From Pseudomonas putida (GTDB lineage: Bacteria; Pseudomonadota; Gammaproteobacteria; Pseudomonadales; Pseudomonadaceae): 64,000 nt of DNA. The notes beneath the pieces were generated by a model. The model saw only the letters and a list, made by a program, of their open reading frames with translations, was not told the origin of the DNA and ran no database searches. Shown here one piece after another: positions 1-64,000 of this stretch (the first letter of the stretch is position 1; every line of letters starts with the position of its first letter). A program made the translations under genes and the position numbers. Location of the stretch: contig NZ_CP016634.1 of the NCBI RefSeq assembly GCF_002741075.1, positions 3,502,001-3,566,000 of the forward strand. The letters are read 5' to 3'.

Positions 1-371
1 TCGCGTTCTTCAATGGCATGCAGGAAGAAGCGAGCATAGACAGCCACCTTACGTTTACCGTCGAGGAACGCTTTTATATATTCCCTTGAGGCCGCGGCTG
101 GGGAATGCACATAACCCACGTGAGGATATTGGTTACGCGACCGGCACAATTCAATAGCCTCAGCAGAGGCATCCAGGCACAGCATGTCGAAACCGTAGGC
201 AGCAAAAAAACTGCTATCTCGGCCATTACCGCAGCCAAACTCGATAATGCCGTCAACCTCAGTGAATTCGTTGATGGCAAATGCAGCAAACTGTGAAGGA
301 TAGGCGGGAGCGCTTTTTCTACGGTTACTGTAGAACCTGTCCCAATAATTTGATTCTTCTAAAAGGCTCAT
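1..371 (-). CDS. SAM-dependent class I methyltransferase, 3' end outside window
   Basis: An open frame runs from an ATG at 371 to the window edge with no stop, so only about 123 N-terminal residues are seen. The protein starts MSLLEESNYWDRFY and carries IEFGCGNGRDSSFF at about residues 40-53. This is the glycine-rich SAM-binding motif I of class I methyltransferases, followed by an acidic residue in LCLDAS after beta-2. A good ribosome site, GGGAG, lies six bases before the ATG. The gene follows the sugar operon on the same strand, 102 bases after the SDR stop, so it may O- or N-methylate the sugar or the glycan. The substrate cannot be told from sequence. The annotation as a methyltransferase is firm; the operon membership is inferred. 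Confidence 0.8.
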   Translation of the reverse strand, partial: MSLLEESNYWDRFYSNRRKSAPAYPSQFAAFAINEFTEVDGIIEFGCGNGRDSSFFAAYGFDMLCLDASAEAIELCRSRNQYPHVGYVHSPAAASREYIKAFLDGKRKVAVYARFFLHAIEER

Positions 372-473
372 TGCGTACTCCCAAACAATCACTGCTCAAT
401 CACAGTGCCCTTGCTGCATACATAACAGCATCGGTAAAAATAGAGATCTTGTCGGCGCTATTGCCAGGCCGAA

Positions 474-1316
474 TCACCAGACACTACGACCGCCATCCAT
501 CACCAGGTTGCAGCCATTCATGTAAAGAGAAGCATCAGCGCACAAGAACGCGATAGCTCCACGATATTCATCGGCATTGGCCATACGCCCGGCGGGAATC
601 AACTGACGCAGCTTGCTGACAAACACATCATCCTGTCCGGCATAAACACCTCCCGGGGATAATGCATTGCAACGCACCCCCTGCTCGCACCAGTACGTCG
701 CCAAGTATTTGGTCAAGCCAATCAAGCCATGCTTGACGACCGAGTAGGTCACCGGTTTGACAGGCTGCTGCTCCGGTTCACGTCCTTCAACGCGGTACAA
801 ACGCTGATCTGGCGCAATCACCCCAAGGTCCGACGATATATTGACGATCACGCCTTTGCCTTGCAGGGCCATCTGGTGGCCAAAGATCTTGGCGCAGTTG
901 AAGGCACCTCCCAACCCAACATCCAGATCTTGTTGCCACTGATCCCAGGGGAACGCTTCAAGGCGAGAAAAATTCTTGCCTGCGCCATCCTCCACCTTGG
1001 GGTTGCGGGCAGCATTGTTGATCAGGATGTCGATGTGGCGATGCTCGGCCAACACCCGGTCGCGAACCGTCTCCAACGATGGCAAGGAGGTGATGTCCGT
1101 CACATACACCTGCGCGTCGACACCACACTCATCCAGCAGCCGCTCCCGGCTACGCTGCAAACCTGCCTCGTTGACATCGAGCAGGATCGGCAAGCCTCCC
1201 AATCCCGCCACGGCCGCGGCATGCTGATAACCCAGCAAGCCACCTCCTCCCGTTATGATCGCGACTCGACCACTCAGGTCGAACAACTGCTGCATTGAAG
1301 AGTGATGTTCAGCCAT
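474..1316 (-). CDS. PtmA-like short-chain dehydrogenase/reductase of the sugar operon
   Basis: This 280-residue SDR reduces or oxidises a sugar intermediate with NAD(P). Near the N-terminus is a TGGGGLLG dinucleotide-binding loop, then NNAARN in the position of NNAG, and the catalytic YSVVK. The stretch NALSPGGV and the C-terminal DGG resemble PtmA-type SDRs of flagellin nonulosonate and aminosugar pathways; this is recalled similarity, not a search. I chose the ATG at 1316, which overlaps the stop of the upstream dehydrogenase gene by 8 bases. An in-frame extension to 1367 would add 17 residues that look non-native. In Campylobacter, PtmA works with the Gfo/Idh-type PtmF, and a Gfo/Idh-type gene is the immediate upstream neighbour here. 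The exact substrate is unknown. Confidence 0.85.
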   Translation of the reverse strand: MAEHHSSMQQLFDLSGRVAIITGGGGLLGYQHAAAVAGLGGLPILLDVNEAGLQRSRERLLDECGVDAQVYVTDITSLPSLETVRDRVLAEHRHIDILINNAARNPKVEDGAGKNFSRLEAFPWDQWQQDLDVGLGGAFNCAKIFGHQMALQGKGVIVNISSDLGVIAPDQRLYRVEGREPEQQPVKPVTYSVVKHGLIGLTKYLATYWCEQGVRCNALSPGGVYAGQDDVFVSKLRQLIPAGRMANADEYRGAIAFLCADASLYMNGCNLVMDGGRSVW

Positions 1317-2367
1317 AAGTAACGATCTCCTCCAGCTCCACCCGCGCACCGCGATGCAATGACTCACGAGCGGCTAACGATAGGCGCAGGCTTTGCAGGC
1401 CATCGAACAGGGTGACTTGTGGTTGCGCCTGCCCCCGCAGGCACTCCAGGAAGTGCTTAGCCTGGTCCAAGAACATATCGTTGCGCACAAAGCCTTCGAA
1501 GCTGTTGGATTCAACCTGCTCGCCAACAGCGTTGTAGACCGCCAATCGGGTGTTGATCAGATCCAGCTCGGCAACGCCCGCATCACCAATGATCTTGAAG
1601 GTACGCACAGGGGGACGCTGAATGAAATCCTGATGCAAGTGAATCGGGAAACTGCCTCGGTCCCCGGAGTAATGCATGAGTGACGTCGCGGTGTCCTCGA
1701 CATCGATCTCCAGATTACTGAGTTGCCCACCCACCGTAAGGATGTTGCGCGGCAATCCGAAGAACCAATAGATCAAGTCCATTTCATGGATTTGCGAAAG
1801 GATCACACCGCCGCCCTGATCAGCCCTGGCCGCATACATCTGGCGATAATCCTCATAGCGGTGCCAGTTGGGCAGATACTCTCCGATTTCTGCGCTGACG
1901 CGGATGATATTGCCGAAGAACCCCTCATCCAGCAGCGACTTGATTCGCAGAAGGCCCGGGTGGAAACGGAAGTTGTAGCCCACGTAAAAGAGCATTTGCT
2001 TCTGAGCCACCAAGGCCATCAGCTCTTCGATACCTTGCAGATCACTGGCCAGCGGTTTCTCCATGAACACCGCTACATTGGCCTTTGCGCAGGCCAGGGC
2101 AATTGGAACGTGCAAGGAATTCGGGTTGCAGATATAGGCTGCATCAGGCTGGCACGCCAAAGCGCTGTCGAGATCATCATGGACGATTACGCCGTAGTCC
2201 GCTTCCAGATCGGCGCCCTCTTCCACGGTCAGATTATCCCGTAGCTTGATTCGCTGCCGACGCACGCGAAATGCATGAACTTCCAGTTCCTCGCCGAGCA
2301 CACTACGCAAGTTACGTAGATGGCGTTGCCCAATACCACCCAGCCCACAAAAAAGAATTCGCACCAT
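1309..2367 (-). CDS. Gfo/Idh/MocA family sugar dehydrogenase
   Basis: The 352-residue protein begins with a Rossmann fold (MVRILFCGLGGIGQRHLRNL), and about residue 100 has the family's EKP signature in VFMEKPLA. The C-terminal half is the mixed alpha/beta substrate domain. Family members oxidise or reduce a hydroxyl or keto group of a free, phosphorylated or nucleotide-linked sugar with NAD(P). The gene lies 14 bases after the sugar-isomerase-like gene and overlaps the SDR gene by 8 bases, so it is translationally coupled within the operon. It is comparable to PtmF of Campylobacter. Which sugar it uses is not visible in the sequence. Confidence 0.87.
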   Translation of the reverse strand: MVRILFCGLGGIGQRHLRNLRSVLGEELEVHAFRVRRQRIKLRDNLTVEEGADLEADYGVIVHDDLDSALACQPDAAYICNPNSLHVPIALACAKANVAVFMEKPLASDLQGIEELMALVAQKQMLFYVGYNFRFHPGLLRIKSLLDEGFFGNIIRVSAEIGEYLPNWHRYEDYRQMYAARADQGGGVILSQIHEMDLIYWFFGLPRNILTVGGQLSNLEIDVEDTATSLMHYSGDRGSFPIHLHQDFIQRPPVRTFKIIGDAGVAELDLINTRLAVYNAVGEQVESNSFEGFVRNDMFLDQAKHFLECLRGQAQPQVTLFDGLQSLRLSLAARESLHRGARVELEEIVTYG

Positions 2368-2381
2368 GCCCTTGCACTCAC

Positions 2382-3257
2382 TTAAACCAGACGGTTACCA
2401 CGCAACCACTCGGCTGCCAGCTCACTCATTTCCCGTAACCAGACGGACTCCTCTCCCGCCACGCCCCGCGCAACCTGAAGCACAAAATCGCCGCGGTAAT
2501 CGAAGCGAATCAACTGCTCCCGCAAGCTGGCAAAATCGGTATCGCCTTGTCCCAACGGCACGGTGCTGCTGCCCAAGCGACGATCCTTGATATGAAAACT
2601 GCCAACCCGCTCACCGTAGGCTGCAAATTCGTCAGCCGGTGCATAACCCAACGAAGCGCTGTTCCCGGCGTCATAGTTAACCTTGACCAACGGATGATCC
2701 AGATCTTGCAGCAGCTGGCGGAAGGACTCGGGAGCCAAGTCGGTTTCCAGATGCAATTCCACCGCGCAGTCTTGCGCCAACGGCAAGAGGTGACGCAGGT
2801 AGTCAATGACCTGCGTCTGCTCCTGCGCAGAGGTGATTCGCGAATGGTCCACAAAGGGCAGCACAATGCGCCCTACCCCCATCTGCGGACAGATGCCAAT
2901 CAACCAGCGCAGTTTCTCAAGACGTTCCTGTAGTTCTTGCTCAGTGCAGCGCAGCAAAGGGAGGTCCATGAAATAATCGGCGCAGATCGACACAACCGAT
3001 ACTCCCCGGGCAGCCAAGCACCCCATCAACTCATGACGACCTTCAGGGGTTTCCAAGGGGTTGTCGCCCACGCCATACACATCGAAGATCCATTCGATGC
3101 CTCGCAGACCGATGGCCGCCGCCTGCTCGATTTCCTCGCGCCACTGACCGCGCGGAAATGACTGGAAGCGCCCGTCCTGCGGTGCGACCAAGCGCCCCTG
3201 CATGGTGTAGAGGCCCGCCTGCGCGTACTGCTTAAGGTAGTCTTCGGACATGCTCAT
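2382..3257 (-). CDS. Sugar phosphate isomerase/epimerase-like TIM-barrel protein
   Basis: The protein has 291 residues and the pattern of the xylose-isomerase-like (AP endonuclease 2) TIM-barrel superfamily. Metal-ligand segments are visible as ELHLETD (about residue 170), VNYDAGN (about 195) and FHIKDRR (about 223), the usual Glu/Asp/His set for a divalent metal. The ATG at 3257 overlaps the stop of the upstream gene in an ATGA, which supports this start; a second in-frame ATG lies two codons on. It probably isomerises or epimerises a sugar intermediate of the operon. A second TIM-barrel of this superfamily is fused to NeuB further upstream, so two distinct aldose-ketose or epimerisation steps may exist. 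Confidence 0.82.
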   Translation of the reverse strand: MSMSEDYLKQYAQAGLYTMQGRLVAPQDGRFQSFPRGQWREEIEQAAAIGLRGIEWIFDVYGVGDNPLETPEGRHELMGCLAARGVSVVSICADYFMDLPLLRCTEQELQERLEKLRWLIGICPQMGVGRIVLPFVDHSRITSAQEQTQVIDYLRHLLPLAQDCAVELHLETDLAPESFRQLLQDLDHPLVKVNYDAGNSASLGYAPADEFAAYGERVGSFHIKDRRLGSSTVPLGQGDTDFASLREQLIRFDYRGDFVLQVARGVAGEESVWLREMSELAAEWLRGNRLV

Positions 3258-5044
3258 TCATCCACCAGCGGAATCAACATATTGGCTTTGAGTTCTTCAC
3301 GGTCCAAGAATGGGAACAGGTCTTCCAACGGGCTGGAAACCATCTTCCCGTTTTCGCCAATACGAGAGGTGACTCGCGGCCCAATCGCTTGATCAGGCTC
3401 AACCATGACTTCACACAGCACTGGGCCTGGTGTATCCAGGGCTTGTCGGATGACATTGGCCAGATCCGACTGCTCGCTAACACGCAATACAGGCAAGCCA
3501 AAGACTTCAGCCAAGGCGCCGATATCCGGCAACGTCAAGCCAGAGACCGGATCACAGCCAATGGTCTGCTTGAAGTAACCCGACTGGGACGCACGGATAG
3601 ACGCATATCCATTGTTATTGAGAATGAAATACTTGATCGGGAGTTGCAGGCGCCGAACCACTTCCAGTTCCTGGATGTTCATGACGAAGCCACCATCGCC
3701 GTCCACGGAAATCGTGCGGCGCTTGCCCCCGCCAATGCAGCCGCCAATCGAGGCTGGCAATCCATAGCCCATCGCCCCCAAACCACCTGTGGCCACCGCT
3801 CTTTGTCCACGTTTGAGCTTGGCCGAGATCCAGAACGTATCTATCGACGCGCCAGAACTGCCAGGAATGATCATGTCATCCTCGTCCAAGGCCTCGCAGA
3901 GCATGTCAGTGAAGACATAGCTGTTCACAAAGCCCTGCTTTTTGCGGTACTCATCCAGCACTACCGGATAGCGGGTTTTCCACTCGGTGCAGCGCTCACG
4001 CCAAGCGTTAAAGTCAAAACGATGCGCCCGAGTCAGCTCAAGCAAACCGACGATGAAATCCTTGGCGTCGCACACGAAGGATTGATCGGGCATATCCCCG
4101 AGCTTAGCGATTTCCGCCGGATCAATGTCCACCACGACGACTGTTGCAGCGCGTGCGAACTGACTACGGTCGAAGCCAGTAATGGAGAAGTCCATACGAC
4201 AACCAATTGCAATTACCACGTCGGCATTCTGGACTGTGAAGTTGGCGCCGCGGGACGCCACGGTGCCGCAGCGACCAAAGTAGAGCGGGTGATCGTACTC
4301 AAGCAGATCAGCTCCGATCCAGGTCGTCATCGTTGGTATGCCCAGGTGCTCGATCAGCTCGCGCATCGAGGCCTGGGCACCGGCACCATGTATACCATTG
4401 CCGACCAGCAGTACCGGACGGTGGGCGCCCTGCAGACGTTGAGCCAACTTTTCCAACGCCGAAGCCTGTGGCAATGCCGGCAGTACATGGTCGTCGGGGA
4501 CATAGCCTTGCAACTGCTCTGGGTCGATTTCCGTCGCCTGGACATCCAGCGGGATATCGATCCAGGCTGGCCCCTTGCGGCCGTTGAGCATCAAGTACAG
4601 GGCTTTTTCCAATTCATAGCGGACCTGCTGAGGATCCGACAGGCACACGGCATACTTGGTGACCGAAGAAACCATGCTGACGATGTCGAGCTCCTGGGTG
4701 CCGAGTTGACGTAATCCGGTCTCACCTTTCAGGTCCGCGCGCTTTACCTGACCGGAGACAACCATCATCGGCGTCGACTCGAACCAGGCACCGGCCAAAC
4801 CGGTAATGGCATTGGTGGCGCCAGGACCGGAGGTCACCAGGCAGGCGCCAAAGTGTCCACTGGTACGCGCATATCCTTCAGCCGCAATGGCGGCTCCCTG
4901 TTCATGCAACATGCTCACCGCTTGCAGACGCGGTTGGCGCAACAGGGCATTGTTCAGATGCATGGCCCCGCCACCCGGCAGGAAGAACACGTGCTCAACA
5001 CCCTGACGGGCAATGAACTCAAAAACGAAGTCGGCTACGCGCAT
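3254..5044 (-). CDS. Thiamine-diphosphate enzyme of the acetolactate synthase family, YerE-like candidate
   Basis: The 596-residue protein has the three-domain acetolactate synthase layout. The catalytic Glu of the pyrimidine domain is at residue 48 (LHEQGAA), SGPGATNA follows, and the ThDP/Mg motif GDGGF begins at about residue 450 and ends in NNNGY. Genuine biosynthetic acetolactate synthase is not expected in a glycan cluster. In Yersinia, the ThDP flavoenzyme YerE transfers an acetyl unit from pyruvate to CDP-4-keto-3,6-dideoxyglucose to start the branched sugar yersiniose. The same operon encodes RfbF, RfbG and RfbH, which make exactly that acceptor, so an equivalent role is a reasonable inference. 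It ends in an ATGA overlap with the TIM-barrel gene. Other carboligase substrates remain possible. Confidence 0.85.
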   Translation of the reverse strand: MRVADFVFEFIARQGVEHVFFLPGGGAMHLNNALLRQPRLQAVSMLHEQGAAIAAEGYARTSGHFGACLVTSGPGATNAITGLAGAWFESTPMMVVSGQVKRADLKGETGLRQLGTQELDIVSMVSSVTKYAVCLSDPQQVRYELEKALYLMLNGRKGPAWIDIPLDVQATEIDPEQLQGYVPDDHVLPALPQASALEKLAQRLQGAHRPVLLVGNGIHGAGAQASMRELIEHLGIPTMTTWIGADLLEYDHPLYFGRCGTVASRGANFTVQNADVVIAIGCRMDFSITGFDRSQFARAATVVVVDIDPAEIAKLGDMPDQSFVCDAKDFIVGLLELTRAHRFDFNAWRERCTEWKTRYPVVLDEYRKKQGFVNSYVFTDMLCEALDEDDMIIPGSSGASIDTFWISAKLKRGQRAVATGGLGAMGYGLPASIGGCIGGGKRRTISVDGDGGFVMNIQELEVVRRLQLPIKYFILNNNGYASIRASQSGYFKQTIGCDPVSGLTLPDIGALAEVFGLPVLRVSEQSDLANVIRQALDTPGPVLCEVMVEPDQAIGPRVTSRIGENGKMVSSPLEDLFPFLDREELKANMLIPLVDE

Positions 5045-5048
5045 GTGA

Positions 5049-6257
5049 TTAGACCGTCTGAAGATTCAACGAATGGTGGGCGACACGATCAGCAGGTACG
5101 GCATAGAGCACCAAATCCCAACCCTCGGCCAAGTGCTGGCACAGACCGAAGCGATAGCCGTCGTAATAACTGTGCAGTTGCAGAAGGATGCTCCACAGGT
5201 GCGTCTGCTCGTGATAGACGCAAACAGCCAATACAGGGTGCCGCTGAGCGATCAACTGGCGCCCGCCTTCCAGGCACTGGGGTTCGAAGCCTTCGATATC
5301 GATCTTGATGAATGTCGCGGGCGCGATCTGCTTGCTCAGTTCGTCAATCGTGCTCATGCGCACAACTTCCTTACCTGCCCCTACCCGAGCAGCCGCACCG
5401 CAGTCTGCCTCGACCAGGATCTCTCCAACTTGATCGCCCACGGCCAGCGCATGGGCGTAGAAACCTGCGGTCTTCCCTCCCAACTGGGCGAGTGTGGTCT
5501 CAAGCGCGCTGAAGTTCTGCCTGGCAGGTTCGAAGGAATGGATTTCCCGGTGTTTACGACCGCTTTGGATGTAGCCATGAATCGAATCGCCATTGAAGGC
5601 ACCGATGTCGTAGAGCACCTCGTCATCCCGGCGATTGGCATAATGCTCGTTGAAATAGATCGCTCGGGACGAAGCCAAAGGCAACAAGTCATAATTGAGA
5701 AACAGCCGACACTCCACGTGATCGACGAACAAACGCTTGGATTCTTCATCCGTCAGCAGCTCGAACGCCTTTCGTACATCGACCGCCGCCTGAATAACGT
5801 GCTCCGGCAAGTCCAGGCTGTAGTAAGGGAGAAACTTTTCTGGCATGAGCCATGCCAGATGCCCGAACAAGGCAATGCGCTCAAAGCCTAAAGCCCGCAG
5901 AGGAGCCAAACGATCAGCCATGCGGTCACTGGCCTCACCACACCAGATGGTGGTGATAACGGCAGGCAAGCTGAAATGATCCCGCCTAGCCAATTGTGCA
6001 GGGCTCATCACCTCGATGCCCATGATCGATGTGCCCCACAGTGCAGGGTTGTTGTCGATGAACGCTACCGGTGCCTGCCCCAACTCCAGCAACACCGAAA
6101 CGACCCTGCGCCCCAGATGGCCGGCGCCAAACAGGACAAACGGCTGATCGAAATCCCCGATGATATCCAAGAGCGTCTGCTGCTGACGCTTGCGAACCGA
6201 CTCCAGCGGCTCACTCAACAACCGCCCCAGCCGTTCGGATAACGAATGATCACCCAT
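5049..6257 (-). CDS. FkbM family methyltransferase with N-terminal nucleotide-binding-like domain
   Basis: The protein has 402 residues. About residues 40-130 form a Rossmann-like segment with FGAGHLGRRV and FIDNNP. Residues 200-390 are the FkbM-type SAM methyltransferase, with LYDIGAFNGDS as motif I, HSFEPA as the acidic beta-2 motif and FIKIDIEGFE. FkbM domains usually O-methylate sugars or polyketides. The gene overlaps the NeuB-fusion gene by 8 bases and stops 4 bases before the ThDP-enzyme gene. With the class I methyltransferase at the window edge, the island has two methylation candidates. The role of the N-terminal domain is not clear; similar fusions occur in surface-glycan loci. Confidence 0.85.
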   Translation of the reverse strand: MGDHSLSERLGRLLSEPLESVRKRQQQTLLDIIGDFDQPFVLFGAGHLGRRVVSVLLELGQAPVAFIDNNPALWGTSIMGIEVMSPAQLARRDHFSLPAVITTIWCGEASDRMADRLAPLRALGFERIALFGHLAWLMPEKFLPYYSLDLPEHVIQAAVDVRKAFELLTDEESKRLFVDHVECRLFLNYDLLPLASSRAIYFNEHYANRRDDEVLYDIGAFNGDSIHGYIQSGRKHREIHSFEPARQNFSALETTLAQLGGKTAGFYAHALAVGDQVGEILVEADCGAAARVGAGKEVVRMSTIDELSKQIAPATFIKIDIEGFEPQCLEGGRQLIAQRHPVLAVCVYHEQTHLWSILLQLHSYYDGYRFGLCQHLAEGWDLVLYAVPADRVAHHSLNLQTV

Positions 6258-8166
6258 GGGACGCCTCCTTACTCAAAGCGCTCAAGAACTTCAGCGCCGA
6301 CCAGAAACCTGCGCCATGATCCTTGTGGCCCTGCCATACCTCAGGAATGAAACTCACCTGCGGATGGGCCTTGATCTTCGCCCAAGCCTGCGGCCAATCG
6401 ATGTCCCCGGTGCCCATCAGCACGCCCTCGCCATTGGTGCCCTTGGCATCGGCCACATGCAGGTGCGCCGAGTACGGCAACAGCAGCGCCAGCGCCTCCT
6501 GGAAGTCGAGTCCGAAGTGGAAACAGGTCATCTGCAGGTGCGAAAGGTCCAGGCACAAGCGCAGGCCATGCTCACGGGCCTGGGCCGCCAATTCCTCGGG
6601 CATCATGAAGATGTTCTGGTGACGCTGGCCGCCAAAGTGCCAAGGGAAAGGCGCCATGTTCTGTGGGATGAGTTCGGTGCCGCTGAAGTCGATCCGCGCG
6701 CAGGACTCATAGAAGCGCTCGTACAGCTCGGGGCGCATGGCCAGCGGGCGCGGTGCGTCGGCCGAGAAACCGCCGATGTTGGCGACGATCAGGCGAGCAT
6801 CGGCATTGGGGAAGAACTCGCCCATCTGCAGTGTGGCGTCCACCACACGTTGTAGGTTGTCGATGGAGCGCTGACGGTAGGCCAGGTCATCAGCGACCAG
6901 ATCCAGCAGCTCGCTGTTCTCGAACAACTCCGGTGCATGCACCACCAAGCGCGAACATTCGACCGGCGCGAGGAAAGGCTGAGGCTTGAGGCTCAGGTCA
7001 CGGTACGAGAGGTGGAACTCGAACAGGTCCGGCTGGATGCGTCGGCGGTAACCGAGAAAATCGTGATAACGCACCGGCACGCCCCAGCGAATGGGCAGCT
7101 GGAACGCCAGTTTTTCCTCGGCCTGTTGCTCTTCGAGATCGCTCTCGAACAGGAAGTCACCCTGGGCGATATCACGCTGGGCCGGCTTGCCGAGCAGCTC
7201 CGCCAGGCGGTACGGGGCCAGGCCCTGGCCGGGGCTGGCGATGCGCAGCATATCCTGTGTCAGGACACTGCCACGGGCGATGTCTCGCGAGGCGATCACG
7301 CTCTTGCCGAGGTTCTCGCGGTTGAGCAACTCGCCTTGGCTGGCATGGCGACCTGGCCCTTGCCACGGTAGGGCCAATTCCAACTGGCGGATGCCTTCGA
7401 CCAGTTGGCGGAACTCGGTCGGCTCCAGGCTGGCCAGGTGATCCGGGCCTTCCATGTTGCGGTCCAGGGTGATGTGGCGTTCCACCAGCTTGGCCCCCAA
7501 GGCCACGGCTCCCAGGGTAATGGCGATACCGCGTTCATGACCGGAATACCCCACCAGGCCGTGCAGCTCCTGCAAACGACGCAGGTAGCCAAGCTGGATA
7601 TCACTCTCCGGTGCCGGGTAGGCACTGTTGCAATGCAGCAGCGCAAACGGCGTACCCAGCGCATTGAGCTGCTCGACGGCACGAATGATCTCGTGCTCGA
7701 AGGACATGCCTGTGGACAGGATCAGCGGCTTGCCCAGGCTCGCGGCCTTGGCGATCAGGTAAGGGTTGCACAGGTCGGCCGAGGCGATCTTCAGGGCCGC
7801 CACGTCGAATGACGCTAAGGCATCGACACTGGGTTCGTCCCACGGCGTGCACAGGTAGGTAATGCCCCTCTGCGCACAGTACTCACGCACCTGGCGATGC
7901 TCGTCGAGACTCAGCTCGACTTTGTCCAGCAGGTCCTGGATGTACTCCACGCCCAAGTCTTCGGCACGCGATCCATCGGCCTTGCGGCGATAGAGTGCTT
8001 CGCGATTGCGCAACTGGAACTTGACGCAGTCGGCACCCGAGTCGATGGCCGCATCGACGAGCTGGCAGGCCAACTCCAAGGAGCCGTTGTGGTTGTTACC
8101 CACTTCGGCGATGACGTAGACGCGCTCACCGCCAAGCGGGATGCCGTCGAGATAAAGGGTGGTCAT
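6250..8166 (-). CDS. NeuB-type sugar acid synthase fused to a SAF domain and a C-terminal TIM-barrel isomerase
   Basis: Residues 1-280 are a NeuB-type domain that in known family members condenses phosphoenolpyruvate with a hexosamine to form a nonulosonic acid. Visible marks are IAEVGNNHNG, VKFQ, LSTGMSF, LHCNSAYPA and GYSGHERG. Residues 285-350 form an antifreeze-like SAF domain (SVIASRDIARG). From about residue 358 the protein continues into a xylose-isomerase-like TIM barrel with LCLDLSHLQMT and HLHVADAKG. Simple NeuB proteins are about 340-360 residues, so this is a fusion. I chose the ATG at 8166, which gives an ATGA overlap with the kinase gene; an ATG at 8184 would add six residues. 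No CMP-sialate synthetase is seen in the window, so the product may not be a standard sialic acid. Confidence 0.88.
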   Translation of the reverse strand: MTTLYLDGIPLGGERVYVIAEVGNNHNGSLELACQLVDAAIDSGADCVKFQLRNREALYRRKADGSRAEDLGVEYIQDLLDKVELSLDEHRQVREYCAQRGITYLCTPWDEPSVDALASFDVAALKIASADLCNPYLIAKAASLGKPLILSTGMSFEHEIIRAVEQLNALGTPFALLHCNSAYPAPESDIQLGYLRRLQELHGLVGYSGHERGIAITLGAVALGAKLVERHITLDRNMEGPDHLASLEPTEFRQLVEGIRQLELALPWQGPGRHASQGELLNRENLGKSVIASRDIARGSVLTQDMLRIASPGQGLAPYRLAELLGKPAQRDIAQGDFLFESDLEEQQAEEKLAFQLPIRWGVPVRYHDFLGYRRRIQPDLFEFHLSYRDLSLKPQPFLAPVECSRLVVHAPELFENSELLDLVADDLAYRQRSIDNLQRVVDATLQMGEFFPNADARLIVANIGGFSADAPRPLAMRPELYERFYESCARIDFSGTELIPQNMAPFPWHFGGQRHQNIFMMPEELAAQAREHGLRLCLDLSHLQMTCFHFGLDFQEALALLLPYSAHLHVADAKGTNGEGVLMGTGDIDWPQAWAKIKAHPQVSFIPEVWQGHKDHGAGFWSALKFLSALSKEASHG

Positions 8167-9527
8167 TGGATTTTTGCTCGCCATGAGGTTACGCCGCTGG
8201 ATTCAAAGCGGAAATTCTGGGTCTGGCAGCCAAGCTCGGACAGCACGCCTATCACGCGCTGGCGCTGTTGTGGCTGGACGTAGAACAGGAAGAAGCCACC
8301 ACCACCGGCGCCCAGCAGCTTGCCGCCGACGGCTCCGGCTGCAATGGCGGCGTCATAAATATTGTCGAGGCGGCCATGACTGATCGCCGAGGAGAACCGC
8401 TTCTTCAGGCGCCAGGCCTCATCCAGGCAGACACCTACTCCTCGCAACTCGCCGCGAATCAAATGGCGGTGCATGCGACGGCACAGCGCCACACTGGCAT
8501 GCAGCAGTTCCGTCTGGGTTTCTTCGGCGGCGATTTCCTCACGCTGCAGCTCGTGCAAGCGCCCAGAATCGTGGGAGATACCGGTATCGCAAAGCAGCAG
8601 GCATGATTCGAACTCGTTGCGAATCGCCTCTTCCAGCCGGATCGGGTGAACCAGGTTGCGCTGGTTCTCGAACTCGATCAGGTTGAAGCCACCAAATGCC
8701 GAGGCGTATTGATCCTGCCAGCCGCCTGCAATGCCAAAGCACAGGCGCTCGGCCTGGAACGCCAGCTCGGCGATCTCGTAGGTGCTCCAGCGGTCCTGGC
8801 GCAACTCGTTGAACACTGCAATGGTTGCCGTAGTCGCAGCGGAAGATCCACCCAAGCCGGACCCCACTGGAAAATCCGAACGTAGGAACAGATCGAAACC
8901 GTAGCTGGGCTTGATGACCGCGACGATGGTCGCCAGCAGGCTTTTGTCTTCTGTTGCCAACAAATCCGCCAGCGAATCGAAATGTTCTTCCCGACCAAGG
9001 TCCTCTGCATGAATGCTAATCAGCTTGTCCTTGCGCGGCACCAGAGTGGCATGGGCATACAGGCCAACCGTGCAGCTCAGTACCGCCGCCGGATGATCAA
9101 TGAAAAAATACGTAAGATCGGTGCCGCCACCACAGAAGCTCATGCGCACCGGCGCGCGCGCCCTAGCCAGCACAGGTACCTCGGGGCTGGCTGCGAGCTG
9201 GCGTGTATAGACCTCGACCAACCGTTGCTCGGCATCCACCCCTGGAATGGCGAGATAACCCAAGTCGAAGAGCTTGAGCAGTTCCTCACGCGCGGTGCCG
9301 ACGGGCACGGCGCGGAACTGCCGGTTCATGCAGGCAGTTACCGCCAGGTCCGTCTGCCCGCCTTGCAACAGATGACGACGCAGGTCGCCATTGGTCACCA
9401 CGCCCACCAATCGCCCCACATCATCGACGACAAAGACGATTTGCAGCGCACCGGCTTCGATGTGCTCGACAGCATCAAGAATGCTGCGTCGATCGCTGAT
9501 GCTCAGGGTCTGGACGAGTGAACTCAT
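8163..9527 (-). CDS. CBS-domain pair fused to a GHMP sugar kinase (HddA-like)
   Basis: The protein has 454 residues. The first 115 are a tandem CBS module (VFVVDDVGRLVGVVTNGDLR). From about residue 120 there is a GHMP kinase starting RARAPVRMSFCGGGTD, with the ATP loop GSGLGGSSA and the C-terminal GGKLLGAGGGGFF. This resembles D-glycero-D-manno-heptose-7-phosphate kinase HddA and fucokinase-like enzymes, which phosphorylate a sugar for later nucleotide activation. CBS pairs bind adenosyl ligands and often regulate. In Campylobacter PtmE the CBS pair is fused to the nucleotidyltransferase, whereas here it is on the kinase and the nucleotidyltransferase is the separate upstream gene. The start at 9527 forms an ATGA with that gene. 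Confidence 0.87.
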   Translation of the reverse strand: MSSLVQTLSISDRRSILDAVEHIEAGALQIVFVVDDVGRLVGVVTNGDLRRHLLQGGQTDLAVTACMNRQFRAVPVGTAREELLKLFDLGYLAIPGVDAEQRLVEVYTRQLAASPEVPVLARARAPVRMSFCGGGTDLTYFFIDHPAAVLSCTVGLYAHATLVPRKDKLISIHAEDLGREEHFDSLADLLATEDKSLLATIVAVIKPSYGFDLFLRSDFPVGSGLGGSSAATTATIAVFNELRQDRWSTYEIAELAFQAERLCFGIAGGWQDQYASAFGGFNLIEFENQRNLVHPIRLEEAIRNEFESCLLLCDTGISHDSGRLHELQREEIAAEETQTELLHASVALCRRMHRHLIRGELRGVGVCLDEAWRLKKRFSSAISHGRLDNIYDAAIAAGAVGGKLLGAGGGGFFLFYVQPQQRQRVIGVLSELGCQTQNFRFESSGVTSWRAKIQ

Positions 9528-10219
9528 TGTGCGGTGTCCAATTGAAATTCAGTGGAATAGCGGGCGAAGGACTCTGGCGTACCGATATCGATGAATCGGC
9601 CCTCGTACTCGCATACCATGACAGCCTCACGTCCCAGCAGCTCCGGCAGCAGATCACGCTCCAACGAGCAGGCCTGTACCGCACGCCCGCTGAACGCTGC
9701 AACGTCGAACGCGTAAATGCCAGCGTTGATCAGCCCCGGGCCGCCCCCCCCCTTCTCCTCGATCGAACACAGCCTATTGGCCTGATCGAGAGACAGGCTG
9801 CCATAGCGGCTGCGATCATCGACCTTGACGCCGACCACGGCATGCCCCAACGCCTCTACCGCCAGACGATACGCAGGCGCGTCCAGGTAGGTGTCGGCAT
9901 TGAGCACTAGGTAACGGCCATGGGGGGCCTGTTCGGCCAGTGCGTTCAGCAGCGCGCCGCCGGTACCGAGTGGTTCGGCCTCGACCACCAGCCGCAGTAC
10001 CAGGCCACAGGCCTTGGACAATGCATCCAAATGCTCGGCCATCTGGTCGGCACGGTAATGGGCACACAGCACTACCTCGGTGACGCCTGCTCGTGCCAGC
10101 TGGCACAACACGACCTGCAGGAACGGCACGCCATGCACAGCAACCAAGGCTTTCTGGGTGCCCTGGGTCACGCTCTGCAAACGCGTACCAAAGCCGCCAC
10201 ACAGGACGTAGGCGCGCAT
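9524..10219 (-). CDS. Sugar-1-phosphate nucleotidyltransferase (HddC/RmlA-like)
   Basis: The 231-residue protein opens [14 protein letters not shown], the Gly-rich nucleotide-binding signature of sugar nucleotidyltransferases. NADTYLD at about residue 106 supplies the metal Asp. It activates a sugar 1-phosphate to an NDP sugar; the partner kinase is the next gene in the operon. I chose the ATG at 10219, which overlaps the rfbH stop as TGATG; an upstream extension to 10294 reads arginine- and alanine-rich non-native sequence. HddC makes GDP-heptose, but base specificity cannot be read here. Together with rfbF this gives the island two separate nucleotide-activation routes. Confidence 0.85.
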   Translation of the reverse strand: MRAYVLCGGFGTRLQSVTQGTQKALVAVHGVPFLQVVLCQLARAGVTEVVLCAHYRADQMAEHLDALSKACGLVLRLVVEAEPLGTGGALLNALAEQAPHGRYLVLNADTYLDAPAYRLAVEALGHAVVGVKVDDRSRYGSLSLDQANRLCSIEEKGGGGPGLINAGIYAFDVAAFSGRAVQACSLERDLLPELLGREAVMVCEYEGRFIDIGTPESFARYSTEFQLDTAQ

Positions 10220-11541
10220 CAACGCAGCCTCCGCACGTAATCTTCGATATTGCGGGCGGCATGCTCGAGGTGCTCTTCGCCCAGCCCTGGCCACAACCCG
10301 ATCCAGAAGGTGTCCTTCATGACCTTGTCAGTCACGCTCAGGTCGCTCGCCACTCGGTACTGCTGGTCTTTCATGTAAGGCTGGCGCGTCAGGTTGCCGG
10401 CGAACAGCAGGCGGGTGCCGATTTTCTGCGCATCCAGGTGACGCAGCAGGTCCAGGCGCTCGACGCCACAGCCATCGCGCAAGGTCAGGGGATAGCCGAA
10501 CCAGGATGGATCGCTGTTGGCGGTGGCCTGCGGCAGGATCAACTGCTCGGCGCACCCGGCCAGGCGCTCGCTGAGCCAGGTGAAGTTGCGCTTGCGCGCG
10601 GCGATGAAGTCATCGACACGGTCCATCTGCGCCAATGCACAGGCGGCCTGCATGTCGGTGATCTTGAGGTTGTAGCCCAGGTGCGAGTAGGTGTACTTGT
10701 GATCGTACCCCTGCGGAAGGTCGCCCAACTGCCAGCAGAAACGCTTGCCGCAGGTGTCGTCCTCGCCTGGGCCACAGTAGCAGTCGCGCCCCCAATCACG
10801 GAAAGACTCCACGATGCGCTTGAGCAACGGAGAGTCGGTGAACACGGCGCCGCCCTCACCCATGGTGATGTGGTGTGCGGGGTAGAAGCTCAAGGTGCCT
10901 AGGTCGCCGAAGCTGCCGACCTGACGACCATCGTAGGTGGAGCCCAAGGCGTCGCAGCAGTCTTCGATCAGCCACAGCCCATAGCGGTCGCACAGCTCGC
11001 GCACCACCTTGAGGTTGAACGGGTTGCCCAAGGTATGCGCCAGCATGATGGCCTTGGTGCGCGGGCCGATCGCGGCTTCGATCAAGCTCGCGTCGATGTT
11101 GTAGGTGCCCATCTCGATGTCGACGAACACTGGCACCGCACCGAACTGCAGGATCGGGTTGACGGTCGTGGGAAAGCCCGCCGCCACGCCGATGACTTCG
11201 TCGCCTTTGCCAATGGCGCGATCACCCAGACGCGGCGAGGTCAGCGCGGAGAAGGCCAGCAGGTTGGCCGACGACCCGGAGTTGGCGGTCAACACGCCAC
11301 GACGCCCCAGATAGCGCGCCAGGCGCTTTTCGAAAGCCTGGTTGAAACGTCCGGTGGTCAACCAGCCGTCAAGCACGGCTTCGGTCATGGCTTGCAGCTC
11401 CGGCGCGCCGATGACTTTACCCGACGGTGGTACGGCATGCTGACCGGGTACGAACCCGGGCGTGGCGAGCTCCAGCTCCGCGTAACGGCCTACGAGTTCG
11501 GCAATTTGCTGGCGCAACTGCTGCGCCGTCTGATCAGTCAT
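10219..11541 (-). CDS. rfbH: CDP-4-dehydro-6-deoxyglucose 3-dehydratase, E1
   Basis: This 440-residue PMP-dependent [2Fe-2S] enzyme removes the 3-hydroxyl of CDP-4-keto-6-deoxyglucose together with an E3 reductase, opening the route to 3,6-dideoxyhexoses. It has the DegT/aminotransferase fold, but the residue that would be the PLP lysine is His in [13 protein letters not shown]. This is the hallmark of the E1 dehydratase rather than a transaminase. The cysteines in [17 protein letters not shown] supply iron-sulfur ligands. The start at 11541 makes an ATGA with rfbG, and the stop makes a TGATG with the nucleotidyltransferase. No E3 ferredoxin reductase is seen in the window, so it would have to come from elsewhere. 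Confidence 0.95.
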
Positions 11542-12611
11542 CGGTTTTCGCCTTCATGGTCCGCGATCTGCGCGCGGCAAAATTGCTGCATGTCCTGGCC
11601 TTCTCGCCAGGCGCAATGCCATTGGAGGGTTCGCTGCAAGGCCTGCTCCAGGCCCCAGCTCGGACGCCAGCCCAAGCGCTGGCGTGCCATGGAAGAGTCG
11701 AGGGTCAAAAGACCTGCCTCATGGGGCTGCGCGGATGGTTCGACCGCCCAGCGCGCCTCGCCAGGCCAAAGCCGGGCCATGGTCTGTACCACCTCGCCAA
11801 CTGTTGCGGTGCCTTCGCTGTCGGGGCCGAAGTTCCAGGCCTGGGCGACCGCCTGCCCCTGTTCGATCAGCGCCTGGGCCAGCAGCAGGTACCCCTGCAG
11901 CGGGTCGAGCACGTGCTGCCAAGGGCGCACCGCCCCCGGATAACGCAAGGTCAACGACTGCTCGGCATCCCAGGCACGCAGGATGTCCGGAAGCAAACGG
12001 TCGGCGGACCAGTCGCCACCTCCGATCACATTGCCCGCCCGAGCGGTGGCCAGCGCCACACCTTGGTCTTTCAGGAGGGACTCGCGCCAGGACGCGCAAA
12101 GCAACTCGACGCATGCCTTGCTGCTGCTATAGGGGTCATGTCCACCCAGGGCATCCTGCTCGCGATAGGGCCACAACCACTCGCGGTTCTCGTAGCACTT
12201 GTCGGTGGTCACCACCAGGACCGCGCGAACCGAATCACACTGGCGCACGGCCTCCAGCACATTTACCGTGCCCATCACATTGGTGGCATAGGTTTGTGCA
12301 GGCGTGCGATAGGACTCGCGCACCAACGGCTGTGCCGCCAGGTGCAGGACGATCTCCGGACGGAACGCCACCAGGCTGCTGGCGAGCCTGTCGGCATCGC
12401 AGATGTCGGCGAATTCGCCCGAAACCCGCTCGGCCAGCCGGGCCTGATCGTGGAGTGCGGGTGTGGTCTGGGGCGCCAGCGAATAGCCATACACCTCAGC
12501 GCCCAGTTCGCTGAGCCACAACGCTAGCCAGCCGCCTTTGAAGCCGCTATGACCGGTCAGGAAGACCCTGCGGCCTGACCAGAAGCTGCGGCTTACGGCC
12601 ATACTCGCCAT
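11538..12611 (-). CDS. rfbG: CDP-glucose 4,6-dehydratase
   Basis: This 357-residue extended SDR converts CDP-glucose to CDP-4-keto-6-deoxyglucose. The N-terminus has the NAD motif [12 protein letters not shown], which is typical of CDP-glucose 4,6-dehydratases. Further in are TTDKCYE, the catalytic YSSSKACVE and [13 protein letters not shown] placed the start at 12611, because GGAGAGG lies four bases before that ATG; an ATG at 12602 is a lesser alternative. Upstream in-frame sequence to 12749 looks non-native. The gene overlaps rfbF by 19 bases and rfbH by 4. Confidence 0.94.
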
Positions 12612-13363
12612 TGTGCCTCTCCGGATTTCCAGCGCTCTTCCAAGTAGTTGCGATCGCGCAGCGTGTCCATGGCCTGCCAGAAGCCGCGATGGGTATGACT
12701 CATCAACTGGCCGTCCTGCGCCAGGGCGCGCATCGGCTCGTATTCCCACGTGGTGGCGTCACCATCGATGTAATCGAAGATGCCGGGCTCCAGAACGAAG
12801 AAGCCACCATTGATCCACCCGCCGTCGCCCAGTGGCTTTTCCTGGAAGCCCTGGACCTGTTCGCCACGCACATCGAGCGCCCCGTAGCGGCCTGGCGGCT
12901 GGACTGCCGTAACGGTGGATAGCTTGCCGTGGTTTTTGTGGAAGTCGACCAGTGCGCGGATATCGACATTGGCCACGCCGTCACCGTAGGTGAGACAGAA
13001 GGTGTCGTCGCCGACATAGTCACGCACGCGCTTGATTCGCCCACCGGTGGCGGTATTTTCACCGGTATCCACCAACGTCACGCGCCAGGGCTCGGCATTG
13101 CGGTTATGGATATGCATGCGGTTTTCCGACATGTCGAAGGTCACATCGGACATGTGCAGGAAGTAATTGGCGAAGTACTCCTTGATCACGTAGCCCTTGT
13201 AGCCCAGGCAGATCACGAAATCGTTGATGCCGTAATGGGAGTAGATCTTCATGATGTGCCAGATGATCGGTTTGCCGCCGATCTCGATCATCGGCTTTGG
13301 CCGCAAGTGGGACTCTTCACTGATGCGTGTGCCCAGGCCACCGGCCAAAATGACTGTTTTCAT
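12593..13363 (-). CDS. rfbF: Glucose-1-phosphate cytidylyltransferase
   Basis: This 256-residue enzyme makes CDP-glucose from glucose 1-phosphate and CTP, the first step of CDP-linked 3,6-dideoxysugar synthesis. It begins MKTVILAGGLGTRISEES and has RPKPMIEIGGKP, TYGDGVANVD with the metal Asp, and FQEKP, all expected for RfbF. It is the first gene of the sugar operon, downstream of a terminator and a sigma-54-like promoter. The order rfbF-rfbG-rfbH is the same as in Salmonella and Yersinia O-antigen loci. Confidence 0.95.
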   Translation of the reverse strand: MKTVILAGGLGTRISEESHLRPKPMIEIGGKPIIWHIMKIYSHYGINDFVICLGYKGYVIKEYFANYFLHMSDVTFDMSENRMHIHNRNAEPWRVTLVDTGENTATGGRIKRVRDYVGDDTFCLTYGDGVANVDIRALVDFHKNHGKLSTVTAVQPPGRYGALDVRGEQVQGFQEKPLGDGGWINGGFFVLEPGIFDYIDGDATTWEYEPMRALAQDGQLMSHTHRGFWQAMDTLRDRNYLEERWKSGEAQWRVWP

Positions 13364-13443
13364 TAAGTGCTTACCTTCAGAAGATCAACGCCACCTTTGC
13401 ACCGACAAATTACTGACCAAAGCGGTGGCCTGGTCGGACTGAA

Positions 13444-13459
13444 AGCAAAAATACTGCCA
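13444..13459 (-). promoter_or_regulatory. Sigma-54-like promoter of the sugar operon
   Basis: On the minus strand the sequence reads TGGCAGTATTTTTGCT, matching the -24/-12 consensus TGGCAC-N5-TTGCT with one mismatch and correct GG-to-GC spacing. It lies about 80 bases before rfbF and just after the terminator of the glycosyltransferase gene. FleQ with RpoN would be the expected activator in Pseudomonas. This is inferred from pattern only. Confidence 0.6.
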
Positions 13460-13495
13460 ACTTGGCCGCCCCCACCAAGGACGGCCTCCAGAGAC

Positions 13496-13520
13496 AAAAA
13501 AACCGGGCCACGGCCCGGTT
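13496..13520 (-). terminator. Rho-independent terminator after the second glycosyltransferase
   Basis: On the minus strand AACCGGGCC and GGCCCGGTT form a 9-base-pair stem around a two-base loop, followed directly by a run of T. It lies 18 bases after the stop of the 930-residue glycosyltransferase and separates the flgL-side transcript from the rfbF operon. Confidence 0.85.
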
Positions 13521-13538
13521 CTTCTGTCTCTGCCGAGA

Positions 13539-16331
13539 TCAACTCAGCTCACGCAACCATTCCAGCTGGATCGCCTGTCCTGGCATGGCCGAACGCGATT
13601 GCTCGACCCCCTCTGGCGCATCTGCCGCCACTCGACGATTGAACGCCGCAGGCCAGCGCGCAACCAGGTACTCGCGCGCCTGATCACTCACTACCGGCAC
13701 TACCGGGCAGAGCACCTTGGCGTCCGGCGCCATGAGTATCAACAGGCCGGCCTGAGCGACCTGCTGGCACAAATCGATGTCCGCCCCGAGGTTCGTGGAC
13801 AAGCCGCCACAATGCTCGAAGACATCCCGACGGACCATCAAGGCGTTGCCCGAGACAGCTTGGGCACCACGGACGACGTCCAGCCCCAGGGCCCGCCCAA
13901 ATGCATCGACCGGCAGGCCGAGCCAGCTCGCATGGATACTCTGGTTGTCCAACAGCTCGTAACCGGCGTGACTGATTGCCCCTGCGAGGTCATACATCTG
14001 GCAACCGACGATCCCGACCTCCGGGCGCTGCGCCTGATTGAGCAACGAGCCGATCCACGCCGGCGTCATGACCTGGCAATGAGTACCGAACAACACCAGG
14101 TAGTCGCCCTGCGCCTGGGTTACCGCCAGATTGATCAGCGCCTCATAGGAGGCTGGCTGCTCACTCGTTACCAGACGCACGCGCTTGCCAATTCCCGAAA
14201 CGCTCCCCAACTGTGCGATCAAGTACTCACTGGCATGAGCCTCACTGACCACCAGTACTTCATAACGCGGGTAGCGGGTGCGCTGCACGATGCTGGCCAG
14301 CGAAGCCTTGAGCTGCTCGATATCAGCATCGGCCACCAGCAGAATGCTCACCAACGGCGTCGCCGTATGCCGAAAATCGAGATGCAGGCGCTGCCCAGCC
14401 CCTTCGCTGATCGCCCCCTGGTAGCCCAGTTGCGTCATGTGGCGGTTGAGGGTAGCCAAAGCATCCGTCATCATCGCCTCCCCAGCCATCCGTCCGATCA
14501 CCAGGTACTCGTCCAGGTGCGCCAGGCCACCGAGCCCCTGAGCCTCGACCAGGCGCAGCAGCAAGTCGAATTCCAGTGCATGACGATAGGTTTCGCTGTA
14601 CCCCCCCAGGGCCACCACCGTTTCACGACGCATCAACCAGTGCCGCGACATCAGGTCGGGACGGCTACGCAACAGATCGAAATCAGCGCCAGGGCGCAAG
14701 ATACCGACCAACCGACCAGCGGTGTCCCGCTGAACCTCATTACCACAAATGGCTTGGCATCCCGGCGCTTCGACCAGCTCTACCCGCAAGCGCAGCAAGC
14801 CACCGGCGGTCAACTCGTCGCCCGCCTGCAGCAACAGCATCCACTCGCTGGACAGCTGACGCACTACCTGGTTCAGGTGCGAAACCACGTTCGCGGCGGT
14901 GACTTTGATGAAGTGCAAGGTATCGCGCGCCGTGGTGATGGCGGGCAGTGCGCCAACCTTCAGCACGACAAGACGGAAATCACGCACACCGCTAGCCAGG
15001 ATGCTGTCGAACGTCCGCTGCAGGCCGGCGTTATCATCCTCTAGGTCGAGGACAATGAACGCCAGTTGCGGCTCCTTGCGCTTGGCAAGGTGCAGCATGA
15101 TACGCTTTCTGCCTGCTGCATCCGGAGTGGCGTCGGCCAGGGCCTGAAGCACCCGCCCAGAGGGCGTAGCAGTCAGTTGCTGGCCTAGGTCGATACCCTT
15201 CACACGGTCCAAGCGCGCCAGCCAGTCGTTAAGCTCGCTCACCTGATCCCCCATGTCCTCCCCCACCAGCGAGTCCGCCAGGCGGCGGCACACGACGGGG
15301 TCGAAAAGGCTCAATACAAGCGCTTGCCAATAGCGCTCCTGAAGACTTTTATCGGTATCGTTGGGGTGCACGTGCAGCAAGTCACGCTGGCGGACCCAGG
15401 TGCCCTCCACGGCATTGATGTGCGTTTGCCCGACCGGCCAGGCATGGATGAAGAACTCAAGACCCGACAACCGGCGGAACAAGGGAGCGTTGTAGTACGG
15501 CAGCTCGACGAACTGCTGGGGCTCGAAACGGCGCTCGGGATCACCGACCACGCTGCCCCATGCCGAGGTGAACAGCAACGGCAACTCATCACCGCCATAG
15601 GTCGCGTGAATGAACTCTCGCAGGATCACAAAGCCCTGGTCATCGCACCACAACGACTTCTGTTCGTGATCCCATTGAACCAGCGCCTGCGTTACATGAG
15701 CCAATGTTTCTTCGCGTGCCACCGAGCCCATGACCTGGGCCGGGCATTCGCTCACCACCGCCGTATGTTCCAGCACCTTGACCGAGCCGTGCAGCAACAA
15801 GGCGCACGACAACCCGACCAACCAGCCCTCGCCAGACAACTCAGCGGGAACGCTGCCCAGCACCGCCCTGAGCGCCTCGACACGAACCACAGCGCGCCAT
15901 GCCTGCTGACCGCATTCGGCGAAGCGGCGAATACGCTGGAGCGGGCCATCGGTACTATCACCCTGGTAGGCGTCACCGACCTTGTGATAGTCCACAACGC
16001 TGTTCCCCGGCCGGTACCCCAGCACATACCCAAGCGCCGACTGTTCACTTGGATGCGCCTGCAACCACGCCACGGCGGCTTCCAGTGCATCAGGCAGGAT
16101 GAAATCGGTGTCCTTGGCCAACAGGACATACGGCGTGTCGACCTGCTCGAGCGCGCACTGCAAGCTGACCGACCATGGCTGGTCCGGCGCGGCTTCGAGC
16201 AGCGGCCACTCACAGGCCTGTTCGGCATAATACGCTGCGGCGCGCGCTCGATAAGCAGGGTCATTGCCGCCCAGCAATACAACGCTGACAGCGCGTTGCA
16301 ATGACACGTCTGCTACTGCTTGTTCATTCAT
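13539..16331 (-). CDS. Three-module flagellin-type glycosyltransferase (Fgt2-like)
   Basis: The 930-residue protein looks like three GT-A/family-2 modules in a row. Module 1 is about residues 10-250 and contains the only clear DxD (DTD at 74-76). Module 2 is about 422-640, with AGD at 503-505 where DxD should be. Module 3 is about 658-880, with GTH at 749-751. Modules 2 and 3 may therefore be inactive or ion-independent. The gene is in the position of fgt2-type genes in the flagellin glycosylation islands of plant-associated Pseudomonas, beside a larger glycosyltransferase and the flagellar genes. No membrane segment or signal peptide is evident, so it should act in the cytoplasm, consistent with modification of flagellin before export. 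Acceptor and donor are unproved. Confidence 0.85.
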   Translation of the reverse strand: MNEQAVADVSLQRAVSVVLLGGNDPAYRARAAAYYAEQACEWPLLEAAPDQPWSVSLQCALEQVDTPYVLLAKDTDFILPDALEAAVAWLQAHPSEQSALGYVLGYRPGNSVVDYHKVGDAYQGDSTDGPLQRIRRFAECGQQAWRAVVRVEALRAVLGSVPAELSGEGWLVGLSCALLLHGSVKVLEHTAVVSECPAQVMGSVAREETLAHVTQALVQWDHEQKSLWCDDQGFVILREFIHATYGGDELPLLFTSAWGSVVGDPERRFEPQQFVELPYYNAPLFRRLSGLEFFIHAWPVGQTHINAVEGTWVRQRDLLHVHPNDTDKSLQERYWQALVLSLFDPVVCRRLADSLVGEDMGDQVSELNDWLARLDRVKGIDLGQQLTATPSGRVLQALADATPDAAGRKRIMLHLAKRKEPQLAFIVLDLEDDNAGLQRTFDSILASGVRDFRLVVLKVGALPAITTARDTLHFIKVTAANVVSHLNQVVRQLSSEWMLLLQAGDELTAGGLLRLRVELVEAPGCQAICGNEVQRDTAGRLVGILRPGADFDLLRSRPDLMSRHWLMRRETVVALGGYSETYRHALEFDLLLRLVEAQGLGGLAHLDEYLVIGRMAGEAMMTDALATLNRHMTQLGYQGAISEGAGQRLHLDFRHTATPLVSILLVADADIEQLKASLASIVQRTRYPRYEVLVVSEAHASEYLIAQLGSVSGIGKRVRLVTSEQPASYEALINLAVTQAQGDYLVLFGTHCQVMTPAWIGSLLNQAQRPEVGIVGCQMYDLAGAISHAGYELLDNQSIHASWLGLPVDAFGRALGLDVVRGAQAVSGNALMVRRDVFEHCGGLSTNLGADIDLCQQVAQAGLLILMAPDAKVLCPVVPVVSDQAREYLVARWPAAFNRRVAADAPEGVEQSRSAMPGQAIQLEWLRELS

Positions 16332-16394
16332 GGCGCACCCATCATTCCGGTTATTCTCTTCGCCCTGGCAGCGTGGCTCGCCACCACCGGCCCA

Positions 16395-19300
16395 TCAATC
16401 AGCCAACCAACCGCTGGCCCAATGTTGCAGGTTGTGTTCGGTCAGTACGTAATCGCGCAATACCGCTTCACGCAATGCATCACCCTGCCGGTAGCTGGCC
16501 GCAGGGTCGGCCAGGTGCATGCGAATCGCCTCCAGCCATTCCTCGGCACTGTTGGTAACCACCCGCGTACAGGGCAGATAACCCTGGTACGCCTTGGTGT
16601 CGGTGCAAATCACTGGAAAACCGCAGGCACCATACTCCAGCAAACGCAGGTTGCTCTTGCAGTCATTGAACAGGTTGATCTCAAGCGGCGCCAAGGCGAG
16701 GTCCAGATCAAGGCTGGCCAGCTTCTGCGGATAGCTCGATAACGCCACGCCCTTGTGGAACTCCTTGATGTGGGGACGCAGCAAATCGGGACACATACCG
16801 AAGAACACCCAGTCGACCTCGTCCGCCAACGCCTTCACGACATCGACGATCAGCTCAAGGTCGCCACGGTGACTCGTGCCCCCCGCCCAACCCACACGAG
16901 GCCGCACCGAGGTTTGCCGACGACTGCGCAACCCACGCCAAAGCGAGGCGGCGAGCATGTTCGGCACAACGCGGATATCGTCATGCATGCCCACCAGCGC
17001 ATCGGCCAGAGGCTGGGTGGACACGACCACACGATCACACAGGTCGATCGCCCGAGCGACCAGTTCACGCATGTTGCTCGGCATGTTGCGCGCGTGCGCA
17101 TTGTTCTTCGGCACATCGAGGATGTAGTCGTCCAGCTCGTATACCCAACGCGCGCTGGAAAAACGCCTGATCCGCTCAAGCTCCTCGATCGACCGGGTGG
17201 TGTAACGGTACTGCACCACAACGACATCCGGTTTTTCCCGCTCCAGCTCGATCACACCTGGCGCACCGTAGTTGAGCTTGCCCTGAATCCAGCCCAGGCG
17301 CTCCAGCTCGCTGAACGGTTGCGTGACCCGGTAATGCCCCACGGCCGAAGTGTTCAGCGGCAAGGCAAGAACCGATGGCAGAACACGACTGACAAACGGA
17401 TCCCACCCCGTGCGCATGCCAGGTTCGAGAATGAAGCTGGCGCCCGTCAGGCTCAGGTTGCGGTTGTAGGCCGGGTCCCAGGCAACTCGCGAGAGCCAGC
17501 GGGCATAGAAATCGTCCTCATCATGTTCGCGCCATTGGACCGACGCGCTCGACTCTCCCGCTGCAAACCGTATCAGGGAGGCGAACGGTGTCCAGACCAC
17601 GAGATAACCCTGGTCACGAACACGCAGGCAGAAATCGGCGTCAAACAGGCTCTCCTGCAATAAGGCACAGTCCAGACCGTCGAGTTCTTCGAAGACCGAG
17701 CGACGCACCAACAGGCAGTCCAGGCTGACAGCGCTCCAATTCTGTACCAACTGAAGACGGCTCATGTAGCCATTGGTGGTGGCTGCAAAACCGAGAAACG
17801 GCGAGCCCACCGCCCCGTGCAACCCGAGAACCAAGCCAGCACCGACGACACAGCCATCGTCATTGACCAGACGCGGCCCCACCACTGCCACCTCAGACCG
17901 TTGCGCCTGACGCACCATTTCATCGAGCCATGGGCTGTCGAAGGCCATGCAATTGGCATCGAGCAATAACAGATAGTCACCCCGCGCCAAGGCGCTGGCC
18001 TGGTTCAGCCGAGCACCCTTGCTGCACGCATCGCTCCAGACGATACGCAGCTGGGCACTTTCCAACCGCTCCATCGCCGCCAGCCAGTCGCGTATCGGCG
18101 CAGGCGCCTGATCGGTGGCGATGATCAATATTTCGTAATTGCCATAAGCCGTGTGCTCGAAAATGGATTCGACACAACGGACCAGCGCCAGCAAATCCTC
18201 CCCGGCGTCCACAAGCATGGAAACGCCCGGCAGGGCCTCATGCAGGTACTGCACCCGAGACATCGGGCTTCCATGGACGGGCTGTACCTGCGCCGCGACA
18301 CCCAACCGTTGCAGGTGCGCCTCCAACACTCGCGGCGCCTGCGCCACGCAGACCGGGTCACGCATCCAGTCTTCGTAGGTGTGGCCGCACTGCACCAGTA
18401 GCTCAGCCACATGCTCGACCACATGCAGACCCTTGGCTTCGACCATGCGCCAGAGCACATCATGAGGTGCCAGCAATTCGAACGATTCGACAAACCCGCC
18501 CAACTCCCGCAGGGCAGCGCACTTGAAGCCCAGCAAACGCCCCACATAGGGCAGGCTGCGCATCAGGTCGAGGTTGAAGTCCGGCTTGAACACCGGCACG
18601 CTGGATTCGCGACCATCATAGGCACCCTCATCGACATAGAGACAGAGACGGTCGGTCTGCACGGCCATGCGCTCAGCCATGACGACCAACGCATGGGGGT
18701 GCAGGAGGTCGCCTGGTTGCAGAAGAAAAACCCAGTCGCCACCCTCACCCGCCAACAGACGTTGATTGATCTGCTCGAACCCATGCCCGTGTATCGTCTC
18801 GCGCCGAACCTTTAGCCCTGGGACTTCCGCTACCGACGATCCGGCTACCGTAAAGACCCAGACTTCATCAGGGGCATAAGACTGTACTGCCAGGCTTTCC
18901 AGGGTGGTACGCAGCGCACGCTCATCCGCCTGCGCAGACAAGATCACCGGAACGATGCGTGGCCGGCCCGCCCAGCGTTCCATACGCTTGGGCAGCATGC
19001 GCAATTGCCCGGCTGACAGGCTGCGACACTCCAGCCATTCGGTGTAGACGTCCGCGAAGCTCAGACTTTTGAGACCAACCCGCTGCTGGTAGTTGCTGAT
19101 CTGGCTGACATAGGCCAATTGCAGTTCAAACTCCTGCCAGACCTTGTCGTCGCCTTGTTGATAGTCCTCGATCGTCACGTAACGCACCCAACCGGCAGCC
19201 GGGGCGGGCTCAGCTGCGCGCGCAGCCAACATCTGGGACAACCAGTCGGTCTCATTCTTGAACGCCAATTGCATCGAGGCGTGATGACTGAGCTGGCCAG

Positions 19301-19973
19301 GATGCACGCGCTCCAGACTCAATACATCCTTGAGGCACGCCAAATGGCCCCGACGCAGCAGGCAGACATACAGAGCCAGATCCAGTCGCGCGGCAAAGCC
19401 TTGCCCCTCTTGAACCAAAGCCGCGAGAAACGCTTCGACCTGCTCGCGTCTGAACATTGCATGGCTGATCCCACCAAACAGGTTGGCGACATTACTGGCA
19501 ATCACCTCAAGCAGGTCACCTGCCCGCATCACCGCGTTACCGGGCGAGACCACGCAGTTGATCGCCCGCGACGGCAACAGGCTTTCGTCGGCGTCGCAGA
19601 GCAAGCGCTGGCTGGTCACCATGCTCACGTCAGCACAAGTGGCCATGACCTCGGCCTGGCGCTGGATGCAACCGGCAAGCAATACGTCATCGTCACACAG
19701 GAACTTGATAAGCGACCCAGAACATTGTTCAAGGCAGGCTTGCAGGTTTCGGGCAAAGCCAAGGTGACTGGCATTGCGCAGATAACGTACGGGTGAGCGG
19801 GCATCCTTGGCCAACTGGTCGGTGATTGCCTTTATCTCCTCGCCCGAACTGTCGTCGCAAATGACGATCTCGAGGCTGGGATAGTCCTGACTGATCGCGC
19901 TGGCCAGTGCGCTGCGGAAGAATTCAGCATTGAAAGCCGGGATGGCGATGCTGACGAAAGGTTGTTCGTTCAC
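16395..19973 (-). CDS. Four-module flagellin-type glycosyltransferase (Fgt1/FgtA-like)
   Basis: The 1192-residue protein has three GT-A-like modules and a C-terminal GT-B-like module. Module 1 begins FVSIAIPAFNAEFF and has DDD at 94-96. Module 2 (about 338-560) has PGD at 420-422 in the DxD position. Module 3 (about 583-830) has DAN at 672-674. The GT-B-like part runs from about 865 to the end, with RVGWAGGTSHRGDLELI typical of family-1/4 enzymes. The start is GTG at 19973 with AAGG eight bases before it. The size and position next to flgL match Fgt1 of P. syringae and FgtA-type proteins. It would build several linkages of a flagellin O-glycan on one polypeptide. The modular reading is from motif spacing only. 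Confidence 0.86.
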   Translation of the reverse strand: MNEQPFVSIAIPAFNAEFFRSALASAISQDYPSLEIVICDDSSGEEIKAITDQLAKDARSPVRYLRNASHLGFARNLQACLEQCSGSLIKFLCDDDVLLAGCIQRQAEVMATCADVSMVTSQRLLCDADESLLPSRAINCVVSPGNAVMRAGDLLEVIASNVANLFGGISHAMFRREQVEAFLAALVQEGQGFAARLDLALYVCLLRRGHLACLKDVLSLERVHPGQLSHHASMQLAFKNETDWLSQMLAARAAEPAPAAGWVRYVTIEDYQQGDDKVWQEFELQLAYVSQISNYQQRVGLKSLSFADVYTEWLECRSLSAGQLRMLPKRMERWAGRPRIVPVILSAQADERALRTTLESLAVQSYAPDEVWVFTVAGSSVAEVPGLKVRRETIHGHGFEQINQRLLAGEGGDWVFLLQPGDLLHPHALVVMAERMAVQTDRLCLYVDEGAYDGRESSVPVFKPDFNLDLMRSLPYVGRLLGFKCAALRELGGFVESFELLAPHDVLWRMVEAKGLHVVEHVAELLVQCGHTYEDWMRDPVCVAQAPRVLEAHLQRLGVAAQVQPVHGSPMSRVQYLHEALPGVSMLVDAGEDLLALVRCVESIFEHTAYGNYEILIIATDQAPAPIRDWLAAMERLESAQLRIVWSDACSKGARLNQASALARGDYLLLLDANCMAFDSPWLDEMVRQAQRSEVAVVGPRLVNDDGCVVGAGLVLGLHGAVGSPFLGFAATTNGYMSRLQLVQNWSAVSLDCLLVRRSVFEELDGLDCALLQESLFDADFCLRVRDQGYLVVWTPFASLIRFAAGESSASVQWREHDEDDFYARWLSRVAWDPAYNRNLSLTGASFILEPGMRTGWDPFVSRVLPSVLALPLNTSAVGHYRVTQPFSELERLGWIQGKLNYGAPGVIELEREKPDVVVVQYRYTTRSIEELERIRRFSSARWVYELDDYILDVPKNNAHARNMPSNMRELVARAIDLCDRVVVSTQPLADALVGMHDDIRVVPNMLAASLWRGLRSRRQTSVRPRVGWAGGTSHRGDLELIVDVVKALADEVDWVFFGMCPDLLRPHIKEFHKGVALSSYPQKLASLDLDLALAPLEINLFNDCKSNLRLLEYGACGFPVICTDTKAYQGYLPCTRVVTNSAEEWLEAIRMHLADPAASYRQGDALREAVLRDYVLTEHNLQHWASGWLAD

Positions 19974-19999
19974 GATGCAAACCTTGGAGGGGCCGGCAA

Positions 20000-20021
20000 T
20001 GCGCCAGGGTTGACTGGCGCA
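20000..20021 (-). terminator. Hairpin between flgL and the first glycosyltransferase
   Basis: TGCGCCAG pairs with CTGGCGCA around a six-base loop, 25 bases after the flgL stop. No T-run follows, so this may be a weak terminator, a processing site or an RNA-stability element that lets part of the flagellar transcript continue into the glycosyltransferase gene. Confidence 0.4.
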
Positions 20022-20046
20022 CGCGCGCGAAAGCGAGAAGAGAGAA

Positions 20047-21615
20047 TCAGATGTAGTTGACCAACGACAACCCGGCGATCTTCGCGTAGGACTGCATCGA
20101 CGCCTGCAGCATGTTCTTCTGCATTTCCAGGCGCAGCATCACTTCCGCCGGATCGCTTTCACGGATCGAGCTCTGGGTCTTCTTGTTTTCAGTGCTCAGC
20201 GCCTCGTTGGTCTCCGCTTGCACATCGAGCGCCTGGCCACGACCACCAATAGAAGCGATGGAGGACGTAACTTGGTTGGTCGCGCTGGCAATGTTGCCAA
20301 TCGCCGAATCCAGGGACGCCAGGAAGTTCTGACGCGCCACCGGATCCTTGTCCTGCGGCGTGGACAATGCCTTGCGCAGTTGCCCGATGGTATCGAGCAC
20401 GTTCTGGGTCTGGTGGGTATCAACCTTCACTGCGAACGAATCACCGGCATTCGGCGTGCCGGAGAGTTCGAAGTCCACCCCGGCAGCTGTCGCGGTGGTG
20501 CCGCTCAACGTGCCGTTGGATATTGGTCGGCTATCGGCAGTAACAGGTGCCGCATAAAGCTCGAAATCCGTAGCACTGGTGAACTTGAGCACTGCACCAC
20601 CACCTGGGAACGCCGCCTTGTACGCGGTGTCATTGCTCACACTGGCACCGGTGATCTGGGCGCCAGAGGTATTGCCCGGGCTACGGGTGCCGGCAATGGA
20701 GTCAGCCTTGGAACTCAGGCTGAACGTATGACCGGCCAAGGCAGCATCCGGGTTCGCCTCATCACCTGGCTGGAAGGTGACCTTCAAGCGCAGGTCGACA
20801 CCACGGAAGCTGATGCTGCTGTTATCACCGTTAGGGTTGAAGGTTCCACCCTGGCTGGCCTCCAGGGTCACATCGGTGCCATTGGCATCGAGAATTTTAA
20901 ACTGAGTGCTGCTGGTGAACTCGATGCTGTAGGGCTCGCCACTGCGGAAACGGTCGTTGTAGATCGCACTACCGGAAACTTGACCATTGGACAGGCTGAT
21001 ACGTCCATCGTCGATCGCAGGGACTGTCAGGTGGGTCTCGCTACGGCTGGTATTCAGCGCCTGCTCGAACGCGTCGTAGCCGGTCTCGTTGGCCGCCAGG
21101 CTAAGCATGTCGCCCACTTGCAGATTCAATTTGCCCTGATCGCCCTGGTAGGTGTAGGTGCCGTCGGCATTACGCACATAGGGCGGGGTGTCCCCCTTGG
21201 AACCGGAGAACAGGTACTTGCCGTTCTCGTCCTTGCTGTTCATCAGCGTGAACAACTGGTCTTCCAACGATGCCAGCTCATCGGCGTTGGCCTTGCGGTC
21301 GGAGTCCGTGAAGCCACCGTTACCGGAACTCACCGCCAGCTCATTGACCCGCTGCAAAATGGTACCAATGGCATTGAGCGTGCTCTCGGCAGTCCCCAAC
21401 GCATTGCGCACGTTGACGATGTTGTCGCTGTACTGCTCCAGCATGTTCTGCTGCTGCTCCAACTGCAGCAGGCGCGCAGCGCCCACCGGATCGTCGGCGG
21501 CGGTGCGGATGCGCAGGAAGTCGCTGGCCTCCTGGCTCGTCTTGTTGACGTTGGAGAAGGTGCGCTGGTAGTTGGCGCTGCTGGTGTTGTAGAACTGCGA
21601 AGTGGAGATGCGCAC
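20047..21615 (-). CDS. flgL: Flagellar hook-associated protein 3 (hook-filament junction)
   Basis: The 522-residue protein starts MRISTSQFYNTSSANYQ and has the coiled N- and C-terminal heptad regions of flagellin-like axial proteins. The first 140 residues and the last 100 are the conserved parts. The middle (about 180-400) is the variable surface domain, rich in T, S, G and N. Length above the enteric 317 residues is normal for pseudomonads. It forms the second junction ring between hook and filament after export through the flagellar secretion system. It is the last flagellar gene of the flgFGHIJKL operon and starts 13 bases after the flgK stop. Confidence 0.95.
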   Translation of the reverse strand: MRISTSQFYNTSSANYQRTFSNVNKTSQEASDFLRIRTAADDPVGAARLLQLEQQQNMLEQYSDNIVNVRNALGTAESTLNAIGTILQRVNELAVSSGNGGFTDSDRKANADELASLEDQLFTLMNSKDENGKYLFSGSKGDTPPYVRNADGTYTYQGDQGKLNLQVGDMLSLAANETGYDAFEQALNTSRSETHLTVPAIDDGRISLSNGQVSGSAIYNDRFRSGEPYSIEFTSSTQFKILDANGTDVTLEASQGGTFNPNGDNSSISFRGVDLRLKVTFQPGDEANPDAALAGHTFSLSSKADSIAGTRSPGNTSGAQITGASVSNDTAYKAAFPGGGAVLKFTSATDFELYAAPVTADSRPISNGTLSGTTATAAGVDFELSGTPNAGDSFAVKVDTHQTQNVLDTIGQLRKALSTPQDKDPVARQNFLASLDSAIGNIASATNQVTSSIASIGGRGQALDVQAETNEALSTENKKTQSSIRESDPAEVMLRLEMQKNMLQASMQSYAKIAGLSLVNYI

Positions 21616-21628
21616 GGTCTACGGCTCC

Positions 21629-23674
21629 TTAAAGACTGTTGATCAAGGTGGCGAAGGTTTCCTGGGCCGCCTTGATGATCTGCGACGACGCGGTGTAGTA
21701 CTGCTGGAACTTGACCAGGTTGCCGACCTCTTCGTCGACCGACACGCCCGACACCGAGTTGCGGCCGTCCAGCGCGGACTGCTGCAGGGCGTTGGTGGCA
21801 TTGCCGTCCATGGTGGCCTGGGCGGTCTTGCCGCCGACGTTGGACACCAGCTTGGCATAAGCGTCGGTGAAGCTGATGCCCTTGCCGTCGGCGCCAACGC
21901 CCACGGTGCCCTTGGTCTGCAGTCCAAGCACCGACTGGGCATTGCGGTTGTCGGCAGAGCCCGCGCCGGTCAGCGACACGGTGAAGTTGTCACCGTTTTT
22001 CGGCGCGCCGGAAACGCTCATCTCGAAGGTGAAGGTCTTCTGGGTGGCGCCGTCCATGATCGGGTTGCCGCTGCCATCGACCATCGGCACCGAGAGCTGC
22101 AGCTTGTTTTCCTGGCCGGGGATGATGGTACCGCTACCGATGTTGTTGCCCTTGGCGTCGTACATCGTGTAGGCCTGGGGCGAGGTGCTGTCGTCCCCGA
22201 ACACCAGCTTGACCGGGGTGGAGTACTTCAGGCCCGTCTGCAGGTCTGCACGCTGGGCTGCGTCGTAGATGTCCAGCTCGGAGGTCAGGGTCGGCGGCGT
22301 GATCGCGCCGGTGCCCTTGTTGCCGGCACCGTTGGTACCGGTCAGCGGAGCAGCCATGGCCAGGCGGTTGGGGTCGGTGAGCACCGATTCCATGCCCGCG
22401 GCCGCATTGCGGGTCGGGGTGATCTTGAAGCTGTCACCGGCGCTCACCGCACCGCCCTTGAGCGACAGGGTGAAGCCGTCGATCACCGGCGCTGGGTCGT
22501 CGGTAAGATCGTACGAGCCCATCTCGGTGCCTTCGGGCAGCTTGCGCACGGTGTAGGCGGTGGCGCTGGTGAAGGTCACCTGGTAGTCGCTGGTGCCCAG
22601 CTTGCCGGTGTCCTTGATGTTCACATCGAGGTTGCCGGAGCCTGCGCTGTTGCCCAGCTTGGGCACACTGCGCTCGCTCATGGCCTTGGCGCTGTTGATG
22701 TCGCCGAACAGAATGGCGCCGAACTCGCCGTTCTTGTCGATGCCTTGGGCCAGTTGGCTGTTGATGGCATCGGCCACCACCAGGGCCACGCGCCCCAGCT
22801 CGTTGAGCGCAGGGTCGAGGGTTTCCTTGCGGTAGCGAATCAGGCCGCCGAGCTCACCACCGCTCACGCTGTTGGTGATGTCCATTTTGGTGGTGCCGCG
22901 ATTGAGCACCAGGTTCATGCGGGTCGGGTCGGTCTGGCTCGGTTCGACACCCAGGGTCTGGGTGGTCTTGCCCAGCACCAGCGCCTGGCCGTTTTTCAAG
23001 TAGATATCGTAGTTGCCTTCCCGCTCCACCACGTCGGCACCGACCAACGCGGTCAGCTCGCGCACCGCGCCATCGCGCTGGTCGAGCAGGTCGTTGGGCT
23101 GCCCCTGCACCGCAGAGATCCGCGAGATCTGGTCGTTGTACTGGGCGATCGTCGCGGTGAGCTTGTTCACCTGGTCAGCGATCGAGGCCATGTTGGTGTT
23201 GATGTTGGTGTTCTGCTGGTTCAACTGCGCCGACAGGGTGTTGAAGCGCTTGGCCAGGGTCTGGGCGCTGGTCAGCAGCAACTGGCGCGAGGCGTCCTCG
23301 TTGGGCTTGGCCGAGGCGTCCTGCATGGCACCGAAGAAGCTCTTGAGCGCGGCGGTGATGCCGGTATCGGCGCTCGACAGGGCGGTGTCCAGCGGGGTGA
23401 TCTGGTTCAGGTAGGAAGCGGCGTCGCTCGACAGCGAAGTGGTGGTGCGCAGCTGGTTTTCCAGGAAGGCGTTGTACACCCGACGCACATCGGCCAGCGT
23501 GGTACCACTGCCGATGAAGACCTGGCCATACTGCTGCGAGCCCTTGGTCTTCTGCACGATCTGCTGGCGAGAATAACTGTCGACATCGGCGTTGGCGATG
23601 TTGTTACCCAGGGTGTACATCCCCGATTGCGCGGCGCCCAGGCCCGACATGCCAATATTGATCAAACTCGCCAT
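21629..23674 (-). CDS. flgK: Flagellar hook-associated protein 1
   Basis: The 681-residue protein begins MASLINIGMSGLGAAQ and contains the rod/hook-family signature GNNIANADVDSYSRQ. The C-terminus, with DEEVGNLVKFQQYYTAS, is also typical of axial proteins. It makes the first hook-filament junction zone and is exported by the type III flagellar system with the chaperone FlgN, encoded here at 35068. The variable inner domain (about 330-580) explains the length beyond the enteric 547 residues. It follows flgJ by 12 bases. Confidence 0.95.
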   Translation of the reverse strand: MASLINIGMSGLGAAQSGMYTLGNNIANADVDSYSRQQIVQKTKGSQQYGQVFIGSGTTLADVRRVYNAFLENQLRTTTSLSSDAASYLNQITPLDTALSSADTGITAALKSFFGAMQDASAKPNEDASRQLLLTSAQTLAKRFNTLSAQLNQQNTNINTNMASIADQVNKLTATIAQYNDQISRISAVQGQPNDLLDQRDGAVRELTALVGADVVEREGNYDIYLKNGQALVLGKTTQTLGVEPSQTDPTRMNLVLNRGTTKMDITNSVSGGELGGLIRYRKETLDPALNELGRVALVVADAINSQLAQGIDKNGEFGAILFGDINSAKAMSERSVPKLGNSAGSGNLDVNIKDTGKLGTSDYQVTFTSATAYTVRKLPEGTEMGSYDLTDDPAPVIDGFTLSLKGGAVSAGDSFKITPTRNAAAGMESVLTDPNRLAMAAPLTGTNGAGNKGTGAITPPTLTSELDIYDAAQRADLQTGLKYSTPVKLVFGDDSTSPQAYTMYDAKGNNIGSGTIIPGQENKLQLSVPMVDGSGNPIMDGATQKTFTFEMSVSGAPKNGDNFTVSLTGAGSADNRNAQSVLGLQTKGTVGVGADGKGISFTDAYAKLVSNVGGKTAQATMDGNATNALQQSALDGRNSVSGVSVDEEVGNLVKFQQYYTASSQIIKAAQETFATLINSL

Positions 23675-23686
23675 GGTTCCAAACCC

Positions 23687-24847
23687 TTAAAGTTTCGTTG
23701 TGGTACCGAGCATTGCGTAGCTCTCGTACGACTTCATCTGTCTTGCGATCTGCGAGATCTTGCTGGCGTAATTCGGGTCGGTGGCATAACCGGCCTTCTG
23801 CAGCTCTCGCACGAACTGTTCCGGGTTATCGGCCGACTTCACCGCATCTTGATAGCGCGCGTTGTTCTGCAACAGGCTGACCAAGTCATGGAAGCTGTCC
23901 TGGTAGGAGTCGTAGGAACGGAACGCCGCCGTCTCCTTGACGAACTGCCCGCCACGAAACTCGCTGGTGATCGCCCTCGCCTGCCCACCCTGCCAACTGC
24001 CGGTGGCCTTGATGCCGAACAGGTTATGGCTGCTGCTGCCATCGGCATTGCGCATGACCGACTTGCCCCAACCGGTTTCCAGGGCAGCCTGGGCCACCAG
24101 GTAACGTGGGTCGATACCGATGCGCTTGGCGGCCTGTTCGGCCATCGGCAGCATGGTGGCGACGAACTCGTCGCTATCATTGAAGGCCTTTTTCGGCGCC
24201 AGCGGTGGCTGGGCCACAGCACGGCCGAGAATGCGCGTGCCATCCGGCGCGGCGAAGGCACGGGCAGCACTGGCCACCTGCTGACCTTCACGGGCCGGCA
24301 CGGCAGCAGTATTGGTAGTGGTCGCCGACGGCACGATGCCGGCCAGCAAACGGTCGGCCAGCTTGCCTGGCAGTGCCAGGCGCCGCGAGTTGAGCGCGGC
24401 CACGTCATTGCGGGTGCCGGCCGTCTCACTGATGTGCATCGGCTCTGCCACCTTGCTACCCCACAACGCCGGGGCATGCCCTTCGATACGCGGGAAGGGG
24501 CTGGTATTGACCGGTGCGCTCTTGTTCTTGGACAGCTGGCGCACCAGCACGTCCTGCAGGCCGATGCCGCCGCCTTCGCGGGACATGCTCACGGCCAACT
24601 GCTGGTCGTACATGTCCCGGTACTGCTTGACCGTCTCGCTGTTCATCGGATTGTCGTCGGCCAGCACGTCGCTGGCTTTGCGCGAGGCCTTGAGCATCTC
24701 GCTGATGAACAACGACTCGAACTCCTGGGCCACCTTGCGCACGTTGGCGTCGCTGTCGCGATCGCCATGCTTGAGCGAGCTCAGGCGATTGAGGTCGGTG
24801 TAGGCGCCGCTGTCGGCGTGTCCGGAAACCAGGCTCTTGGAATTCAT
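23687..24847 (-). CDS. flgJ: Flagellar rod assembly protein with peptidoglycan hydrolase domain
   Basis: The 386-residue protein has the N-terminal rod-binding region (KVAQEFESLFISEML, about residues 40-55), a proline/alanine-rich linker, and a C-terminal glucosaminidase domain. In that domain AQAALETGWGKS contains the expected catalytic Glu, followed by SHNLFGIKA. It opens the peptidoglycan so that the rod can pass and acts in the periplasm. The two-domain form is usual in gammaproteobacteria; the linker is longer than in the enteric protein of about 313 residues. It begins 12 bases after the flgI stop. Confidence 0.95.
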   Translation of the reverse strand: MNSKSLVSGHADSGAYTDLNRLSSLKHGDRDSDANVRKVAQEFESLFISEMLKASRKASDVLADDNPMNSETVKQYRDMYDQQLAVSMSREGGGIGLQDVLVRQLSKNKSAPVNTSPFPRIEGHAPALWGSKVAEPMHISETAGTRNDVAALNSRRLALPGKLADRLLAGIVPSATTTNTAAVPAREGQQVASAARAFAAPDGTRILGRAVAQPPLAPKKAFNDSDEFVATMLPMAEQAAKRIGIDPRYLVAQAALETGWGKSVMRNADGSSSHNLFGIKATGSWQGGQARAITSEFRGGQFVKETAAFRSYDSYQDSFHDLVSLLQNNARYQDAVKSADNPEQFVRELQKAGYATDPNYASKISQIARQMKSYESYAMLGTTTKL

Positions 24848-24859
24848 GGGCTGGCGTCC

Positions 24860-25969
24860 TCAGATCACGATCAGGTCGGCTTGCAAGGCGCCGGCCTGCT
24901 TCAGGGCTTCGAGGATTGCCATCAGGTCGCTGGGCGCCGCGCCCACCTGGTTCACCGCACGCACGATCTCGTCCAGGGTGGTGCCAGGGCCAAACTTGAA
25001 CATCGGCTTGGCTTCCTGCTGGGCATTGACCCGCGAGCGCGGCACCACGGCCGTCTGACCATTGGAGAACGGCCCCGGCTGGCTGACGATCGGATCTTCG
25101 GTGATGGTGACGGTCAGGCTGCCGTGGGTCACCGCTGCCGGCGAGACCTTGACGTTCTGGCCGATGACGATGGTGCCGGTACGCGAGTTGATGATGACCT
25201 TGGCCACGGCCTGGCCCGGGTCGATCTCCAGGTTCTCGAGGATCGACAGGTAGTCCACGCGCTGGCTCGGGTCCATGGGAGCAGTGACGCGCACCGAACC
25301 GCCGTCGACGGCCTGGGCAACACCTGGGCCGAGCATGTCGTTGATCTTGTCGACGATGTGCTTGGCAGTGGTGAAGTCCGGACGGTTCAGGTTCAGCGTG
25401 AGGCTGTTGCCTTGGTTGAAACCGCTCGGCACGGCGCGCTCGACGGTGGCACCGCCAGGAATGCGGCCAGCCGACGGAACGTTGACGGTGATCTTGGAGC
25501 CGTCGCGGCCTTCGGCATCGAAGCCCCCGACCACCAGGTTGCCCTGGGCAACGGCGTAGACATTGCCGTCGATACCCTTGAGCGGCGTCATCAACAGGCT
25601 GCCGCCGCGCAGGCTCTTGGAGTTACCGATCGAGGAGACGGTAATGTCCACCACCTGGCCAGGCTTGGCGAACGCCGGCAGGTCGGCGTGCACCGACACG
25701 GCTGCGACGTTCTTGAGCTGCACGTTGCCCGACCCTGGCGGAACCTTGATGCCGAACTGCGACAGCATGTTGTTGAAGGTCTGCAGGGTGAACGGGGTCT
25801 GGGTGGTCTGGTCACCCGTACCGTTGAGCCCCACCACCAGGCCATAGCCGATCAATTGGTTGGTGCGCACGCCAGAAATGCTGGCGATGTCCTTCAGGCG
25901 CTCGGCATGGGCACCGAACGCACAGGACAGGAGCAGGGTCGCGGCAATCAGCTGCCTTACGTTGAACAT
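24860..25969 (-). CDS. flgI: Flagellar P-ring protein
   Basis: The P ring surrounds the rod at the peptidoglycan. The protein has a signal peptide ([20 protein letters not shown], cleaved near AHA-ER), and the mature part starts with the conserved [12 protein letters not shown] and has [12 protein letters not shown]. From the ATG at 25969 it has 369 residues, the usual size in the genus. An ATG two codons earlier (25975) cannot be excluded. No strong ribosome site precedes either, and the gene is probably coupled to flgH, whose stop is 11 bases upstream. Confidence 0.95.
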
Positions 25970-25980
25970 GGTCATTGGAC

Positions 25981-26676
25981 TCAGAAGGGCCAAAGCGGGC
26001 TCATGAAGAAGCGGTCCAGCCAACCGGGCTGACTGGCATCTGCGAACGAGCCTGTCCCCGAGTAGGTGATGCGCGCATCGGCCACACGCGTGGACGGCAC
26101 GGTGTTGTCGGTGGCGATGTCATCGGCGCGAATCAGGCCGGCGATGCGCACCAGTTCCTCGCCAGTGTTCAGGGTCAGCCACTTCTCGCCACGCACGGCG
26201 ACGATGCCATTGGGCAGCACTTCAGCCACGGTGACGGTGATCGAACCGGTCAGGGTATTGCCCTGGGTGGCCTTGCTGTCACCCTTGGTCGCCCGCTCGC
26301 CTTTGTAACCAGCCTCCAGGGACAGGTCACCGCCACCGAACGGGTTGTCGGTGTTCGGCGTAGTGCCAAACAGCGAGGTCAGACCGATGTTGGCGTTGCT
26401 GTTCTTCTGGATCTGGGAACCCGCGTTCTTGCTCGCCGAGGTGCGCTCGTTGAGGGTGATGGTGATGATGTCACCCACCCGGAACGCCTTGCGGTCGGTG
26501 TACAGGTTCTGTTCGAAACCGGCCTGATAGATCGAACCGTTGGCCGCCGACGCCGGCAAAGGGGTACGCGGCAGAACCGGCGCATAGTACGGGTCGTTCG
26601 GCTTGGGCGTCGGTGCGACGCAACCGGCCAACAACACCGCGCCCCCCAGGGCGAAGACGGACAACAGACGATTCAT
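25981..26676 (-). CDS. flgH: Flagellar L-ring lipoprotein
   Basis: This 231-residue outer-membrane lipoprotein forms the L-ring bushing. The N-terminus [19 protein letters not shown] is a lipoprotein signal with the lipobox LAGC and lipidation at Cys19. The conserved segments [13 protein letters not shown], then SLFG and [12 protein letters not shown], are typical of FlgH. It lies between flgG and flgI in the standard order. Confidence 0.96.
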
Positions 26677-26708
26677 GACGCTTACCTCACGTGTAACGGG
26701 CTTGGGTC

Positions 26709-27494
26709 TTACAGCTGCTGGGTGACGAACGACAGCATCTGGTCGGCGGTGGAGATGACCTTGGAGTTCATCTCGTAGGCGCGCTGGGTGGTGATCATGT
26801 TCACCAGTTCTTCCACGGTGCTGACGTTGGAGTTCTCCAAGGTCTGCTGCAGGGTGGTGCCGAAGCCGTTCAGGCCCGGGGTGCCGACCTGTGGCGCGCC
26901 ACTGGCGGCGGTCTCGAGGAACAGGTTGTTGCCGATGGCCTGCAGCCCTGCCGGGTTGATGAAGTCGGCGGTCTGGATGTTGCCAATGATCTGCGCGGCC
27001 GGGTTGCCGGCGGTGGTGATCGACACGGTGCCGTCCTGGCCGACGGTGAAGGTCTGGGCATCCGGCGGCACGACGATCGCAGGCTCCAGGGCGAAACCGT
27101 TGGCGGTGACGATCTGGCCGTCGGAGTTCAGGTGGAAGGTGCCGTCACGGGTGTACGAAACAGTGCCATCAGGCTGCAGGACCTGGAAGAAACCGCGACC
27201 ATTGACGGCCATGTCCAGCGGGTTCTCGGTGGTCTGCAGGCTGCCGGTCTGGAAGTTCTTCTGGGTGCCGACGATACGCACACCGGTACCGACCTGCAGG
27301 CCCGAAGGCAGTTCGCTGTCCTGGGTCGATTGGGCACCCGGTTGACGCTTGATCTGGTACAGAAGGTCCTGGAACTCGGCGCGATCACGCTTGAAGCCGG
27401 TGGTCGAAACGTTCGCCAGGTTGTTGGAGATGACGGTCAGGTTGGTGTCCTGGGCGGACAGGCCGGTCTTAGCGACCCAAAGAGCCGGAAGCAT
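26709..27494 (-). CDS. flgG: Flagellar distal rod protein
   Basis: The 261-residue protein starts [17 protein letters not shown] and has the rod-family signature [31 protein letters not shown] lies in the middle, and the C-terminus has [21 protein letters not shown]. Length and motifs match FlgG exactly. It forms the distal rod in the periplasm. It precedes flgH by 32 bases and follows flgF. Confidence 0.97.
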
Positions 27495-27542
27495 TTAGTG
27501 TTCTCCTCGTGCGCCTGTTTTACGGCACCCGTTCAAAAGTGA

Positions 27543-28283
27543 TTAGCCGATTTGCAAAACACGCGCCATGGCTTCATCGCCTTCCTTGGCCGCGGTCATC
27601 ATCTTGACGTGCAGTTCGAACTGACGGGACAGCGCCAGCACCGAGGTCATTTCCTCGACGGCATTGACGTTGCTCGATTCCAAAAAGCCCGACACCACCC
27701 GCACATTGACGTCGGCGTCGGCGGGCTGGCCGCTCTTGGTGTGGATCATGCCGTCCAGGCCCTTGGTCAGGGTCTTGGTGTCCGGATTGACCAGCTTGAT
27801 GCGGTCGACCTCAGCCATGACCCGCGGATCCTCGCCCATGGCACGAATGCTGATGGTGCCGTCTTCGCCGATCTCCACCTTCTGCTCCGGCGGAATCGCG
27901 ATTGGGCCTCCGTTGCCCATCACGGGCATGCCATTGCCGGCACGCAGCACACCCAGGGCATCGATGTTGAGGCTGCCGGTGCGCACATAGGCTTCGCTGC
28001 CGTCCGGTGCCTGCACGGCGATGAAGCCATCACCGGTGACTGCCACGTCCAGTTCGCGACCGGTCTCGACCATCGCGCCAGCAGTGAAATCCGTGGCCGG
28101 GCGTTCGCTCATGGCGAAGGCGCGCGCCGGAAAGCTGTCACCGAACACCGGCATCGAACGCGCCTGCTCCAGGTCGCGCTGAAAACCGTTGGTGGAAACG
28201 TTCGCCAGGTTGTTGGCGTGGGCCCGCTGGGCCAGCGCGTTCTGGCTGGCGCCGGTCATGGCCACGTAAAGCATTTTGTCCAC
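27543..28283 (-). CDS. flgF: Flagellar proximal rod protein
   Basis: The 246-residue rod protein has [18 protein letters not shown] near the N-terminus and VNAVEEMTSVLALSRQFE near the C-terminus. I chose the GTG at 28283, giving MDKMLYVAMTGA, because GGAG stands at ideal spacing seven bases before it and this is the usual family N-terminus. An ATG two codons earlier (28289) is too close to that ribosome site. It is the first gene of the flgFGHIJKL operon, 59 bases after a sigma-54-like promoter. Confidence 0.95.
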   Translation of the reverse strand: MDKMLYVAMTGASQNALAQRAHANNLANVSTNGFQRDLEQARSMPVFGDSFPARAFAMSERPATDFTAGAMVETGRELDVAVTGDGFIAVQAPDGSEAYVRTGSLNIDALGVLRAGNGMPVMGNGGPIAIPPEQKVEIGEDGTISIRAMGEDPRVMAEVDRIKLVNPDTKTLTKGLDGMIHTKSGQPADADVNVRVVSGFLESSNVNAVEEMTSVLALSRQFELHVKMMTAAKEGDEAMARVLQIG

Positions 28284-28341
28284 AGTCATTCTCCACTGCA
28301 CTGACGAGCGATTGCCGCCGACGTTGCTGTGCAGGCACTAA

Positions 28342-28357
28342 AGCAAGTTCCGAACCA
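28342..28357 (-). promoter_or_regulatory. Sigma-54-like promoter of flgF operon
   Basis: The minus strand reads TGGTTCGGAACTTGCT, with the invariant GG and GC at correct spacing (TGGCAC-N5-TTGCT consensus, two mismatches). It lies 59 bases before the flgF start, just after the terminator of the preceding small gene. Its place agrees with separate flgBCDE and flgFGHIJKL transcripts in pseudomonads. Confidence 0.6.
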
Positions 28358-28373
28358 ACTTTTGAAAAGCATG

Positions 28374-28397
28374 AAAAAGCCCGTGAATACGGGCTTT
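28374..28397 (-). terminator. Rho-independent terminator after the small secreted protein gene
   Basis: On the minus strand AAGCCCGT pairs with ACGGGCTT around a four-base loop, followed by five T. It closes the transcript of the 61-codon gene 66 bases downstream of its stop and insulates the flgF promoter. Confidence 0.8.
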
Positions 28398-28462
28398 GAG
28401 GGAAGCCTTTGGAATGGGCGACGCCGGATATCCGGCGCCATCTTGCCGCTGACGGCAATTGG

Positions 28463-28648
28463 CTACAGCTCGCGGCAACCAGCGTTGTTGTAGGGGCCGG
28501 CGAAGCGCTTCCACCCCTCCCCCGGCGACCACTGCGAGCACACCAGGCGGCCATCGGCCTGACTCTCCCAGCGCCACCACGGCGCCGCAGCTGCCTGGGC
28601 CTGGAGCAGGCACAGCGCTGCGGCGAGCGTCACGATCCACTTCTTCAT
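28463..28648 (-). CDS. Small secreted protein of unknown function between flgE and flgF
   Basis: The 61-residue protein begins MKKWIVTLAAALCLLQAQA, a clear Sec signal peptide, cleaved near AQA-AAA. The mature part is about 40 residues, rich in Trp (four), with two Cys (in RLVCSQW and NAGCREL) that could form one disulfide in the periplasm. A strong ribosome site, GAGGAAAGG, stands before the ATG. The gene lies 73 bases after the flgE stop and is flanked on both sides by intrinsic terminators, so it needs read-through or its own promoter. I do not recognise a family. The signal peptide and ribosome site support a real gene; the flagellar link is by position only. Confidence 0.7.
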   Translation of the reverse strand: MKKWIVTLAAALCLLQAQAAAAPWWRWESQADGRLVCSQWSPGEGWKRFAGPYNNAGCREL

Positions 28649-28668
28649 GAGCCTTTCCTCGAAAACGA

Positions 28669-28696
28669 CGAACCCCTTTACCAGGAAAGGGGTTCG
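28669..28696 (-). terminator. Intrinsic terminator after flgE
   Basis: On the minus strand CGAACCCCTTT pairs with AAAGGGGTTCG around a short loop, followed by CGTTTTC within ten bases. It starts 26 bases after the flgE stop and ends only a few bases before the ribosome site of the small secreted protein gene, leaving no room for a promoter between. Confidence 0.7.
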
Positions 28697-28721
28697 CGCA
28701 CACTCGACCGACCAGCGACCA

Positions 28722-30083
28722 TCAGGTCATCTGGATGATGGTCTGCATGATGGTGCTTTCGGTAGAGATGGTCTTGGCGTTGGCCTGGTAGTTGCTCTGC
28801 GCCTTGATCAGCTCGACCAGCTCCTGGGTCAGGTTGACGTTGGAAGCTTCCAGCGAGTTGGACTCCACGCTACCCAAGGTACCGGTCTTGGGCGCATCGA
28901 TGCCTGGAATGCCGGACGAGAAGGTTTCGGTCCAGCGGGTACCACCGATCTGCTGCAGGCCCTGCTCGTTGGCGAAGCTGGCCACAGCCACCTGGCCGAT
29001 GGCACGGGACTGCTGGTTGCTGAAGCTGGCGAACATCACACCGGTGGAGTCGATGCTCAGGCTCGACAGGATGCCGGTCGCGTAACCGTCCTGGGACTGT
29101 GACATGCGCGCGGTTTCGGTGTTGTAGGAGGTGGTGCTGTTCATCGACAGACGCATGCCACCGGCGTTGCCCGCCGCGCCATTGGCCGCCCAGTTACCGG
29201 CCGCATTCTTCGCCGCCGGAATCCAGCCAGTCATGGTGAAGGTGTTGTTGCTGACGGTGAACGACGAGCCAGCCGGCAGGCCGGTGTTGTTGGCCGTCAT
29301 CGCATTGACCGAACCGTCGCTGTTGAAGCTGATGGTACCGCTCAGCGGGGTGGTACTGGCCGGATCGAACGGGTTGCGACCATCGACCAGGGTGTACATG
29401 GTCCACTGGTTGGTGCCGGTCTTGCGATAGAACTGCTCCATGGTGTGTTCGTTGCCCTGACTGTCGTACACCTTGGTCGGGAACGACTTGGTGTAGGTGG
29501 TTTCGTCAGAGGGGTCGAACGGCTTGTTCGGCACCAGTACCGGCGGCGTGCTGTTGTCGAGCACCTGCAAAGGAATATCGGTAGCCGAGGAGTTGAGGTT
29601 GATGCCCTGGTCGATCAGGGACGTGGCCTTCGGCGCCAGCGCGGAAGTGTCGATCTTCAGGTCGCTCAGCACGCCCTTCTGGATCTTGCCGGTGGAGTCG
29701 GCGGCGTAGCCCTGCAGGCGCAGACCGTCCGAGGTGACCACGTAGTTGTCCTTGTTGGTCTGGAAGGCACCAGCACGGGTGTAGACCATCGAGCCGTTGT
29801 CGGACAGCACGAAGAAGCCCTGCCCCTGGATACCCATGTCCAGCACGTTGCCAGTATTGTTGATGTCACCCTGGCTGAACTGCTGGGAAACCGCCGCCAG
29901 ACGCACACCATTGCCCACCTGGTTCTTGCCCACACCCAGACGGTTGGCGCCTGCATAGACGTCCGCGAACTCGGCGCGCGACGACTTGAAGCCAACGGTG
30001 TTGACGTTGGCGATGTTGTTACCGGTGACATCCAGCTGCTTGTTGGCAGCGTACAGACCACTAAGACCGATGTTGAAAGACAT
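28722..30083 (-). CDS. flgE: Flagellar hook protein
   Basis: The 453-residue protein starts MSFNIGLSGLYAANKQLDVTG and has the axial signature GNNIANVNTVGFKSSRAEF. GNVLDMGIQGQGFFVL lies further in, and NLTQELVELIKAQSNY is near the C-terminus. It polymerises into the hook after export under the FlgD cap. It lies 31 bases after flgD in the flgBCDE transcript, which ends at the terminator downstream of flgE. Confidence 0.97.
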   Translation of the reverse strand: MSFNIGLSGLYAANKQLDVTGNNIANVNTVGFKSSRAEFADVYAGANRLGVGKNQVGNGVRLAAVSQQFSQGDINNTGNVLDMGIQGQGFFVLSDNGSMVYTRAGAFQTNKDNYVVTSDGLRLQGYAADSTGKIQKGVLSDLKIDTSALAPKATSLIDQGINLNSSATDIPLQVLDNSTPPVLVPNKPFDPSDETTYTKSFPTKVYDSQGNEHTMEQFYRKTGTNQWTMYTLVDGRNPFDPASTTPLSGTISFNSDGSVNAMTANNTGLPAGSSFTVSNNTFTMTGWIPAAKNAAGNWAANGAAGNAGGMRLSMNSTTSYNTETARMSQSQDGYATGILSSLSIDSTGVMFASFSNQQSRAIGQVAVASFANEQGLQQIGGTRWTETFSSGIPGIDAPKTGTLGSVESNSLEASNVNLTQELVELIKAQSNYQANAKTISTESTIMQTIIQMT

Positions 30084-30114
30084 GAATTCGCTCCTTGTGC
30101 CGCTCTAGCCGGCC

Positions 30115-30819
30115 TTAGATACCAATGGTTTGCACACTGGACAGAGAAACTTTCCCGAGCCCTGCAAGGTTGAGCATCATCTCGCCATTGGGGTTGATGC
30201 TGACGCTGGTGACCTTGGCCGGCAGCAGGGTGTACATCTGCGTCGACTTGCCATCGACCATGGTGGTCGCCGAGAAGCTGTAGGTGCCCGGGTCGACCTT
30301 CTCACCCTTGTCGTTGGTGCCATCCCAGATGAAGTCGGCGTAACCGGCTTTCTGCTGACCCAACTCGATGGTCTTGATGGTGTTGCCGTCCTTATCCTTG
30401 ATGGTGATCTTCGCCTCGCTGATACCCTGCGGGACGATGAACTGACCATTGAAGCTCTGAGTGGTATCGACCACCGCCTTGTCGTTCTGCACGATCACCG
30501 AGCGACCCACCAGCGACGAGGCCTGCAGAGCCTGGGACGAGCCCATGGCACCGGCAATCGAATTGACCGTGCTGTTGAGGGTGGTGATGCCTTCCAGGCT
30601 GCTGAACTGCGCCAACTGAGCGACGAACTCGCTGTTGTCCTGCGGGTCGAGCGGGTTCTGGTGCTGCATCTGGGTGACCAGCAACTGCAGGAACGCATCC
30701 TTGCCCAGGGCGTTCTTGTCAGTGTTCTCGGTCGTAGGCTTCTTGGTGGTGCCGGTGCTGACACCCGACGCCGACAGGACGTCGTTGAGGTTCACACCGC
30801 CGGTGCTGTTGACTGCCAT
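30115..30819 (-). CDS. flgD: Flagellar hook capping (scaffold) protein
   Basis: The 234-residue protein has the conserved FlgD N-terminal block: ALGKDAFLQLLVTQMQHQNP near residues 32-51, then NSEFVAQLAQFSSLEG. The C-terminal half has Ig-like and FlgD-Tudor-like beta sheets with FIWDGTNDKGEKVDPGTY. It caps the growing hook and is released when the hook is complete. It follows flgC by 15 bases. Confidence 0.96.
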   Translation of the reverse strand: MAVNSTGGVNLNDVLSASGVSTGTTKKPTTENTDKNALGKDAFLQLLVTQMQHQNPLDPQDNSEFVAQLAQFSSLEGITTLNSTVNSIAGAMGSSQALQASSLVGRSVIVQNDKAVVDTTQSFNGQFIVPQGISEAKITIKDKDGNTIKTIELGQQKAGYADFIWDGTNDKGEKVDPGTYSFSATTMVDGKSTQMYTLLPAKVTSVSINPNGEMMLNLAGLGKVSLSSVQTIGI

Positions 30820-30834
30820 GATCCTGACTCCTTA

Positions 30835-31278
30835 TCACTGACCGAGGGTCAGCACCTTCTGCATCATGGTCTTGGCGGTGTTCATCAGCTCGGCGTTGGT
30901 CTGGAACGCGCGGCTGGCGGAGATCATGTCGGCCATCTCCTCCACCACATTGACATTGGGGTAGTAGACGTAGCCGTCCTTGTTCGCCGCCGGATGGTTA
31001 GGCTCATAGCGCGCCTCGAGGTTGCTCTGGTCCTCGACGATACCCATCACTTGCACGCCCTGCCCCGCCTCACCCTGGTCCTGGAACAGCGACTGTCCGG
31101 CGCCGCTCTGGGCTTGCTGGAACGTGGTGGCGAATACCGGATGACGCGCACGATAGGTCTGGTCGATGCTTGAGGAAACGGTCTCGGCGTTGGCGATGTT
31201 GGAGGCGACGGTATTGAGGCGAGTGTTCTGCGCGCTCATGCCGCTACCGGCAATATTGAAGACACTGGCAAGGGACAT
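30835..31278 (-). CDS. flgC: Flagellar proximal rod protein
   Basis: The 147-residue rod protein begins MSLASVFNIAGSGMSAQNTRL, with ASNIANAETVSS and the C-terminal NVNVVEEMADMISASRAFQ. The ATG at 31278 has GGAG seven bases upstream and is preferred to a GTG two codons earlier (31284), which would overlap the flgB stop. It is in the standard flgB-flgC order, two bases after the flgB stop codon. Confidence 0.96.
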   Translation of the reverse strand: MSLASVFNIAGSGMSAQNTRLNTVASNIANAETVSSSIDQTYRARHPVFATTFQQAQSGAGQSLFQDQGEAGQGVQVMGIVEDQSNLEARYEPNHPAANKDGYVYYPNVNVVEEMADMISASRAFQTNAELMNTAKTMMQKVLTLGQ

Positions 31279-31280
31279 GG

Positions 31281-31688
31281 TCACTCTCCACGCAGGGCCG
31301 AAACCAGCCCTTTGAATTTGCTGTTGAGCAGGGTGAAGCTGGCCTGGAAGCCGATGGCGTTCTCTGCGTAGTTGGACTGCTCGATCTGGGCGTCCACGGT
31401 GTTCTGGTCGATCGACGGCTGCATCGGCGTACGATACTTGAGGGTATCGTCGCCCATGGCCAGGCCTTCGGCCTCGATGTGGCGGGTATTGGTGCGGTCC
31501 AGGGCAATGCGCCCCTTCTGTTGCTTGTCGGCTTCAGCGGCAAGCACCGCCGAGAAATCCATGTCACGCGCCTTGTAGTTGGGCGTGTCGGCGTTGGCGA
31601 TGTTGTTGGCCAGCACCTCGGCGCGCTGGGCGCGGAAGCTCAATGCCTGCTCATGGATGCCGAGCGCCTTGTCGAAGCTGATGCTCAT
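31281..31688 (-). CDS. flgB: Flagellar proximal rod protein
   Basis: This 135-residue rod protein has MSISFDKALGIHEQALSFRA and the axial motif LANNIANADTPNYKARD. I placed the start at 31688 rather than upstream, because earlier in-frame sequence overlaps the promoter and is not rod-like. It is the first gene of flgBCDE and lies about 50 bases downstream of a strong sigma-54 element. Confidence 0.96.
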   Translation of the reverse strand: MSISFDKALGIHEQALSFRAQRAEVLANNIANADTPNYKARDMDFSAVLAAEADKQQKGRIALDRTNTRHIEAEGLAMGDDTLKYRTPMQPSIDQNTVDAQIEQSNYAENAIGFQASFTLLNSKFKGLVSALRGE

Positions 31689-31736
31689 GTCTGGGAAACC
31701 TTCGAAGGTTGACCGGAAGAATCGTGAGCAAGCTAG

Positions 31737-31752
31737 AGCAAGGTTTGTGCCA
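31737..31752 (-). promoter_or_regulatory. Sigma-54 promoter of flgBCDE
   Basis: The minus strand reads TGGCACAAACCTTGCT, a perfect fit to TGGCAC-N5-TTGCT. It lies 48 bases before the flgB start. In P. aeruginosa flgBCDE is a class III operon that needs RpoN and FleR, so the same control is expected. Confidence 0.85.
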
Positions 31753-31865
31753 AGCGAGAAAGCCCCAGCAAAACCGGGCATTAAGGCATTGCTTGCCGGC
31801 GGCAATGCCAGAAAAGCGGCAATGGTTTACCGCTTGGCGTCAGCAAAGCGGCAATGGGCACCGGC

Positions 31866-31893
31866 AAAAAAAACGGGGCCGCGAAGCGGCCCC
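31866..31893 (-). terminator. Rho-independent terminator after cheR
   Basis: On the minus strand GGGGCCGC pairs with GCGGCCCC around a TTC loop, followed by a G-then-T run. It lies just past the cheR stop and separates cheV-cheR from the flgB promoter region. Confidence 0.9.
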
Positions 31894-31901
31894 TTTCTGA
31901 T

Positions 31902-32729
31902 TTATTTAGCCTGGTAGATGATCCCCGGACTGCACTGGACCATCTGGTAGTGATCCGGCAACCCGTTGAGCGCCTCGGATGCGCCAAGGAACAGATACCC
32001 GCCCGGCTTGAGCGTGCTATGGATGCGCATGAGGATGTCCTTCTTGACCTGGGCCGAGAAATAGATCAGCACGTTACGGCAGAACACGATGTCGAACTTG
32101 CCCAGGGCGGCATAGCTGTCGAGCAGGTTGAAGGAGCGGAACTCGACCCGACTACGGATCGGCGCCTTCACCGCCCAGCGGCCCGGCCCCTTGGTATCGA
32201 AATAGCGCTGCAGGCGCTCCTGGGACAAGCCACGACCAATGGCCAGGCTGTCGTACTCGCCGGTCTTGCAGTTGGTCAGCATCGACCCGGACAGGTCGGT
32301 GGCAACGATCTGCGCCCCCATCTTCAACTGCCCCAGGTTGCTGCGCTCGAACTCGTCGATGGCCATGGAGATCGAGTACGGTTCCTGCCCCGAGGAGCAC
32401 GCAGCCGACCAGATACGCAGGCGCTGGCCTGGGTTGTTCTTGATGAACTCCGGAATCACCTTGTTCTTGAGCACTTCGAACGGATAGGTGTCGCGGAACC
32501 ACAGGGTTTCGTTGGTCGTCATCGCGTCGACCACCTGCTCGCGCAACCCGCTGCGCGGCTGGCTCTGGATACGCTGCACCAACTCACCGAGCGACTTGAT
32601 GCCCTGCTGCTCCATCAGCTTGTTGAGACGGCTGGAGACCAGGTATTGCTTATTCTCGCCCAGCAGGATGCCACAGGCTTTCTCCAGGAAGACCCGGAAC
32701 TGTTCAAAATCCAAATTACCCGTAGACAA
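31902..32729 (-). CDS. cheR: Chemotaxis protein methyltransferase
   Basis: CheR methylates glutamates of chemoreceptors with SAM. The 275-residue protein has the N-terminal helical CheR domain (FRVFLEKACGILLGENKQYL), NETLWFRD, the SAM site LRIWSAACSSGQEPYS, and FDIVFCRNVLIYF. No C-terminal pentapeptide-binding TPR is present. I chose the TTG at 32729 (STGNLDFEQF) because an AGAGG ribosome site precedes it at good spacing and relatives start there. An in-frame TTG six codons upstream is less likely. It is cotranscribed with cheV 51 bases upstream. Confidence 0.95.
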   Translation of the reverse strand: MSTGNLDFEQFRVFLEKACGILLGENKQYLVSSRLNKLMEQQGIKSLGELVQRIQSQPRSGLREQVVDAMTTNETLWFRDTYPFEVLKNKVIPEFIKNNPGQRLRIWSAACSSGQEPYSISMAIDEFERSNLGQLKMGAQIVATDLSGSMLTNCKTGEYDSLAIGRGLSQERLQRYFDTKGPGRWAVKAPIRSRVEFRSFNLLDSYAALGKFDIVFCRNVLIYFSAQVKKDILMRIHSTLKPGGYLFLGASEALNGLPDHYQMVQCSPGIIYQAK

Positions 32730-32780
32730 TGCTGCCGCCTCTTTCAAATCCCTGGTGCCAGGAGTTGCCCCCTGGCCGTT

Positions 32781-33710
32781 TCAATGCGTCGCCTTGATCC
32801 GGTCGACCACCCGCTGGGCCAGGTCGTCCGGCTTGAACTTGGCCAGGAAGTCGTCGGCGCCGACCTTCTTGACCATGGCCTGGTTGAAGACCCCGGACAA
32901 CGAAGTATGCAGGAGGATGTGCAGGTTTTGCATGCGTGGATCGCTGCGGATCTCCGCGGTCAGGGTGTAGCCATCCATCTCCGGCATCTCGATGTCGGAG
33001 ATCATCATCAGGAACTCCTCTTCCGGACGTTTGCCCTCATCCACCAGCTTGTTCAGGTAGTCCAGCGCCTGGCGACCATCGTTGAGCGCCACCACCTCCA
33101 CACCCACCGACTGCAGGCAGCGACTGACCTGTTTGCGCGCCACCGACGAATCGTCGACGGTGAGCACGCGCAGCATCATTGCCTTGTCCTGGACCTCGGC
33201 ATCGACCACGCCTTGGGACACTTCCTCCGAAGAGGGCGACACTTCGGCGAGGACCTTCTCCACGTCGATGACCTCCACCATCCGACCATCCACACGCGTG
33301 ACGGCGGTCAGGTAGTGGTCACGACCGGTTCCCTTGGGTGGCGGATGGATCTCTTCCCAGTTCATGTTGACGATGCGCTCGACCGAGTGCACCAGAAAGC
33401 CCTGGGTCTTGGTGTTGTACTCAGTGATGATCACGAAGCTGTTGCGCGTTTCTTCCCGCAGCCCCGGCAAGCCAGTGGCCATCGACAGGTCGAGGATGGG
33501 GATGGTCGCACCGCGAATGTTGGCCACCCCACGCACCACCGGGTGGGACTTGGGCAACAAGGTCAACTCCGGGCACTGCAGTACTTCCCGAACCTTGAAC
33601 ACGTTGATGCCGTAGAGCTGCTCGCCATTGAGGCGGAACAGCAACAGCTCCAGGCGATTCTGCCCCACCAGTTGCGTGCGCTGGTTGACCGAATCCATGA
33701 CTCCAGCCAT
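32781..33710 (-). CDS. cheV: Chemotaxis coupling/receiver protein CheV
   Basis: The 309-residue protein is an N-terminal CheW-like coupling domain (about 20-165, ELLLFRLNGEQLYGINVFKVRE) fused to a response-regulator receiver (about 180-305). The phospho-acceptor Asp is in MISDIEMPEMDGY. It couples receptors to CheA and can be phosphorylated, giving adaptation or a phosphate sink. Its ATG follows GAGGAG at seven bases. The promoter region is shared with the divergent flgA and carries a sigma-28 element. Confidence 0.96.
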   Translation of the reverse strand: MAGVMDSVNQRTQLVGQNRLELLLFRLNGEQLYGINVFKVREVLQCPELTLLPKSHPVVRGVANIRGATIPILDLSMATGLPGLREETRNSFVIITEYNTKTQGFLVHSVERIVNMNWEEIHPPPKGTGRDHYLTAVTRVDGRMVEVIDVEKVLAEVSPSSEEVSQGVVDAEVQDKAMMLRVLTVDDSSVARKQVSRCLQSVGVEVVALNDGRQALDYLNKLVDEGKRPEEEFLMMISDIEMPEMDGYTLTAEIRSDPRMQNLHILLHTSLSGVFNQAMVKKVGADDFLAKFKPDDLAQRVVDRIKATH

Positions 33711-33741
33711 GCCAGACTCCTCTAGTTTTCGCCCATGTACC

Positions 33742-33768
33742 GAGTCGGCACGGGCTTTGCTTTTTTGA
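33742..33768 (-). promoter_or_regulatory. Sigma-28 (FliA) promoter candidate for cheV-cheR
   Basis: On the minus strand TCAAAAAA, eleven bases, then GCCGACTC fits the FliA pattern TAAAGTTT-N11-GCCGATAA in spacing and in most of the -10. It lies about 35 bases before the cheV start. It overlaps the divergent sigma-54 element of flgA almost completely. Confidence 0.55.
33746..33761 (+). promoter_or_regulatory. Sigma-54 promoter candidate for flgA
   Basis: CGGCACGGGCTTTGCT matches TGGCAC-N5-TTGCT with one mismatch. flgA is FleQ/RpoN-dependent (class II) in P. aeruginosa. The expected transcription start is about 12 bases downstream of the GC, only a few bases before the flgA ATG at 33774. Confidence 0.65.
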
Positions 33769-33773
33769 GCGCC

Positions 33774-34526
33774 ATGTACACGAAAACGACATTTTCCCGA
33801 CGCCTGAAGCGCCTGATGACCGGCTTGATGATGGCGCTATGCCTGCTGGCACCCGGCATACGCGTGCTGGCCGATGCGGTTACCTTGCCTGAACAACTTA
33901 TCGGCGTCACCCAGGGGTTTCTTGAATTCACCGTGGAGGATTATCTGGCCACCAGCCAGACCACCGGTCGCTACGAGATCCAGGTCAACCCGCTCGACCC
34001 GCGCCTGCGCATGCCACTGTGCAGCCAGCAGTTGGACGCCTCGCTGGAAAGCCCGGCGCAGCCATTGGGAAGGGTCACGGTGCGGGTACGCTGCGCCGGC
34101 AGTGCGCCTTGGACCGTGTTCGTTCCGGCCCAGGTAAAGCTGTTTCGCGAAGTGGTGGTCATGGCCCGCCCGCTCAGGCGCGAGAGCGTGATCGGCGAAG
34201 GCGATGTCAGCCTGCGCGAACGGGACGTGGGCACGCTCAACCAGGGCTTTCTCACCGACCTGGAACAGGCCGTGGGCATGAAGCTGGTGCGTCCGACCGT
34301 GCTCGACCAGGTCCTGACGCCCCAGCATCTGGAACAGGCCGAAGTGGTGCGCAAGGGCGATCATGTGGTGATCACAGCCCGCAGCGGCAGCCTGAGCGTG
34401 CGCATGCCGGGCGAAGCCTTGAGCAAAGGTGGGCTGTCCGAGCAGATTCGCGTGCGCAACCTGAACTCCAAGCGAGTGGTCAAGGCACGGGTGACCGGGC
34501 CTGGGCAGGTCGAAGTGGCCATGTAA
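33774..34526 (+). CDS. flgA: Flagellar P-ring assembly chaperone
   Basis: The 250-residue periplasmic protein helps FlgI form the P ring. From the ATG at 33774 it has a long signal peptide with a basic n-region (TTFSRRLKRL) and hydrophobic core (TGLMMALCLLAPG), cleaved near VLA-DA. The C-terminal SAF-like part contains VMARPLRRESVIGEGDVSLRE and GDHVVITARSGSL, typical of FlgA. A frame extension to 33735 would run through the promoter and is not credible. An internal ATG at 33816 would remove the basic n-region. If the sigma-54 element is the promoter, the mRNA has almost no leader. Confidence 0.93.
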   Translation: MYTKTTFSRRLKRLMTGLMMALCLLAPGIRVLADAVTLPEQLIGVTQGFLEFTVEDYLATSQTTGRYEIQVNPLDPRLRMPLCSQQLDASLESPAQPLGRVTVRVRCAGSAPWTVFVPAQVKLFREVVVMARPLRRESVIGEGDVSLRERDVGTLNQGFLTDLEQAVGMKLVRPTVLDQVLTPQHLEQAEVVRKGDHVVITARSGSLSVRMPGEALSKGGLSEQIRVRNLNSKRVVKARVTGPGQVEVAM

Positions 34527-34649
34527 GGTATGCGAGGGCTTCGGCCAGGCGGGACAGGATAAAAACTAGCGACAGGGAACGGGTTTTCCTAAACTGTGTC
34601 AGAAAACGGGTCATGCGCGCTTGCCGACAGGCGACGATACATTCGTGCC

Positions 34650-34676
34650 TAAAGTTTTTTTCGGGTTGGCCGAAAA
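34650..34676 (+). promoter_or_regulatory. Sigma-28 (FliA) promoter of flgM
   Basis: TAAAGTTT, eleven bases, then GCCGAAAA is nearly identical to the FliA consensus TAAAGTTT-N11-GCCGATAA. It lies 36 bases before the flgM start, in the 186-base space after flgA. This allows FliA to drive its own anti-sigma factor. Confidence 0.88.
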
Positions 34677-34712
34677 CAGGGCAAGCGTCCAAATTCCCAG
34701 AGGTTTCTGATC

Positions 34713-35021
34713 ATGGTCATCGACTTCAGTCGTTTGAATAATTCTCCGTCCGTCACGGGCGGCGTTCGCGGCAACACCGCGACCGGTAACGCCCCGAAAG
34801 CCGGCGAAACCAGCGAAGCGCCGCAGCCTGCCAGCGGAGAAGCGGTACACCTCAGCCAAGAGGCCCAGCAGTTGCAGAAGATCAGCGACAAGCTGCGCGA
34901 TCAGCCGGAAGTCAACAGCGCCCGCGTGGCCCAGTTGAAACAGGCGATCGCCGATGGCAGCTATCAGGTCGATGCCGGCCGGGTCGCCAGCAAACTGCTT
35001 GATTTCGAAGCCCAGCGCTAA
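34713..35021 (+). CDS. flgM: Anti-sigma-28 factor
   Basis: The 102-residue protein binds FliA until the hook is complete and is then secreted. The N-terminal half ([12 protein letters not shown] and a G/N/A-rich stretch) is flexible. The C-terminal part, with [39 protein letters not shown] and VASKLLDFE, is the FliA-binding region. It is read from its own sigma-28 promoter and possibly from flgA. Confidence 0.96.
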
Positions 35022-35067
35022 CCCTCCGGGGCGCTGACTTCAAGGACGCAAAAACCAAGAGCCAGCC

Positions 35068-35535
35068 ATGCACGACACCACTTTGCTGCAACTGATCGAA
35101 GACGACATCGCGCCCACGCAGGAACTGCTCGAACTGCTTCAGAAAGAAGCCGTCGCCCTGCACGGCCGGGACATGCTGGTGCTGGAGAACATCCTGGCAC
35201 GCAAGCAGTCCCTGATCGTCCTGCTCGAGCAGCAAGGTATGCGGCGCAACCAACTGCTTGTCGGCCTCGGCTTCTCTGCCGACCGAGCCGGCGTGCAGGC
35301 GCTGGCGGCGCAATCCTCCCTGGGCGAGGTCATGCTGCAACAGCTCGATGCACTCACCCAATTGATGGATGCCTGTCAGAAGGTCAACGAGACCAACGGC
35401 CGGATCATCCAGCTGCAGCAACACGCCACGGCCAACCAGATCAGAATCCTCATGGGTGGCGATTCTCCGTCGCTCTATGACAGCCGCGGCGCCACCTCGC
35501 CCATGGCCAAGGCCCGCGCCATCAGCCAAGTGTGA
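35068..35535 (+). CDS. flgN: Flagellar chaperone for FlgK and FlgL
   Basis: The 155-residue, mostly helical, acidic protein begins MHDTTLLQLIEDDIAPTQE and has the coiled-coil LLELLQKEAVALHGRD of FlgN. It keeps FlgK and FlgL, encoded at 20047-23674, unfolded and delivers them to the export gate. It starts 46 bases after flgM, the usual pair. Confidence 0.93.
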   Translation: MHDTTLLQLIEDDIAPTQELLELLQKEAVALHGRDMLVLENILARKQSLIVLLEQQGMRRNQLLVGLGFSADRAGVQALAAQSSLGEVMLQQLDALTQLMDACQKVNETNGRIIQLQQHATANQIRILMGGDSPSLYDSRGATSPMAKARAISQV

Positions 35536-35615
35536 TTATTTCTATCAAGGCACGGAACATACTGGCAAAATGCCGTTACTTGCGTGTGTCGTTTTTGCCT
35601 GGAGATTGATTACCC

Positions 35616-36359
35616 GTGTTCAATGCATCCGATGCTCCCCAGCCGCCCAAGGTGCTCACCACGCCCTTGGAGATCGCAGCCAACCTGCGCCAATTGCTGG
35701 ATAGCCACGATCCGCTGATCATCACCTTCCCTGAGCGCAGCCAGCGATTCCAAAGCTACGTGGTGCATGTGGACCGTGACGCCAACACCGTGGCGCTGGA
35801 CGAGATGATTCCGCGCGATGGCGAAAAGTTCATCGAGAATGGCGAACCCTTCCGCATCGAAGGCTTCCATGACGGCGTGCGCATCGCCTGGGAATGCAAC
35901 ACCGCGACCACCATCACCGAAATCGATGGCCATCGCTGCTACCGTGCTCCCCTGCCCACCGAGATGACCTACCACCAGCGCCGCAACGCCTTCCGCGCCG
36001 CCCTCAAGCTGTCGCAGCTGGTCGATATCGTGCTCGACGGTGAGCGGCTCAAGGGCAAGGGCGCCCTGCGTGGCAAGTTGCTGGACATCTCCGCCACCGG
36101 CTGCAAGCTGCGCTTTGAGGGCAACGTCGAAGAGCGCCTGCAATTGGGTGAGGTGTACGAGCGTTTTGCCGCCAGCAATCCGCTGGGCATGCCCCAAGCC
36201 ATGGTGGAACTGCGTCACCTGCACTTCGAGGAGCGCCTGAACACCACATTCGCAGGTGTGCGCTTCCACAACCTCAACGGCCAGATGCAGCGCAAGATCG
36301 AGAGTTTCGTCTACCAGCTTCAACGTGAGGCCCGCCGCTTCGACAAGGACGATTACTGA
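35616..36359 (+). CDS. flgZ: c-di-GMP-binding flagellar brake protein (YcgR/FlgZ, PilZ domain)
   Basis: The 247-residue protein has an N-terminal YcgR domain (about 15-115) and a C-terminal PilZ domain. c-di-GMP ligands are seen as RRNAFRA at about 128-134 (RxxxR) and DISATG at about 158-163 (DxSxxG). When loaded with c-di-GMP it slows or biases the motor. The start is GTG at 35616, with GGAG eleven bases before. It follows flgN by 80 bases. Position after flgAMN matches flgZ in other pseudomonads. A clear terminator follows. Confidence 0.94.
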
Positions 36360-36377
36360 TCCTGCTCCGAGCGCAAG

Positions 36378-36402
36378 ACGCCACCCACCGGGTGGCGTTT
36401 TC
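36378..36402 (+). terminator. Rho-independent terminator after flgZ
   Basis: ACGCCACCC pairs with GGGTGGCGT around a three-base loop, followed by TTTTC. It lies 19 bases after the flgZ stop and ends the flgAMNZ unit. Confidence 0.88.
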
Positions 36403-36525
36403 ATTTGGCGACAGTGATAACCGCTACGAGGCAGAAGCATTTCCAGCTCCCGATGAGGTTCAACACAGAACCTAATACGTCCGGTAACGCACCCACACAA
36501 GGTGCGACAAGACACCGGAGGTTCC

Positions 36526-37083
36526 ATGATCACTGCCAGCTTCACCGCCGAACTGCATTGCCAATATGGCCGGATAGGCGTCGCCCACACCCAATTAGAG
36601 GACCACTTCGTCACGAGCGCAGATATTGACGGTTGGTTATGCACCCAAGAAAGCAAGCACTTCAAGCCGATGAGGTTCTTATTCACCTTCCAGCGACAAA
36701 CGCAAACCCGCACTTATTACCGGATCACCTGCGCGGACTCCTGGCAATATCGAGGGGCTGAGCTTCGACAGAACAACAACGGCTGGTTGGGGGTATACGG
36801 CACCCATGTGGTGGGACGCATGCTCGATGCACTCAACCCCATCAACCTACTGCCGTCTACCACCTGGAAAATCGACATGCTCGATGCGTGGAACGGTGAT
36901 CCCAATAGCGCCGCCCACAAAGATTTCTATCTGCGCAACAGCGATGGCTTCAGAGTGGCGCGGTCCACCCTCAACCCCCATCGTGAAGCCGTGCTGAATG
37001 GAGGATCATTCCTCAATGCCAGTTCGAGGGAGGGCGATGTACTGGTGTGCCGCCTGAGCAATATCGAACTGCTGGACGTTTGA
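36526..37083 (+). CDS. Protein of unknown function, lone gene after flgZ
   Basis: The 185-residue soluble protein starts at the ATG at 36526, with GGAGG four bases before it; an in-frame ATG-less extension upstream is less likely. There is no signal peptide, membrane helix or recognised motif. It is rich in aromatic and polar residues (YGRIGVAHTQ, YYRITCADSWQYRGAE, NGWLGVYGTH), with a beta-strand-like pattern. It stands alone between the flgZ terminator and the convergent MFS gene. By eye it is less GC-rich than its neighbours, which may mark acquisition. I do not recognise a family and assign no function. Confidence 0.65.
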   Translation: MITASFTAELHCQYGRIGVAHTQLEDHFVTSADIDGWLCTQESKHFKPMRFLFTFQRQTQTRTYYRITCADSWQYRGAELRQNNNGWLGVYGTHVVGRMLDALNPINLLPSTTWKIDMLDAWNGDPNSAAHKDFYLRNSDGFRVARSTLNPHREAVLNGGSFLNASSREGDVLVCRLSNIELLDV

Positions 37084-37105
37084 GCACGCGTTTGAAGCCT
37101 GGCCA

Positions 37106-37130
37106 CTGACGATCCCGGCATGATCGTCAG
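37106..37130. terminator. Hairpin between convergent genes
   Basis: CTGACGATC pairs perfectly with GATCGTCAG around a seven-base loop, between the stop codons of the unknown gene and of the MFS gene. No T-run follows on either strand, so its strength is uncertain. Confidence 0.45.
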
Positions 37131-37144
37131 CGACCGCGTAGCCC

Positions 37145-38485
37145 TTACGTTGCCTTGTCTGTTGCGGACGCCGGCTCCACGCCCTGCTCGACTGTCGATG
37201 CTTCTTCTTCGGTGTCTTCCGCCGCCACCGGCGCCTGCATCACCTCCTGCACGGTCTGCTCATCGACCCGCGGGTCCAGCGCTGCCGACAATGGCGAGCC
37301 TGCCGCCGGCATGGCCACGTGCCCCAGCGGTGCGTCCTGTACCTGATGCAGGCCAGTGACCGCCTTCGGCCGGATCCGCCATACCAGCACCAGGGCGAAG
37401 AACAGGAAGAAGGCATAGAGCATCTGCGGCCCCAGGAGCTTCATCAGCACCCCTGCCGCCAGCGGCCCGATACAAGCGCCCACGCCGTAGGTCACCAGCA
37501 ACATGGCCGTCAGCGAGACACGTCGCTCGCTTTCGACATGGTCGTTGGAGAACGCCACTGCCAGGGGATACAGGCAGAACTGCAGCAACGAAATCAAAAA
37601 GCCGATGGCAAACAGCAGCTCTAGCGGCACGCTGGGCAGCAACGCCAGCGGCAAGGCAGCCAGTGCCAGCCCGATCGAGACGCTGCGGATCAATACTGCA
37701 CGGTCGTAGCGGTCCGACAGCCAGCCCAACGGCCACTGCACCACCAACCCCGCGAAAATGCAGCTACCCATGAACAGACCGATCTGCTCGGTGGTGAGCC
37801 CCTGGTTGGCCGCATACAGCGGCGCAAGACCATAGAACGAACCGACGATCAGGCCCGAGCCCAGTACGGTGGACAACGACTGCGGCACCCGCTTGAGGAA
37901 GAACTTGGGCTCCATCGGTGCCGGTCGCAGCGGCGCTGGGTGGATACGCCGGGTCATCGCCACCGGCACCAGGCACAGGGCAAAGCACATGGCGACCAGC
38001 ATCAGCAGTTCAGGGCCGAGTTCCGGGTGCACCACCAGGATCAATTGGCCGAGCACCAGGCCCAGGTAGGAGGCGATCATATAGCCGCTGAACACTGCCC
38101 CGCGGTGCTTCACATCGGCCTGCTCGTTGAGCCAGCTCTCGATGACCATGTACTGGCACATCATCCCCAGGCCCACGATCATCCGCAGCCCCACCCATAC
38201 CGGAAGCCAGCTGGTCATGCCGTGACCGAGCACCGCCGCACAGACGATACCCGCGCACGTGGCATAGGCCCGGATGTGTCCGACCCTGCCGATCAGCCGG
38301 TGACCGACCTTGCCGCCCACGGCCAGGCCAAAATAGTTGGCGGCCATCAAGGCGCCGACCCATAGGCTGTCCACATGGTCGGCGGCCAGGCGCAAGGCCA
38401 GGTAAGTACTGAGCAGGCCCGAGCCGATCAGCATCATCAAGGCAGCGAAATACAGCGACTGAAACGGCTTCCAGATGTTTCGCAT
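37145..38485 (-). CDS. MFS transporter, YcaD-like
   Basis: The 446-residue inner-membrane protein has about 12 hydrophobic segments, the motif GHRLIGRVGH in the position of MFS motif A (loop 2-3), and WLSDRYDRAVLI in loop 8-9. The last 65 residues after the final helix are hydrophilic and Glu/Ala-rich, probably disordered. The closest family by eye is the YcaD-type exporters. The substrate is unknown. It is transcribed alone and converges on the unknown gene downstream. Confidence 0.85.
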   Translation of the reverse strand: MRNIWKPFQSLYFAALMMLIGSGLLSTYLALRLAADHVDSLWVGALMAANYFGLAVGGKVGHRLIGRVGHIRAYATCAGIVCAAVLGHGMTSWLPVWVGLRMIVGLGMMCQYMVIESWLNEQADVKHRGAVFSGYMIASYLGLVLGQLILVVHPELGPELLMLVAMCFALCLVPVAMTRRIHPAPLRPAPMEPKFFLKRVPQSLSTVLGSGLIVGSFYGLAPLYAANQGLTTEQIGLFMGSCIFAGLVVQWPLGWLSDRYDRAVLIRSVSIGLALAALPLALLPSVPLELLFAIGFLISLLQFCLYPLAVAFSNDHVESERRVSLTAMLLVTYGVGACIGPLAAGVLMKLLGPQMLYAFFLFFALVLVWRIRPKAVTGLHQVQDAPLGHVAMPAAGSPLSAALDPRVDEQTVQEVMQAPVAAEDTEEEASTVEQGVEPASATDKAT

Positions 38486-38615
38486 ACGTCCCGTCGGGCT
38501 CCCTGGTTAGGTGGCGTTGGCTTGCAGGCAAGCATAAAAGCAAATTTGCCACAGCGCAGGCCCCTATCGGCGAAATAGATGAACAGGGGCGCGTCCAGTG
38601 TCGGTTGTGTCGCGA

Positions 38616-39959
38616 TCAGGCCTGTGCGGCCAGCACCCGTCGCTCCCAGGGCGTGATTTCATCAAGAAAGTCTGTCAGCTCCAAGGTCTTGGTTGCGAAA
38701 TAGCCATCGATGAATTCGTTCCCGAACATCTCCCGCGCCAAGGCGCTGCGCGAGAGGCGCTCCAACGCGCCATGCAGGGTACAAGGCAGCCTCAGGTGGT
38801 CTGGAACCTCGAATTCACCCTGGATCGCAGCGGTAGGCTGCAGACGCTGCTCAATGCCGTGCAGGCCAGCGGCCAGGCTCGCGGCGATGGCCAGGTAGGG
38901 GTTGGCGTCGGCGCCCGGCAAGCGGTTCTCGACCCGCCGCGCCACTGGCGAGCTGGCCGGGATACGCAAGCCGGCTGCGCGGTTGTCATGGGACCAGCAG
39001 GCATTGTTGGGCGAGGCGTACGGATGGCAAAGCCGCTGGTAGGAGTTGACGTTCGGCGCGAACAGCGCGGTGAAGTCCGCCATACAGGCCTGCAAACCGC
39101 CGATGAAGTGGTGGAAGGTCTCGGTCGGCTGCCCGGCCTCGTCGCTGAACACGTTGCGGCCACTGTCGATGTGCACCAGGCTCTGGTGGATATGCATCGA
39201 GCTGCCCGGCGTTCTGGCCAGCGGCTTGGCCATACACACCACGGTCAGGCCATGTTTGAGCGCCACTTCCTTGAGCAGGTGTTTGAACAGGAACGTCTGA
39301 TCGGCCAGCAGCAGCGGGTCGCCGTGCAGCAAGTTGATCTCGAACTGGCTGACGCCCATCTCATGCATGAAGGTGTCACGAGGCAACCCGAGGGCAGCCA
39401 TGCACTGATACACCTCATTGAAGAACGGCCGCAAGCCATTGTTGGAACTGACGCTGAATGCCGAGTGGCCAAGCTCGCGACGGCCATCCTTGCCCACCGG
39501 CGGCAAGAACGACTGATGTGGATCGGTGTTCGGCGCGAAGACGAAGAACTCCAGCTCCGTCGCCACCACTGGTGCAAGACCAAGCGCGGCGTAGCGCGCG
39601 ATCACGGCCTTGAGCTGACCCCGGGTGGACAGCCCGGACGGCACGCCGTTGAGCTCGACCGCATCACAGATGGCCAGCGCCCTCGGCTCGTCGCTCCAGG
39701 GCAGGTGATGGATCTGGACAGGCTCGGCCACCAGGGCCAGATCGCCGTCATCGCTGCCATAGAAACGGGCCGGCGGATAGCCGCCCATGATGCATTGCAG
39801 CAATACACCCCGAGCCATCTGCAAGCGGCGCCCCTCCAGGAAGCCTTCGGCGGTCATCACCTTGCCGCGGGGTACACCATTGAGGTCCGGGGTGACACAT
39901 TCGATCTCGTCGATACCGGTCAGACGTTCGCAGAGGGAACGCGGGGCTTCGGTCGTCAT
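38616..39959 (-). CDS. Glutamine synthetase family ligase, gamma-glutamylpolyamine synthetase type
   Basis: The 447-residue protein has the glutamine synthetase fold with the ATP/metal signatures TELEFFVF at about residue 134, then SSMHIHQSL and VENRLPGADANPYLAIAAS. It is shorter than housekeeping GlnA (about 468) and lacks the GlnA adenylylation loop. It resembles PuuA/SpuB-type enzymes that join glutamate to a polyamine or amine. I chose the ATG at 39959 (MTTEAPRSLCERL); an extension to 40013 looks non-native. No other polyamine genes adjoin, so the amine substrate is open. Confidence 0.85.
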   Translation of the reverse strand: MTTEAPRSLCERLTGIDEIECVTPDLNGVPRGKVMTAEGFLEGRRLQMARGVLLQCIMGGYPPARFYGSDDGDLALVAEPVQIHHLPWSDEPRALAICDAVELNGVPSGLSTRGQLKAVIARYAALGLAPVVATELEFFVFAPNTDPHQSFLPPVGKDGRRELGHSAFSVSSNNGLRPFFNEVYQCMAALGLPRDTFMHEMGVSQFEINLLHGDPLLLADQTFLFKHLLKEVALKHGLTVVCMAKPLARTPGSSMHIHQSLVHIDSGRNVFSDEAGQPTETFHHFIGGLQACMADFTALFAPNVNSYQRLCHPYASPNNACWSHDNRAAGLRIPASSPVARRVENRLPGADANPYLAIAASLAAGLHGIEQRLQPTAAIQGEFEVPDHLRLPCTLHGALERLSRSALAREMFGNEFIDGYFATKTLELTDFLDEITPWERRVLAAQA

Positions 39960-40103
39960 GACGCTGTCCTTCTTGTTGTTTTTGCGTGCCGAGAATGGCG
40001 AAAGACACAACATAGGCGTCCGCTGTTGAAAATATCAAGCGGGTTTGATGCCAGTGTGGAAATTTATTAACACCCTAAATGCGTCGCTGTATTCACCATC
40101 GTA

Positions 40104-40182
40104 TTCGCGGGTGACCCCGCTCCCAGAATGGCGCGGCCTTCACCTGCAGCGCTGTGCCTGTAGGAGCGGGTTTACCCGCGAA
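40104..40182. repeat. Inverted pair of P. putida-type REP elements
   Basis: TTCGCGGGTGACCCCGCTCC at 40104 and GGAGCGGGTTTACCCGCGAA at about 40163-40182 are inverted copies of the palindromic REP unit common between genes in the P. putida group. They fill most of the 285-base space between the ligase gene and bkdR, and may act as a transcript-end structure. Confidence 0.85.
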
Positions 40183-40244
40183 TGCGTCCATGGATTCGCC
40201 GCCACTCTGCGGGGTGAACCGCCCCGGTAAGCCCCACGCTGAAG

Positions 40245-40730
40245 CTATTCGCGCAAGGTCATGCCATTGGCCGGCAACGGCAGCGCGGTCTTGTAGCGCA
40301 CTTGCTTGAGGGCAAAACTCGAACGGATATTGGCCACCCCCGGCAGGCGCGTCAGATAATCGAGAAAGCGCTCCAGCGCCTGGATGCTGGGCAACAGCAC
40401 GCGCAGCAGGTAGTCCGGGTCACCCGTCATCAGGTAGCACTCCATCACCTCCGGCCGCTCGGCGATTTCCTCTTCGAAGCGGTGCAGCGCTTGCTCCACC
40501 TGCTTCTCCAGGCTCACGTGGATGAACACATTGACGTCCAGCCCCAGCACCTCGGGCGCGAGCAAGGTCACTTGCTGACGGATCACCCCCAGCTCCTCCA
40601 TGGCCTTGACCCGGTTGAAACAGGGCGTGGGCGACAGGTTCACCGAACGGGCCAGCTCGGCGTTGGTGATGCGGGCATTTTCCTGGAGGCTGTTGAGAAT
40701 GCCGATATCGGTGCGATCGAGTTTGCGCAT
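40245..40730 (-). CDS. bkdR: Lrp-family activator of the branched-chain keto acid dehydrogenase operon
   Basis: The 161-residue protein has an N-terminal AsnC-type winged helix ([20 protein letters not shown] then [18 protein letters not shown]) and a C-terminal RAM effector domain ([16 protein letters not shown]). It is divergent from bkdAA across a 197-base space, the arrangement known for bkdR in P. putida, where it activates the bkd operon in response to branched-chain amino acids. Binding sites in the intergenic space could not be delimited by eye. Confidence 0.95.
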
Positions 40731-40849
40731 GAGACAAATTCACCGGATTTTTGTGTTTATGCGGAATGTTTATCTTCCCCCTCAGGCAAAGGCAATCAAC
40801 TTGAGAGAAAAATTCTTCAGCCGTCCCCCTATGATGTAGTTAGCGCTGA

Positions 40850-42160
<1,311 letters not shown>

Positions 42161-42161
42161 G

Positions 42162-43220
<1,059 letters not shown>

Positions 43221-44492
43221 ATGGGCACGCACGTCATCAAGATGCCGGACATCGGCGAAGGCATCGCACAGGTCGAGTTGGTGGAGTGGTTCGTCAAGGT
43301 CGGCGATGTGATCGCCGAGGACCAGGTGGTGGCCGATGTCATGACCGACAAGGCCACCGTGGAAATCCCCTCGCCGGTCAGCGGCAAGGTAGTGGCCCTG
43401 GGCGGCCAGCCCGGTGAAGTGATGGCGGTCGGCAGCGAGCTGATCCGCATCGAGGTAGAAGGCAGCGGCAACCATGTGGATGAGCCCCACGCCAAGCCGG
43501 TCGAAGCCGTTGCCGCGCCAGCACCAGTCGCTGCTGAACCCCGCGTCGAACCGCAGCCGGTCGCCAGCGCCCCAACCAGCGCCAGCGTCGTCGCGCCGAT
43601 CGTGCCACGTCAGGCCAGCGACAAGCCACTGGCCTCCCCGGCGGTGCGCAAACGGGCCCTGGACGCGGGTATCGAGCTGCGCTACGTGCATGGCAGCGGT
43701 CCCGCTGGACGCATCCTCCACGAAGACCTCGACGCCTTCATCAGCAAGCCCCACAGCACAGCCGGACAGGCCCCGAGCGGCTACGGCAAGCGCACCGACA
43801 GCGAGCAGATCCCGGTGATCGGCCTGCGTCGCAAGATCGCCCAACGTATGCAGGACGCCAAGCGTCGCGTCGCGCACTTCAGCTACGTCGAGGAAATCGA
43901 CGTCACCGCCCTCGAAGCCCTGCGCCAGCAACTGAACCTCAAGCACGGCCAGGACCGCGGCAAGCTGACGCTGCTGCCGTTCATCGTGCGCGCCATGGTC
44001 GTGGCCCTGCGAGACTTCCCGCAGATCAACGCCACCTATGACGACGAAGCCCAGGTCATCACCCGCCACGGCGCGGTGCATGTGGGGATCGCCACCCAAG
44101 GCGACAACGGCCTGATGGTGCCGGTGCTGCGTCATGCCGAAGCCGGCAGCCTGTGGAGCAACGCCAGCGAGATCGCCCGCCTGGCCAATGCCGCGCGCAC
44201 CAACAAGGCCAGCCGCGACGAGCTCTCTGGCTCGACCATCACCCTGACTAGCCTTGGCGCACTCGGCGGCATCGCCAGCACGCCGGTGGTCAATACTCCG
44301 GAAGTGGCCATCGTGGGCGTCAACCGCATGGTCGAACGGCCCGTGGTGATCGACGGCCAGATCGTCGTGCGCAAGATGATGAACCTGTCCAGCTCCTTCG
44401 ACCACAGGGTGGTCGACGGCATGGATGCTGCCCTGTTCATCCAGGCCGTGCGCGGCCTGCTGGAACAACCCGCCTGCCTGTTCGTGGAGTAA
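43221..44492 (+). CDS. bkdB: Lipoyl transacylase E2 of branched-chain 2-oxoacid dehydrogenase
   Basis: The 423-residue E2 has an N-terminal lipoyl domain with the lipoyl-lysine motif DKATVEI at about 43-49, then an Ala/Pro/Val-rich linker. A peripheral-subunit-binding domain follows ([18 protein letters not shown]), then the catalytic acyltransferase domain with [16 protein letters not shown] near the C-terminus, whose His and Asp are catalytic. It transfers the acyl group to CoA and forms the complex core. Confidence 0.97.
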
Positions 44493-44494
44493 GC

Positions 44495-45874
<1,380 letters not shown>

Positions 45875-45899
45875 CACTGAAGCGGCGACAGCCGATTTG

Positions 45900-45934
45900 G
45901 CCCGCTGCGCCCCAGGCGCCGCGGGCATTTTTTT
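45900..45934 (+). terminator. Rho-independent terminator of the bkd operon
   Basis: GCCCGC and CGCC pair with GGCG and GCGGGC, with small internal bulges, followed by ATTTTTTT. It begins 26 bases after the lpdV stop. Confidence 0.85.
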
Positions 45935-46011
45935 GTCTTCAATCCCCGAATTTCGCCGATGTCTGTAAACCCGCACACAAGGTGCGCACGACACTCAAGA
46001 ACAGGGGCCCA

Positions 46012-47010
46012 TCACTCGAAGATGGTGTTCTTGCCCGCCGCCTTGGCCCGATACAGCGCCTGGTCGGCCCGCGCCATCAGATCATGCTGGTCTTCATCGT
46101 CCTCCCAGCGCACCACCCCAAAACTCATGGTCAGGCGACAATCGCCGATCGGCTCGACATCCTCCATGGCCTGACGGATCTGCGCCGCCAGCGCCAATGC
46201 TTGCTCCACCGAGGTCTGGGGCAGGACGGCGACGAACTCATCACCACCCCACCGCGCCAGCAGGTCCTGCGAACGCAGGCACGGGCGGATGCGCTCCACC
46301 GCCTCGACCAGGGCCGCATCGCCTCGGGCATGGCCGTAGCGGTCGTTGATCGGCTTGAAGTCGTCTATATCCATGACGATCAGCGCCAAGGGCTGACGGA
46401 AACGCCGGGCACGCTCGCATTCCTGATGCAGGGTCTTTTCCAGTCGATAGCGGTTGGCGGTACGGGTCAGGGCATCACGCTCGGCCAGTTCGAGATTTTC
46501 GTCCAGCTGGCGTTGCAGTTGCTGATTGACCCAGGACAGCTCACGGGTGCGCTCGGCCACCAAGGCCTCCAGGGACTGGTTCTTCTGCTGCAGCTCGATC
46601 ACCAGGCGCTTGCCCGCGTCGATGTTGCGATGGGCACCGAGCATGCGCGCCACCGAGCCATCCCCGTTGCGGGCGATGATATGACCGCTGTCCTCGATCC
46701 ACAGGTAGCTGCCATCCTGACAGCGGCAACGGTATTCGATCCGGTAACGCTCGTTGCGCTGGTTGATGTACGCCTCGAAGTGGGCCATCACCCGGGGGTA
46801 GTCCTCCGGATGGATCACGCTTTCCCAGGTCAGCACGGTGTTGGCCATCGAGTGGGTCTGGTAACCGAGCATGGCGTACCAGCCTGGGTTGCGGTAGACG
46901 TAACCGGAATTGGCGTCCCAATCCCAGATACCGTCGCTGATCAGATCGAACAAGGTGTGCAGTTGCTGCTCACTGAAACCGGCAGGCAACGGCCCGGACT
47001 GCTGACTCAT
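46012..47010 (-). CDS. PAS-GGDEF diguanylate cyclase
   Basis: The 332-residue cytoplasmic protein has a PAS/PAC sensor (about 15-130, SDGIWDWDANSGYVYRNP), a short coiled-coil linker (IELQQKNQSLEALVAERTRE) and a GGDEF domain with the intact active site RWGGDEFVAV. RSQD stands five residues before GGDEF, so the inhibitory RxxD site is present and product feedback is expected. No membrane segment is seen. I chose the ATG at 47010 because GGAGAG lies seven bases before it. It converges on the bkd operon and probably acts alone. It makes c-di-GMP, for which FlgZ in this window is a receptor. Confidence 0.92.
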   Translation of the reverse strand: MSQQSGPLPAGFSEQQLHTLFDLISDGIWDWDANSGYVYRNPGWYAMLGYQTHSMANTVLTWESVIHPEDYPRVMAHFEAYINQRNERYRIEYRCRCQDGSYLWIEDSGHIIARNGDGSVARMLGAHRNIDAGKRLVIELQQKNQSLEALVAERTRELSWVNQQLQRQLDENLELAERDALTRTANRYRLEKTLHQECERARRFRQPLALIVMDIDDFKPINDRYGHARGDAALVEAVERIRPCLRSQDLLARWGGDEFVAVLPQTSVEQALALAAQIRQAMEDVEPIGDCRLTMSFGVVRWEDDEDQHDLMARADQALYRAKAAGKNTIFE

Positions 47011-47228
47011 GGACGCTCTCTCCTGGTGTCCAGCCACTACGCCTTTCTGGGCTGCTGATGGTCATGGTGGTTGCCGCGAAGCGGCAAACTTGTGCCCTTG
47101 AGTGGCAAGCTTAGCGCCAAACCCGATTGGATCCAGATAGCCCAAGCGGCCGCTTTCATGCCTTTCCAAGCCGCTGGCACAGGTCTTGCCCCTTCGATGA
47201 CGTCATTGATTCTCAAGGAGCAGACCTG

Positions 47229-47714
47229 ATGATCACCCTCAATGGCCTGGGCTGGCAGACCGCCGTGCAGCAGTACAACCGCGCAGGGGCCGAGCAGCCG
47301 TTGGCTGGCGTGTTGCCAATGCGCCTGCCGGTCGCCCCTGCCACCGCCACGCCACAGCAGAACAACCAGAGCGGCACGTCCGGGCAGAACACCGAGGACG
47401 CGCGCAAGGAAGCCTTCGCCAAACTCATGGTGATGCTGCAGAACCCAGACGTTGCCGCGCGCCAGCAGGCCAGCGTCAACGAGCAGGACACCAGCGGTGC
47501 CCTGGAGGCGTTCCGCGACTATATGGCCAAGTCACCGGAAGAAAAGATCAAGGAAAAGTACCTCGCCGAGCTGGGCCTGAGCGAGGAGGAATACAACGCC
47601 TTGCCGCCTGAGCAGAAGGAGAAGATCGACCAGCAGATCGCCCAGCGGATGCAGGAAGACGTAGCGCTCAAGACCCAGGCGAAAATGGCAGGACGCCAGG
47701 ACGTGGAGCTGTAA
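47229..47714 (+). CDS. Small hydrophilic protein of unknown function
   Basis: The 161-residue protein starts at an ATG with AAGGAG ten bases before it. It has no signal peptide or membrane helix. The N-terminal third is Gln/Ala/Pro-rich and likely disordered. The C-terminal half is charged and helical, with SPEEKIKEKYLAELGLSEEEYNALPPEQKEKIDQQIA split over two helices. I do not recognise a family. It is divergent from the diguanylate cyclase gene, sharing a 218-base upstream region. Confidence 0.75.
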   Translation: MITLNGLGWQTAVQQYNRAGAEQPLAGVLPMRLPVAPATATPQQNNQSGTSGQNTEDARKEAFAKLMVMLQNPDVAARQQASVNEQDTSGALEAFRDYMAKSPEEKIKEKYLAELGLSEEEYNALPPEQKEKIDQQIAQRMQEDVALKTQAKMAGRQDVEL

Positions 47715-47749
47715 GCGTGCAGGCATCTCCACACGCCTGGCGGCGCACC

Positions 47750-47836
47750 CTGTAGGAGCGGGTTTACCCGCGAAACAGACACCGCTCTGCTTGGCACCGG
47801 CTCTGCCGGTGTTCGCCGGTGACCCGCTCCCACAGG
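47750..47836. repeat. Second inverted pair of REP elements
   Basis: TGTAGGAGCGGGTTTACCCG begins at 47751 (unit to 47774), and an inverted relative with TTCGCCGGTGACCCGCTCCC lies at 47812-47836. This is the same P. putida REP family as at 40104-40182. The pair sits between convergent genes. Confidence 0.8.
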
Positions 47837-47886
47837 GTTGCGCAAGCCTTGAGAGCGGCGCAATCCCGGGGACCAAAGCCTGCGAT

Positions 47887-47903
47887 GGGCCGCAACGCGG
47901 CCC
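47887..47903 (-). terminator. Hairpin after the gluconate dehydrogenase cytochrome gene
   Basis: GGGCCGC pairs with GCGGCCC around a three-base loop, ten bases after the cytochrome c stop on the minus strand. No T-run follows, so it is only a possible terminator. Confidence 0.4.
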
Positions 47904-47912
47904 CCTGTCACT

Positions 47913-49217
47913 TCACGGCTCTTTCACCCCCGTCGTATCACCGACCAGCGACTCGGCCTTCAGTGCAGGCTGTGGCTGGGCGCGCAAATCAGCCACCTGG
48001 CTCGCCGTCACCGACGCGGCCTGGTTACCCCAACTGCTGCGAATGAAATTGACCACATCGGCCACTGCCTGGTCCTTCATCCGCCAGGCAAAGCCCGGCA
48101 TGGTGAAGGTCGATGGCGCCGTTGCCGTGGCCGGCAGGGTCGCGCCTTCGAGCACGATGTGGATCAGCGAGGTGGCATCAGCGCTCTGCAGCACCGGGTT
48201 GCCAGCCAACGCCGGGAACACCCGCGCGTACCCCTTGCCGTCGGTGCGGTGGCACGCGGCGCAGTTGTCCACATAGAGCGCCGCGCCTGCCTTGGCATCG
48301 TCTCCCTGCCACAGCGCCTCGGCGACCTGACGGTCCTCTTGGAACGGCCTGTCGTCCGGGTTCACCGGCGGTAGGGATTTGAGGTAACGGGCAATGGCGG
48401 TGAGGTCGGCGTCCGTCATGTACTGCATGCTGTGCTCGACCACATCGCTCATACCACCGAACACCGCGGTACGCTCGTTTCGCCCGGTTTTGAGGAAGGC
48501 GACGATCTGTGCCTCGCTCCAACTGCCCAGGCCGTCCTTGTGATCCCCGCGCAGGTTCTTGGCGATCCAACCTTCCAGCGGTGCACTGCCGGACAAGTAG
48601 GCGTCCCCACCGGCGGCATCCAGGGCCTTCTCTTGCATGGTCAGCGCCCGCGGCGTGTGACAGGCGCCGCAATGGCCCAAGCCTTCGACCAGATAGGCCC
48701 CTCGGGCCACTGCCGGATCACGCCCGGCAGCCTCGAACGGCTTGACCTCGGGCGCGAACAGCGTGCGCCAGAACGCCAGTGGCCAGCGCATGCTCAGCGG
48801 CCATGGGATGTCGCTCTCTTTGTTCACCTGCTCCACCGGCTCCACGCCGTGCATGAAGTAGGCATACAGCGCCTTCATGTCGTCATCGCTGACCCGAGCG
48901 TAGGACGGATAGGGCATGGCCGGGTACAGCGTGCTGCCGTTCAGGCCAATACCCTGGCGCACCGCACGCTCGAAATCCTCGAAGCTGTAGTCGCCGATGC
49001 CGCTCGGGTCCGGGGTGATGTTGGTCGAGTAGACCGTGCCGATGGGCGTCGGCATGGGCAGCCCACCGGCGAAGGGCTTACCACCCTTGGCGGTGTGGCA
49101 GGCCACACAGTCCCCGGCCCGGGCGAGGTATTCGCCCTGCTTGACCAAGGCCGGGTCGGCGGCGTGCAGCAAGGTACTGGCGCCCAGGCTCAGGGCGGCG
49201 ATCAGAATGCGTTTCAT
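47913..49217 (-). CDS. Gluconate 2-dehydrogenase cytochrome c subunit
   Basis: The 434-residue triheme cytochrome begins with a Sec signal (MKRILIAALSLGASTLLHAA) and has three CxxCH sites: CVACH at 37-41, CGACH near 185 and CAACH near 320. It takes electrons from the FAD subunit in the periplasm and passes them to ubiquinone or the respiratory chain. It is the last gene of the gamma-FAD-cytochrome operon, ten bases after the FAD-subunit gene. Related cytochromes serve alcohol and sorbitol dehydrogenases, but the operon and neighbouring kgu genes point to gluconate. Confidence 0.92.
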   Translation of the reverse strand: MKRILIAALSLGASTLLHAADPALVKQGEYLARAGDCVACHTAKGGKPFAGGLPMPTPIGTVYSTNITPDPSGIGDYSFEDFERAVRQGIGLNGSTLYPAMPYPSYARVSDDDMKALYAYFMHGVEPVEQVNKESDIPWPLSMRWPLAFWRTLFAPEVKPFEAAGRDPAVARGAYLVEGLGHCGACHTPRALTMQEKALDAAGGDAYLSGSAPLEGWIAKNLRGDHKDGLGSWSEAQIVAFLKTGRNERTAVFGGMSDVVEHSMQYMTDADLTAIARYLKSLPPVNPDDRPFQEDRQVAEALWQGDDAKAGAALYVDNCAACHRTDGKGYARVFPALAGNPVLQSADATSLIHIVLEGATLPATATAPSTFTMPGFAWRMKDQAVADVVNFIRSSWGNQAASVTASQVADLRAQPQPALKAESLVGDTTGVKEP

Positions 49218-49227
49218 GGTCGGCCTC

Positions 49228-51015
49228 CTATGCCTGCACCAGCGGGCCTGGGCTTTTGAGGTACTGCTCGCGGATGGCCCGCGCCGACCAGTACGTCAGC
49301 GCCGCCACCAGCCCAGTGGGGTTGTAGCCCAGCCCTTGGGGGAAGGCCGAGGCACCCGGCACGAACACGTTATGGACATCCCAGCTTTGCAGGTAGCGAT
49401 TGATCGCGCTGGTCTTCGGGTCGGTGCCCATGATCGCCCCACCATTGAGGTGGGTGGTCTGATAGACCGTGGCATCGAAATGCTGACCGAACGCCTTCAT
49501 CGATGCGGTGACCGCCTTGGGCCCCATGGCCTCGGCGATCTTGCGCATGCGTTCGACCATGAAGCGGTTCATCTTCACGTCGTTGTCCTTCCAGTCGAAG
49601 GTCATGCGCAACAGCGGCTGACCATAGGCGTCCTTGTACACAGGGTCCAGGTCCAGGTAGTTGTCGCGGTAGGACTGATGCGCACCGTGGGCATCCATCG
49701 ACAGCATGTGGCTGTAGCTCTCGGCCACCGCAGCTTTCCAGGCGCTACCCCATTTGGGCGTGCCCGGCGGCACCTTGGTACCGGAGATGGGCTTGGTCCC
49801 GGCCTGGTTGACCCAGAACGGCGAGCCACCCACGAACCCTTCGGGGCCGTGGTCGAAGTTGTCGGCATTGAAGTCATCCACCGCCACGCCATTGCCGCCC
49901 GCGCCGATGAACGGGTTGGTGTGGTGGCTGTTCTTGTCGAAGAACGCCGTCACGGTGGAGAGGTTCTGGAAGGCGAAGTTGCGTCCCACCACCCCTTCGT
50001 TGCGGATCGGATCGTAAGGCTTGCCAATGCCCGAGAGCAGCATCAGGCGTACGTTGTTGAACTGGAACGCGCCAAGGATCACCAGGTCCGCGGGCTGTTC
50101 CACTTCGCGGCCCTGGGGATCGACGTAGGTCACGCCAGTGGCGAGGTTCTTCTCGGCGTTGAGGTTCACCCGCAGCACGTGGGCGTTGTTGCGCAGCTCG
50201 AAGTTCGGCACCTGACGCAGGGCCGGCAGGATGTTCACGTTGGGCGAGGCCTTGGAGTACATGTAGCAGGCGTAGCCACTGCAGAACCCACAGAAGTTGC
50301 ACGGCCCCATCTGCGCCCCATAGGGGTTGGTGTAGGGCCCTGAGGTGTTGGCCGAGGGCAGGTTGTAAGGATGGTAGCCCACCTCGCGCGCGGCCTTCTC
50401 GAACAGTTGCGCCGAGACGGTGTTCTTCTGCGCCGGCAGTGGGAAGTCATCGGAGCGGTCTGCAGAGAACGGGTTGCCGCCTTTGTCACGGCCCACCACC
50501 TGGCCCTTGATCGACCAGGCGGTGCCGGAGGTACCGAAGACTTTTTCGGCGAAATCGAAGTACGGCTCGAGCTCTTCGTAGCTGACGCCGAAATCCTGGA
50601 TGGTCATGCCTTCAGGGATGAAGGCCTTGCCATAGCGTTCCTCATAGTGGCTGCGCATGCGCAGCTCCATCGGGTCCACGCGAAAATGCACGCCAGACCA
50701 ATGCAGCCCTGCCCCACCGGTGCCCGTGCCCGGCAAGAAAGCCCCGAACTGGCGGTACGGCACGGCAAGATCGTTCACGCTGTGGCGCAGGGTCACGGTC
50801 TCGCGGGAGATGTCCATGAACAGCTTTTTGCGCGAGTTGTAGGTCAGCTCGTCCATGGTCTGCGGATAGACACCATCCGGGTAGGTGTCACGGGTCGGGC
50901 CACGCTCCAACGCCACCACGTGCAGGCCTGCCTCGGTCAGTTCCTTGGCCATGATCGCGCCGGTCCAGCCGAACCCGACGATGACCGCATCGACTTTCTT
51001 CATCACCTGGGCCAT
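49228..51015 (-). CDS. Gluconate 2-dehydrogenase FAD subunit (GMC oxidoreductase)
   Basis: The 595-residue flavoprotein has the FAD-binding VIVGFGWTGAIMAKELTEAG at the N-terminus, GTGGAGLHWSGV, and the C-terminal GMC block with GGAIMGTDPKTSAINRY and NVFVPGASAFPQGLG. It oxidises gluconate to 2-ketogluconate in the periplasm. It carries no signal of its own; the Tat signal on the gamma subunit probably carries the folded pair across. The gene is three bases after the gamma-subunit stop. Confidence 0.93.
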   Translation of the reverse strand: MAQVMKKVDAVIVGFGWTGAIMAKELTEAGLHVVALERGPTRDTYPDGVYPQTMDELTYNSRKKLFMDISRETVTLRHSVNDLAVPYRQFGAFLPGTGTGGAGLHWSGVHFRVDPMELRMRSHYEERYGKAFIPEGMTIQDFGVSYEELEPYFDFAEKVFGTSGTAWSIKGQVVGRDKGGNPFSADRSDDFPLPAQKNTVSAQLFEKAAREVGYHPYNLPSANTSGPYTNPYGAQMGPCNFCGFCSGYACYMYSKASPNVNILPALRQVPNFELRNNAHVLRVNLNAEKNLATGVTYVDPQGREVEQPADLVILGAFQFNNVRLMLLSGIGKPYDPIRNEGVVGRNFAFQNLSTVTAFFDKNSHHTNPFIGAGGNGVAVDDFNADNFDHGPEGFVGGSPFWVNQAGTKPISGTKVPPGTPKWGSAWKAAVAESYSHMLSMDAHGAHQSYRDNYLDLDPVYKDAYGQPLLRMTFDWKDNDVKMNRFMVERMRKIAEAMGPKAVTASMKAFGQHFDATVYQTTHLNGGAIMGTDPKTSAINRYLQSWDVHNVFVPGASAFPQGLGYNPTGLVAALTYWSARAIREQYLKSPGPLVQA

Positions 51016-51018
51016 CGC

Positions 51019-51777
51019 TCAACCTCGCTCGCCACTGATGGATACCGGCGGAAACGGATAGCGCTCATCGCGCTCCACCCAATCCATGAAATCGGCGCGC
51101 GCGCCTGGGAAGCCAATCAGCTTCCAGCCGGCCAGCCCTTGGTTGCCGCCGTGCAGGGGGTCGCTGAAAAAGCCTTCACGGGTATTGAGCCAGAGCATGG
51201 CGAAGAAGGTCACCGCCGGTACCGAAGCAAGCGCTGCCTTGCCGCTGTCCAGCGCTTCCAGTGCCTGCTGCTGTTGCCCAGGGTTCAGCTTCGCGAACGG
51301 ATTGCCCCATTGCGCATTGCACCAGGCGTCGGCCTCCTGGATACCCAGGCGATAGATTTCCTGGGGGCTGAGCTTGAGCTGGTAGCCCAGCTCAGCCGGG
51401 GCATCCGGGCGGAACGGCCCCTGCATGTACCACAGCCCGCCGCTGCCATAGCGGGTATTGAGCTGACGGTCGATGAACTCCGGTACGCCCGCTTCGGCAG
51501 CGCCCGGGCCGAGCGCATCGGACGGAATCAGCACAGCCACAGCGGCGTTGACGAAGGCCCATTCCTCGGCGGTGAAGAAGGTCGGCTGGTAGGCACGCGC
51601 CCTGCCCTTTTCAGGGGCCACGGCAGGTGAGGGATCGGATGCTGGTTTGGCGGTCTCGGCGAGCACCACGCTGCCCATACCGCTGCTGGCGAGGGTCGCC
51701 ACCGGGATGAGCGTCAGGGATTTTCGCAAGAACTCGCGCCGCGCCGGATGCGCGAAGGCAGGTTCGTCGTTGGACAT
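51019..51777 (-). CDS. Gluconate 2-dehydrogenase gamma subunit
   Basis: The 252-residue protein has a twin-arginine-type signal (ARREFLRKSLTLIPVATLAS) and the conserved gamma-subunit region with FTAEEWAFVNAAVAVLIPSD and FIDRQLNTRYG. It is needed for export and assembly of the FAD subunit. It is the first gene of the three-gene operon. The 142 bases upstream, to the kguD stop, show no PtxS-like palindrome. Confidence 0.92.
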   Translation of the reverse strand: MSNDEPAFAHPARREFLRKSLTLIPVATLASSGMGSVVLAETAKPASDPSPAVAPEKGRARAYQPTFFTAEEWAFVNAAVAVLIPSDALGPGAAEAGVPEFIDRQLNTRYGSGGLWYMQGPFRPDAPAELGYQLKLSPQEIYRLGIQEADAWCNAQWGNPFAKLNPGQQQQALEALDSGKAALASVPAVTFFAMLWLNTREGFFSDPLHGGNQGLAGWKLIGFPGARADFMDWVERDERYPFPPVSISGERG

Positions 51778-51919
51778 GGTTCAGGCCTCTTCAATAGGTC
51801 AATCAGGTCGTGCAAGGCATACGCTCCGTTGAGTCGGGGCTGTTGTTATGTTGGGAGAAAGCATAGACATCGGTCGCTGTACCGCCCCTGGCGGGCAAGC
51901 CGCGAGGGGCACCACTGGG

Positions 51920-52906
51920 TTAACCTGCCCGGCGCTCCCAGGCCTGAGGGTTGACCAAGTTCGCCGGCCGCTCACCCGCCAATGCCGCGAGCAAGTTGTC
52001 CACCGCACAGCGCGCCATGGCCTCGCGGGTCTCCTCGGTGGCCGAGCCGATGTGTGGGGTCACCACCAGGTTGTCCAGTTGCAACAGCGGCGAATTCGCT
52101 GGCAACGGTTCCTGGACAAAGACATCCAGCCCCGCACCGCGAATGCGCCGCTCACGCAAAGCCTGCGCCACAGCAGGCTCGTCCAGCACGCGCCCACGGG
52201 AGATGTTCACCAGGATCGCCGAAGGCTTCATCAGCGCCAGTTCAGGTGCGCCGATGAGGTTCTCGGTCTGCGCGCTCAGGGGGACGCACAGGCAGACGAA
52301 ATCCGACTCGGCCAGCAAGGCCTGAAGGCTGCGGTGACGTGCACCGTAGCGCGCCTCCACCTCGGGGCGCGGCTGACGGGTGTGATACAGTACCTGCATG
52401 CCAAAACCCGCATGGGCCCGGCGCGCCAGGGCTTCGCCGATGCGCCCCATGCCAACGATGCCGAGGGTCTTGCCCTGCACGTCGCAGCCAAACTGCGCAG
52501 GGCCTATCCCTGCGCGCCAGTGGCCGTCGCGAATCCAGCCGTCCAGCTCGACCACTCGCCGGGCGCAGGCCAGCAGCAGGGCGAAACCGGTGTCGGCGGT
52601 GGTCTCGGTGAGCACGTCGGGGGTGTTGGTCAGCAGGACTCCGCGCCGGTTCAGCTCGGCGATGTCATAGTTGTCCACACCCACCGATACGCTGGAGACC
52701 ACCTCCAGTTCTGGCGCCAAGTCGAGCAGTTCGCCACCCAGGCGCAGGCTCGCGCCAAGCAGGCCGTGGGTGCCTGGCAGCGCCGCCCGCAGACGGGCCA
52801 GGCCATCAGCGGCCGGTGCTTCGATCAGGGTCAGCTCGGTGTGGGCCTGCAGACGCTGCATGAGGTCATCGGACAGGCGTTTGTAGAGGACGATGCGTTT
52901 CTTCAT
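51920..52906 (-). CDS. kguD: 2-ketogluconate 6-phosphate reductase
   Basis: The 328-residue D-2-hydroxyacid dehydrogenase has the NAD(P) loop GIVGMGRIGEALARRAH at about residue 152. The catalytic set is Arg in NISRGRVLDE, Glu in VFVQEPL and His in TPHIGSATEE. It reduces 2-keto-6-phosphogluconate to 6-phosphogluconate for the Entner-Doudoroff route. Its place at the end of kguE-kguK-kguT-kguD decides the substrate within this broad family. Confidence 0.92.
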   Translation of the reverse strand: MKKRIVLYKRLSDDLMQRLQAHTELTLIEAPAADGLARLRAALPGTHGLLGASLRLGGELLDLAPELEVVSSVSVGVDNYDIAELNRRGVLLTNTPDVLTETTADTGFALLLACARRVVELDGWIRDGHWRAGIGPAQFGCDVQGKTLGIVGMGRIGEALARRAHAGFGMQVLYHTRQPRPEVEARYGARHRSLQALLAESDFVCLCVPLSAQTENLIGAPELALMKPSAILVNISRGRVLDEPAVAQALRERRIRGAGLDVFVQEPLPANSPLLQLDNLVVTPHIGSATEETREAMARCAVDNLLAALAGERPANLVNPQAWERRAG

Positions 52907-52915
52907 GGTGGGATC

Positions 52916-54193
52916 CTATTGACTCGGAGCCAGGCGCGAGCGCTGCACCTGTTGCGAAGGGTTGAGAACGGCGGTCAGGGCCACGGCCACCAGCAGCGCG
53001 CCGCACATGAACAGGTAGGAAGCACCGGGGCCGCCGGTGGCGCCGTTGAGATAGCCCACCAGCCAGGAGCCAGAGAAAGATCCCAAGGCCCCCATGCTGT
53101 TGATCAGCGCCATGGCACCGCCTGCGACGTTGCTCGGCAGCAACTCCGGGACGATGGCGAAGAACGGGCCATAGGGGGCGTACATGCAGGCGCCGGCAAT
53201 CACCAGCAGCGCGTAGGACCACCAGAAGTGCTCGGTACCCAGGCTGTAGGAGCCATAGAAGGCCAGCGCGGCGATCAACAGCGGCGGCCAGACGAAGCGT
53301 TTGCGCTTTTGTATGCGGTCCGAGGCCCAGGAGACGCCCACCATGGCCAGCACTGCGCCCAAGTACGGCACCGCCGACAGCCAGCCGGCAGTGACAATGT
53401 CCAATGCCGCGGCCTGCTTGAGGATCGAGGGCAGCCACAGCACGAAGCCGTAGACCCCGATGCTCCAGCAGAAGTACTGCAACGAGAGGATGATCACCTT
53501 GGGCGAGCGGAACGCTTCGCGGTAGTTTTTCACCGGCTTGATGCCCTGCTGTTCGGCGGCCAGGGCCTCGCGCAAGGCGGCCTTGTCTTGCTCGGCCAGC
53601 CATTTGGCCTGTTCCGGGCGATCGTCGACCAGGCGCCACCAGATGAACGCCCAGAGCACGGCAGGCAATCCTTCGATAATGAACATCCAGCGCCAGTCGA
53701 AGTGCTTGACCAGATAACCGGAGACCACTGACATCCAGAGAATGGTCACCGGGTTGCCGAGGATCAGAAACGTATTGGCCCGCGAGCGCTCGGCCCGGGT
53801 GAACCAGTGGCAGAGGTAGATCAGCATGGCCGGCATCACCGCCGCTTCGACCACGCCCAACAAGAAGCGGATGCCGATCAGCAGGTAGACGTCCTGGACC
53901 ATCCCTGTGAGCGTCGCCAGCCCACCCCAGAGGATCAGGCTGACGAAGATCAGCTTCTTCACACTGCGCTTTTCGGCATAGATGGCGCCGGGAACCTGGA
54001 AGAAGAAATAACCGAGAAAGAACAGCGCCCCCAACAGCGACGACAGGGCCGGGGTGATATGCAGGTCATCGGCCATGCCTGAGGCTGCGGCGAAACCATA
54101 GTTGGCGCGGTCCAGGTAGGCGAGGCTGTAGGTGATGAAGACGATTGGCATGATGTACCACCAACGCCGCGGAGCAATTCGGTCGATCTGCAT
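52916..54193 (-). CDS. kguT: 2-ketogluconate transporter (MFS)
   Basis: The 425-residue inner-membrane protein has about 12 helices and the anion:cation symporter (ACS) pattern of hexuronate/gluconate carriers: SLAYLDRANYGFAAASGM in helix 1, and GAIYAEKRSVKKLIF and WFTRAERSRANTF in cytoplasmic loops. The ATG at 54193 follows CAGGAG at good distance. An open extension to 54262 crosses the ribosome site and is rejected. It imports 2-ketogluconate made by the periplasmic dehydrogenase encoded downstream. Confidence 0.92.
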   Translation of the reverse strand: MQIDRIAPRRWWYIMPIVFITYSLAYLDRANYGFAAASGMADDLHITPALSSLLGALFFLGYFFFQVPGAIYAEKRSVKKLIFVSLILWGGLATLTGMVQDVYLLIGIRFLLGVVEAAVMPAMLIYLCHWFTRAERSRANTFLILGNPVTILWMSVVSGYLVKHFDWRWMFIIEGLPAVLWAFIWWRLVDDRPEQAKWLAEQDKAALREALAAEQQGIKPVKNYREAFRSPKVIILSLQYFCWSIGVYGFVLWLPSILKQAAALDIVTAGWLSAVPYLGAVLAMVGVSWASDRIQKRKRFVWPPLLIAALAFYGSYSLGTEHFWWSYALLVIAGACMYAPYGPFFAIVPELLPSNVAGGAMALINSMGALGSFSGSWLVGYLNGATGGPGASYLFMCGALLVAVALTAVLNPSQQVQRSRLAPSQ

Positions 54194-54258
54194 GGTGTAT
54201 CTCCTGAGCTTTTTGTTCTTGTTGCAACAGGTGCCGGCCAGGCCGGCTGGTTCGGTCG

Positions 54259-55212
54259 TCATGCGCTCGCGCGCGTCTCGAAGGTGTCCAGCTCAAAGCG
54301 TTGCGGCAGCCCTTCCATGTCACCGCGCGATTGCACCGCGCGGCTGCCGCACCAGTTGCCTCGCGCCACGGCATGACGCAGGTCGAGGCCTTCGAGCAGG
54401 GCGCTGATCACGCCGACGGCAAAGGCGTCACCCGCCCCCACCGTATCCACCACCTGGGCCACCGGCTGCGGCGCCACGATGCCCTCGGCGCCCTCGGCAT
54501 CGCGGTAATACGCACCTTGCGCCCCAAGTTTGATCGCCACTCGCTGCACGCCGTGCTCCAGGTAGAAGCCTGCGATGGCCTCCGGTGACCGCCGGCCGGT
54601 GAGCACACGCCCCTCCTCCAACCCCGGCAGCACCCAGTCGGCCTTGACCGCCAGGGCGTTGATTTCCTGCACCATGGTCCGCACGTTCGGCCACAGCGAC
54701 GGGCGTAGGTTCGGGTCGAAGGAAATACTCCGCCCACAGGCACGCATGGCATCTAGCAAGCGATGGGAAAGTTCGCGGCAAGACGCCGACAACGCTGGCG
54801 GAATCCCCGTGGCATGCAGGTGCCGCGCTTTGAGCAGGCTTGGCCGTAGCACAGCGGGTGACAGGCGACTGGCCGCAGAACCGCGACGGAAGTACTCGAC
54901 CTGAGGATCCAGCCCATCGTCGCAGCGGGCCTTGAGCTGAAAACCTGTGGGGTGTTCAGGATCGATTTCGACGTCGTCACAGCTCAGGCCCTCGCGGCGC
55001 AGGCTGGCGAGCACGAAGGCACCGAGAGAATCAGCGCCTACCCGGCTCAGCCAGTTCACTTGCAACCCCAGGCGCGCCAAGCCGATGGCCACATTGCTGT
55101 CGGCCCCCGCGATGCGTTTGCCGAACCCCACGGCCTGGGCCAGCTCGCCGCATTGCTCGGCCACGAACATGGCCATGGTTTCACCGAAGCAGAGCACGTC
55201 CAGATCAGCCAT
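54259..55212 (-). CDS. kguK: 2-ketogluconate kinase
   Basis: The 317-residue PfkB/ribokinase-family enzyme has CFGETMAMFV, GADSNVAIGLARLG near the N-terminus, and DTVGAGDAFAVGVISALL with the catalytic Asp at about residue 255. It phosphorylates 2-ketogluconate at C6. I chose the ATG at 55212, which overlaps the kguE stop by 8 bases; longer frames read as non-native sequence. Confidence 0.93.
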   Translation of the reverse strand: MADLDVLCFGETMAMFVAEQCGELAQAVGFGKRIAGADSNVAIGLARLGLQVNWLSRVGADSLGAFVLASLRREGLSCDDVEIDPEHPTGFQLKARCDDGLDPQVEYFRRGSAASRLSPAVLRPSLLKARHLHATGIPPALSASCRELSHRLLDAMRACGRSISFDPNLRPSLWPNVRTMVQEINALAVKADWVLPGLEEGRVLTGRRSPEAIAGFYLEHGVQRVAIKLGAQGAYYRDAEGAEGIVAPQPVAQVVDTVGAGDAFAVGVISALLEGLDLRHAVARGNWCGSRAVQSRGDMEGLPQRFELDTFETRASA

Positions 55213-55975
55213 GGCACACCTCCACCTCGAGCGCGGCCAGCTGTGCCACCTGTTCGCGGGTGAACGCCAGCAAATCGTCACTGACCAGGGGGTACTCGAT
55301 GGCGCGCGGCACACCCGGGGCGAAACAGCGCATCAGCTCGCGCCAATGGGCCAGGTCGCTCGCCTGCGGAGGAACCGCCGCCAGTTGACCATCCTTACGG
55401 CGCTCGACGGCCTTGCAGTGCACGTAACGGACCCAAGGCCCGAAGGCCCGCGCTGCCTGCAGGGGTGACTCGTCCTGCCAGTGCCAGTTGCCGATGTCGA
55501 AGGTCATGCCCAGCGCCAGGCCCTGGTTGGCGGCGCGCTGGAAGAAGTCCAGCAACGGCTGCAGGCGCCCGCCTTGAACGGTCTGGTCGTTCTCCACGAA
55601 CAGCGCTGTCCCCTGCACCAGCAGTGGGCGCAGTGCCTCGAGGTCGCAGTGGTCGTGATAGTGGCCAAGGGAAACCTTCAGCGCCACAGCGCCAACCTGA
55701 CAGGCCAATTGCAGCCGCGCGGCCACCTCCGGCTCCAGGCTGCCATCCTCGCGCCACAGTTCCAGCGGCGTGGAGAACAGGCTCTCCAGCCCCAGCGCAC
55801 CGCTGGCATTGGCGAGTTCAGCGGCATCGGGCCATGCCTCGAACAACTCCTCACGCCACTCCACGCGACGCGCGCCGGCCGCAGCCAGCAGAGGCAGGTA
55901 AGCGACCTGGCCTTGGCGCCTTACGGTATCGGCGCCAAAGCTCGACAGGCTGATGGAAACAGGGTTCGCGTACAT
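55205..55975 (-). CDS. kguE: TIM-barrel epimerase-like protein of the 2-ketogluconate operon
   Basis: The 256-residue xylose-isomerase-like protein has metal-ligand segments ALFVENDQT, MTFDIGNWHW and RYVHCKAVE. It is the first gene of kguEKTD. Its exact reaction is not established in the family, though the operon is for 2-ketogluconate use. The start lies 25 bases after a perfect PtxS operator. Confidence 0.9.
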   Translation of the reverse strand: MYANPVSISLSSFGADTVRRQGQVAYLPLLAAAGARRVEWREELFEAWPDAAELANASGALGLESLFSTPLELWREDGSLEPEVAARLQLACQVGAVALKVSLGHYHDHCDLEALRPLLVQGTALFVENDQTVQGGRLQPLLDFFQRAANQGLALGMTFDIGNWHWQDESPLQAARAFGPWVRYVHCKAVERRKDGQLAAVPPQASDLAHWRELMRCFAPGVPRAIEYPLVSDDLLAFTREQVAQLAALEVEVCHG

Positions 55976-56000
55976 TGTCGTTGTCCTTGTTCTTGTCGAA

Positions 56001-56014
56001 TGAAACCGGTTTCA
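56001..56014. promoter_or_regulatory. PtxS operator upstream of kguE
   Basis: TGAAACCGGTTTCA is a perfect 14-base palindrome and is identical to the PtxS operator described for P. putida. It lies 25 bases before the kguE start, where repressor binding would block transcription. 2-Ketogluconate is the known inducer. Confidence 0.93.
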
Positions 56015-56057
56015 TTTGCAGGTAAAAAACAGCGCGACACGCTGGCCACGCTGCTTT

Positions 56058-57080
56058 TCAATCAATCAGGCGACTGGAGCCTCGAACGATGAGTTCAGCC
56101 CGCAGGTCCAGGCGACGGGCGGGTAACTGGCTGCCTTGCATGCGTTCCAGCAGGCACTGGAATGCAGCAGCACCAATGCGCTCGGTGGGCTGGGCCAGGG
56201 CAGTGATACCGCTCCCGACCAAGGGGTACCAGTCCAGATCATCGAGGGCGACCAGGCCCAGCTTCTGGAACGGATGCTCGCCCCGCCCATGCAGATGCCG
56301 CATGACCTCGAGGGTCGCCACGCCGTTGCAACTGAACAGCGCCTGCGGGCCATGGCCAGTACCCGCCAGAAACCCTGCCAACTGTTCTGGCAGGCGGCAG
56401 CTCACTTCCAGAACCTGCCCGCGAAGACCAGGGCGCCGAGCGATGGACGCCTGGAACGCAGATACCCTCTCCTGACGCGAACTGGTGCCATCGAGCGGTT
56501 CGGTGACCGCCAGAATGTCGCGATACCCCTGCCCCTGCAGGTGCTCCAATGCTTGTTCGACGGCATCGGCGTTGTCCAGGCCCACCAGGTCGGTCTGCAG
56601 CTCCGCCAGTTGACGGTCCACCAGCACCATCGGCAGTTCGCGGCCCAGGCTGGCCAATTCGCCCGCGTGGTGGCCGAGGGTGTTCACGATCAGGCCATCG
56701 ACGTTGTACGACTGAAGCGCCTGCAAATGCAGACACTCCTGTTCGTCATCGCAATCGGTATTGCACACCACCAGGCTATAGCCATGCTGGCGGCACGCCA
56801 GTTCGACGCCATGCATCACCGCCACGGAATAAGGGTTGCGGATATCGGCCAGGAGCATGCCGATCAAGCCCGTACGGCCCCGCTTGAGCGCGCTGGCCAT
56901 GCGGTTGGGGCGATAACCGAGTCGCTCGATCACAGCCTCGATACGCTGGGCGGTGGCCTCGGCGAGCAATTGCCGGTCGCCGCCGATGTAGCGCGAGACC
57001 GTGGCTTTGGAAACGCCGGCAGCCTGGGCCACCTCGCTGATGGTGACCCGCCCCCGGGCAGGCGCATGCATCTTGTTCAC
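56058..57080 (-). CDS. ptxS: LacI-family repressor of 2-ketogluconate genes
   Basis: The 340-residue regulator has a LacI helix-turn-helix at about residues 12-32 (TISEVAQAAGVSKATVSRYI), the hinge YRPNRMASALKRGRT, and a periplasmic-binding-like effector domain (IGMLLADIRNPYSVAVMHGV). It precedes kguE on the same strand with an operator in the 82-base space, and has another operator before its own start, so it represses kguEKTD and itself. The name rests on gene context and both operators. Confidence 0.94.
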   Translation of the reverse strand: MNKMHAPARGRVTISEVAQAAGVSKATVSRYIGGDRQLLAEATAQRIEAVIERLGYRPNRMASALKRGRTGLIGMLLADIRNPYSVAVMHGVELACRQHGYSLVVCNTDCDDEQECLHLQALQSYNVDGLIVNTLGHHAGELASLGRELPMVLVDRQLAELQTDLVGLDNADAVEQALEHLQGQGYRDILAVTEPLDGTSSRQERVSAFQASIARRPGLRGQVLEVSCRLPEQLAGFLAGTGHGPQALFSCNGVATLEVMRHLHGRGEHPFQKLGLVALDDLDWYPLVGSGITALAQPTERIGAAAFQCLLERMQGSQLPARRLDLRAELIVRGSSRLID

Positions 57081-57117
57081 CCTATGACCTTCTTGTCTGT
57101 ACTTATGGGCAGGGTTA

Positions 57118-57131
57118 TGAAAACGGTTTCA
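57118..57131. promoter_or_regulatory. PtxS operator upstream of ptxS
   Basis: TGAAAACGGTTTCA differs at one base from the perfect palindrome at 56001. It lies 37 bases before the ptxS start and would give autoregulation. Confidence 0.88.
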
Positions 57132-57244
57132 ATAAAACAGGGATACGGAATTTCGTCAATCGAAAATCCCTAGCCCGATGGCTGGATGGAAGATGGGTTA
57201 TCAGGTTGAAGAGCGAGAACGGTAATGAAAGCATTACCAGAAGA

Positions 57245-57319
57245 TGGCGTCCCCGGCAGGAATCGAACCTGCATCAAGGCCTTAGGAGGGCCCCGTTCTA
57301 TCCATTAAACTACGAGGAC
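57245..57319 (-). tRNA. tRNA-Arg (anticodon CCT)
   Basis: The minus strand folds as a tRNA of 75 bases with encoded CCA. The acceptor stem is GTCCTCG with CGGGGAC, the anticodon loop is CTCCTAA, and the T-loop is TTCGATT. It reads the rare AGG codon and resembles E. coli argW. tRNA-Arg(CCT) genes are common integration sites, but no attachment-site copy was seen nearby. Confidence 0.95.
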
Positions 57320-57513
57320 GGATAGGCCGGACTCCCGCGCTAGGGAGTTCCGCTTGTGACGCTTCGCGACAGCCAGGACGGCGCATGAAGCGGCGAGCAT
57401 CTTAACCAGCACTCGACCGTTTGTCATGCCTGAATCGGCTTTTTGGCCGTAGCCCTTTTCGACAACGACAGCCTGGATAAGACCTGCGGATCGCCGCTCG
57501 CAGACCGATGCGC

Positions 57514-58125
57514 CTAGACAGCCGGGGCCATCCCCCCCTTCTCGATCACCCCCTCCTCGGTCAGCAGATGCAACAAAGCCTCAACGGTGTCAGCCAGGGA
57601 CGTCGAGTTGTCCAGCACGTGCACGCCCTGGGTATCACCGATCTGCAGCAAGGCGTTGCGCGCCAGGCGCTGCTCGATCTGCTCTGCCGTCTCTCTTCCT
57701 CTGGCCAGCAAGCGCTGACGCAGCACCTGTGGCGCCACCTCCAGGCGAATCGCCAGCAGATGCGGGTAGCGCCGCCGCGCCTCCGGCAGATAGCCCCGAG
57801 ATCCATTGACCAGGACATGACGCCCACTGGACAGCCATTCATTCACCTGCACCGGGATACCGTATTGCAGGCCGTTGGCCTGCCAATGCATGGCAAACGC
57901 CCCGCTCTCGCGCATCTGCTCGAACGCTTCGGGGCTGACGCCATGGGCAGCCTCCCCTCTGGATTCGGCCGAACGGGTGATGACGCGCCTGGCGACTTCA
58001 ACGCCGTTTTCCAGTAATTGCGTACGCGCAGCATCAATCAGGGAATCTTTTCCCGATCCAGACGGTCCTATCAGAAATATCAGGCGACCGCCCAACCGGG
58101 ACGCACCGCTTGCGTCATGTCGCAT
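57514..58125 (-). CDS. phnN: Ribose 1,5-bisphosphokinase
   Basis: The 203-residue guanylate-kinase-like enzyme has the P-loop GPSGSGKDS at about 17-25, then SRGEAAHGVSP, FAMHWQANGLQYGIP and LVNGSRGYL, as in PhnN. It makes 5-phosphoribosyl 1-diphosphate in phosphonate breakdown. No other phn gene is in the window, so it stands as an orphan. I chose the ATG at 58125; a TTG five codons upstream (58140) is in frame. The ribosome site is weak for both. Confidence 0.88.
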   Translation of the reverse strand: MRHDASGASRLGGRLIFLIGPSGSGKDSLIDAARTQLLENGVEVARRVITRSAESRGEAAHGVSPEAFEQMRESGAFAMHWQANGLQYGIPVQVNEWLSSGRHVLVNGSRGYLPEARRRYPHLLAIRLEVAPQVLRQRLLARGRETAEQIEQRLARNALLQIGDTQGVHVLDNSTSLADTVEALLHLLTEEGVIEKGGMAPAV

Positions 58126-58140
58126 AGCCACTATGCTCAA

Positions 58141-58470
58141 ATGAGGGAACCTGCGTATTTTAAGGATTTTCTATGGCCATTGCTGACTTTTGACAGATTT
58201 TGACGGCAACAATCTGACAGCCGTGCATCTCGAAAAAAGCAAAACTTTTCAAACCAGTACTCATTTCTGATAATTGGTACTGGCAAAAAGCCTTTATTCG
58301 GATCACTATTTGTCACAGAATTGACGCCAATGAAACGGCGGCCATAGGGCAAGATGAGCACCCAGAATGAGAACCCGGTTGAACATTTTGTCGCCGTCAC
58401 GGTCGTAGCCACCACCGTGCGGCCAATTTGAGAACCGCTTCCCCTGAACCAGAAAAACCGGTCAATGTAT
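58141..58470 (+). promoter_or_regulatory. Long amrZ upstream region with dyad and possible AlgU promoter
   Basis: These 330 bases hold no gene and are AT-richer than their surroundings. At 58254-58283 CCAGTAC pairs with GTACTGG across a 16-base space. Inside lies TCTGATAA at 58266-58273, with AACTT 18 bases before it, resembling an AlgU (GAACTT-N16-17-TCTGA) promoter with loose spacing. In P. aeruginosa amrZ is AlgU-driven, autorepressed and has a long leader. The reading here is tentative. Confidence 0.35.
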
Positions 58471-58797
58471 ATGCGCCCAATGAAACAGGCTATCTATTCA
58501 AGCCGCACCGCTGACAAGTTCGTCGTCCGCCTGCCAGACGGAATGCGTGAGCGCATTGCCGAGGTAGCGCGCAACCACCACCGCAGCATGAACTCCGAGA
58601 TCATCGCCCGCCTGGAGCAAAGCCTCATCCAGGAAGGTGCGCTGGGCGACGAGCTGAGCATGCGCCTGGACAGCCCAGAGCTGAGCCTGCACGAGCGAGA
58701 GCTCCTGCAACGCTTCCGCCAACTCTCCCACCGCCAGCAGAACGCGCTGGTCGCCCTGATCGCTCACGATGTGGAAATGGCTGCAGACGCTTCCTGA
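58471..58797 (+). CDS. amrZ: Ribbon-helix-helix regulator of motility and exopolysaccharide
   Basis: The 108-residue protein has an Arc-type RHH domain at about 13-55, with [20 protein letters not shown] and [17 protein letters not shown], and the C-terminal tetramerisation part [18 protein letters not shown] then [17 protein letters not shown]. This is nearly the AmrZ/AlgZ sequence of P. aeruginosa. AmrZ represses or activates flagellar, alginate and c-di-GMP genes. I chose the ATG at 58471 ([11 protein letters not shown]), matching the known AmrZ N-terminus; ATGs at 58465 and 58480 are in frame. It is transcribed alone and ends at a bidirectional terminator. Confidence 0.94.
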
Positions 58798-58813
58798 ATT
58801 TCTCCATCACCCA

Positions 58814-58845
58814 TGAAAAAGCCAGCTCAACGCTGGCTTTTTTTT
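58814..58845. terminator. Bidirectional terminator between amrZ and mgtE
   Basis: AAAGCCAGC pairs with GCTGGCTTT, with eight T after it on the plus strand and five T on the minus strand. It serves both convergent genes. Confidence 0.92.
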
Positions 58846-58868
58846 GCGCTTGGATTTGGCCCGAATGC

Positions 58869-60311
58869 TCAGAGCAGGAACAACGTGGCCAACCCCAGGA
58901 AGATGAAGAAGCCACCACTGTCGGTCACAGCGGTGATCATGACGCTCGACCCCATCGCAGGATCGCGCCCCAGCCGGGTCAGGGTCATCGGAATCAGCAC
59001 CCCCATCAATGCAGCGAGCAGCAGGTTCAGCGTCATAGCGCCGGTCATCACCAACCCTAGTGACCAACTGCCATAGAGCCAGAAGGCTACAACACCTATC
59101 ACCCCACCCCAGATCAGACCATTGAGCAGCGAAACCGCCAGCTCCTTGCGCATCAGGCGACTGGTATTACCCGGCGAGACTTGGTCCAACGCCATGGCAC
59201 GCACGATCATGGTGATGGTCTGGTTACCCGAGTTACCACCGATACCCGCCACGATCGGCATCAAGGCCGCCAGTGCGACCAGCTTCTCGATAGAGCCTTC
59301 GAACAGGCCAATCACCCGCGAGGCCACGAACGCGGTGATCAAGTTGATGGCCAGCCACGCCCAGCGGTTGCGCAACGAACGCCAGACCGAGGCGAAGATG
59401 TCTTCCTCTTCGCGCAGACCCGCCATGTTGAGCACTTCGCTCTCACTCTCTTCACGGATCAGGTCGACCATTTCGTCGATGGTCAGACGACCGATCAGAC
59501 GGTCGCTCTTGTCCACCACCGGCGCGGAAACCAAGTCATAACGCTCGAAAGCCTGAGCAGCGTCGTAGGCATCTTCCTCGGGATGGAAGGACACCGGGTC
59601 ATTGGCCATGACCTCCGCGACTTTCTTCTCCGGGTCATTGACCAACAGGCGCTTGATCGGCAGCACGCCTTTGAGAATGCCATCGTAGTCGACCACGAAC
59701 AGTTTGTCGGTATGACCCGGCAGCTCCTTGAGCCGGCGCAGGTAGCGCAACACGACTTCCAGGCTGACGTCTTCGCGGATGGTCACCATCTCGAAGTCCA
59801 TCAGTGCACCGACCTGCTCCTCGTCGTAGCTCAAGGCCGAGCGGACGCGCTCGCGCTGTTGAGCATCGAGGCTTTCCATCAGTTCATGAACAACATCTCG
59901 CGGCAGCTCTGGCGCCAGGTCGGCCAGTTCGTCCGCGTCCATCTCCTTGGCCGCGGCGAGCAGCTCGTGATCGTCCATGTCGGCGATCAAGGTCTGGCGT
60001 ACAGCATCGGAGACTTCAAGCAGGATGTCGCCGTCACGCTCAGAGCGCACCAACTGCCAGACCGTCAAACGGTCTTCGAGCGGGAGGGCTTCAAGAATGT
60101 AGGCGATGTCGGCAGGGTGCAGATCGTCAAGCTTGCGCTGCAGCTCGACCAGGTTTTGACGATGGACAAGGTTTTCCACCAGGTCGTGGTGATGACCTTC
60201 CTGACGGTGCGTCAGGTCCTCGACCACCCGCTGGCGCTGCAACAGTTCGATCACCTGGGCCAGGCGATCCTGCAGGCTTTCTTGGGCTTTCTTTACTTCT
60301 ACTTCGGTCAT
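58869..60311 (-). CDS. mgtE: Magnesium transporter
   Basis: The 480-residue protein has the N-terminal superhelical domain (about 30-135, LHPADIAYILEALPLEDR), a tandem CBS domain (about 140-265, MTNDPVSFHPEED-like region and VVDKSDRLIGRLTIDEM), a plug helix, and five membrane helices with the signature GIGGNSGNQTITM. It is a Mg-gated channel in the inner membrane. I placed the start at 60311 (MTEVEVKKAQES); an extension to 60341 is not like the family. A 399-base upstream space separates it from the tRNA genes. Confidence 0.94.
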   Translation of the reverse strand: MTEVEVKKAQESLQDRLAQVIELLQRQRVVEDLTHRQEGHHHDLVENLVHRQNLVELQRKLDDLHPADIAYILEALPLEDRLTVWQLVRSERDGDILLEVSDAVRQTLIADMDDHELLAAAKEMDADELADLAPELPRDVVHELMESLDAQQRERVRSALSYDEEQVGALMDFEMVTIREDVSLEVVLRYLRRLKELPGHTDKLFVVDYDGILKGVLPIKRLLVNDPEKKVAEVMANDPVSFHPEEDAYDAAQAFERYDLVSAPVVDKSDRLIGRLTIDEMVDLIREESESEVLNMAGLREEEDIFASVWRSLRNRWAWLAINLITAFVASRVIGLFEGSIEKLVALAALMPIVAGIGGNSGNQTITMIVRAMALDQVSPGNTSRLMRKELAVSLLNGLIWGGVIGVVAFWLYGSWSLGLVMTGAMTLNLLLAALMGVLIPMTLTRLGRDPAMGSSVMITAVTDSGGFFIFLGLATLFLL

Positions 60312-60673
60312 AGGCGAACTCCACTCCCAGCAGCGGAGCACGCCGGGAGAATCAATCGGTCAGATCTAGCTTGGTAAATCGTGTTATCGAGTAACTACTG
60401 GGTAAGTCCATGGTGGTATTCCACTAGCCCCGGCGGGGCTGACGGGCGCAATCATACACTGCATCAGCTGTCAGATCGCTTAAAATTTTGGCCAGAACAA
60501 TCGTTTGCGCGATAAAGCTACGACAACGCTCGAAACCAACAGTGCGACGGCAGTAAGAAAAGAAAAAGCACATACGACAGAATGTGTCAGAGCTGACGAT
60601 GCTGCTCTTCAGAGGCGCTACCTTGAAGTGAGCTTAGTTCGAGATTCTTGACAATTCATCGATACGGAAAAAC
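60312..60673. other. Gene-free stretch upstream of mgtE
   Basis: About 360 bases hold no credible gene. Visible are a GC-rich inverted stretch, CCCCGGCGGGGC, near 60430 and AT-rich sequence near 60480-60600, which could hold the mgtE promoter. I could not assign promoter boxes or a magnesium riboswitch with confidence. Confidence 0.4.
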
Positions 60674-60705
60674 AAAAAGCCCGCTCAAATTGAGCGGGCT
60701 TTTTG
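60674..60705 (-). terminator. Terminator of the tRNA-Arg array
   Basis: AAAAAGCCCGCTCA pairs with TGAGCGGGCTTTTT around a short loop, six bases after the 3' end of the last tRNA-Arg on the minus strand. A T-run is present on that strand. Confidence 0.92.
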
Positions 60706-60710
60706 ATATG

Positions 60711-60787
60711 TGGCGGACTCAGGAGGATTCGAACCTCCGACCGCTCGGTTCGTAGCCGAGTACTCTATCCAGCTGAGCTATGAGTCC
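60711..60787 (-). tRNA. tRNA-Arg (anticodon ACG), third in the transcript
   Basis: The 77-base cloverleaf with encoded CCA has acceptor GGACTCA with TGAGTCC, anticodon loop CTACGAA and T-loop TTCGAAT. ACG is deaminated to ICG to read CGU, CGC and CGA. Confidence 0.97.
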
Positions 60788-60860
60788 GTAGGGTGGTATT
60801 TTTTGACCAGATTACCACTGGTTGTCGAAGCTGTATTGACTAGCAAAACCGCCTCAAAAG

Positions 60861-60937
60861 TGGCGGACTCAGGAGGATTCGAACCTCCGACCGCTCGGTT
60901 CGTAGCCGAGTACTCTATCCAGCTGAGCTATGAGTCC
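60861..60937 (-). tRNA. tRNA-Arg (anticodon ACG), second in the transcript
   Basis: The sequence is identical to the copy at 60711-60787 and begins 150 bases further on. The intervening spacers are also similar to each other, which indicates tandem duplication of a tRNA-plus-spacer unit. Confidence 0.97.
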
Positions 60938-61009
60938 GTAGGTGGTATTTTTTAGACCAGATTACCACTGGCAATGAACTGCTTTGACTTAACAAAACCG
61001 CCCATTAAA

Positions 61010-61086
61010 TGGCGGACTCAGGAGGATTCGAACCTCCGACCGCTCGGTTCGTAGCCGAGTACTCTATCCAGCTGAGCTATGAGTCC
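61010..61086 (-). tRNA. tRNA-Arg (anticodon ACG), first in the transcript
   Basis: This is an identical third copy, 149 bases from the second. It is nearest the common promoter side, downstream of tRNA-Ser. Confidence 0.97.
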
Positions 61087-61193
61087 GTATCTTGCCGCGC
61101 ATTATAGTTCGCTGAATTGTTTTGCCAAGCACTTTTTCGTTTAATTTCAACTACTTAAGTGACTAGGCCAATTACAGCGCCCTACACGAAAAA

Positions 61194-61284
61194 TGGCGGT
61201 GAAGGGGGGATTCGAACCCCCGATACCCTTATGAGGTATACTCCCTTAGCAGGGGAGCGCCTTCGGCCACTCGGCCACCTCACC
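61194..61284 (-). tRNA. tRNA-Ser (anticodon GCT)
   Basis: The 91-base tRNA has encoded CCA, a long variable arm typical of class II tRNAs, anticodon loop CTGCTAA and T-loop TTCGAAT. The acceptor stem is GGTGAGG with CTTCACC. It reads AGC and AGU codons. Confidence 0.97.
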
Positions 61285-61356
61285 GCAACACGGGGCGTAT
61301 AATAACCAGACCCTTCCCCGTTTGCAAACCCTTTTTTGAAAAAAAATCGATAAAAA

Positions 61357-61545
61357 TTAAAGGGTTGGTTCTTCGTCCTTCTCTTTCTTGATCCGCAGGT
61401 AGATTTCTTCGCGGTGAACGGCCACTTCCTTAGGGGCGCTCACGCCAATGCGCACCTGGTTGCCTTTGACACCCAGGACCGTCACGGTGATCTCACCGTC
61501 TCCAATGATCAGGCTCTCGGCGCACCGACGAGTCAGAATCAGCAT
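61357..61545 (-). CDS. csrA: Carbon storage / secondary metabolism RNA-binding regulator
   Basis: The 62-residue protein starts [18 protein letters not shown] and has [25 protein letters not shown], the CsrA/RsmA core with Arg44 in VHREEI. It binds GGA motifs near ribosome sites and controls translation of motility, biofilm and secretion genes. The start at 61545 follows GAGGAG, which itself contains a GGA motif and could allow autoregulation. The C-terminal tail after KKEKDEE is short, as in RsmA. Position between lysC and tRNA-Ser is the standard rsmA locus. Confidence 0.96.
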
Positions 61546-61679
61546 AACTTTCTCCTCACGCAATTCAATCAGGGACAACAGTCTGTAATGGGCTGGGCCA
61601 AGATAGGGAACAGCTCCGGGCCCGGATGAGCCGCAGCGCAAAGCGGGACAGGCGCCTGCGCAACAGCCAGAAACGCGAA

Positions 61680-61699
61680 GGGCGCGGCAAGCCGCGCCC
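61680..61699 (-). terminator. Hairpin after lysC
   Basis: GGGCGCGGC pairs with GCCGCGCCC around a two-base loop, about 15 bases after the lysC stop. Only TTCG and TTTC follow, so termination would be partial and csrA may receive read-through. Confidence 0.6.
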
Positions 61700-61713
61700 C
61701 TCCAGGCAGCGTC

Positions 61714-62949
61714 TTACTCGCCCTGTCGGGCAGGAGCGTCAAGTTCGAACGCGGTGTGCAGCGCGCGAACGGCCAGCTCCAGATACTTCTCTTCGATGAC
61801 GACCGAGACCTTGATCTCGGACGTGGAGATCATCTGGATGTTGATGCTCTCCTTGGCCAAGGCTTCGAACATGCGGCTGGCGACACCCGCGTGGGAGCGC
61901 ATGCCAACACCGACGATGGAGACCTTGGCGATGTTGGTGTCACCGATCACTTCACGCGCGCCGATTTCACGGGCGGTGTTCTCCAGCACGCTGTGCGCCT
62001 TCTCATACTCGTTGCGGTGCACGGTGAAGGTGAAGTCGGTGGTGTTATCGTGCGAGACGTTCTGCACGATCATGTCGACTTCGATGTTCGCCGCACTGAT
62101 CGGACCGAGGATCTTGAAGGCAACGCCCGGGGTATCCGGCACGCCGCGAATGGTCAGCTTGGCTTCATCACGGTTGAAGGCGATACCGGAAATGATCGGC
62201 TGTTCCATGGATTCCTCTTCATCAATGGTAATGAGGGTACCCGGACCCTCCTTGAAGCTGTGCAGCACGCGCAGCGGAACGTTGTACTTGCCTGCGAACT
62301 CGACCGAACGGATCTGCAGCACCTTGGAGCCGAGGCTGGCCATTTCCAGCATCTCTTCGAAGGTGATCTTCTCCAGACGCTGTGCCTGCGGCACTACGCG
62401 CGGGTCGGTGGTGTAGACACCATCGACATCGGTGTAGATCTGGCACTCGTCGGCCTTGAGCGCTGCCGCCAGGGCCACGCCGGTGGTGTCGGACCCCCCA
62501 CGACCGAGGGTAGTGATGTTGCCGTGCTCGTCGACACCCTGGAAACCTGCCACCACGACCACGCGACCGGCCTTGAGGTCGGCACGAATCTTCTGGTCGT
62601 CGATCTGCAGGATGCGCGCCTTGTTGTGCGCGCTATCGGTGAGGATTCGCACCTGGTTGCCGGTGTAGGACACTGCCGGCACGCCACGCTTGATCAGGGC
62701 CATGGTCAACAGGGCAATAGTCACCTGTTCGCCAGTCGATACGATCACATCCAGCTCACGCGGGACGGGGTGATCGGTAATCTGCTTGGCCAGGTCGATC
62801 AGGCGATTGGTTTCTCCGCTCATGGCCGACAGCACCACCACCAGGTCGGTGCCTTGGTCGCGGAATTTCTTGACCTTGTCGGCAACCTGCTCGATCCGCT
62901 CGATGGAACCGACAGAGGTGCCGCCAAATTTCTGTACGATCAACGCCAT
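61714..62949 (-). CDS. lysC: Aspartokinase
   Basis: The 411-residue enzyme phosphorylates aspartate for Lys, Thr and Met synthesis. It starts MALIVQKFGGTSVGS and has GRGGSDTTGVALAAALKADEC and DVDGVYTTDPR in the kinase domain. Two ACT domains from about 265 to the end (including VGVGMRSHAGVASRMFEAL) give feedback control by lysine and threonine. Length and motifs match the monofunctional enzyme of Pseudomonas. It lies 86 bases after alaS. Confidence 0.97.
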   Translation of the reverse strand: MALIVQKFGGTSVGSIERIEQVADKVKKFRDQGTDLVVVLSAMSGETNRLIDLAKQITDHPVPRELDVIVSTGEQVTIALLTMALIKRGVPAVSYTGNQVRILTDSAHNKARILQIDDQKIRADLKAGRVVVVAGFQGVDEHGNITTLGRGGSDTTGVALAAALKADECQIYTDVDGVYTTDPRVVPQAQRLEKITFEEMLEMASLGSKVLQIRSVEFAGKYNVPLRVLHSFKEGPGTLITIDEEESMEQPIISGIAFNRDEAKLTIRGVPDTPGVAFKILGPISAANIEVDMIVQNVSHDNTTDFTFTVHRNEYEKAHSVLENTAREIGAREVIGDTNIAKVSIVGVGMRSHAGVASRMFEALAKESINIQMISTSEIKVSVVIEEKYLELAVRALHTAFELDAPARQGE

Positions 62950-62999
62950 TTCAAAGCTGCCTCAGCCCACGATGGGCACCCAATAAACAATCCATCACG

Positions 63000-63030
63000 C
63001 CGAGGCCCACTACTAGACAGTGGGCCTCGG
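63000..63030 (-). terminator. Long hairpin between alaS and lysC
   Basis: CCGAGGCCCACT pairs perfectly with AGTGGGCCTCGG around a seven-base loop. It starts six bases after the alaS stop. There is no T-run, so it may stabilise the alaS 3' end rather than stop transcription fully. Confidence 0.6.
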
Positions 63031-63035
63031 TCATC

Positions 63036-64000
63036 TCAAAGCCCCTGCTCGGCGAACGGCACGGCCAGGGCCAGGGCATCGTCCAGCGCGGCGACGTCGA
63101 CGCCACCACCCTGAGCCATGTCCGGACGACCACCGCCCTTGCCACCGACTTTCGCAGCGGCCTGTTTCATCAGGTCACCAGCCTTGAGTTGGCTGGAGAG
63201 GTCCTTGGTCACGCCGGCCACCAGCACGACCTTGCCCTCATGCTCGCTGCCCAGCAGGATCACTGCGTGGCCGAGCTTGTTCTTCAGTTGATCGACGAGG
63301 GCCAGCAGGGCCTTGCCGTCCTGCCCATCCAGGCGAGCAGCAAGAACCTTGGCGCCCTTGACCTCAACGGCCGCATTGGAGAGATCGTCCCCGGCGGCGC
63401 TGGCGGCCTTGGCCTGCAGCTGTTCCAGCTGCTTTTCCAGCTGACGGTTGCGCTCGAGCACAGCCGACAGCTTGTCGATCAGGTTGTCACGATTGCCCTT
63501 GACCAGTTGTGCGGCTTCCTTGACCTGCTCTTCGGCAGTGTTCAGGTAGGCCAGCGCAGCGGCGCCGGTGATCGCTTCGATACGGCGTACGCCAGAGGCC
63601 ACACCGCCTTCGCTGATGATCTTGAACAGGCTGATATCGCCGGTGCGCTTGGCATGGATACCACCGCACAGCTCTACCGAGAAATCCCCGCCCATGGTCA
63701 GTACACGCACGGTATCACCATACTTCTCGCCGAACAGGGCCATGGCGCCCTTGCGCTTGGCGGTTTCGATATCGGTGACTTCGGTTTCCACCGGCGTGTT
63801 CTTGCGCACTTCGCGGTTGACGATGTCTTCCAGTGCCTTGATCTGCTCGGGCTTCACCGCCTCGAAATGGCTGAAGTCGAAACGCAGACGCTGGCTGTCG
63901 ACCAGCGAACCCTTCTGCTGGACATGCTCGCCCAGCACCTGACGCAGCGCTTCGTGCAGCAGGTGAGTGGCGGAGTGGTTCAACGAGGTGGCGTGCTGCA
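63036..64000 (-). CDS. alaS: Alanyl-tRNA synthetase, C-terminal part
   Basis: The frame is open to the window edge, so only the last 321 residues or so are present. They contain the editing-domain metal motif [19 protein letters not shown], then [19 protein letters not shown] with the further Cys and His ligands. The C-terminal C-Ala domain begins after the coiled coil [17 protein letters not shown] and has [12 protein letters not shown]. It hydrolyses Ser- and Gly-tRNA-Ala as well as charging tRNA. The 5' part, with the aminoacylation core, lies beyond 64000. Confidence 0.97.

Follow-up and report, generated by a model that had tools for sequence, protein, structure and literature searches.

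A sugar island between flgL and fliC of Pseudomonas putida may join a NeuB-made keto acid to a CDP-sugar for flagellin

Introduction

What sugar is made by an island that places RfbFGH, a NeuB-type synthase and a ThDP enzyme side by side at the flagellar cluster of Pseudomonas putida? We analyzed this island in a stretch of 64,000 nucleotides (contig NZ_CP016634.1, positions 3,502,001 to 3,566,000), which as a whole is called the window here. An earlier note on this DNA had proposed a novel flagellin glycan made by an island of three modules. The place, the gene functions and, probably, the newness of the flagellin sugar stand, but a reading as separate modules is not supported: the genes look instead like a single pathway, in which RfbFGH supplies the acceptor, the kinase, nucleotidyltransferase and NeuB supply the donor, and the ThDP protein joins the two. 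We therefore suggest that the CDP-3,6-dideoxysugar is probably an intermediate. RfbFGH has already been predicted in flagellar islands of Clostridium, as a paratose route or beside pseudaminic acid (passages of PMC13317340), so its presence here is not new in itself.

The island and its boundaries

Profile searches of the window ORFs recovered every gene that the earlier note had listed, including flgL and the two giant glycosyltransferases beside the island, and support the functions it had given them. The island genes are all on the minus strand and are packed or overlapping:

20047..21615, minus strand: flgL, the island's flagellar boundary (NF009361 824.4 bits, cut-off 407; Flagellin_N)
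16395..19973, minus strand: giant glycosyltransferase, 1192 aa (Glycos_transf_2 in two stretches, Glyco_trans_1_2)
13539..16331, minus strand: giant glycosyltransferase, 930 aa (Glycos_transf_2)
12593..13363, minus strand: RfbF, glucose-1-phosphate cytidylyltransferase (TIGR02623 472.8 bits, cut-off 300)
11538..12749, minus strand: RfbG, CDP-glucose 4,6-dehydratase (TIGR02622 494.5 bits, cut-off 278); its actual start probably lies inside this frame, near 12611
10219..11541, minus strand: RfbH, 3-dehydratase (E1), iron-sulphur cysteines conserved (NF011936 731.8 bits, cut-off 423)
9524..10294, minus strand: sugar-1-phosphate nucleotidyltransferase, HddC-like (NTP_transferase; HddC model 122.4 bits, below the cut-off of 300); its true start is probably 10219, and its best PDB match is a 6-deoxy-mannoheptose pathway protein
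8163..9527, minus strand: N-terminal CBS domain and GHMP sugar kinase, HddA-like (HddA model 226.6 bits, below the cut-off of 600; best PDB match 4n3o)
6250..8184, minus strand: NeuB-type synthase fused to an epimerase-like TIM barrel, 644 aa (NeuB Pfam 258.8 bits, SAF, AP_endonuc_2)
5049..6257, minus strand: FkbM methyltransferase with a weak NeuD-like N-terminal match (profile searches)
3254..5044, minus strand: YerE/JanthE-like ThDP ligase, the proposed joining enzyme (JanthE 427 bits; trees)
2382..3257, minus strand: second TIM barrel, sugar epimerase/isomerase-like (AP_endonuc_2 85.8 bits)
1309..2367, minus strand: Gfo/Idh oxidoreductase (profile search)
474..1367, minus strand: SDR oxidoreductase (profile search), true start probably near 1316
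3..392, minus strand: methyltransferase, cut by the window edge and running on past position 1 (profile search)

Two TIM-barrel domains are present as proposed, one of which makes up the NeuB protein's C-terminal half. An inositol-type IolD/IolE/IolG set was considered and rejected: the Gfo protein reaches 102 bits to IolG (cut-off 355) and the TIM barrel 25 bits to IolE, and the TIM, Gfo and SDR genes are absent from several islands. A complete HddA/HddC heptose pathway was also rejected, both models scoring below their curated cut-offs, and is retained as a hint.

The flagellin gene, which the earlier note expected beyond position 1, is found there at C2:3493888-3494739, 7.3 kb away and on the island's strand, giving the order flgL - island - fliC. 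Beyond position 1 come the rest of the methyltransferase, a LicD-like protein, a third giant glycosyltransferase (1169 aa), an NAD epimerase-family protein and a FabH-like protein, followed further out by fliC, flaG, fliD and fleQ. The context that would have spoken for O-antigen in the earlier note (wzx, wzy or O-antigen ligase just past the edge) does not appear; Wzx, Wzy and ligase are absent from the 10 ORFs tested there, and an O-antigen locus was set aside on this lack of export, polymerase and ligase genes. Its sugar genes, its large glycosyltransferases and its location between flgL and fliC place the island with the Pseudomonas flagellin glycosylation islands, from which it differs in its proposed product: the glycans described in the cited parts of a 2014 review are mainly rhamnose- and viosamine-based, with no C4-branched sugar (PMC3958885).

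NeuB without NeuA

The NeuB protein scores 312.7 bits to TIGR03569, below the cut-off of 399.65. Its structure model (pLDDT 85.7) has a C-terminal part matching ketose 3-epimerases. Arg314 of sialic acid synthase, which helps place the N-acetyl group, is replaced by Ser in the window and in 79/80 loci, with a gap in the remaining one.

The gene order, which the earlier note thought worth seeking elsewhere, does recur, more often than chance would give. Among 298 same-genus genomes searched, an RfbF-RfbG-RfbH-NTP-GHMP-NeuB block followed by the ThDP gene, either at once or after about one intervening gene, is found in all 17 genomes with a full-length fused NeuB. Across the 49 named loci that are well flanked, ThDP coincides with RfbH (34/34 versus 0/15) and excludes NeuA (0/34 ThDP loci versus 14/15 others), these loci being related rather than independent and the near/far contrast mainly one old exchange among kin. 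The flagellar pathways for pseudaminic and legionaminic acid likewise have a NeuB-type synthase in a flagellar island; here, in contrast, fused NeuB stands without NeuA in 34/34 well-flanked ThDP loci and carries Ser at Arg314.

One possible option is that two separate sugars are made, a plain CDP-3,6-dideoxyhexose by RfbFGH and the epimerase-family protein and a nonulosonic acid by the NeuB part, and that both end in one flagellar glycan. Such a pair has been predicted in a Clostridium flagellar island (passages of PMC13317340), and the NeuB part can work alone, because the far NeuB loci have NeuA without RfbH. Yet the only strong CTP_transf_3 match in the own genome is taken as KdsB, beside one of 25 bits, and NeuA beyond a KdsB-like match is likewise absent in 12/17 island genomes; the five that carry a NeuA-type gene each have it near a second, unfused NeuB. 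The ThDP gene, moreover, is present in 17/17 islands and is gained and lost together with RfbH. We consider the two-sugar explanation unlikely.

The ThDP enzyme and its donor

From its sequence the ThDP protein is predicted to be a ligase that couples a keto acid with a ketone. JanthE is the nearest of its solved relatives, scoring 427 bits where the best acetolactate synthase reaches 302, and likeness to YerE is scored here via JanthE, YerE itself being outside the comparison. The protein has the motifs HEQGA, whose Glu we take to be catalytic, and GDGG, with the ThDP motif GDG. The tree splits it from eight own-genome ThDP paralogs at 100/100, and an assignment as acetolactate synthase was rejected, since it lies 125 bits behind JanthE and the own paralogs fall elsewhere. 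JanthE is a YerE-like ketone ligase used as a biocatalyst, with physiological substrates reported as unidentified in the cited passages of PMC12188165.

RfbFGH accompanies all 26 close relatives of this ThDP enzyme in the genus. NeuB is nearby in 24 of them, all in flagellar regions, and is of three kinds, 27-30% identical to the window's. G247, one of the two without NeuB, has a pyruvate-type aldolase; G017 has ThDP and RfbFGH with neither NeuB nor aldolase in view. Nine further genus RfbH loci have no NeuB, and flagellar genes are not in view there. The JanthE loci (Janthinobacterium-type) resemble the island in having RfbFGH directly before ThDP and an epimerase-family gene nearby, but there the keto acid comes from an aldolase with acetaldehyde dehydrogenase (6/6 ortholog loci) instead of NeuB. 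The ThDP-family locus L174 has an altronate dehydratase as its source. Longer, hydroxylated keto-acid donors are described for the YerE-like enzymes of erwiniose and caryophyllose synthesis (ErwE, MMAR_2332); those sugars, unlike the one proposed here, are described for LPS, and NeuB, sialic and nonulosonic have no match in the searched text of that source (PMC12247030).

Another explanation, which we hold to be somewhat less probable again than two sugars, is that the island makes ordinary yersiniose, with the ThDP enzyme taking pyruvate and NeuB having another role. The yersiniose pathway (ddhA-D, yerE, yerF) for O-antigens in Yersinia and Pseudomonas shares with the island both RfbFGH as source of the acceptor and a ThDP enzyme like YerE; with this acceptor, YerE takes pyruvate as its donor (PMC12247030, cited passages), and a yersiniose cluster has been proposed for the O-antigen of Pseudomonas WCS417 (PMC4509608, cited passages). 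The island, in contrast, has NeuB near, a flagellar place and no E3-type reductase near, and the ThDP enzymes beside RfbFGH at seven NeuB-less genus loci form a different clade (100/100). NeuB also stays near the window-type ThDP clade even though the kind of NeuB changes. The clade uniting all NeuB-linked ThDP enzymes is weak (85/67).

RfbH and its reductase

RfbF, RfbG and RfbH of the CDP-3,6-dideoxyhexose route all score above curated cut-offs, and Cys 196, 254, 256 and 264 of RfbH are retained in 44/44 other RfbH rows of the alignment. RfbH requires an E3 reductase partner. An E3-type reductase lies near RfbH in 9/9 RfbH-only genus loci, and neither the 17 islands nor the 80 named loci have one nearby. 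A dedicated E3 was sought among the 11 FAD_binding_6 matches of the own genome; of the five proteins scanned, two pass the cut-offs for BenC and GbcB, and the other three fall below all cut-offs shown. The extra Cys269 was tried as a marker of E3-less loci and did not hold. The missing E3, the weak NeuB-linked clade, G017 and the NeuA-type genes of five island genomes all speak against a joined-sugar pathway.

The target of the sugar

Parts of the RfbFGH-NeuB-ThDP block are also carried by the cyanobacterial records L105 and L106; we know of no flagella in these cyanobacteria. That the proposed branched sugar is made for LPS or capsule instead of flagellin, as these records and the description of known YerE-type sugars in LPS (PMC12247030, cited passages) may suggest, is the least probable of the alternatives. 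Against it, 14/17 genomes have flagellar genes no more than 20 kb from the fused NeuB and the other three have them at 33-45 kb; such genes are also in view at 7/7 genus loci with other NeuB kinds, and the 10 neighbouring ORFs tested include no export gene.

Discussion

On balance we favour the reading that the island builds one large C4-branched sugar for flagellin, in which the ThDP ligase joins a NeuB-made keto acid to the CDP-sugar. The reactions, the donor chain length, the sugar structure and its attachment are what we infer from the observed genes, their order, homologies and co-occurrence and the exchange against NeuA. RfbF, RfbG and RfbH would convert glucose-1-phosphate to CDP-3,6-dideoxy-4-keto-glucose, the ketone acceptor. 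A sugar processed by the HddA/HddC-like pair together with the epimerase-like TIM domain would be the aldose offered to NeuB, which would condense it with phosphoenolpyruvate into a 3-deoxy-2-ulosonic acid, the alpha-keto-acid donor. The ThDP enzyme may then decarboxylate this acid and add the remaining chain to C4 of the CDP-sugar. Reducing or epimerising the new branch is probably the task of the NAD epimerase-family protein near fliC. The FkbM, methyltransferase, SDR, TIM and Gfo proteins may adjust precursor or product, and the giant glycosyltransferases would put the branched sugar on FliC. Ulosonic acids are mostly closed rings, and the need of a ThDP enzyme for the open keto form of its donor speaks against this pathway. 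Among the literature matches listed there is neither a NeuB feeding a YerE-like enzyme nor a C4-branched sugar on flagellin.

More tentatively, YerE-like ligases in general may be modular, with RfbFGH as a fixed supplier of the ketone acceptor and the keto acid coming from a source particular to each locus: an aldolase, an altronate dehydratase, one of three NeuB kinds, or none at all. NeuB with a heptose-type aldose could then lead to a flagellar branched sugar of ~15 carbons (a C9 chain on C6), larger than caryophyllose, which has 12, and RfbH in these loci may be served by another electron donor.

If true, the island would link sialic-acid-type and branched deoxysugar synthesis, two routes that normally end apart, and would give a purpose to NeuB without NeuA. 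It would also predict natural donors for YerE-like ligases, JanthE included, and explain the role in nature of a family of carbon-carbon-joining enzymes. It would further suggest that ~8% of the sampled species of the genus (24/298) decorate their flagella, which plants and animals sense, with such sugars.

Island layout and flagellar setting

The window is part of a 5.85 Mb genome, and the gene set and order of the earlier note were correct: all were re-identified between flgL and the window edge. Leftwards from flgL the genes are:

minus strand, from flgL: two giant glycosyltransferases, rfbF, rfbG, rfbH, a nucleotidyltransferase, a CBS-GHMP kinase
minus strand, after the kinase: NeuB-TIM barrel fusion (6250..8184), FkbM methyltransferase, ThDP enzyme (3254..5044), TIM barrel, Gfo/Idh, SDR
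minus strand, at the window edge: a methyltransferase, cut by the edge
past the window edge: LicD-like protein, third giant glycosyltransferase, NAD epimerase-family protein, FabH-like protein, then fliC, flaG, fliD, fleQ

The fliC gene expected beyond position 1 starts 7.3 kb past it, and what lies beyond the edge is the LicD-like, glycosyltransferase, NAD epimerase-family, FabH-like and flagellar genes; the 10 neighbouring ORFs tested there include no wzx, wzy or ligase gene of an O-antigen context. The flagellar location of the island is firm. Compared with G193, another genome of the genus, the window island (1-20000) reaches identities of 99-100% over the genes NeuB to SDR and 100% in RfbH, with flgL at 93%, the glycosyltransferases at 89 and 81%, RfbG at 92% and the nucleotidyltransferase at 82%, a pattern that reads as a mosaic. 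The G+C content is 54.5-58% over roughly 1-6000 versus about 60-64% beyond. Elsewhere in the window, 57245-61284 carries a group of five tRNA genes, one for Ser and four for Arg; three consecutive Arg genes have an identical anticodon.

The ThDP enzyme and its proposed acceptor

The ThDP protein scores 378.9 bits against the acetolactate synthase model TIGR00118, below the cut-off of 538, and its closest solved relative is JanthE (8rph; 427 bits, with the top acetolactate synthase at 302), which is classed as a YerE-like ligase. On this basis we firmly assign the protein as YerE-like. YerE's acceptor is the exact product of RfbFGH, and thus the RfbFGH and ThDP modules belong together. The three modules described earlier as not known together are all present, but they are not unrelated, since RfbFGH makes YerE's acceptor and so unites two of them. 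YerE decarboxylates pyruvate and transfers the two-carbon unit to CDP-3,6-dideoxy-4-keto-glucose, and ErwE favours longer hydroxy-keto acids (PMC12247030); the physiological substrates of JanthE are reported as unidentified (PMC12188165).

Proposed source of the keto acid

Close ThDP relatives (E up to 1e-85) were found in 26 of the 298 genus genomes searched, with RfbFGH nearby in all 26 and NeuB in 24. NeuB enzymes produce alpha-keto acids and YerE-like enzymes consume them. The NeuB of these 24 genomes is a TIM-barrel fusion of the window type in 17, a cupin fusion in three and plain in four (the domain scan covered 4 of these 7 proteins), and the window NeuB is only 27-30% identical to representatives of the latter two kinds. 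The distance from the fused NeuB to flagellar genes is at most 20 kb in 14 of 17 genomes and 33-45 kb in three, and such genes are in view in 7/7 loci with the other kinds. Two genomes lack a nearby NeuB: G247, where a JanthE ortholog occurs with an aldolase and acetaldehyde dehydrogenase, and G017, where the ThDP gene adjoins an ABC transporter.

RfbH occurs in 35 of the 298 genomes, nine of them without close ThDP. Within 20 kb around RfbH these nine have neither NeuB nor flagellar genes (0/9); a more distant ThDP (31-34%) directly follows RfbH in seven, and none is present in two. In each of the 26 genomes with close ThDP, RfbH is single-copy, so the island copy is its only source.

A strong JanthE match was found in 11 of 343 genomes of the Herbaspirillum family, and the loci of 10 were examined. 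Six are JanthE orthologs (76-90% identity), all with RfbF, RfbG and RfbH ahead of JanthE and with aldolase and acetaldehyde dehydrogenase (Pfam on two loci). In L172, L173 and L175 a plain NeuB directly follows ThDP, with RfbFGH also in the first two; the L175 sequence stops at the contig end. L174 carries RfbF, RfbH and altronate dehydratase, the putative keto-acid source there, whose product would be 2-keto-3-deoxygluconate.

In L188, an RfbFGH-aldolase locus, a second ThDP enzyme of 567 aa (10834-12537, - strand) directly precedes the JanthE ortholog. In loci L185-L187 ThDP comes after a cupin-fused NeuB whose cupin weakly matches D-lyxose isomerase, and in L185 a HAD phosphatase (Pfam) comes next; the product of these loci is perhaps a phosphorylated keto acid.

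In a tree of 65 ThDP proteins, whose rows were picked by these genes so that it shows grouping and not frequency, eight own-genome paralogs fall outside (100/98), seven ThDPs of NeuB-less genus loci form one clade (100/100) and eight aldolase-linked ThDPs another (100/100). All 40 NeuB-linked ThDPs group together, weakly (85/67); among them NeuB presence is constant while its kind switches, the L122 ThDP (TIM-fused kind) being placed beside those of the cupin kind.

Exchange between ThDP and NeuA

Named loci were gathered via the C-terminal domain of the fused NeuB (best 80 of 314 relatives) and divided into 50 near (NeuB identity at least 64%) and 30 far (at most 54%). Among these 80, ThDP is present in 46/50 near and 0/30 far, NeuA in 1/50 and 22/30, both in none, and neither in three near and eight far. 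Flanks of at least 8 kb on both sides leave 49 loci (35 near, 14 far), with ThDP in 34/35 and 0/14. RfbH accompanies ThDP in 34/34 and occurs in 0/15 without it; NeuA occurs in 0/34 with ThDP and 14/15 without, the fifteenth, L149, having an ORF that by eye only resembles another cytidylyltransferase. In L108, the only well-flanked near locus that lacks ThDP, a NeuA-like gene lies upstream. Fisher's p values overstate the exchange because the loci are related: the near/far contrast goes back mainly to a single old exchange, to which L108 is an addition. The NeuA genes of far loci match the PseF model below its cut-off.

Of two CTP_transf_3 matches in the own genome, the strong one (215 bits) is taken as KdsB and the other scores 25 bits. 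Additional matches, at 68 to 133 bits, occur in five of the 17 island genomes; each of these five also has an unfused second NeuB, with at least one such match no more than about 5 kb away. Together with the absence of NeuA beside ThDP, these results suggest that the fused NeuB product has no visible CMP route in its own genome and that NeuA's role would be taken by the ThDP enzyme. NeuB as the donor source is a proposal with comparative support, from recurrence and from the NeuA exchange. The loci L125-L154 (Bradyrhizobium, Bacteroidetes, Chlorobium and others) carry a widespread set made up of a CBS-GHMP kinase, HddC-like transferase, TIM-fused NeuB, NeuA and often a GmhA-like isomerase, perhaps for an undescribed ulosonic acid on a heptose basis.

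Possible NeuB substrate and finishing steps

Arg314 of the Neisseria enzyme helps position the N-acetyl group of ManNAc (PMC6795526). The aligned position is Ser in the window NeuB and in 79 of 80 loci, with a gap in one (best 80 of 314), which makes an N-acetylated substrate less likely for the fused NeuB. The nearest PDB entries to the kinase and nucleotidyltransferase are heptose enzymes; these genes accompany the fused NeuB in 49/49 and 45/49 well-flanked loci, and a GmhA-like isomerase in 4/35 near and 9/14 far. A heptose-derived aldose is our best guess, no more. The predicted TIM domain (pLDDT 85.7) is ketose 3-epimerase-like (TM about 0.67 to the best), and the cupin of the second NeuB kind matches lyxose isomerase weakly; both could be aldose preparers.

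An NAD epimerase-family gene is found in 17/17 islands, 6/6 JanthE-ortholog loci, 8/9 other genus ThDP loci, 29/35 near and 1/14 far loci, and above 90 bits in 0/9 RfbH-only genus loci. The protein may be the branch ketoreductase, its distribution tracking the ThDP genes as expected; for yersiniose synthesis, a 2016 paper calls this step uncharacterised (PMC4753412). Far, NeuA-type loci also carry SDR (13/14) and TIM (11/14), so that these two more likely serve the ulosonic half. TIM, Gfo and SDR are absent from several islands, e.g. G107 and G125.

Electron supply of RfbH

RfbH requires an electron-delivering reductase, E3, and on this point the loci do not agree with the proposed pathway. 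A BenC-like protein of the E3 type is present in 9/9 RfbH-only genus loci and in G247, and in 0/17 islands, 0/8 other genus ThDP loci, 0/10 JanthE-search loci and 0/80 named loci (best 80 of 314). The island RfbH keeps all four presumed iron-sulphur cysteines. Either its electrons come from a general reductase or the chemistry is different. Residue 260 is Cys in 10/10 RfbH beside an E3-type reductase (L194-L202, L188), in 0/35 rows without an adjacent one (17 islands compared; window counted twice) and in 2/38 named-locus RfbH (L098, L116; among the best 80 of 314). It is possible that this Cys marks two modes of electron supply.

Proposed product and known systems

The proposed product is a sugar that may be carried on flagellin. 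Two records, L105 and L106 (Synechococcus, Cyanobium), hold a partial block of kinase, fused NeuB and an RfbH- or RfbG-like protein, with ThDP in L106, and thus the sugar need not be flagellar everywhere. Flagellar islands with RfbFGH and flagellar islands with NeuB are each known, and one in a Clostridium is predicted to have both (PMC13317340). None of the literature matches listed, for some searches the first ones, joins the two by a YerE-like ligase.
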